Of a stretch of DNA of 31,676 nucleotides, positions 1 to 31,676 are shown in pieces. The stretch comes from a virus. The first letter of the stretch is position 1. Every line of letters starts with the position of its first letter. The notes beneath the pieces were generated by a model. The model was not told where the DNA came from, ran no database searches, and was given only the letters and a program-made list of their open reading frames with translations. Location: the IMG/VR virus record IMGVR_UViG_3300008113_000257, positions 1-31,676 of that record. One strand, given 5' to 3'. The translations under genes were made by a program, and so were the position numbers.

Positions 1-60
1 AAAAAAGATGGGTCCCCATAAGCTATAAAGCTATCCACTCGCCTCATAAGTATCAAACGC

Positions 61-185
61 ATAAAAAAACCAAAAAAAATCCCCCCCACCATAAAAATCC
101 CCCCAGACCTCATGCTAAAAACAAACACAAAAACAATCACCCTCAAAAAAATCCGCCACCAAAAAAATCGCCCAAAACCCCCCAC
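61..185. repeat. Low-complexity A/C-rich tract with poly-C runs
   Basis: Counting 61-180 by eye gives about 105 of 120 bases as A or C, with only 4 G and 11 T. The tract holds C runs of seven (81-87) and six (99-104 and 178-183) plus several A runs. Nothing else in this AT-rich window looks like it. It covers the 5' end of the small membrane-protein gene. The minus strand is correspondingly G/T-rich with G runs. Its role is unknown. Confidence 0.7.
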
Positions 186-312
186 GCCATATTGGAATTT
201 TTGGAAGGTTGTGTTTGCTGGCTGGTTAATTCGTTATCCGAAAACTTACATGAAATTAATTGGTCTGCCAATCGGATTTCTTTTAGTAATGATATATAAT
301 GCGACAAGATAA
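112..312 (+). CDS. Small membrane protein, phage hypothetical
   Basis: A 66-aa protein. Residues 1-25 are basic and rich in K, T and P; they are encoded by the A/C-rich tract at 61-185. From about residue 28 (YWNFWKVVFAGWLI) the protein looks like a normal conserved domain. A hydrophobic segment, LIGLPIGFLLVMIY (about residues 49-63), should span a membrane once, with a short polar tail. No Shine-Dalgarno sequence is visible before the ATG, so the first 20 or so residues are uncertain, but no other ATG occurs before residue 47. The gene lies 8 bases before the next one. Function unknown; the WNFWKVVxAGWLxRxPKTY stretch has the look of a conserved small protein of marine T4-like phages (memory only, not searched). 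Confidence 0.6.
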   Translation: MLKTNTKTITLKKIRHQKNRPKPPTPYWNFWKVVFAGWLIRYPKTYMKLIGLPIGFLLVMIYNATR

Positions 313-320
313 AATACCTA

Positions 321-506
321 ATGAACAAAATTTATCACATATATGTAAAGAATATATGTTTATATCATTCGATACCTGAGGAAGACTTTGACAAATTATG
401 GGATTTCGTGCAAAAGCTGACTTGGCTTACTGAGATCGAAGAGAACGACATACAATATGAAGAAGTGACCACAAACAAGGAATTGGTCCTGAATTCCTCG
501 TATTGA
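321..506 (+). CDS. Conserved small cyanophage-type protein
   Basis: A 61-aa protein beginning MNKIYHIYVKNICLYHSI and ending YEEVTTNKELVLNSSY. From memory, small T4-like cyanophage proteins share this plan: an N-terminal YHIYxKxxCxxHSL followed by a C-terminal YEEVxxNKExxLNSSx. The middle (EEDFDKLWDFVQKLTWL) looks helical. It has no signal peptide or membrane segment. Function unknown. Its TGA stop (504-506) lies inside the -35 hexamer of the promoter that follows, so this gene and the cassette behind it are directly abutted. No good ribosome binding site is visible upstream. Confidence 0.75.
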   Translation: MNKIYHIYVKNICLYHSIPEEDFDKLWDFVQKLTWLTEIEENDIQYEEVTTNKELVLNSSY

Positions 507-531
507 CAAAAGCTAAATAGGACGCTACAAT
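503..531 (+). promoter_or_regulatory. Sigma70-type promoter
   Basis: TTGACA at 503-508 is a perfect -35 hexamer. A 17-base spacer separates it from TACAAT at 526-531, a five-of-six match to the -10 hexamer. Transcription would begin near 538, about 17 bases before the glycosyltransferase ATG. The -35 box overlaps the stop codon of the preceding gene. The spacer also contains CTAAATA (513-519), one base pattern away from the phage late motif, so mixed early/late use is possible. Confidence 0.65.
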
Positions 532-554
532 TGAGTTGGAGTTTATTTTAATCC

Positions 555-1325
555 ATGGCAAAAGGTTTTACAGTAAAGGCAAATTCTCCCATTAAAGAAA
601 GAACAGAAGAATGGGATTATGAAAAAATTAAAGAACGGATGCGAGGTAAAAGCATCGTATTTTGTTTACCAGGAAGAGGGTGCTCATTTACTTTCTTAAA
701 GTCATTTGTACAATTATGCTTTGATATTGTACAAAATGGAATGAGTATTCAAATCTCACAAGATTACTCATCCATGGTAAACTTTGCTCGTTGTAAATGT
801 CTAGGAGCAAATGTCCTCCGTGGACCAAAGCAAGAGCCCTGGGACGGAAAACTAGAATATGATTATCAATTATGGATTGATAGTGATATCGTTTTCAATA
901 GTGAAAAATTTTGGCAGCTCTGCGATCTTGCTCTAGAAGAAGAAGGAGAAGAGAAAGAAGTTGTTGCCGGTTGGTATGCAACAGAAGATGGTCGTACTAC
1001 ATCAGTTGCTCATTGGCTCGAAGAAGAAGAATTCCGCCAAAATGGTGGAGTTATGAATCATGAGACAGTAGAAAGCATCAGCAAGCGTCGTAAGCCATTC
1101 ACAGTTGATTACACTGGCTTTGGTTGGGTTCTGATCAAGAAAGGTGTATTTGAAAATCTTGAATATCCTTGGTTTGCACCAAAGATGCAAGTGTTCGAAT
1201 CTGGTGCAGTTCAGGATATGTGTGGAGAAGATGTTTCATTCTGTCTCGATGCAAAAGAAGCTGGATTTGAAATTTGGTGTGATCCTCGTATTCGTGTAGG
1301 ACATGAAAAAATTCGTGTGATATGA
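555..1325 (+). CDS. GT-A fold glycosyltransferase-like protein
   Basis: A 256-aa soluble protein that probably transfers a sugar from a nucleotide sugar to an unknown acceptor (phage DNA, virion or host surface). The N-terminal strand IVFCLPGRGCSF (about 35-46) is followed by a DxD-type metal/nucleotide-sugar site, WIDSDIVF, with DSD at residues 109-111. The C-terminus has GEDVSFCLDAKEAGFEIW (from residue 224) and then VGHEK with H250, the usual catalytic-acid and second metal-ligand arrangement in GT-A enzymes. GGAG at 538-541 is a rather distant Shine-Dalgarno. A promoter lies just upstream, and the stop overlaps the next ATG (ATGA, 1322-1325). Hand-counted lines give 42-48 % GC, well above the baseplate genes. 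Similar proteins are common in marine T4-like phages (memory); the substrate cannot be inferred. Confidence 0.75.
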   Translation: MAKGFTVKANSPIKERTEEWDYEKIKERMRGKSIVFCLPGRGCSFTFLKSFVQLCFDIVQNGMSIQISQDYSSMVNFARCKCLGANVLRGPKQEPWDGKLEYDYQLWIDSDIVFNSEKFWQLCDLALEEEGEEKEVVAGWYATEDGRTTSVAHWLEEEEFRQNGGVMNHETVESISKRRKPFTVDYTGFGWVLIKKGVFENLEYPWFAPKMQVFESGAVQDMCGEDVSFCLDAKEAGFEIWCDPRIRVGHEKIRVI

Positions 1326-1462
1326 TCAACATTCTTTATAAAGGAAGAAAAATTTATACGAATCTCACAGAAGAAGAATCTACAGAAATTCTTTTCGAAC
1401 TCGCCGAAAAGTCTTATAATGGCGAAATTGATGCAAATGAAATTGAATTGGAGGAAGTCTAA
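1322..1462 (+). CDS. 46-aa acidic small protein
   Basis: A short gene of 46 codons starting MINILYKGRKIY and ending EIDANEIELEEV. It overlaps the glycosyltransferase stop by ATGA and its own TAA overlaps the next ATG (TAATG at 1460-1464), so it is likely translationally coupled on both sides. The N-terminal half is basic and hydrophobic; the C-terminal half is strongly acidic, with a helix-like LTEEESTEILFELAEK stretch. No domain is recognised. The tight overlaps and lack of any alternative frame make it a credible gene despite its size. Confidence 0.65.
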   Translation: MINILYKGRKIYTNLTEEESTEILFELAEKSYNGEIDANEIELEEV

Positions 1463-1605
1463 TGGCAAAAGTTAAGAGTCTGAGTGGATCAGCACATATT
1501 GAACCCAAACCCAAAAAATCTCGACAGGGTGATGGGAAGCATACAAAGTATGCTGCAACGAGCAGGAACAATGCTCGAAAGCCTAGCCGAGGTCAAGGAA
1601 CTTAA
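1462..1605 (+). CDS. 47-aa conserved basic cyanophage-type protein
   Basis: A 47-codon gene starting MAKVKSLSGSAHIEPKPKKS and ending KPSRGQGT. It is rich in K, R, S and G with no hydrophobic core, so it is probably disordered or nucleic-acid bound. A strong Shine-Dalgarno, GGAGG at 1450-1454, lies 7 bases before the ATG; this is the best ribosome binding site in the region and suggests high expression. The pattern PKPKKxRQGxGxHTKYAxxSRNxxxKxxRGQG matches a small protein that I recall as widely conserved among T4-like cyanophages. Function unknown. It is the last gene before the terminator at 1622-1644. Confidence 0.8.
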   Translation: MAKVKSLSGSAHIEPKPKKSRQGDGKHTKYAATSRNNARKPSRGQGT

Positions 1606-1621
1606 ATAGAATAAAGTTATT

Positions 1622-1644
1622 AGGAGTCTTATGGCTCCTTTTTT
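1622..1644 (+). terminator. Intrinsic terminator overlapping a start codon
   Basis: AGGAGTC (1622-1628), a TTAT loop (1629-1632) and GGCTCCT (1633-1639) form a 7-bp stem (one G-T pair), followed by a run of six T ending at 1644. This is a textbook rho-independent terminator, placed 17 bases after the stop of the 47-aa gene. The ATG of the next ORF (1631-1633) lies in the loop and the last base pair, and its AGGAG ribosome binding site forms the 5' arm. Confidence 0.75.
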
Positions 1645-1918
1645 CGATCTAAATTTAGAACAAATTCAGAATTGGGTAGAATTTTACAATAAAAAGTATG
1701 AATCTTGGAAATTTTTTGAGGACTGTGCAACATATGACACTTATATTAACGGAATCAAAACAAATAATGGTAGATATAACTTAATTTTAGCTCAACCCAA
1801 TGAGAAATTAAGAAAATTTAGAGAAAAATTAGCAAAAACAGAGTACTATTCTCTTTGGGATGCCGAATATTTAAAAGAAATATTGGAAGATGACTACGAT
1901 TTGATTGACATGGGATAG
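1631..1918 (+). CDS. Hypothetical 95-aa protein
   Basis: A 95-aa protein, MAPFFDLNLEQIQNWVEFYN..., rich in aromatic and charged residues, with a predicted helical C-terminus (KLRKFREKLAKTEYYSLWDA and then an acidic tail). No known domain, signal or membrane segment is recognised. The start at 1631 has an AGGAG 5 bases upstream, but both sit within the terminator hairpin at 1622-1644, so expression may be low or conditional. The only other in-frame methionine is near the C-terminus, so a non-ATG start is the only alternative. GC falls abruptly to about 28 % (line 1681-1740), unlike the cassette before it. Confidence 0.6.
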   Translation: MAPFFDLNLEQIQNWVEFYNKKYESWKFFEDCATYDTYINGIKTNNGRYNLILAQPNEKLRKFREKLAKTEYYSLWDAEYLKEILEDDYDLIDMG

Positions 1919-1961
1919 TAACCCCATAAAAAGTTCTGATTTTCACTAATCAAGAGCAAAA

Positions 1962-2219
1962 ATGACCAAAAAAGTAGACAAAGACCGAGAATACATGATG
2001 AATATGTGGGGAACTGAATACTTATCAAGTGATTATGGGTGGGAAAGCAAACTCGAAAGACAAAAAATGCTCCGTGAGATCTCAAATGACGAGCTGACTC
2101 CCAAAAAACACGATTTTATCTCACAAAATGAATTGCATTCTAATATTCGTAATGATGACGACTACGATGATTGGGAATATGGAACAGAACCACTATATGA
2201 ATTCAAAAAATATGAATAA
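1962..2219 (+). CDS. Hypothetical 85-aa acidic protein
   Basis: An 85-aa hydrophilic protein starting MTKKVDKDREYMMNMWGTEY. It has a very acidic, aromatic C-terminus (NDDDYDDWEYGTEPLYEF). No domain is recognised; it is likely soluble and partly disordered. The start at 1962 is favoured because it is the first ATG, though methionines 12, 13 and 15 are possible. No clear Shine-Dalgarno is visible. Its TAA stop (2217-2219) lies within the late promoter that drives gp25. Confidence 0.55.
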   Translation: MTKKVDKDREYMMNMWGTEYLSSDYGWESKLERQKMLREISNDELTPKKHDFISQNELHSNIRNDDDYDDWEYGTEPLYEFKKYE

Positions 2220-2222
2220 ATA
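2215..2222 (+). promoter_or_regulatory. T4-like late promoter motif (gp25 unit)
   Basis: AATAAATA fits the T4-like cyanophage late consensus NATAAATA, recognised by the phage late sigma factor (gp55 type). It overlaps the TAA stop of the preceding gene and ends 21 bases before the gp25 ATG. It would drive gp25, gp6 and the two giant proteins. Confidence 0.6.
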
Positions 2223-2243
2223 AGATAGAAAAACATAAAATAA

Positions 2244-2570
2244 ATGCCAATAGAACGAATAAGTAAAGAATTTAAAGACATTAGTAGAAATTTAGTACTG
2301 ACTATCCGAGGCGAAAGGTTTTTTGACCAAAATCTTGGCTCTAATGTGAATAAGTTACTCTTTGAAAATATGGATGATCTAACTGCAGCAAGTATTCAAG
2401 ATGAAATAAGAACTACAATCAATAATTATGAGCCCAGAGTGAATTTGAGGTCCGTAGAGGTCAATCCAGACTACGATCAGAATCAATTTGATGTTACTAT
2501 TACATATGACATCATAGGTATTGATGCCTTACCACAACAGTTATCATTCGCACTATTACCAACAAGATAA
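2244..2570 (+). CDS. gp25: Baseplate wedge protein gp25
   Basis: A 108-aa homolog of T4 gp25, the lysozyme-fold wedge subunit that contacts gp6 and helps trigger sheath assembly; the family is shared with type VI secretion (TssE). The signature core NYEPRV is present with the EPR motif at residues 63-65, preceded by GERFFDQNLGSNVNKLLFEN. The C-terminal strand YDIIGIDALPQQLSF is typical. The protein is short: T4 gp25 is 132 aa, and cyanophage forms are longer still in memory. The missing residues lie between MPIERISKEFKDIS and RNLVLT. No Shine-Dalgarno is visible. The TAA is followed immediately by the gp6 ATG with no gap. Confidence 0.92.
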   Translation: MPIERISKEFKDISRNLVLTIRGERFFDQNLGSNVNKLLFENMDDLTAASIQDEIRTTINNYEPRVNLRSVEVNPDYDQNQFDVTITYDIIGIDALPQQLSFALLPTR

Positions 2571-4487
2571 ATGTCTTTAGTAAATTTCACAAATTTAGAT
2601 TTTGATCAGATTAAAGTCTCAATTAGAGATCACCTAAGGGCAAACTCTAATTTTACTGACTATGATTTTGAAGGCTCTAACCTTTCTACCATTATAGATG
2701 TTCTTGCGTATAACACCTATATTGCTTCCTATAATGCCAATATGGTTAGTAATGAAGTTTTCATTGATTCGGCAACACTCAGAGAGAATGTAGTATCTTT
2801 AGCAAAAAATATAGGATACTTACCAAAATCGAGAACTTCATCAAAGGCGAATGTAAGCTTTTTTGTGGATCTGTCCACTAGTACAAAAATCCCAAGATAC
2901 TTAACTTTAAAAAAGGGCGTAGTTTGTACATCCCCAGTAAACATATATTCGGAGAGTTATACTTTTTGTATATTAGATGATATAACTGTTCCTGTAACAG
3001 ATAATGTTGCACTTTTCGAAAATGTCACCATTTATGAAGGAACCTATATGGTTTCTAATTTTTTGGTCGATTCGTTGAATACAAATCAAAAATTCATTTT
3101 AAATAATGCAAATATTGATGCATCAACGATTAGTATAACAGTAAAAGATTCCCAACAAAGTTCGGTAAGAAGACCATTCGTATTGTCTGAAAATATTATT
3201 GGAATAAATCAAAATTCTAAAATATATTTCCTCCAAGAAGTAGAAGATGAAAGATACGAATTAATTTTTGGTGATGGCATATTTGGACAGAAATTAGAAT
3301 CTGGAAATTTAATAGAAGCATCCTATCTAATTTCAAGCGGCGAAGCAGCGAATAGAATCTCTTCATTTAATTTTATAGGAAAAATTACAGATGATACGAA
3401 TTCTGTTCTAAATGGAGAAGTTTCATTGGTGACAACGAATGCTATTTCTGATGGAGGTTTAGAAAAGGAGTCTATCAGCTCAATAAAAAAATATGCTCCA
3501 AGACTGTATTCCGCATACAATAGAGCCGTCACTTCATCTGACTATGAATCTATTATAGGTAAAATATATCCAGAAGCAGAATCAGTATGTGCATATGGCG
3601 GAGAAGAATTGGATCCTCCACAATATGGAAAAGTATTTATCGCAATAAAACCAAAATTTAATGGAACTTTTCTGTCAAATACGATAAAAGATAATATAAA
3701 AAATGAATTAAAGAAATACAGTGTTGCCGGAATATTACCAGAAATCATAGATTTGAAGTATTTGTACATAGAAACCGATTCTGATGTATATTATAATAAA
3801 AATCTGACTTCAAATGTGAATGACATATTAACACAGATTACGGAAAATATCACATTATATTCCAAATCAAATGATCTCAATCAGTATGGATCTAGATTTA
3901 AGTATAGTAAGTACCAAAAGCTAATTGACGAGAGTAATTTAGCAATAACATCAAATATCACAAGAATCAGGATCAGGAGAGACCTCTCTGTATTATTATA
4001 TCAACCAACATTATATGAGATATGTTTTGGTAATTCTTTCTTCGTGAGAAATTGCGATGGATATAATATCCAAACATCTGGATTTAGAATTAGAGATTTT
4101 TCGGATACCGTATATATTTCTGATATTCCAGGCCAAACAAATAAAGACTTTGGAGAGTTGGTCTTATTTAAATTGATTGGATCGCAAGAACCACAAATAT
4201 TAAGGCGAAATATTGGAACAATAGATTACATTAAAGGAGAAATAATTACATCTCCCTTAGAGGTAATATCCACTAGTAAAAATTTTGGTGGGAATCCAAT
4301 TATAGAACTTTCTGCAATCCCAAGATCAAATGATGTAATTGGATTACAGGATTTATATTTGCAACTAGATATTAATAATACAACCATAAACATGGTTGCA
4401 GATCAGATTACATCTGGCGAAGACATATCTGGGTCTCGCTACATTTCATCCTTAAGTTACACTGAAAATAATCTAGTAAGAAAGTAA
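2571..4487 (+). CDS. gp6: Baseplate wedge protein gp6
   Basis: A 638-aa homolog of T4 gp6 (660 aa), the wedge subunit that dimerises into the inner baseplate ring and clamps gp7 and gp25; it belongs to the baseplate J-like family. The N-terminus (NFTNLDFDQIKVSIRDHLRA, then STIIDVLAYNTYIASYNANM) is the family helical region. RYELIFGDGIFGQKLESGN at about residues 227-246 is the most diagnostic motif. The middle (SSIKKYAPRLYSAYNRAVTS, about residue 303) continues the baseplate J core. The start abuts the gp25 stop, and TAATG at 4485-4489 overlaps the next gene, so the three genes are probably coupled. Confidence 0.92.
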   Translation: MSLVNFTNLDFDQIKVSIRDHLRANSNFTDYDFEGSNLSTIIDVLAYNTYIASYNANMVSNEVFIDSATLRENVVSLAKNIGYLPKSRTSSKANVSFFVDLSTSTKIPRYLTLKKGVVCTSPVNIYSESYTFCILDDITVPVTDNVALFENVTIYEGTYMVSNFLVDSLNTNQKFILNNANIDASTISITVKDSQQSSVRRPFVLSENIIGINQNSKIYFLQEVEDERYELIFGDGIFGQKLESGNLIEASYLISSGEAANRISSFNFIGKITDDTNSVLNGEVSLVTTNAISDGGLEKESISSIKKYAPRLYSAYNRAVTSSDYESIIGKIYPEAESVCAYGGEELDPPQYGKVFIAIKPKFNGTFLSNTIKDNIKNELKKYSVAGILPEIIDLKYLYIETDSDVYYNKNLTSNVNDILTQITENITLYSKSNDLNQYGSRFKYSKYQKLIDESNLAITSNITRIRIRRDLSVLLYQPTLYEICFGNSFFVRNCDGYNIQTSGFRIRDFSDTVYISDIPGQTNKDFGELVLFKLIGSQEPQILRRNIGTIDYIKGEIITSPLEVISTSKNFGGNPIIELSAIPRSNDVIGLQDLYLQLDINNTTINMVADQITSGEDISGSRYISSLSYTENNLVRK

Positions 4488-7400
4488 TGTCAATTAAAAG
4501 AGTCAAAATATCATCAATCGTAGATACTCAATTTCCTCTATATGTTAGAGAAGAGTATCCTTTAATATCCGAATTTATATCCGAATATTATAAATCACTG
4601 GATAATAGTGGATCGACATACGATATTTTACAGAATATAGACCAATATATAAAATTGGATCATATAACAAATTTAATTGAATCAACTACTCTTACTTCGA
4701 ATTTAGATATAATATCAAATGAAATACTAGTATCTTCGACAGAGGGATTTCCAGAAAATAATGGAATTATAAAAATAAACGAAGAGATCATCTATTATAA
4801 ATCAAAAAATCCAACTACATTTCTTGAGTGCATTAGAGGATTCAGTGGGGTAACTTCATATAAAAATTCCAACAATCCAGAAGAGTTGGTCTTTTCCGAA
4901 TCATCTAGCAGTGAGCACCAAAAAGATACTACAGTAGAAAATCTAAGTGTATTATTTCTAAAAGAATTTTTTGCAAAATTAAAAAAACAATTTATACCAG
5001 GATTTGAGAATAGAGAGTTATATAAAGACGAAAATAAAAAAGTAAACGAAAAGAATTTTATTGTACATTCAAAGGATTTTTATTCCACAAAAGGAACTGA
5101 TAGTTCTTTTGAGATCCTGTTTAATGCAATATATGGAGATTTAGCTAAAGTAATAAAACCCAGAGATTTTCTTATTAGACCATCAGATGCCAACTATAAG
5201 ATAACAAAAGACATAGTTGTAGAGTCAATAGTAGGTAATCCTATAGAATTATATAATCGCACATTATTCCAAAAACAATCTCAGGGATTGGCTGAAGCTT
5301 TTGCTACAATTACAAATGTAGAAGAGATCATAAGAGACCAAAAAAAGTATTATATTTTGAGTCTAGATTATGATTATGATAAAGATGTGAGCGTTAGGGG
5401 CAGTATCTTTGGTGATTTTGCTATATATGCAAAAACAAAAACATTAAATCATACAAAAATTCAATCCAATACATTAACAGTAGATTCCACTATAGGATTT
5501 CCCCATAGTGGAGAGCTTGTAGTAAGAAGTTCACAAGGAAATGACTTAATCATCTCATATAATTCCAAAAACAACAATCAATTTCTTGATTGTAATATCG
5601 AAGAGGACATCGATATCTCAGAAGATGTGAATCTAAATGTTTATGCTTACTCTCTCATAAATGACCAAGAAGTGAGAGTTAGAATTCTCGGTGTAATCAG
5701 AGACTTAGAAAGTTTTTCTGGGAGTAAATACCACGAAAAGGGAGAAATAATAAATTACAAAACTTTAGGTAAAGCATATGATAATTTTAGATATAATGAT
5801 TGGATATTAGACATTCCAAATAAGCATTTGGTGAGTAAATTCGAAAAATTTGGATTAGACCAACTTCTAATTTTTACTTATGATGTCACTTTCATAAATC
5901 CATTAGATGAGGTATACATTCAATTTTTTGACGGAAATGACCAAAAAATAAAAGAAGATATATTTTCCGTAATTCAAATATCACAGGATAAAAAATCATT
6001 TTATGTTTCAAATCAATATAGTATTACAAAAATATATTATGTAAGAAAAGCACTAAGATTATATAATGAAATTATTAATAATGTACAAAATGTCTATGGT
6101 GATGTACAAGATAATGTTTATATTACTGCACAAGGAATACCAGATTATATTGATCCAAATATAGAAAAAAGAAATTTTTCTATTGATATTTTTGGTACAT
6201 TACAGCCAATAGAGAACTCTAAAGTTGGAATCTCTACAATATTGAATAATTCCAATTTACCAATAAAATTAGAACAAAATCACGATTTTAAGAATGGAGA
6301 TTCTGTTGTCTATGTACAAAATCCAGATACTTATGAGCTACAAAATGGCGATACAATTAATTTGAATATTTTTTCTGGGTTAAATCAAAACGAGGTATAT
6401 TATACAGAAAATGTAGATGATGACGAATTAAGACTATTTAAAAATAGATCAGACATATATTTTTCAAGATATAGTCCCATTACATTTAATAGAATATATT
6501 CTTCTAGAAATTTAAAAGAAATATTATATTCTGATTTGGATAAAATAGAGTTATTAGCCAGTAATTATTTTTTCCAAAAAAATGAATTTGTTATAATATT
6601 CGACGACACGAAAAATATAGAAGTTTGGTATTATATTTACAAAGAAAATGCATGGGAAAAAATCGACTCTCAAATTTCTGGGGGATTATATCCAAAAACT
6701 TACTTAACAGAATCAAAGGAATTAAAGGAAATAAAAAATATTGATTTGATAAAAAAAATATCATTACCAGAACAAGTCGATGTACTAGAAGAGACGACTC
6801 CAGGAACAACTGGTATTTTGATGAATGGAGTAGAAATATTAAATTATAAAACAAATAATTTTCTATATTATGGAAACATAGAAAAAGTTGATATAGTTTC
6901 CAATGGTGAAGATTATGACATAATAAATTTACCTACAATAGAAGTTTCTCCTGGATTATCAACAGCAAATGTTGCAAAAGTATATCCAGAAGTCAATGGC
7001 ATATTGGAAAAAATTGATTTGTTAGATGGTGGTTTTGACTATATTGAAGAGCCAAAAATAAAAGTATTAGGTGGAAATGGGTCGGGGGCTCAAGCTAAAG
7101 CAAATCTAATTACATTTACTCATGAAGTAGAATTTATCCCTTCTATTAATTTTGTCAACTTAAGTACTAATACTATATCATTTTCTACTTATCACAAATT
7201 TAGAGACTATGAGGAAGTAATATATGAAACAAATGGAAATTCTGCTATTGTAGGACTAGTTACATCTTCCACATATTTTGCAACAGTAGAAGACGATTAT
7301 ACAATAAAGTTATACGAAACCAAAATAAATGCCTTGTCTGGGCTCGAAATAAATCTTACTTCATATGGAACAGGAACCCAAAAAATAGTAGCAAAACAGA

Positions 7401-10400
7401 AAAAATCAAAAATTGGTTCAATTTCTATCATTAACCAAGGAAAAAATTACAGAAATAACTATGTTTCAGTCCCTTCGTCTGGAATAAACACATATAGAAA
7501 TGCCATCGTAGCAAATAATCATGGATATTTGACTGGCGATGTTGTGAGTTATGTCTGTACTGGAATAAATCCAATAGGATTTAGCTCTTCGACATATTAT
7601 GTGAATAGAGTAGATGAAAATGAATTTCAAATATATCCAGTTGGTGTCGGATCGACAGCAAAAGATGCATACTTCAAAACAAATCAATTTTTAAATCTTA
7701 TAGATTCCGGAATAGGAACTCACATTTTTAGACATGAGCCAATCTCAGTTGAAATAGATGGGTTAACTGGCATATCGTCTTATTCTAAAGAATTACATCA
7801 AGCAAAAATTATTCCTGTTTTTAGGGGAAATATTACAAATGTTTATGTTGAGAATGGTGGAATTGGCTATGGTTCTTCCGACATAATAAATTATAAAAAG
7901 CAACCAAATTTCAATATAAAAATTGGAAAAAATGCCCAATTACAAGCAAATATTTTAAATGGGGTAGTAAAAGAAGTTTATGTGCTCAATGAAGGATCGG
8001 ATTATTACTCAATTCCGGATTTATTTGTATCTGGAACTGGTACAGGATGCATATTGAGTCCAGTACTAGAAGATGGGAAAATAAAAGGAGTGATAGTTGT
8101 AAGTGGTGGATATGGATATGAACAAAAAAATACTAGCATAGAAATAGTAACATACGGAAAAAATGCTACCTTTGAAGCAAAGATAAAATCGTGGCAAATA
8201 AATTATGCTTCTAGAATATTAAATTCAAATAATTTAAATTCACCGGACGATGGTGTTTTATACTTTAATGAGTATGATGCCATAAAATATTGTCATGTTT
8301 ATTGTCCAAATAAGTTGCGTCAGAAAATATATTCAAAATTCTTAGACGAAAGAGGAAACACAATCGTAAGACCAGACTACGAAAATTCTATTTCTACTAT
8401 AAAATACCATTCTCCCATTATTGGATGGGCATATGATGGGAATCCAATATATGGTCCATATGGTTACGATGATCCAAATATCGTTGGAAAAGTGAGAAAA
8501 ATGAAATCTGGATATAAGTTAAATCCGACATTAGATCTTGATACTAGACCACCAGAAAAAATAAATGATAAATTTATTTTTCCCAATGGATTTTTTATTG
8601 AGGATTATGAATATATTGGAAATGGTGATTTGGATGAATTTAATGGAAGGTATTGCATTACACCAGAATACCCAAATGGAACTTATGCTTACTTTTCGAC
8701 TCTATCTGCAGATGATGATTTTGTTCCGGAGTTCCCATATTTCATAGGAAATTACTACAAATCAAAAAAAATAGATCACAACTTCCAACCAAATATTTCA
8801 CAAAACACTTTTGATTATTTTTCGACTAGATTATTAAGAAATACTTATTTTTATTTTGTTGACTCCGAAAATTCTAGTTACGATTTTCTATCTAATCCCA
8901 ATAAAGAAATAAGTCAAAATTCAAAAATTGTTTCGGTCCAATACTCATCACTAGATTCTATTGGTATTTTGACTTCGGGGGAAAATTATTCCGTAGGGGA
9001 TTCCATAAATTTTGATAACTTGGGAACAGAAGGAACTGATGCTAGTGCAATAGTCGGATCAGTAGAGGGGAAAAAAATATTAGAAATAAAAAATGACAAT
9101 TATTCAATTTCTGATGTAGAATTAGTTAGAATAAAAAATTCTCCTTTTGTTCTTGGTTTGTCTACTGCTCCACATCTTTTGGAAGATTTTGATTTCGTAT
9201 CAATAGTTGGAAATAACGATCTTTCCATATCAAATAAAATAAATCAGTATTCTCAAATAGGCGTTAGCTCCAATTCTTTACTTCTATCTTCTGGAATAGG
9301 AGATGCGTCTCAGACTGGAATTATTACAGACTTTTCAGTTATTGGAATTCTAGATGAGTCATATATTATTGAAAATGATTACTATAAAATAGAGGACGAA
9401 ACAGTAAAGATACTCAGAATACATCCAAATGATTTAAAAATTACTGTTTTGAGAGATCCGATTGGTGCTGCGCACACTGCAACTACAAAATTAACAGAAT
9501 TGACAAGAAAATTTTATTTTAATAGTGTAGATGGATATGCTTCAGAAAATAGAAATAGAGAAATATACTTCGATCCAAAAAAAGTAGTTGGATTTGGCAC
9601 AACTGCCAGTTCTTTGGTAGAAGTGTATTATTCTGGGATAGGGACGACATCGATATCAATTTCCCCTGGCAATTTATATTTAAAAAACCATAACTTATCA
9701 GATAACACAAATTTAAATTACTACACTAACGGTGGAAATTCAATCCAAGTTTCAAATGGGTCCACAACATTTGAACTCGACCAAATCACATCATTATACG
9801 CAATTAAGGTCTCGGACGATTTCATAGGAGTATCTAGTACTAGAGTGGCAATAGGAACTGAATTAAATTATGTAAGTACGGTAACAAATAAGTATCCATT
9901 TTTATATTTTGTTGGTTATGGAACAAGCGAAAATCATAGTTTTAGAGTAAATAATAATACAGTAAGGGCAAAAATACAAAAAAATATTTCCACAGTTTCT
10001 ACTGCGTCAACTCATGGATTGAATTTGGGCGATCGAGTTAATTTGAATGTAATTTCTGGAATTTCGACCACAATAAAAATTAAATATAACGATAGAAATA
10101 GAAGATTGATTTCGAGAGAAAAGCAATTTTCAGGAATTGATACATCAAATAGTATATTTACTATACCAAATCATGGTTATTATACAGGACAATCGTTAAT
10201 TTACAATTCAAATTTGCCATCCCCAGAACTTGATGATGATTCAATTTATTATGTAAGTATAGTAGATGGAGATAGATTAAAGCTATCGAAGAGTTATCAC
10301 GATGCTTTCATTTCTGATAAACCCATCAATATAACTGAATCTTCTTTTGGGAACTTGAAAGAAATAAATTCAAGTTTAGATATCATAGTAGGCCAAAAAA

Positions 10401-12361
10401 TAATTTTTGATTTATCTGATTTTAGTTTATCTTTCAATGACGGACTACAAAATAAGTCGGCATTTAGTTTTGATTTGTATAAAGATCCAAATTATAATGA
10501 AAAATATTATTATAATGAAAATGGAATCTTGGAAGTAATTAAAACGGGAAATGTTGGTATTGATAGTGGAGCTAGATTGGAATTAAACACTACAGAATTG
10601 ACTCCTATAAAATTATATTATCGATTAACTCCAGTAATTGATAATAGCCTACCAGAAATAAAGAATGAAATCTATATTGATGATACAATAATAAAAAATA
10701 ACAGCGTAAATATTTTTAGTAGTGAATATTCTGGGGTTCACATTATTACTGGAATTGGCTCCACAGCATTTAATTATCAATTACAATATTTACCAGAAAT
10801 AGAAAAATATGATGTAAATAATTCTTTTATGAGATATTCCACTAATTCAAAGACAGCGTTTGGTGGAATATACGACATAAAAGTAATATCTGGTGGCAGC
10901 AAATATAAAAAATTACCTGGAATAACCACAATAACAAGCAATTATGGAAAAAATGCTATAATTTTTCCCATTAGCTCATCTATTGGAAAAATTAAATCTA
11001 CAGAAATAAATGATATTGGATATGATTATTCGATTGATCCAACAATAAGACCAACAGTAAATTTCCCTACTGTTGTGAAAATAGACCCATTTTCTACCAT
11101 AGATTCTATAGTATGCACTTACATTGGAAAAGATTACAATTATTCTCCGGACTTATTGGTTGTAGATCAAATAACTAATGAAGTCGTAAATGACATAATT
11201 TTACAATTTGATTATATTAGTGGCTCAGTCTTAATAATCAAAAATTCAAATGGTTTTAGTAATACTGAGCCAAAAATTATACCCATTAATAACTCAAATG
11301 GAGTTGGAATAAATTCTTTATCCTATGATCCCCTTCTAAAAAGAGTTACCGCATATCTAGAAAAAGAATATACAGACACAAATTCACTTCCTATTTCTAT
11401 AAATGATAAAGTATTAGTAGAAAATACATCCATAATAGAAACGGAATCTAATTATATTGGCTACAATTCAAGTGAATATGAATATAATTATTTCACCATA
11501 ACTGGAATAACCACATCAATTGGTGACAATAAAGCTTATGTATATTATGATATGACTGACTTTTTATCTGACGCGAAACAACTAGGAACATATAATACTA
11601 TAAACTCCAAAGGATCTATCATTCCAGAAAAGAATATACCAAAATTTAAGACTACAATTAAACTGAATTCATATTTGGCCGGAGAAACAGTAGAATCAAA
11701 TAGTTCATATGGAGTAGTTAATAATTGGAGCGACAAAACTGGTTACGCAAAAATACAAACAATAAGTAATTTTAATGTCAATTCATTATTGATAGGAAAA
11801 ACATCTGGGGCCATAGGAAAAATAACAGAAGTGATACAGTCGGAATCATCTTATAACATTGATTATTATTCTATTAGAAATAAAGGTTGGCAAACTACAA
11901 CTGGATTCCTAAATCAAAATAATCAGCGTATACCAGATAACGATTACTATCAATATTTTTCATATTCTGTCAAATCTAGAATACCACTCGAAAAATGGAG
12001 TGAAATAGTAGATTCTACTACCCATACAGTGGGCTTTAAGAAATTTGGAGACCTATCAGTAGAATCCGATGCAATAGGAATCAGTGGAATTTCGACAACT
12101 CAAGACCAAGGATCTTATAATGCAATATCTGATCTAAATACCGTTATAGACTTAGAGTGTAAATATGATTTTGATCTTGGAATTGAGTCAAATGTATTTA
12201 ATTTGAATGGTCAACTTTCATCCGACGAAATTGCATTTAATTCTACTAAATTACAAGATCACTCTCAATCTATTGGTAATAGAGTGCTAACAATAGATGA
12301 TATTAGTAGCCAATTTAATACGACTCAAAGATCAACCCTTGTAACTGCCATCAATATTTAA
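4487..12361 (+). CDS. Giant baseplate wedge protein, gp7 position, with YHYH-like domain
   Basis: A 2624-aa virion protein in the place of T4 gp7 (1032 aa), which initiates wedge assembly. Residues 1-50 and about 150-250 (FFAKLKKQFIPGF, KDFYSTKGTDSSFEILFNAI, then PRDFLIRPSDANY) match a domain I recall at the N-terminus of large marine myovirus structural proteins. Residues 71-145 are an RG/Ig-E module with GFPENNGIIKINEEIIYY. About ten GGxGY repeats follow near residues 799, 841, 976, 1117, 1161, 1200, 1492, 2128, 2170 and 2205. NHGxxxGD modules lie near 593, 1007 and 1892. Residues about 1255-1430 form a YHYH-like domain (GWAYDGNPIYGPYGY, then NGRYCITPEYPNGTYAYF). There is no signal peptide. 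Naming it gp7 rests on position; the baseplate role is inferred. Confidence 0.7.
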   Translation: MSIKRVKISSIVDTQFPLYVREEYPLISEFISEYYKSLDNSGSTYDILQNIDQYIKLDHITNLIESTTLTSNLDIISNEILVSSTEGFPENNGIIKINEEIIYYKSKNPTTFLECIRGFSGVTSYKNSNNPEELVFSESSSSEHQKDTTVENLSVLFLKEFFAKLKKQFIPGFENRELYKDENKKVNEKNFIVHSKDFYSTKGTDSSFEILFNAIYGDLAKVIKPRDFLIRPSDANYKITKDIVVESIVGNPIELYNRTLFQKQSQGLAEAFATITNVEEIIRDQKKYYILSLDYDYDKDVSVRGSIFGDFAIYAKTKTLNHTKIQSNTLTVDSTIGFPHSGELVVRSSQGNDLIISYNSKNNNQFLDCNIEEDIDISEDVNLNVYAYSLINDQEVRVRILGVIRDLESFSGSKYHEKGEIINYKTLGKAYDNFRYNDWILDIPNKHLVSKFEKFGLDQLLIFTYDVTFINPLDEVYIQFFDGNDQKIKEDIFSVIQISQDKKSFYVSNQYSITKIYYVRKALRLYNEIINNVQNVYGDVQDNVYITAQGIPDYIDPNIEKRNFSIDIFGTLQPIENSKVGISTILNNSNLPIKLEQNHDFKNGDSVVYVQNPDTYELQNGDTINLNIFSGLNQNEVYYTENVDDDELRLFKNRSDIYFSRYSPITFNRIYSSRNLKEILYSDLDKIELLASNYFFQKNEFVIIFDDTKNIEVWYYIYKENAWEKIDSQISGGLYPKTYLTESKELKEIKNIDLIKKISLPEQVDVLEETTPGTTGILMNGVEILNYKTNNFLYYGNIEKVDIVSNGEDYDIINLPTIEVSPGLSTANVAKVYPEVNGILEKIDLLDGGFDYIEEPKIKVLGGNGSGAQAKANLITFTHEVEFIPSINFVNLSTNTISFSTYHKFRDYEEVIYETNGNSAIVGLVTSSTYFATVEDDYTIKLYETKINALSGLEINLTSYGTGTQKIVAKQKKSKIGSISIINQGKNYRNNYVSVPSSGINTYRNAIVANNHGYLTGDVVSYVCTGINPIGFSSSTYYVNRVDENEFQIYPVGVGSTAKDAYFKTNQFLNLIDSGIGTHIFRHEPISVEIDGLTGISSYSKELHQAKIIPVFRGNITNVYVENGGIGYGSSDIINYKKQPNFNIKIGKNAQLQANILNGVVKEVYVLNEGSDYYSIPDLFVSGTGTGCILSPVLEDGKIKGVIVVSGGYGYEQKNTSIEIVTYGKNATFEAKIKSWQINYASRILNSNNLNSPDDGVLYFNEYDAIKYCHVYCPNKLRQKIYSKFLDERGNTIVRPDYENSISTIKYHSPIIGWAYDGNPIYGPYGYDDPNIVGKVRKMKSGYKLNPTLDLDTRPPEKINDKFIFPNGFFIEDYEYIGNGDLDEFNGRYCITPEYPNGTYAYFSTLSADDDFVPEFPYFIGNYYKSKKIDHNFQPNISQNTFDYFSTRLLRNTYFYFVDSENSSYDFLSNPNKEISQNSKIVSVQYSSLDSIGILTSGENYSVGDSINFDNLGTEGTDASAIVGSVEGKKILEIKNDNYSISDVELVRIKNSPFVLGLSTAPHLLEDFDFVSIVGNNDLSISNKINQYSQIGVSSNSLLLSSGIGDASQTGIITDFSVIGILDESYIIENDYYKIEDETVKILRIHPNDLKITVLRDPIGAAHTATTKLTELTRKFYFNSVDGYASENRNREIYFDPKKVVGFGTTASSLVEVYYSGIGTTSISISPGNLYLKNHNLSDNTNLNYYTNGGNSIQVSNGSTTFELDQITSLYAIKVSDDFIGVSSTRVAIGTELNYVSTVTNKYPFLYFVGYGTSENHSFRVNNNTVRAKIQKNISTVSTASTHGLNLGDRVNLNVISGISTTIKIKYNDRNRRLISREKQFSGIDTSNSIFTIPNHGYYTGQSLIYNSNLPSPELDDDSIYYVSIVDGDRLKLSKSYHDAFISDKPINITESSFGNLKEINSSLDIIVGQKIIFDLSDFSLSFNDGLQNKSAFSFDLYKDPNYNEKYYYNENGILEVIKTGNVGIDSGARLELNTTELTPIKLYYRLTPVIDNSLPEIKNEIYIDDTIIKNNSVNIFSSEYSGVHIITGIGSTAFNYQLQYLPEIEKYDVNNSFMRYSTNSKTAFGGIYDIKVISGGSKYKKLPGITTITSNYGKNAIIFPISSSIGKIKSTEINDIGYDYSIDPTIRPTVNFPTVVKIDPFSTIDSIVCTYIGKDYNYSPDLLVVDQITNEVVNDIILQFDYISGSVLIIKNSNGFSNTEPKIIPINNSNGVGINSLSYDPLLKRVTAYLEKEYTDTNSLPISINDKVLVENTSIIETESNYIGYNSSEYEYNYFTITGITTSIGDNKAYVYYDMTDFLSDAKQLGTYNTINSKGSIIPEKNIPKFKTTIKLNSYLAGETVESNSSYGVVNNWSDKTGYAKIQTISNFNVNSLLIGKTSGAIGKITEVIQSESSYNIDYYSIRNKGWQTTTGFLNQNNQRIPDNDYYQYFSYSVKSRIPLEKWSEIVDSTTHTVGFKKFGDLSVESDAIGISGISTTQDQGSYNAISDLNTVIDLECKYDFDLGIESNVFNLNGQLSSDEIAFNSTKLQDHSQSIGNRVLTIDDISSQFNTTQRSTLVTAINI

Positions 12362-12367
12362 ATTACA

Positions 12368-15300
12368 ATGTCAAAAACTAGAGCTGCAAAATTCTTTTTA
12401 TTAACAAAGAATGAAATAAATGACAGTAAAGTACAATCATCAATACTAACATTTTTAAATGATGGGGATAATGTAGTTTCAAATAGTTATGGAAAGATAC
12501 ACACAAAAGAAGATATTGGAAGTTATTCATTATCTGTATCATCAAATCAAGCAGTTTTAGATTTTTTTCCTCTAGATGACAGGATAAATGATTACAGTTA
12601 TGGGTTTGTTTATTATGACACCAAGCAATTTATTACAGAGTCTTCTTTTTTTGATTTGGGAAATGTAGTAAGCGTCGCATCTTCCAATACTTCGATATCT
12701 TCTGGCATTACTAAAACTATTTTCAAAATTCCTGAAAAATTTAGTTCATCAAAGTTGATTGTCGAATTAACAGGAAATAAAAAAAAATATGAGTTCCTAG
12801 AATTAAATTTAACTAGTACAGATACTGACATTTTTAATGTAGAATATGGAAGATTAAACTTAGGAACTCAGTCCTTATCTGGAATAGGAACATTTAATTT
12901 TTATAGAGATGGATCGAACAACATTAATATAGATTTTTCACCTTTGGATATATCTGAAAATTATACTTCTAATGTTGTTGCAGTTTCTTTAGCAAAAACC
13001 GAGTATACAGAGTCTGGAGAAAGACAATTAACTTATTCTAATTTTTCTTCGAATTCTGTTTCGATTGCAGCATCAACTAGTCCAACACAACATGTAATAT
13101 CAACATATCCAATACAATATTTGTCGGCTTATTATATAATACAAATAAATGACATTACAAATAATAAAATACAATTTTCTGAATTATTGACTTCAAATAA
13201 TTTGACAGAATCGGTTTTTGTTGAGTACGGTAAAATAAGTTCCAATGACAGCATTGGAACTTTTGATACAAATATTTCAGGAATATTTGAGTTGGCCTTT
13301 ACTCCCAATCCAAATATAGATGTCGAAATAAAAGTATTTCAACAGACTTTGGGATTTGTCCAGCTCCCAAAATCGCCATCAAAAATAGATTTAAAAAATT
13401 CTAGCATTGTAACATCAGCCATTAAACTTGGATATGGAAATGATAATAATAAATTAAATTTTAATTTAACTCATAAAGGTATTCCAATATTCGAAAGAGC
13501 ATTTGATGGAAGTAATTCATCAATTGTCAACTTAAATAAGAATTCAATTTATTTGCCAAATCATTTTTTTGTTACTGGAGAAAAGGTATTATATAGATCC
13601 GACGAATTCAATGAAGACCTGACAAATAATTCCATAGGAATTACGACTGCATATGTATCAGGAATCGGAAATACCAATAAATTGCCACAAAATTGTTATG
13701 TATATAAATTTGATAATGCCAGGATTGGATTGTGTTCTAGTCCAGAGTATGCATTCTTTGACCCACCAATACTTTTTGACTTTACCTCTTTGGGAGTGGA
13801 CGCAAATCATTATGTAACATCCACAAAGCAAAATGTAAAATCTCTGATTTGTATTGATAATTTGATACAATCCCCAATTGTTGGCACATCAATTACAACA
13901 TCACTAACACAAAATTTACCTTTTGTAAGTGATGTTCTAGTTTTCTCTGGTATATCTTCATTTTTTTCTGGAGATTTGATAAAAATCAATCAAGAAATAA
14001 TGAAAATAGAAGTAGTTGGAATAGGAAGTACCAATTATGTCGCTGTAAAAAGACCTTGGCTTGGATCTGGAATATCATCACACAGCTCAGGAGATTTAGT
14101 ACAAAAATTAAAAGGAAATTATAATATAGTTGGGAATACAATTTATTTTGATTCTGCCCCATATGGGCCAACTGAACCAGAAGAAGAATATAATACATCA
14201 GAATCAATTCCAATAGAATCCACTACACAATCAACTTTTCAGGGTAGAGTTTTTGTGCGGTCTGGCGATCCAACTTTATCCGAAGAATCATACGAAAAAA
14301 ATTATCTTTTTGATGATATATCGGAGGATTTCAATTCATCACAGAAAACATTCGAATTAACAGAGCAATCTACCCAATTGGTGGATTTTTATCAAGATGA
14401 GTCAATAATATTAATTAATAATGTATTACAAATTCCGACAGAAGATTTCAATTTAAGCGAAGTCGGACCAAGTACAAAAATAAATTTCACCGGATCCGCA
14501 ACATCAATTTCATACGATCCAAATAATGCTAGCATACCAAGAGGAGGAATTATTGTTTCAGTTGGTTCAACTGCTGGATTTGGATATCAGCCTCTAGTAT
14601 CCGCTGGAGGTACAGCAATAGTTTCGATATCTGGAACAATTCAGGGAGTTTCCATAGGAAACAGTGGTTCTGGATATAGAAGGCATTTACAAACAGTTAG
14701 AGTTGGGGTACAAACATCAGATGAAAGTACAGTAAATATTGAATTTATAGGAACTGCTACTGTTTCAAATGGAAATATAATTGGAGTAGCAATTACTAAT
14801 CCTGGATTTGGATATACCTCATATCCGTTAGTAGGCCAAACAAAAACCACAAAAATAGTATCAGCTGCTTCCACTGAAATATTTGTAGAAGATGTATCGA
14901 TTATTCCAGAAAAATATCCTATTATATCAATTGAACCCAGCATAAAAAATGCTCATATTGTTGGGATAGGAGCATCCAGCGTATTCATATCGAGTTCAGA
15001 TGCACCAGTATCTTCAATACCAATATATTCATCAGTAAAATTCAAAAAATACAATCCCCCAAAAATTGTATTTGATTTCCCATTATCTTATAGTGACATT
15101 CCACTAAAATATAGTGGCAATGCGGGAGTTGGAACTGAAGCAACCATTGATGTCGTAGTTGGACAAGGATCTAGTGTAATAGATTTTACTGTAAAGAATT
15201 ATGGATATTCATATTCTGTTGGTGACATATTAACTATACCAATAGATGGTGTGGTTGGAATACCTACACTAGGACAATTCAAAGAATTTCAATTGACTAT

Positions 15301-16627
15301 AGTAGAAACATATTCAGATACATTTTTTGGGTGGTCAATAGGAAATATCATATTATTAGATGACATTTCAGATCTAATTGATGGCAAAAAAAGAATTTTT
15401 CCATTATCATACCAAGGGAATAGGTTCTCTATTGTATCACAGCCGGGATCTAATATCGACATAGAAGCAACATTATTGATATTCGTAAATGATGTTTTAC
15501 AAGAGCCTGGAGTTGGATATTTTTTCAATGGTGGCAGCACTATCACTTTTACTGAACCACTAAAATCATACCCAAATGGAGATAAAGATAAATGTAAAAT
15601 AATTTTCTACAGGGGAACAAACGGGATAGATGTCAAAGATGTTGATATTTTAGAAACAGTAAAACAAGGGGATTATATTAAGTTAGAAAGTGATGACTAT
15701 AATTATAGGCAAGAATTTAGACTAGTAGAAGATATAACATCTGTAGATATAGCAAAAACAAATTTATATAATAAAAATGGAATATTAGATGATGTTGATA
15801 TTTTGAGACCAATAAATTGGACCAAACAAAGGCAAGATTTGGTGATCCAAGGAAAACAAATAACAAAAGATAGGCCAATATATGAGCCATTAATTTACCC
15901 AACTACAAATATAATAAAAAGTGTCGGAATTGGGACAACTCAAATATATGTAAGTAATGTAAAAACTATTTTCGATAATAAAAAAGAAAATAATGTTACA
16001 GAGGATAGAAATTCTATAGAAATAATATCAGCAAATGGCCCATTGGAAATAAAAAGAGAGGCCATATCTAATGTAAATTATAGTGGCGATTTTGGAATAA
16101 TTACAGGAATAGCAGCTACATCTATTCCTGGTGTTGCTCAAACCGGGCTAATCTTTGATCTACTAATAGAGTCTGATTCTTATTTGAGAGATTTGGAATA
16201 TGTAGATGAAATGATAGATACTAGCAACATAAAAACAAATTACTTTTTTGAAGTATATAATAGTAATATAGGAAATGGATTAAATTCAATAGGTAGTGAT
16301 AATATAGTAATTGGAATTGGAACTATATCTATAGATAATGTATATGAAGTACTATCAGTATCCATAGGACAAACACACGCATATGGAATTGGTCTCACTG
16401 ATGTAGCTAAAGTTGTAGTTAGTGTTCAAGATTATAATGGACTTACTGGATTTGGATTTAGTAATTTTTATGGAAATTATAGCTGGGGATTGATAGAATT
16501 CCAGTCAAATTCTAGAAAATCACCAAAAGAATTTGCGGTAACTCAAAATTATGGCGTAGTTGGGCTAAATGACACCCCAATTATAAGGAGAAAATCTCCA
16601 TTAAGGTATTTCAATTATCTAACATAA
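12368..16627 (+). CDS. Large baseplate/virion structural protein between gp7 position and gp8
   Basis: A 1419-aa protein starting MSKTRAAKFFLLTKNEINDS. It is rich in S, N, I, G and T with predicted beta structure throughout. Shared modules can be seen: an NHGxxxGD-like unit near residues 392-465 (PNHFFVTGEKVLYRS), an RG/Ig-E unit at about 522-578 (FFSGDLIKINQEIMKI, then KRPWLGSG), and GGxGY repeats near 762, 807 and 939 (NSGSGYRR, NPGFGYTSYP). T4 has no separate gene here, so this may be a second part of a split gp7 or a marine-specific wedge component. It starts 6 bases after the previous stop and in the same reading frame. The next gene is gp8, preceded by a late promoter overlapping this stop. 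Confidence 0.7.
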   Translation: MSKTRAAKFFLLTKNEINDSKVQSSILTFLNDGDNVVSNSYGKIHTKEDIGSYSLSVSSNQAVLDFFPLDDRINDYSYGFVYYDTKQFITESSFFDLGNVVSVASSNTSISSGITKTIFKIPEKFSSSKLIVELTGNKKKYEFLELNLTSTDTDIFNVEYGRLNLGTQSLSGIGTFNFYRDGSNNINIDFSPLDISENYTSNVVAVSLAKTEYTESGERQLTYSNFSSNSVSIAASTSPTQHVISTYPIQYLSAYYIIQINDITNNKIQFSELLTSNNLTESVFVEYGKISSNDSIGTFDTNISGIFELAFTPNPNIDVEIKVFQQTLGFVQLPKSPSKIDLKNSSIVTSAIKLGYGNDNNKLNFNLTHKGIPIFERAFDGSNSSIVNLNKNSIYLPNHFFVTGEKVLYRSDEFNEDLTNNSIGITTAYVSGIGNTNKLPQNCYVYKFDNARIGLCSSPEYAFFDPPILFDFTSLGVDANHYVTSTKQNVKSLICIDNLIQSPIVGTSITTSLTQNLPFVSDVLVFSGISSFFSGDLIKINQEIMKIEVVGIGSTNYVAVKRPWLGSGISSHSSGDLVQKLKGNYNIVGNTIYFDSAPYGPTEPEEEYNTSESIPIESTTQSTFQGRVFVRSGDPTLSEESYEKNYLFDDISEDFNSSQKTFELTEQSTQLVDFYQDESIILINNVLQIPTEDFNLSEVGPSTKINFTGSATSISYDPNNASIPRGGIIVSVGSTAGFGYQPLVSAGGTAIVSISGTIQGVSIGNSGSGYRRHLQTVRVGVQTSDESTVNIEFIGTATVSNGNIIGVAITNPGFGYTSYPLVGQTKTTKIVSAASTEIFVEDVSIIPEKYPIISIEPSIKNAHIVGIGASSVFISSSDAPVSSIPIYSSVKFKKYNPPKIVFDFPLSYSDIPLKYSGNAGVGTEATIDVVVGQGSSVIDFTVKNYGYSYSVGDILTIPIDGVVGIPTLGQFKEFQLTIVETYSDTFFGWSIGNIILLDDISDLIDGKKRIFPLSYQGNRFSIVSQPGSNIDIEATLLIFVNDVLQEPGVGYFFNGGSTITFTEPLKSYPNGDKDKCKIIFYRGTNGIDVKDVDILETVKQGDYIKLESDDYNYRQEFRLVEDITSVDIAKTNLYNKNGILDDVDILRPINWTKQRQDLVIQGKQITKDRPIYEPLIYPTTNIIKSVGIGTTQIYVSNVKTIFDNKKENNVTEDRNSIEIISANGPLEIKREAISNVNYSGDFGIITGIAATSIPGVAQTGLIFDLLIESDSYLRDLEYVDEMIDTSNIKTNYFFEVYNSNIGNGLNSIGSDNIVIGIGTISIDNVYEVLSVSIGQTHAYGIGLTDVAKVVVSVQDYNGLTGFGFSNFYGNYSWGLIEFQSNSRKSPKEFAVTQNYGVVGLNDTPIIRRKSPLRYFNYLT

Positions 16628-16630
16628 ATA
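16623..16630 (+). promoter_or_regulatory. T4-like late promoter motif (gp8 unit)
   Basis: CATAAATA fits NATAAATA and overlaps the TAA stop (16625-16627) of the 1419-aa gene. It ends 18 bases before the gp8 ATG. It would start a unit containing gp8 and the DUF4815-type gene. Confidence 0.6.
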
Positions 16631-16648
16631 GTATCAAAAACAAGATAA

Positions 16649-18232
16649 ATGTCAGCAATCATAACTGATCAAATTAGAATACTAAACGCAAAAAGTTTTG
16701 TAAATTCACTAAAATCCGGTGAAAATAACTTATATACTTTTGTTGGGTTGCCAAATCAAACAGAATATGATGTAAATTGGGATTCTAGTCCATTACCACC
16801 AAAAGACTCATTTGACGATGAGAATGATTGCTGGGAAAATATGATATCCTTAAAAAGGATAAATCCAGATTCTGATGTAAGGCATGTCATCAAAAAAAAT
16901 GTTTGGTCTTCTGGATCAACTTATGACATGTATAGGCATGATATAAGCAGAAACAATTTATCAAATCCATCAGAGAAGCCAAATTTATACCAATCAAATT
17001 TTTATATATTAAATACTGATTACAAAGTATACATTTGTCTGTTTAATGGAGCATCATCTGATAATAATTTTGAAGGTGTCCCATCATTGATTGAGCCAAA
17101 TTTTACCGACCTTGAGCCAAAAGTGACCGAAGATGGATACATTTGGAAATATCTTTACACATTAAATATAGATGATGTAATAAAATTTGATTCACTTAAT
17201 TATATTCCTGTCCCTTCCGATTGGGAAACATCCACAAAATACCAATTGATAAGAAACAATGCTATAGAAAGTGGTCAGATAAAAGTAGTAGTAATTAGAA
17301 ATTTTGGGCAAACTTTAGGGGGGCCAAATATTTACACTAATATTCCCATTTTGGGTGATGGCTCTGGTGGAAGAGTAAGTATTGTTGTCGGCAACGATGA
17401 AAGAGTGTCTTCGGTAGTCGTAACAAATGGCGGAAGTAATTACACATATGGAACAGTAGATGTAAGTGATGTTGCCTTCCCAACTGGAGCGTCATTGCCA
17501 AAATTTGATGTAATTATTCCACCAAAAAATGGTCATGGGTATGACATTTATAGGGAATTGGGCGCATATAATTTGTTAATATATTCCAGATTCGAAAATG
17601 ATCAAACAAATCCAGATTTTATCACTGGAAATCAAATATCTAGGATTGGAATAGTAAATAATCCATTAGATTATAATTCTAATATAGTTTTAGACAAAGA
17701 TAGAGCAAGTGCAACTTATGCACTAAAGCTAATTGGAAAAAATGCAATTAATGATTACAAAGGACTAGTGATAGAGCCGGATTCTATCATAACACAAACA
17801 GTTGGAACTGGAATCACAGCTGTCGGGAAAGTTATATCTTATGATAATAAAACTGGAGTATTGAAATATTGGCAAGATAGATCATCATATGGATTTAACT
17901 TGGGTGGAGAATACGATAGTAATGGAAACAGGAAACCAGAAAATATTTCCACATACGGAAATGAAAAAATACAGTTTACTAGTAGTATTTTGGCTGGCGG
18001 TTCATTGGATATTACTGGATTCCCCCTAACATTAAAAATAGATAATGGATATACTGGAATAACAACAGTAATAAATAATGTTAATTATAACCTTGGACAA
18101 AGATTTACTTCTGGAGTATCTTTTCCAGAAGTAAAGCCAAACTCTGGTGACATTATCTATGTGGACCACAGACCAGGAATAACAAGATCTTCTAACCAAA
18201 AAGAAGATGTAAAAGTAATCTTACAGTTTTAA
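16649..18232 (+). CDS. gp8: Baseplate wedge protein gp8
   Basis: A 527-aa homolog of T4 gp8 (334 aa), which binds gp10 and gp7 in the baseplate wedge. The diagnostic motif EDGYIWKYLYTL (about residues 161-172) corresponds to T4 GDGYVWEYLF. The C-terminus (YVDHRPGITRSSNQKEDVKV) matches the T4 ending YMENRPPI...TEEINILFTF. The N-terminal LYTFVGLPNQTEYDVNWDSS is also family-like. About 190 extra residues compared with T4 include a GGxGY unit (VVVTNGGSNYTYGTV, from residue 254) and a turn region TQTVGTGITAVGKVISY. No good Shine-Dalgarno is present. Confidence in the gp8 call is high because motifs at both the middle and the C-terminus agree. Confidence 0.9.
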   Translation: MSAIITDQIRILNAKSFVNSLKSGENNLYTFVGLPNQTEYDVNWDSSPLPPKDSFDDENDCWENMISLKRINPDSDVRHVIKKNVWSSGSTYDMYRHDISRNNLSNPSEKPNLYQSNFYILNTDYKVYICLFNGASSDNNFEGVPSLIEPNFTDLEPKVTEDGYIWKYLYTLNIDDVIKFDSLNYIPVPSDWETSTKYQLIRNNAIESGQIKVVVIRNFGQTLGGPNIYTNIPILGDGSGGRVSIVVGNDERVSSVVVTNGGSNYTYGTVDVSDVAFPTGASLPKFDVIIPPKNGHGYDIYRELGAYNLLIYSRFENDQTNPDFITGNQISRIGIVNNPLDYNSNIVLDKDRASATYALKLIGKNAINDYKGLVIEPDSIITQTVGTGITAVGKVISYDNKTGVLKYWQDRSSYGFNLGGEYDSNGNRKPENISTYGNEKIQFTSSILAGGSLDITGFPLTLKIDNGYTGITTVINNVNYNLGQRFTSGVSFPEVKPNSGDIIYVDHRPGITRSSNQKEDVKVILQF

Positions 18233-18247
18233 TATATTAGGATAATC

Positions 18248-21200
18248 ATGCCACAAAAAACTAATTTAAATACTTATCCATATTTTGATGATTTCAATCC
18301 AGATAACATTTATCATAAGATATTATTTAAACCCGGTTATCCGATACAAGCTAGAGAATTAACTACGCTACAATCTATACTTCAAAATCAAATTGAACAA
18401 TTTGGTAATTGGGCATTTCAAGAGGGAAGTCCAGTCGTACCTGGTAGCATTACATATAATGACAGATATTATGCGGTAGAATTAAAAAACAATTTTAACG
18501 GAATTGAAATATTTAATTATCTTGATTCAATTACTGGAAAAACTATATTTGGACAATCAAGTGGAGTAAGAGCAAAAATAATAAGTTGCATAAATTCGCA
18601 GCAATCTGAAAGAAATAACACAACAATTTATGTAAATTATATAGATTCCGATTACGAAAATTCGGAGTATGTTGGATTTTCGGATGGTGAGAATTTACTT
18701 TTAGAAGAAGATACCATATTTACTATAAATGTCAACCCAGATTCATTTTTAACCATAAGAAGGGGAGAAGCTTTTGCTTCCACTATAGATGGAAATTGTA
18801 ATTCTGTTGGTTCTCAATTATCAGTTGCACCCGGAATATATTTTGTAAGAGGATACTTCGTAAAAAGTGATTCCCAATTTATAATATTAGATCAATATAG
18901 CAATTTTCCAAGTTATTCCGTTGGGTTTGAAGTAGTAGAAGATATAATCACATCAGAAGAAGATCAATTTTTAAATGACAATGCCAAAGGATTTTCAAAC
19001 TATGCGGCTCCAGGTGCTGATAGATTAGGAATATCGTTAGTTCTCACTAAAGTGGGGACTGGAGAGGAATTTCCAGATAATTTTATAAAATTACTTGAAG
19101 TAAATGAAGGAGTAATCAAAAATACTCAGACTGATCCTCGTTTAAATGAATTAGGAAAAGAACTAGCAAGAAGAACTTATGATGAATCGGGCGATTATTA
19201 TGTTAAGTCTCCAACTATATCAGCAAAAGAGACATTAAACAATTTATTAGGAAATGGTGGAATTTATAATAAAAATCAAGTAACTTTTAATGAAAATGTT
19301 CCAGATGAAAGCCTAGGGACATATCAAATTTCTCCTCTAAAAGCTTATATTAAAGGATATGAAGTAAATGTCATTTCTCCGGTATTTTTAGATTTCCAAA
19401 AAGCAAGAACAGTCAAGACACTTGAAAATCAAAGTGTAGTATATAATACAGGTTCAACATTAACTCTCAATAGAGTATATGGATCCCCAACAGTAGGATT
19501 TTCTACTTATACTTTAAGTTTAAGAAATGAAAGAGTAGGGATAAACTCTTCTTCCCCATCGGGGAAAGAAATTGGAATAGCAAGAGTTTATGATTTTTCA
19601 CTGGAATCTGGATCATATGATTCTTTGATACCGAATACAAATCAATGGGACATATCTTTATATGATGTACAAACTTATACAGAAATAGGAATAAATGAAG
19701 TAATAAGTCTGAATGCCCCATCATACATAAAAGGAAAATCTAGTGGGGCGAGTGGATTTTTACGATTTACCGTTTCAAATTCTGGGATACTGACCGCATA
19801 CAATATATCTGGCAATTTTATTTCAGGTGAAAAATTAATTTTTAATGATGTAGAAAACGAAAACACTAGAGTTTCAACTTCCATTACATCTTATACAATA
19901 GACAATGTAAAATCGCTATACGGTTTAGTTGGCACATCTTATACTTTTTCTGCAGATACTGTACAAACCACAAAAAAACAATTTACAAATGTAGAGATTT
20001 CTCAAATAGATAGTATTTTAGGCATTTCTACTGCAAAATCAAATATCCCAATTTTTTCTGGTGTTGTAAACAAAGGTGATTTGGTATCATATACCATTCA
20101 AGGAAAAACATATCCAAGTTATGCGAAGGTAAATAATGTTACTGCGACTACATTAACTCTAAGTGGAGTTACCACCGTAATCGGAGTTTGTGATGGCGAA
20201 TTGCCGCAAACGAATGCATTAATAACCGACTTCAAGTTATTAGGAACAAAGCGTGTAGCATCGGAAAATGAAAGTTTATATACAAAACTCCCAAAAGATA
20301 TCATCAGTGATGTCGATTTAACCAATTCCAATTTAACAGTAAAAAGACAATTTGAAGTAACTATAACATCAAATTCTACAGGAAATATTTCTGCTAACGA
20401 AGATGAAACTTTTTTACCCTTTGATGAAGAAAGATATGTATTAATTACAGAAAATGGGATAACAGAATCTTTAACTAGCGATAAATTTGATTTAAATACT
20501 TATACTAGTTCTGGTGGTCTCACAATAAAATTTAATGGGCTGTCGGTCACAAATAGTGCTGCCAAATTGATTGCTACACTCAATAAAACTAAAGTAAAAA
20601 CAAAACTAAAAAATAGATCTAAAATTAAATCCGTTGTAATTGATAAATCTAGACTAGTTGGCTCCGGTATTGGAGAAACTACACTCAATAATGGCTTAAT
20701 TTATGGTAATTATCCATATGGAACAAGAGTAGAAGATGACGAAGTATGTCTATTACAATCTGATATTACTAAAATTTATGGAATATTTGAAAAATCCGAT
20801 AGCTCTAATTTAAATTCGGATCCAACTACACCAAGAATGACTCTAAGTAGAATTAATGGAATATCTGGAACTATAGATGATATTCAACTGGGTGAGATTT
20901 TTATCGGAGAAGTCAGTAATGCTGTAGCAATTTATGCAGAAAAAGTAGATTTAGGAACAATAGGTTTTATATATCTAAATTCAAATTCATTCATTAGAGG
21001 GGAAACCATAACTTTCGAATCATCTCTGACAACTGCTACCGTAAATTCTACTATAGTTGGTGATAAAGACATAACATCGAGTTATATTTTAGATAATGGA
21101 CAAAGAAATACAATATATGATTATTCCAGAATTATAAGAAAACAAACATATAAAGAACCAATAAGAAAAATAAAGGTTTATTTCGAATCCGCATCATATT

Positions 21201-23794
21201 CTCCTTCCGATATTGGTGATATAACCACAATAAATTCATATCAAAATTTCGATTATTCCGAAATATCAAACATAAATCAGGTAAGAAACAGTGACATCAT
21301 TGATGTTAGGCCAAGAGTAATAAATTATCAAGTATCTGAAGGCGCTAGATCTCCATTTGAATTTATGTCAAGAATTTTTTCTGAGACATATAATAATGCA
21401 TCAAAATATGTCCTAGCATCAGATGAAAATATTAATTTGTCTTATTCTTTCTATCTACCAAGAGTAGACAAAATATTTCTTTCTAAAGATGCATTATTCC
21501 AATTAAAATCTGGGGAGCCAGCAGAAACCAATCAATTCCCATATTCGATAGATGATTCTATTGAAGTAGCTACAATCTATGTCCCAGCTTATACTTTTAA
21601 TGCCAGTGATGTTTCTATAACCAAAAAAGACTACAAACGCTACACAATGTCGGATATTGGAAAATTAGAAACTAGAATAGAAAATTTAGAATATTACTCC
21701 ACTTTGTCTTTATTAGAAAAGGAAACAGCAAATTTAGCTATATTTGATAGTAACGGAAATCCAAGATTTAAATCTGGATTTTTTGTGGATAATTTTACCA
21801 CTACTTTGTATCAACAAAAAGACACAATAGTGAAAAATAGTATAGATCCATCTAATAATGAGTTGAGACCAACCCACTACACAACAAATTGTGATTTAAT
21901 ATTAGGAGAATCTTCTATAATATTAAATAAAGATTTTAGTGTGGATATAAATTATTCCAATGATTTTATTTCTAGTAATATAAAAAAGACAGGAAATATA
22001 ATAACATTAGATTATGTGGAAGTAGTAGAAAATAATCAGCCCTTTTCTACTAGGGTGACCGAAGTTACTTCATATTCTACATCTGAATATGTTGGTGGAA
22101 TAACATTAAGCCCATCATCCGATACTTGGATAAGTCAGAGGAAGACACTAACGACTTTAACTGATTTAGATGGAGATATAACAGAAACTAGCAAACAAAT
22201 TACATTAACAGAAGATACCGAAGAAACTGGATTTTCCGCTCCTGTATGGAATGGCGGAAGTCTATGGACAAAAGACCTAATATCAACTGAACAAATTCCA
22301 TACATGAGAAAAAGGAATATAGAGTTTAGAGCCGAAAGAATGAAACCATACACTAGACTCTATGCATTTTTTGATAATGTAGATGTAAACAAGCATATAA
22401 TTCCAAAATTAATAGAAGTTCAAATGACAAGTGGTGTTTTCCAAGTTGGGGAGACTATCACTGCAAAAATAGAAGATTCATTTGGTTCTTGGCTTTCTAG
22501 TATAGGTACTGTACCAGATCTATTAAAACAAAAATTAAATAAGATCGGAATTAGTATAGAAACCATTTCTGATTTAAGAAACCTAACTTCAACCACAGAT
22601 TCTCGAAATAATCCAGCAACAAATATTATTTTAGATTATTTTAGATCCTCAAACTACGAATTGGAAGATGGGGGTAGTTTTAGACTTTGTACTCCAGATC
22701 ATAAGATTGGCCCATATAATAACCCAACCAAAAAATATAATACAAATCCATATGATAGAAGTCAAATTATACCTTCTTTATATTCCAGTACATCGAATAT
22801 TTTAAATATTGATACATTTAGTCTTTCATATCGAGGTCAATCGAATTTTTATGGAAATTTAAAGATTGGAATGAAATTGACTGGACAAACTAGTAATGCT
22901 ACTGCAATAATAAAGGATATACGATTAATTACTGATGATTCTGGGACTGTAATTGGATCATTTAGAATTCCAAATACAGATAATATTAACCAAATTGGTG
23001 ATAGATTTACATCAGGAGAAAAGGTATTTAGATTGACTAACAGCACAACCAATTCTCTAATTCCAGGAATTGTATTTACTTATGCATATGAGAAATTCTA
23101 TTCGCAAGGAACTCTCAATAATATAGAAGAAATAATTCTCTCTGTCAGTCCTCCTAGTTATGCTCCAGAAATATTACCCCCACCACCATCACCATCACCT
23201 TCTGCATCTCCATCTTATTATAGTCAGCCCGAACCAACTCCAAAGAGCGAAACGAAGCCTCCTGCGCCAATTCCTCCTACTGTGACGCCTATTCAGGTTG
23301 CATTACCACCAAAAGTAGTAGAAGTCAATAAAGGTGGTCCAGTGTATGCTAATGCGGCACAACAAAAAATAGTTAATGCATATAAGGAATTACATCCAAA
23401 TTCAAATGTAACCACTGCCCAACAAGTAGCAAGAAGATTGGATATAAAAATAGACACAAATCCAAGTGGAACAATACCAAAAAATGATGGCAACCAAATA
23501 GTAAAAGCTCTACAGCAAGCTGGAGCAAATGTAGTGAAAGGACCGGGATCTGCACCAAGACAAGATCCACCAAGACAAAATTCTCCAAGGCAAGATTCAC
23601 CAAGACAAAATTCTCCAAGGCAAGATCCCCCAAGACAAAATCCACCAAGACGAGATCCACCAAGGCAAGATCCACCAAGACAAAATCCTCCAAGGCAAGA
23701 TCCCCCAAGACAAAATCCACCAAGACAAGATCCACCAAGACAAAATCCTCCACCTTCTTCCTCTAGATCTGATAATAGTAACAGAAGAAGATGA
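18248..23794 (+). CDS. DUF4815-type virion structural protein with proline-rich repeat tail
   Basis: An 1848-aa protein, probably a peripheral baseplate or tail-fibre attachment component. Residues 1-65 are the DUF4815 signature: YPYFDDFNPDNIYHKILFKP, then ARELTTLQSILQNQIEQFGN. SxxGxxSGA-type modules occur at about 97-110, 495-540, 885-930, 1395-1410 and 1520-1600. Near residues 1135-1185 a helical region (GKLETRIENLEYYSTLSLLE) is followed by FKSGFFVDNF, and KPYTRLYAFFDNVDV lies near 1363; both are family hallmarks in memory. From about residue 1640 the chain becomes disordered and proline-rich, then a helical stretch (AAQQKIVNAYKEL) precedes 13 copies of PRQ(D/N)(P/S) at residues 1770-1834 and a basic tail SNRRR. 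AGGA at 18239-18242 serves as ribosome binding site. Confidence 0.8.
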   Translation: MPQKTNLNTYPYFDDFNPDNIYHKILFKPGYPIQARELTTLQSILQNQIEQFGNWAFQEGSPVVPGSITYNDRYYAVELKNNFNGIEIFNYLDSITGKTIFGQSSGVRAKIISCINSQQSERNNTTIYVNYIDSDYENSEYVGFSDGENLLLEEDTIFTINVNPDSFLTIRRGEAFASTIDGNCNSVGSQLSVAPGIYFVRGYFVKSDSQFIILDQYSNFPSYSVGFEVVEDIITSEEDQFLNDNAKGFSNYAAPGADRLGISLVLTKVGTGEEFPDNFIKLLEVNEGVIKNTQTDPRLNELGKELARRTYDESGDYYVKSPTISAKETLNNLLGNGGIYNKNQVTFNENVPDESLGTYQISPLKAYIKGYEVNVISPVFLDFQKARTVKTLENQSVVYNTGSTLTLNRVYGSPTVGFSTYTLSLRNERVGINSSSPSGKEIGIARVYDFSLESGSYDSLIPNTNQWDISLYDVQTYTEIGINEVISLNAPSYIKGKSSGASGFLRFTVSNSGILTAYNISGNFISGEKLIFNDVENENTRVSTSITSYTIDNVKSLYGLVGTSYTFSADTVQTTKKQFTNVEISQIDSILGISTAKSNIPIFSGVVNKGDLVSYTIQGKTYPSYAKVNNVTATTLTLSGVTTVIGVCDGELPQTNALITDFKLLGTKRVASENESLYTKLPKDIISDVDLTNSNLTVKRQFEVTITSNSTGNISANEDETFLPFDEERYVLITENGITESLTSDKFDLNTYTSSGGLTIKFNGLSVTNSAAKLIATLNKTKVKTKLKNRSKIKSVVIDKSRLVGSGIGETTLNNGLIYGNYPYGTRVEDDEVCLLQSDITKIYGIFEKSDSSNLNSDPTTPRMTLSRINGISGTIDDIQLGEIFIGEVSNAVAIYAEKVDLGTIGFIYLNSNSFIRGETITFESSLTTATVNSTIVGDKDITSSYILDNGQRNTIYDYSRIIRKQTYKEPIRKIKVYFESASYSPSDIGDITTINSYQNFDYSEISNINQVRNSDIIDVRPRVINYQVSEGARSPFEFMSRIFSETYNNASKYVLASDENINLSYSFYLPRVDKIFLSKDALFQLKSGEPAETNQFPYSIDDSIEVATIYVPAYTFNASDVSITKKDYKRYTMSDIGKLETRIENLEYYSTLSLLEKETANLAIFDSNGNPRFKSGFFVDNFTTTLYQQKDTIVKNSIDPSNNELRPTHYTTNCDLILGESSIILNKDFSVDINYSNDFISSNIKKTGNIITLDYVEVVENNQPFSTRVTEVTSYSTSEYVGGITLSPSSDTWISQRKTLTTLTDLDGDITETSKQITLTEDTEETGFSAPVWNGGSLWTKDLISTEQIPYMRKRNIEFRAERMKPYTRLYAFFDNVDVNKHIIPKLIEVQMTSGVFQVGETITAKIEDSFGSWLSSIGTVPDLLKQKLNKIGISIETISDLRNLTSTTDSRNNPATNIILDYFRSSNYELEDGGSFRLCTPDHKIGPYNNPTKKYNTNPYDRSQIIPSLYSSTSNILNIDTFSLSYRGQSNFYGNLKIGMKLTGQTSNATAIIKDIRLITDDSGTVIGSFRIPNTDNINQIGDRFTSGEKVFRLTNSTTNSLIPGIVFTYAYEKFYSQGTLNNIEEIILSVSPPSYAPEILPPPPSPSPSASPSYYSQPEPTPKSETKPPAPIPPTVTPIQVALPPKVVEVNKGGPVYANAAQQKIVNAYKELHPNSNVTTAQQVARRLDIKIDTNPSGTIPKNDGNQIVKALQQAGANVVKGPGSAPRQDPPRQNSPRQDSPRQNSPRQDPPRQNPPRRDPPRQDPPRQNPPRQDPPRQNPPRQDPPRQNPPPSSSRSDNSNRRR
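23555..23749 (+). repeat. Tandem 15-bp repeat encoding PRQDP/PRQNP
   Basis: Thirteen in-frame 15-base units encode PRQ(D/N)(P/S), with one PRR variant. Most units alternate GAT (D) and AAT (N), giving a higher-order 30-base period. Units differ at third positions (for example CCAAGA/CCAAGG, CCA/CCC/CCT), so the array is not a brand-new duplication. It forms the C-terminal tail of the 1848-aa protein. Copy number may vary by slippage. Confidence 0.9.
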
Positions 23795-23801
23795 TCATAA
23801 G

Positions 23802-23809
23802 AATAAATA
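23802..23809 (+). promoter_or_regulatory. T4-like late promoter motif (821-aa protein unit)
   Basis: AATAAATA fits NATAAATA. It lies 8 bases after the stop of the 1848-aa gene and 17 bases before the next ATG. It is the only one of the five that does not overlap a stop codon. It would drive the 821-aa gene, two tiny genes, gp13 and gp14. Confidence 0.6.
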
Positions 23810-23826
23810 CAAAAAAGGTAATATAA

Positions 23827-26292
23827 ATGGAAATTAGAAGTCCGTTAGCTCAATCATTCTATGTTGCTCCCGAAACGGGAATATTTGTAACTTCTGTTGA
23901 TTTGTATTTTTATTCTAAAGATCCATCACAACCAGTAACGGTACAACTGAGGCCAATGAAGCTGGGAACGCCGGATACTATTGTATATCCTGAAAGTGAA
24001 GTAACATTATATTCAAATGAAGTCAATATTTCCTCGAATTCTTCTGTGCCAACTACTTTTACATTTCCTTCTCCAGTATACTTATCTGGAGAAACATTTC
24101 ATTCATTGGTAGTAATTTCGAATTCTTCGGATTATAAAGTTTGGATTTCCAGATTGGGAGAATTGGATGCAGCAAGTTATAATGCCATAAATTCTAGGCA
24201 AATTTTTGTCAATAAACAGCCGGATTCTGGCTCTCTCTTTTTATCGCAAAGTGGATCAACATGGACAGCAAACCAATATGATGATCTGAAATATACCCTG
24301 CGCAGAGCAAGTTTTAACATTGTTGATGGGGGAGTTGTAAATTTTTATAATTCTGATTTGGACCAACAAGAAAATATATCAAAACTATTAAAAAACCCAT
24401 TAGAATTTAATGCGAAAAAAATCAGAGTTGGGCTATCAAAGACTGTATCGGACCCAAATTTATCTTTTGGGAACACTGTAATACAATCGATCACTAACGC
24501 AACTGGAAATTTTGTGGGGTATGGTGGATCAGCTTTCGGTGGTTTGACAATAATTGATGATGGAGAGGCATATGAAAATGGATACTATTCTAGTGTCCCA
24601 TTGATAAGTTTGACTGGGACTGGACAAAATGCAACTGCAAATTTAACTATAGCTAATGGAGTTGTAGTTTCTTCTGGTGCAACTATTTCTTCTGGTGGAG
24701 TTGGATATAAAATAGGCGATTTACTCACTATAAATGCACCAGGAACTAATAAATTAGGAAGAAATATGAAGCTGTCTGTTGCTAATATTTCAGCATACAA
24801 TGAATTAATATTAGACCAAGTACAGGGAAATTTTGAAACTGGTATTGGAAAAACAATACGATATACTAATAATTTGGGGATCACAACGGATTTAAATGGG
24901 AATGGATCAAACATATTGCTATCATCTGCTCCAATAGAAATACATGATGGCAAACACATAAAAGTAAACCATTATAATCATGGTATGCATTCTAGTAGTG
25001 ATGTGGTAAAAATTTCAAATGTAATTTCCGATTTGTCTCCAACAACTCTATTATTAAATTCTTATACGGAATCTTCAACTAATGACATTGTAGTAGAAAA
25101 CTCTTCCAATTTTTCTTCATTTGAGGGACTATCAGTAAATTCAAACAATCTTGGTTATATTCTAATTGGAAGTGAAATTTTATCTTATAATGAAGTTTCT
25201 GGAAATACCTTGAAAGGAATTACAAGAGGAGTCGATTCAACAAAAAGAGGAACTTATGAGTTGGGAATTTCTATATACAAATATGAATCGAATGGAATTT
25301 CCTTAAGAAGAATCAATACTACGCACAATTTATCTGATGTAACGACATCTGACCCAATAGGATTGGATTACTATAATATAAAGCTTTCAGTTGGGCCATC
25401 AAATGGAAAAGATAGGACCGTAGTTAGTCCACTTTATATAAAAGAAACAAAATCTTCTGGTGGAATGAGAGTAACAGCAACAAAAAATATACAATATGGT
25501 ATAATAATTCCAAATATACAAACTTTTTCTCCACCGAGAACAGAAATTTCTTCCGCAATAAGAACAGTAAGTGGAAAAAGTGTGGATGGAATAGAAACTC
25601 CATTTGTTGATCAGGGATTTGAGTCAATAAATTTAAATGCAACAAATTATTTGAGTTCACAGAGAGTTATATGCTCCACTTTGAACGAAAGTCAAAAATT
25701 ATCATTTTTGCCTGGAAATAAGTCTTTTAATTTGAATATGATTCTGGGATCTATTGATGAAAAATTGTCTCCAGTGATTTCTGCTCTCGATAGAACATCT
25801 ATAGTTCTCACTTCAAATAGAGTTGATAAAAAAATAGAAAATTATTCAACTGATGATAGGGTATCTACTCTGGAGGGGGATCCATCTTCATTTGTATATG
25901 CAACAAAACCAATATATCTAGAAAATCCAGCACAAAGTCTAAAGGTAATTTTATCTGCCTATGTAAATATATACAATGATATTAAATTGTTATATTCAGT
26001 ATCAAATGATAATAATTTAAAACTCAATTACTTCCCATTTCCTGGATATTTGAATCTGAATAATGGCATTACTATCGATCCATCAAATAATGATGGCTCC
26101 CCAGATACGAAATTAATTAAAACTGATGTATTAATATCAGACGGTTCTACTAATACTCCATTTGTCGATTATGAGTTCACAGCAGAATCTATAGGGCCAT
26201 TCAAATCATTTAGCATAAAAATCATAGGAACATCAGTAAATCAGACATATCCACCAAGAATTAAAGATCTTCGTGTAATTTCAGTAGTCTAA
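23827..26292 (+). CDS. Tail/baseplate structural protein (PLAQSF-type)
   Basis: An 821-aa protein starting MEIRSPLAQSFYVAPETGIF. Residues 5-110 form a beta domain with VDLYFYSKDPSQPVTVQLRP, TTFTFPSPVYLSGET and YKVWISRLGE; I recall this domain as typical of marine T4-like structural proteins, where it usually sits downstream of DUF4815 in one chain. GGxGY units lie at about 237-307 (IIDDGEAYENGYY, ISSGGVGYKIGD), an NHGx unit near 378 and an RG/Ig-E unit at about 419-498 (GYILIGSEILSYNE, LKGITRGVDSTKRG). The C-terminus (SIKIIGTSVN, PPRIKDLRVISV) is a family-like ending. It corresponds by position to the T4 gp9-gp12 fibre region, but no specific T4 ortholog can be assigned. AAGG at 23815-23818 is a weak ribosome binding site. 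Confidence 0.75.
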   Translation: MEIRSPLAQSFYVAPETGIFVTSVDLYFYSKDPSQPVTVQLRPMKLGTPDTIVYPESEVTLYSNEVNISSNSSVPTTFTFPSPVYLSGETFHSLVVISNSSDYKVWISRLGELDAASYNAINSRQIFVNKQPDSGSLFLSQSGSTWTANQYDDLKYTLRRASFNIVDGGVVNFYNSDLDQQENISKLLKNPLEFNAKKIRVGLSKTVSDPNLSFGNTVIQSITNATGNFVGYGGSAFGGLTIIDDGEAYENGYYSSVPLISLTGTGQNATANLTIANGVVVSSGATISSGGVGYKIGDLLTINAPGTNKLGRNMKLSVANISAYNELILDQVQGNFETGIGKTIRYTNNLGITTDLNGNGSNILLSSAPIEIHDGKHIKVNHYNHGMHSSSDVVKISNVISDLSPTTLLLNSYTESSTNDIVVENSSNFSSFEGLSVNSNNLGYILIGSEILSYNEVSGNTLKGITRGVDSTKRGTYELGISIYKYESNGISLRRINTTHNLSDVTTSDPIGLDYYNIKLSVGPSNGKDRTVVSPLYIKETKSSGGMRVTATKNIQYGIIIPNIQTFSPPRTEISSAIRTVSGKSVDGIETPFVDQGFESINLNATNYLSSQRVICSTLNESQKLSFLPGNKSFNLNMILGSIDEKLSPVISALDRTSIVLTSNRVDKKIENYSTDDRVSTLEGDPSSFVYATKPIYLENPAQSLKVILSAYVNIYNDIKLLYSVSNDNNLKLNYFPFPGYLNLNNGITIDPSNNDGSPDTKLIKTDVLISDGSTNTPFVDYEFTAESIGPFKSFSIKIIGTSVNQTYPPRIKDLRVISVV

Positions 26293-26293
26293 T

Positions 26294-26518
26294 ATGTATT
26301 ATAAAGTAAAAGGAAACCCAAACTTAGTTAGAGATAAAAACACAAATGCAATATTGAACATAAATTCAATTGAGTATGAAAACCACATAAAAGCAACTGA
26401 TACCAAAGAAAAAGAAAATTTTAAGATGAGGCAAATTGAGTGTGAAATTTCAACAATGAAAGATGATTTGAATTTAATAAAAACATTACTACTAGAAATA
26501 AAAAATGAATCCAGATAA
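26294..26518 (+). CDS. Conserved 74-aa phage protein preceding gp13
   Basis: A 74-aa protein starting MYYKVKGNPNLVRDKNTNAI. The N-terminal part (NPNLVRDxNTxAIxNxNSxEY) looks like a conserved small cyanophage protein. The C-terminal half (MRQIECEISTMKDDLNLIKT and following) is a predicted coiled coil. It starts 1 base after the previous stop and overlaps the next gene by 14 bases, so it is coupled in the neck operon. Function unknown; a trimerising or scaffolding coiled coil is possible but not shown. Confidence 0.75.
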   Translation: MYYKVKGNPNLVRDKNTNAILNINSIEYENHIKATDTKEKENFKMRQIECEISTMKDDLNLIKTLLLEIKNESR

Positions 26519-26669
26519 AATAATTCTAGAAGATTTTAATAAAATGTTTGAATACGAAAAATTATCTAGAGATATAGATAGTATAGATGATATAGAAATT
26601 GTTAAAAATTTTGCAAAGTCTTATATTAAGTTATACTTAAAGCAACAAGAAGTAGTATCTAAATTGTAA
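26505..26669 (+). CDS. 54-aa small conserved protein before gp13
   Basis: A 54-codon gene starting MNPDKIILEDFNKMFEYEKL and ending YLKQQEVVSKL. It fills the space between the 74-aa gene (14-base overlap) and gp13 (1 base from TAA to ATG). The pattern FEYEKLSRxID...VKNFAKSYIKLYLKQQEV resembles a tiny helical protein that I recall in the same place in T4-like cyanophages. It is probably soluble and all-helical. Function unknown. It is short enough to be missed by length-limited gene calling, but gap-filling and overlap support it. Confidence 0.78.
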   Translation: MNPDKIILEDFNKMFEYEKLSRDIDSIDDIEIVKNFAKSYIKLYLKQQEVVSKL

Positions 26670-26670
26670 C

Positions 26671-27486
26671 ATGGCACAACCTTCCACAAGACAAGAACTA
26701 ATTGATTATTGCTTAAGAAAATTGGGTGCTCCAGTTTTAGAAATTAATGTTGCACAAGAACAAATAGAAGATTTGGTGGATGATGCAATACAATTTTTTC
26801 AAGAAAGACATTTTGATGGAGTATCTCCAACTCTACTAAGATATGAAATCACACAACAAGATTTAGACAGAGCAAGAGGAAAAGAAGGAGTAGGGATAAC
26901 CACAGTTGCTGGAAATAAAACTTATGAATATAAAGAGACAGCAAATTATTTGCAAATACCTTCATATGTAATTGGAATAAACAAGATATTTCAATTTGAG
27001 GGTTCAAATAGTATTTCCAGTGGAATGTTCAGTATTAAATATCAATTGTTCTTGAATGATGTTTATTATTGGGGATCGACTGAATTATTGTCTTATTCAA
27101 TGGTGAAAACTTACTTGGAAGACCTTAATTGGTTGCTAACAACACAGAAACAGGTCAGATTCAATAAAAGAGAAGATAGATTGTATTTGGATATAGATTG
27201 GTCTAGTGTGACTGTAGGACAAACTCTTATAATTGATTGTTATAGGGCACTAAACCCAGCCGAATCAACAAAAGTTTGGAATGATTCATTTTTAAAGCAA
27301 TACTTGACTGCACTCATAAAAAGACAATGGGGACAAAATTTAATTAAATTTAGAGGAGTAAAACTTCCTGGAGGAATTGAATTAGATGGTAGACCAATAT
27401 ATGATGATGCCCAAAGAGAATTAGATATTATTATGGAAAGAATGTCTAGTACTTATGAGCTTCCTCCACTAGATCTCATTGGATAA
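26671..27486 (+). CDS. gp13: Neck protein gp13
   Basis: A 271-aa homolog of T4 gp13 (309 aa), which with gp14 forms the head-tail neck after DNA packaging. The N-terminus (STRQELIDYCLRKLGAPV, then IEDLVDDAIQFFQERHFDGV) is highly characteristic of the marine T4-like family. The later LNWLLTTQKQVRFNKREDRL, then YRALNP and FLKQYLTALIKRQWGQNL, are further conserved blocks. Unlike gp14 and gp15 it carries none of the shared repeat modules and is slightly shorter than T4. It ends 3 bases before gp14. No Shine-Dalgarno is obvious; translation is probably coupled to the preceding gene. Confidence 0.92.
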   Translation: MAQPSTRQELIDYCLRKLGAPVLEINVAQEQIEDLVDDAIQFFQERHFDGVSPTLLRYEITQQDLDRARGKEGVGITTVAGNKTYEYKETANYLQIPSYVIGINKIFQFEGSNSISSGMFSIKYQLFLNDVYYWGSTELLSYSMVKTYLEDLNWLLTTQKQVRFNKREDRLYLDIDWSSVTVGQTLIIDCYRALNPAESTKVWNDSFLKQYLTALIKRQWGQNLIKFRGVKLPGGIELDGRPIYDDAQRELDIIMERMSSTYELPPLDLIG

Positions 27487-27489
27487 TAT

Positions 27490-28863
27490 ATGTTAAATCC
27501 ATTTTTTCTTCAAGGATCAAAAACCGAACAAGGTCTAATTCAAGATCTCATAAATGAACAATTAAAAATATATGGAATAGATGTATATTACATTCCCAGA
27601 AAGTATCTAACCAAAAAAACAATTATAAAAGAGGTAATAGAATCTGAATTCGATAATGCATATCCCATTGAGGCGTATGTTGATACATACGATGGATATG
27701 AAGGTGCTGGAACTTTACTTACAAAATTTGGAGTTCAACCTTACACTGATTTGAATCTTATTATCTCAAAAGAAAGATTTGAAAATTATATTTCACCACT
27801 AATAAAAAATCAATCTAATGTCGAATTAGCGACAAGACCAAAAGAAGGAGATTTGATATATTTTCCTTTGGGTGATAGGTTATTTGAAATTAAATTTGTT
27901 GAGCATGAAGTACCATTTTATCAACTTCAACAAACTTATGTTTATACATTGAGATGCGAACTATTCAGATACCAAGACGAACTAGTTGATACTGGAATAG
28001 AATTCATAGATGATAATGTAGAGAAGCAAGGCTATATCCAGACTTTTGATATGATTGGTGCTGGAGTGTCCGCGACAGCAACTGCCACTATAGTAAATGG
28101 TGGCGTGACATTCGTAAAAATTACAAATAGAGGAGAAGGATATAAGTCTGCACCACAAGTAAAGTTTGGAATTCCAATTTCTGGGCAGACAGCAACTGGA
28201 ATAGCAACAATGATTGGAGGAATAGTTGATTTGTGCGAACCTGATTCTAGTTTGTTTAGAGTTCAGGGAGTAGAAATTACAAATGCTGGTTATGGGTACA
28301 CTTCCCCCCCAACTATTGCTTTTTATGGTGGTGGGGGAAAGGGAGCAACGGCAGTGGCTTCCATTGGAGATGGGATAGTGGGTAACATTTCAGTAACAAA
28401 TGGTGGATCCGGATACACAATTGAGCCAACAGTACAATTTATTGGAATTTCTTCAATATCTGCACAAGCGAGAGCAATAATAGAAAATGGAGTTGTTACA
28501 AGAATTGGAATTATAACTACTGGAATTGGATATACGGAAAATCCAATTATCCAAATACAAAGTCCTTATGTAGTTGGATATGGTACATATAGATATAATG
28601 AGACTGTCATCGGCTCCCAATCTGGTTACACTGCAAGAGTTAAAGCTTGGAATTCTACAACAAACAAATTAGAATTGTCTAATATAACAGGTGATTTTAT
28701 CCCAGGAGAAACATTAGTAGGATCAGCATCTAGTGCAACTTATGAAATAAAAATTGTTACAGCCGATAATCTAATCGATCCGTTCGCTCAAAATAAAGAA
28801 ATACAAGAAGAAGCAAATGTAATAGTTGACTTTAGTGAAAAAAATCCATTTGGAACTCCTTGA
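27490..28863 (+). CDS. gp14: Neck protein gp14 with inserted GGxGY repeats
   Basis: A 457-aa homolog of T4 gp14 (256 aa), partner of gp13 in the neck. Residues 1-190 are the family core: NPFFLQGSKTEQGLIQDLIN, then YYIPRKYLT, FGVQPYTDLNLIISKERFEN, EGDLIYFPLGDRLFEIKFVE and LRCELFRYQDE. Residues about 205-360 hold four GGxGY units (TNRGEGYKSAPQVKF, TNAGYGYTSPPTIAF, TNGGSGYTIEPTVQF, TTGIGYTENPIIQI) absent from T4. Residues about 379-427 are a SGY...GETLVGSASSA module. The core resumes at the C-terminus with DPFAQNKEIQEEA and DFSEKNPFGTP. The size excess is thus explained by an internal repeat insertion. The TGA overlaps a late promoter. Confidence 0.92.
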   Translation: MLNPFFLQGSKTEQGLIQDLINEQLKIYGIDVYYIPRKYLTKKTIIKEVIESEFDNAYPIEAYVDTYDGYEGAGTLLTKFGVQPYTDLNLIISKERFENYISPLIKNQSNVELATRPKEGDLIYFPLGDRLFEIKFVEHEVPFYQLQQTYVYTLRCELFRYQDELVDTGIEFIDDNVEKQGYIQTFDMIGAGVSATATATIVNGGVTFVKITNRGEGYKSAPQVKFGIPISGQTATGIATMIGGIVDLCEPDSSLFRVQGVEITNAGYGYTSPPTIAFYGGGGKGATAVASIGDGIVGNISVTNGGSGYTIEPTVQFIGISSISAQARAIIENGVVTRIGIITTGIGYTENPIIQIQSPYVVGYGTYRYNETVIGSQSGYTARVKAWNSTTNKLELSNITGDFIPGETLVGSASSATYEIKIVTADNLIDPFAQNKEIQEEANVIVDFSEKNPFGTP

Positions 28864-28869
28864 TAAATA
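28862..28869 (+). promoter_or_regulatory. T4-like late promoter motif (gp15 unit)
   Basis: GATAAATA fits NATAAATA and overlaps the gp14 TGA stop (28861-28863). It lies 37 bases before the gp15 ATG, leaving room for a leader with TAAGGA (28892-28897) as ribosome binding site. It would drive gp15 and gp16. Confidence 0.6.
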
Positions 28870-28906
28870 TGTAAATGGTTAAATAACATTATAAGGATTT
28901 CCTAAC

Positions 28907-29911
28907 ATGTTTGAATATTTTTATCACGAAATAACAAGAAAGACAGTAGTTGCATTTGGAACACTGTTTAATGGAATAACTATTAAGCACAAAGATGACT
29001 CTGGGAATGTTGTTTCTTCCGTTAGAGTTCCATTGGCTTATGGGCCAACTCAGAAGTTTCTTGCTAGATTGGAACAAATTCCAAATCTCAATAAACCAGT
29101 TCAGGTAAATTTGCCTAGAATGTCGTTTGAAGTGATAGGAATGTCATATGACACTACTAGAAAACTGACAACTACTCAAACATTTTTGACTAAAGATGTA
29201 AATAATAATCAAATAAGAAAGGCATACCTACCTGTTCCTTATAATTTAAATTTTGAATTGAGTATAATGACAAAACTTAACGATGATATGCTTCAGATAG
29301 TTGAGCAAATATTACCATATTTCCAACCAAATTACAATTTGACAGTTGATTTAGTAAAGGAAATAGGAGAAAAAAGAGATATACCCATAGTACTTGATAA
29401 TATATCAATGACAGATAATTATGAAGGTGATTATACAGAAAGAAGAGCATTAATTTATACCTTAAAATTTACTGCAAAGACATATCTGTTTGGTCCAGTA
29501 TCTTCCGATTCCGTTTCTTCCGAAATCATCAAAAAAGTTTCTATTGGTCTTGTTTCTGGTGATGCGTCAGGGTCAGCAAGAAGAGAAGTTACATACAGTG
29601 TAGAACCTCGTGCAATACAAAATTATACTGGAACTGTAACCACAACACTATCAAAAGATGCAGAAAAAACAGATAATATTATTGAGGTCGTGAGTTCAGT
29701 TGGAATTACTGTTGGATCATATCTTGATATCAACAAAGAAGAATTATATGTTGAGTCAATTTCCGGTAATATTTTATCTGTTAGAAGAGGTCAGGATTCT
29801 ACAGTAATATTAGATCATGTTTCTGGATCTGAGGTCAAATTAATTACTCTATCTGACGATTTATTAATAGAGCCTGGGGACGATTTTGGGTTTTCTGGCT
29901 CACTAGATTAA
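28907..29911 (+). CDS. gp15: Tail sheath stabilizer/completion protein gp15
   Basis: A 334-aa homolog of T4 gp15 (272 aa), the hexameric terminator that caps tube and sheath and joins the tail to the neck. The N-terminus FEYFYHEITRKTVVAFGTLF, then PLAYGPTQKFLARLEQ, is the strongest match. Conserved blocks LPRMSFEVIGMSYD, PYNLNFELSIMTKLNDDMLQ and TERRALIYTLKFTAKTYLFG follow to about residue 200. Residues about 255-313 are an added RG/Ig-E module (SYLDINKEELYV, then LSVRRGQDSTV and HVSGSEVKL), the same kind as in the giant baseplate proteins; T4 lacks it. TAAGGA 9 bases upstream is a good ribosome binding site. Confidence 0.92.
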   Translation: MFEYFYHEITRKTVVAFGTLFNGITIKHKDDSGNVVSSVRVPLAYGPTQKFLARLEQIPNLNKPVQVNLPRMSFEVIGMSYDTTRKLTTTQTFLTKDVNNNQIRKAYLPVPYNLNFELSIMTKLNDDMLQIVEQILPYFQPNYNLTVDLVKEIGEKRDIPIVLDNISMTDNYEGDYTERRALIYTLKFTAKTYLFGPVSSDSVSSEIIKKVSIGLVSGDASGSARREVTYSVEPRAIQNYTGTVTTTLSKDAEKTDNIIEVVSSVGITVGSYLDINKEELYVESISGNILSVRRGQDSTVILDHVSGSEVKLITLSDDLLIEPGDDFGFSGSLD

Positions 29912-29923
29912 TGGAAGGAAACC

Positions 29924-30376
29924 ATGAAAATGACTAAAAAATACAAAAAGTTAAATGAGACATTTAATATTGATGATTCGGAACAAGTTATCCATCCAGA
30001 AGTGGAAGAGACCACTACAGAAGTAATACAGAAAGAAAAAAGATCTGTAATTGATGACATTAAAAAAGACTACGAATACACTCGTGGAAATTTATATTCT
30101 ATCATAGAAAAGGGCCAAGAAGCAATAAACAATGTTCTTGAGTTAGCTCAAGAAACTGACACTCCTAGAGCATATGAAGTAGTTGGGCAACTAATAAAAA
30201 ATGTTTCTGATGCTACGGATAAGTTGATAGATTTACAAAAGAAAATAAAAGATTTGGAAGATGTAAAAGTACAAAAAGGACCAACAAATGTAACAAATGC
30301 TTTATTTGTTGGATCCACAGCAGAACTATCAAAAATGTTAAAAAATCAATTAAAAGATATCACTGAAGATAAATAA
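29924..30376 (+). CDS. gp16: Small terminase subunit gp16
   Basis: A 150-aa homolog of T4 gp16 (164 aa), which recognises phage DNA and regulates the gp17 packaging motor. The central antiparallel coiled coil is clear: DYEYTRGNLYSIIEKGQEAI, ETDTPRAYEVVGQLIKNVSD, then LIDLQKKIKDLED. The C-terminal NVTNALFVGSTAELSKML matches T4 NATVFMGSPTELMDEI, the motor-binding end. The N-terminus is acidic. AAGGAA at 29915-29920 fits the ATG at 29924 better than the second ATG at 29930. gp17 is not next: a mosaic protein gene intervenes. The TAA overlaps a late promoter motif. Confidence 0.9.
   Translation: MKMTKKYKKLNETFNIDDSEQVIHPEVEETTTEVIQKEKRSVIDDIKKDYEYTRGNLYSIIEKGQEAINNVLELAQETDTPRAYEVVGQLIKNVSDATDKLIDLQKKIKDLEDVKVQKGPTNVTNALFVGSTAELSKMLKNQLKDITEDK
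30368..30375 (+). promoter_or_regulatory. T4-like late promoter motif (post-gp16 unit)
   Basis: GATAAATA fits NATAAATA. It is formed from the last gp16 codons and its TAA stop (30374-30376) and lies 30 bases before the next ATG at 30406. Confidence 0.6.
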
Positions 30377-30405
30377 AAATAAGTAGGTTTTATTGTACCG
30401 TAAAA

Positions 30406-31676
30406 ATGAAAAAAATTCAAGAAGACCACAAGGAAATTGCCAGTGGAAAAAAGAAAGATGACGAAGGCTACATGGCAAGACTTGAATTGGATTCCATCGA
30501 AAGAGCAATAAAGAATCTAAGGAAAGTAATTAAAAGTAGTGATACTCAACTTCCTGCATGGGTACAATCAAAAATTACAAGAGCTGCTGATTACATCGAT
30601 TCTGCTACTGAATATCTTCAGGGAGATCAAGAGTTAGATGAAAATAAAGATATTAGTTTTGATGTCGCAACAGATACAAGAATAAGAAGAGGAAATTTAG
30701 TTTCAAAGAAATTAACGGGAGAAACACCAGAAGGCGAACAACAAGCAGCGAGGAATATTGCACAAAAATTGGGAGGGACCGGAGCGGCACTTCCCAAAAA
30801 ATATGAGCATTTGCCTCCATACAAAAGACCAACACAAAAAGAAGAAAAATCTTTAGTAGATCAAATTCTTTCGGAAATGGGATGTGGATGCAATAAAACA
30901 AAAAAAGGAAAAAAGTGTCCTGAGCACGGATATAAAGATTGTTCGTCTATGCACGAAGAAAAAGACCCAAAAGGTCCAGTACAGTCCTACAAATCACCGG
31001 AAGAAATAGCAAAAAAGCATAAAGTCTCACTTGAGTCGATTAAAAAACAACTCAAGATGGGACTTAAAGTAGAAAAAGAACATACTTCCGATCCAACTGC
31101 GGCAAGAATTACTGCCTTACAACATTTAGATGAAGTCCCAGATTATTATTCAAAATTGAAAAAAGTAGAGGCTCAAAATGAAAGTAAAATTGTCAGAGAT
31201 ATGTTTGGTAATGCATCATATGAATTTGTCGATCTGATTGTGGCAGATCCCCTAATAAAAGAAGGAAGAAAGAATAGTCCATGTTGGGGTGGATTTAAAA
31301 GAAAAAAAGGAACAAAAAAATATGAAAAAGGTTCTTGTGAACCTGTAGAGGAACAGTCTGGGCTACAACAAAAATTAGTTGCGGCAAAATTAAAAAAGGC
31401 CAAAGCTGAACAAGAATACGCAAGAACAATCGGAACTTTATCTAAACAAGGAGCAGATCCAGAAACAGTAACAGAAGCCACTTTACCAGCACAAAATGGT
31501 CATATCATGGCAGTAACTGTCATGTGGCGTGGAAAGTACTATGGAACTCAGTTATTTTTCCCACAAGTAAAGTTACCAAACAGAAGAGAAGTTACTGATG
31601 CAGTAAATAAAATTTATCCAGAATCTAAAGTAATTACATATGGTGTTAGTAATGCACAGCCTGGTTTGCCAATTGT
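30406..31676 (+). CDS. Mosaic cyanophage protein with DUF5661-like module (partial at 3' end)
   Basis: An open frame of 423 codons that runs off the window without a stop. Residues 19-74 (DEGYMARLELDSIERAI, then LPAWVQSKITRAADYID) are a helical module I recall in several cyanophage proteins. C160, C162, C171, H174 and C179 (CGCNKTKKGKKCPEHGYKDC) could bind zinc. Residues about 196-255 (SPEEIAKKHKVSLESIKKQL, then EKEHTSDP and HLDEVPDYYSKL) resemble DUF5661. PCWGGFKRKKGTKKYEKGSC (about 291-310) resembles a recurring C-W-G-K-rich peptide motif. The end (VTVMWRGKYYGTQLFFPQVK, PNRREVTDAVNKIYP) is another recurring module. Its place after gp16 suggests a structural or prohead-associated protein before gp17; that is inference. 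Start 30406 is preceded by a late promoter; the second ATG (30472) lies inside the first module. Confidence 0.8.
   Translation, partial: MKKIQEDHKEIASGKKKDDEGYMARLELDSIERAIKNLRKVIKSSDTQLPAWVQSKITRAADYIDSATEYLQGDQELDENKDISFDVATDTRIRRGNLVSKKLTGETPEGEQQAARNIAQKLGGTGAALPKKYEHLPPYKRPTQKEEKSLVDQILSEMGCGCNKTKKGKKCPEHGYKDCSSMHEEKDPKGPVQSYKSPEEIAKKHKVSLESIKKQLKMGLKVEKEHTSDPTAARITALQHLDEVPDYYSKLKKVEAQNESKIVRDMFGNASYEFVDLIVADPLIKEGRKNSPCWGGFKRKKGTKKYEKGSCEPVEEQSGLQQKLVAAKLKKAKAEQEYARTIGTLSKQGADPETVTEATLPAQNGHIMAVTVMWRGKYYGTQLFFPQVKLPNRREVTDAVNKIYPESKVITYGVSNAQPGLPI

Follow-up and report, generated by a model that had tools for sequence, protein, structure and literature searches.

The question raised by this locus is what a short GGxGY repeat is doing in several virion proteins that are encoded close together. 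The window (the whole stretch of viral DNA analysed, an entire IMG/VR-type record of 31,676 bases) encodes, in order, a gp25-like protein, gp6, gp7, gp8, a DUF4815/VrlC-type protein, gp13, gp14, gp15 and gp16, a gene order known from T4-like cyanophages; the gp14 of Synechococcus phage B23 is the closest among the phage records searched (62% identity). The repeat family is present in five ORFs of the window (span 6881-28584), as the initial annotation had proposed for five proteins, although these ORFs represent only four gene families. gp7 is divided into two adjacent ORFs, 4487-12361 (2624 aa) and 12368-16627 (1419 aa), which match consecutive stretches of phrog_2885; it is a single protein of 5,195 aa in P-SSM2 and also one ORF in S-SM2 and Bellamy, while in phage B23 it is split in the same way as here. 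The VrlC/DUF4815-type protein is split into 18248-23794 (1848 aa) and 23827-26292 (821 aa), which jointly match phrog_358; its P-SSM2 counterpart is a single protein of 2,506 aa, and several relatives encode it undivided, at about 2,500 aa. As the gp7 and VrlC-type ORFs are each one split gene, the repeat concerns the gp7, gp8, VrlC-type and gp14 families. The 1848-aa half of the VrlC-type protein ends in a proline-rich RQDPP/RQNPP tail (23555-23764).

The repeat unit is about 38 residues long, with the consensus V-x-S-I-x-I-T-N-x-G-S-G-Y-T-S-x-P-T-V-T-I-x-G-x-G-x-x-G-A-T-A-x-A-x-I-x-x-G. The pattern by which it was initially described, (I/V)-x-x-(G/N)-G-x-G-Y and its continuation, had no exact match in the window proteins. 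In AlphaFold models of gp14 and gp8 each unit forms three strands in the same order (V-x-x-I-x-V-T-N-G-G-S-G-Y, then P-T-V-x-I, then G-A-T-A-x-A-x-I-x-N-G), and the comparison of predicted folds thus bore out a common unit. The alignments feeding both models were of low diversity. For gp8 the pLDDT was 80 (about 90 in the repeats) with a pTM of 0.76; for gp14 the repeats had a pLDDT of mostly 80-92 with a low overall pTM of 0.41. With such alignments and such a pTM, only the local fold of the unit is trusted. RTX calcium-binding repeats (nonapeptide GGxGxDxUx) were considered and rejected as a match: the unit, GSGYTSxPTVTI, has no Asp at the RTX position and its period is about 38 aa.

To relate the copies to each other, a profile trained solely on the gp14 repeats of 80 IMG/VR relatives was run on the other window proteins. 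It scored 17.1 bits (E 4e-6) against the 2624-aa ORF, 14.3 and 10.3 bits (best E 3e-5) against the 1419-aa ORF and a weak 8.1 bits (E 0.003) against gp8, all above the top score of 7.3 bits among 1,717 locally shuffled or reversed decoys; the 821-aa protein as a single sequence was not significant (2.6 bits). Comparison of the gp14 repeats with protein families by hhalign gave 95.7% (9e-9) for gp8, 95.6% (1e-8) for the 821-aa protein and 99.3, 99.7, 89.4 and 97.2% for four gp7 segments, while six control segments from the same protein set all gave 0.4% or less. A broader unit profile was consistent with these results, although it is not independent evidence for gp8 because near-identical relatives of gp8 may have been part of its training set. 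In BFVD, the gp14 model brought up gp8 homologues as well as proteins of the gp7 type; the gp8 model retrieved the latter weakly. None of 14 T4 proteins (gp6 to gp19) contained a unit at 5 bits or more, in agreement with the earlier statement that T4 gp8 and gp14 lack the repeat. That one module is common to neck and baseplate proteins, at different places on the virion, is well supported by the sequence profiles and the two AlphaFold models.

gp14 carries the four units that had been counted initially, although the last has no third strand, in the following arrangement:

28036-28101, plus strand: lone AxAxA strand opening the array, aa 183-204 (gp14-only profile, 9.4 bits; model strands 183-189 and 196-202)
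28102-28221, plus strand: unit 1, aa 205-244 (profiles; model strands 205-213, 223-226 and 236-243, pLDDT about 90)
28258-28374, plus strand: unit 2, aa 257-295 (profiles, model)
28375-28491, plus strand: unit 3, aa 296-334 (profiles, model)
28492-28584, plus strand: unit 4, aa 335-365, without the third strand (gp14-only profile, 14.4 bits; model)
28585-28773, plus strand: module C, a second shared beta-module and part of a barrel, aa 366-428 (profile; hhalign, 94.7%; fold match)
28774-28860, plus strand: C-terminal tail, probable counterpart of the gp15-binding arm of T4 gp14, aa 429-457 (tail profile)

The first 168 residues match the core of T4 gp14 (hhalign, 99.8%), a head closure protein (Hc2, PF11649), with 36% identity over 157 columns; the corresponding Pfam match is PF11649 (Virus neck protein; E 6.5e-28, aa 2-176). 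T4 gp14 has no GGxGY units, only a short arm where the window protein probably has its insert, and the insertions account for most of the extra length of gp14, as had been suggested. The tail profile matched T4 gp14 residues 213-229 (E 0.001, clearly the best among the 14 T4 proteins), while pairwise shuffle tests were marginal (p 0.06 for the window sequence and 0.017 for the family consensus). In T4, residues 178-256 form an arm that docks on gp15 (PMC12270204). Given the resemblance of the tail to part of this arm, the insert most likely lies within it, at the head-tail joint; the four units and the small barrel would then split the arm, coming after the neck barrel and before the C-terminal tail. 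The unit count is four in 80 of 80 IMG/VR relatives and in 8 of 8 reference genomes. The repeats have diverged faster than the core of gp14 (pairwise identity 53% versus 75%), with almost no gaps, as expected of a part that is exposed yet structurally constrained.

In gp8 a single copy had been described; there are in fact two, the first of which is degenerate and has no GGxGY core, and a further insert of another kind:

17279-17398, plus strand: degenerate unit 1, aa 211-250 (hhalign of gp8 aa ~207-267 to gp14, 96%; strands 213-218, 227-236 and 242-247)
17402-17521, plus strand: unit 2, aa 252-291 (profiles, hhalign; strands 253-260, 268-270 and 285-289)
17711-18124, plus strand: second insert, barrel-like and not GGxGY, aa ~355-492 (T4 anchors; fold match)

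The protein is recognizable as gp8 by Pfam (PF09215, E 2.3e-9) and by the fit of its model to T4 gp8 (1n7z; Z 18.1 over 264 residues, rmsd 3.2). At the insertion point T4 gp8, which has no GGxGY units, has about 52 residues, and sequence anchors on both sides place the pair of units within the stretch equivalent to T4 residues 213-264. gp8 has 193 more residues than its T4 counterpart, and the repeats contribute only about 83 of these, against about 132 for the second insert by the T4 anchors; the repeats were therefore wrongly credited with most of the extra length of this protein. In its fold the second insert resembles translation-factor barrels weakly (Z about 4).

The copies in gp7 are more numerous and less uniform in strength. 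About ten had been counted in the 2624-aa ORF, where seven are placed by profile-profile alignment and about three are weak; in the 1419-aa ORF two of the reported three are supported and the third is weak. Both copies in the 821-aa protein are placed by family-level hhalign.

6881-7000, plus strand: unit in the gp7 N part (2624 aa), aa 799-838 (hhalign of aa 790-880, 99.3%)
7007-7114, plus strand: unit in the gp7 N part, aa 841-876 (17.1 bits, E 4e-6; hhalign)
7403-7486, plus strand: possible unit in the gp7 N part, aa 973-1000 (weak; broader profile, 6.9 bits)
7829-7963, plus strand: unit in the gp7 N part, aa 1115-1159 (hhalign of aa 1105-1240, 99.7%)
7964-8077, plus strand: unit in the gp7 N part, aa 1160-1197 (profiles, hhalign)
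8078-8203, plus strand: unit in the gp7 N part, aa 1198-1239 (broader profile, hhalign)
8951-9061, plus strand: possible unit in the gp7 N part, aa 1489-1525 (weak; gp14-only profile)
10865-10981, plus strand: unit in the gp7 N part, aa 2127-2165 (8.6 bits; hhalign of aa 2120-2200, 89%)
10991-11071, plus strand: unit in the gp7 N part, aa 2169-2195 (second half of the same hhalign match)
11096-11221, plus strand: possible unit in the gp7 N part, aa 2204-2245 (by eye)
14636-14773, plus strand: unit 1 in the gp7 C part (1419 aa), aa 757-802 (10.3 bits; hhalign, 97.2%)
14774-14869, plus strand: unit 2 in the gp7 C part, aa 803-834 (14.3 bits; hhalign)
15179-15292, plus strand: possible unit 3 in the gp7 C part, aa 938-975 (weak; hhalign 26% to gp14 and 53% to gp8)
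24538-24660, plus strand: unit 1 in the 821-aa protein, aa 238-278 (hhalign 95.6% to gp14 and 96.8% to gp8; phrog_460, E 5e-4)
24661-24801, plus strand: unit 2 in the 821-aa protein, aa 279-325 (second half of the family-level match)

A YHYH domain (PF14240) in the same gp7, at aa 1304-1407, is separate from the repeat units and does not overlap them.

Related phages also carry the unit in gp6, tail fibres and the DUF4815 protein. On divergent T4-like contigs (gp6 ORFs L144-L158) a pair of units lies near the C-terminus of gp6; the gp6 of the window has none. Bacteria and archaea were scanned with a two-unit consensus, using one genome per species (84,980 species). The matches listed come from many phyla, often from giant proteins, the largest count among them being 38 units; they include probable prophage or contractile-system proteins (a tail tube, a major tail protein, a capsid cement protein and two tail sheaths) as well as SusD outer-membrane proteins, proteins with multicopper-oxidase matches and giant secreted proteins. 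In three SusD-family proteins (L169, L195 and L233) the pair, at aa ~440-525, lies inside the span matched by SusD_RagB. A tail sheath protein of Nostoc foliaceum (L236, 4744-6855) has six closely similar units, flanked by the N-terminal and C-terminal parts of the sheath.

A pair of units, of 75-80 residues, is the commonest array outside gp14, accounting for 12/13 in gp6 and 13/15 in gp8. Among the bacterial matches listed, pairs are also in excess, which is partly built in by the two-unit query of the scan, and arrays of more than two units favoured even numbers (33 versus 15; p 0.013 in a weak test). On these grounds the domain would be the pair. The module probably folds independently. 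No Pfam family matched at its curated threshold (the best E, 0.1, came from 1 of 18 units), and no NCBIfam model matched within the repeat regions of the window proteins. A sequence search of the PDB with the unit profile gave just a chance-level match to FlgG (E 0.93); when the complete gp14 and gp8 models were compared with PDB structures, the core domains and the barrel found counterparts but the repeats had none that was clear. A literature search, largely of open-access papers, found no description of the repeat.

The closest parallels are the Ig-like domains of tailed phages (Big_1, Big_2, I-set and fn3; Fraser et al., 2006, as cited in PMC9022992), which according to that account occur in fibre, baseplate, tail tube and capsid proteins and are thought to be exposed, perhaps touching cell surfaces. 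Like them, the GGxGY unit is a small beta module found in unrelated virion proteins and optional to their core fold. It differs in its length of about 38 aa with three strands in the models, in its arrangement in pairs or tandem arrays, and in its presence also in neck gp14, gp8, gp7, gp6 and the sheath; the Ig-like fold is a seven-strand beta-sandwich of about 90 residues. Among the 18 units and the six window proteins examined, no unit matched an Ig-like, Big or fn3 family of Pfam, and an fn3 match in L198 falls at the C-terminal end (best stretch aa 2094-2171), outside the units. Judged by its sequence, the unit is not a member of the Ig-like family.

Nonetheless, placement is similarly optional in unrelated classes of virion protein (gp14, gp8, gp7, gp6, DUF4815 protein, fibre, sheath, tube and cement), and the carriers appear to share a surface location rather than a function or neighbours. 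As this is the distribution known for phage Ig-like domains, we conclude, with a probability of roughly 0.6, that the unit is a promiscuous surface module that works like those domains and was anciently inserted in unrelated surface proteins, in between the conserved segments of their cores. These homologous three-strand modules, mostly paired, would most likely furnish the virion, at several of its levels, with a rigid beta surface that faces outward, while leaving assembly undisturbed. Exposure of the units on the assembled virion is plausible, given that in gp8 and gp14 they are insertions flanked by conserved segments, and that elsewhere they lie in sheath, tube, cement and fibre proteins. 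As to the selected benefit, our guess, a tentative one, is low-affinity adhesion to extracellular or cell-surface polymers; the initial annotation had suggested that the unit may be sticky or bind carbohydrate. A more doubtful extension is that the pair, as yet without a name, corresponds to the virion Ig-like domain and serves bacteria, archaea and phages alike as a promiscuous beta-domain for adhesion; in T4-like cyanophages it would coat both neck and baseplate and make many weak contacts with polysaccharide of cell surfaces or the environment. Sharing of domains between unrelated phage proteins is described in PMC10684548, by which neck proteins can be mosaic; the neck example given there is the exchange of receptor-binding and pectin-lyase-like domains, and neither head closure nor tail sheath proteins came up when its main text was searched for such terms.

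If the unit is indeed such a surface module, a short uncatalogued element helps to explain why cyanophage neck and baseplate proteins are much longer than their T4 counterparts, and connects many unannotated 'structural proteins' across unrelated phages. PHROG or BLAST matches between neck, baseplate and fibre proteins may then reflect the shared insert alone. It would also be a concrete, deletable surface element, the effect of which on adsorption to Synechococcus or Prochlorococcus could be tested.

The main rival to this reading is a purely structural role, in which the units would be joints or spacers bracing the neck (gp14-gp15) and the baseplate wedge (gp7, gp8 and gp6) and would bind nothing outside the virion. 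The constant, nearly gap-free complement of four gp14 units could, in its fixed count and spacing, equally mean a structural joint; further, the T4 gp14 arm lies against gp15 (PMC12270204), and gp7, gp8 and gp6 of the T4 wedge touch each other (PMC3004832). However, the unit is also found in proteins without such neighbours, namely sheath, tail tube, cement, fibre, SusD and giant secreted proteins, and copy numbers in gp7 and in bacteria vary widely. We consider a solely architectural function less likely than the surface role.

The initial annotation had also held that the module spread by recombination, which stands for the deep past only. Recent and continuing spread among the proteins of one genome might be suspected because several genes of one operon share the module, and the near-alike tandem units of the Nostoc sheath suggest that local duplication does occur; but gp14 and gp7 units of one genome (31.5% identity) resemble each other no more than those of different genomes (33.3%), and for 26 of 36 gp14 units the nearest neighbour is the positionally equivalent unit of another phage. 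With the fixed number of four units in gp14, these comparisons make recent spread very improbable: the spread of units between these genes is old, with no recent exchange seen. Least probable of all is convergence of G/Y/A-rich beta sequence without common descent, for which speak the shortness of the units and their degeneracy in gp7 and the 821-aa protein, but against which the gp14-only profile and hhalign clearly part the copies from local shuffles and control segments and two models have the same ordered three-strand pattern.

The GGxGY unit is not the only shared element in these proteins. Module C (GxxSGAxAxV...GxFxxGE), besides its copy in gp14 (28585-28773), occurs in the 1848-aa protein at 19730-19843 and 20906-21025, and weakly in gp7; starting from gp14 aa 366-428, a profile matched the 1848-aa protein with 29 and 45 bits. 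The fold of module C resembles translation-factor barrels, though weakly (Z about 6). A relationship of module C to gp8 aa 375-440 was rejected, hhalign reaching only 11%. A further module, NHGxxTG...YYVxxVDxxxFxL, is present at least three times in gp7 (7193-7312, 7517-7633 and 10169-10285). By eye, GFPxxGxI...RGxxGT seemed to be shared by gp7, the 821-aa protein and gp15; its profile failed to generalize and it was not retained. Overall, the virion proteins concerned appear mosaic, made up of several small beta modules.

Two neighbouring neck proteins differ from T4 in length. gp13 (26671-27486) has 271 aa compared with 309 in T4 and, from these lengths, may be without the fibritin-binding part of the T4 protein (190-239), in which case the gp14 insert could be an alternative neck ornament. 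gp15 (28907-29911), at 334 aa compared with 272 in T4, is about 60 aa longer.
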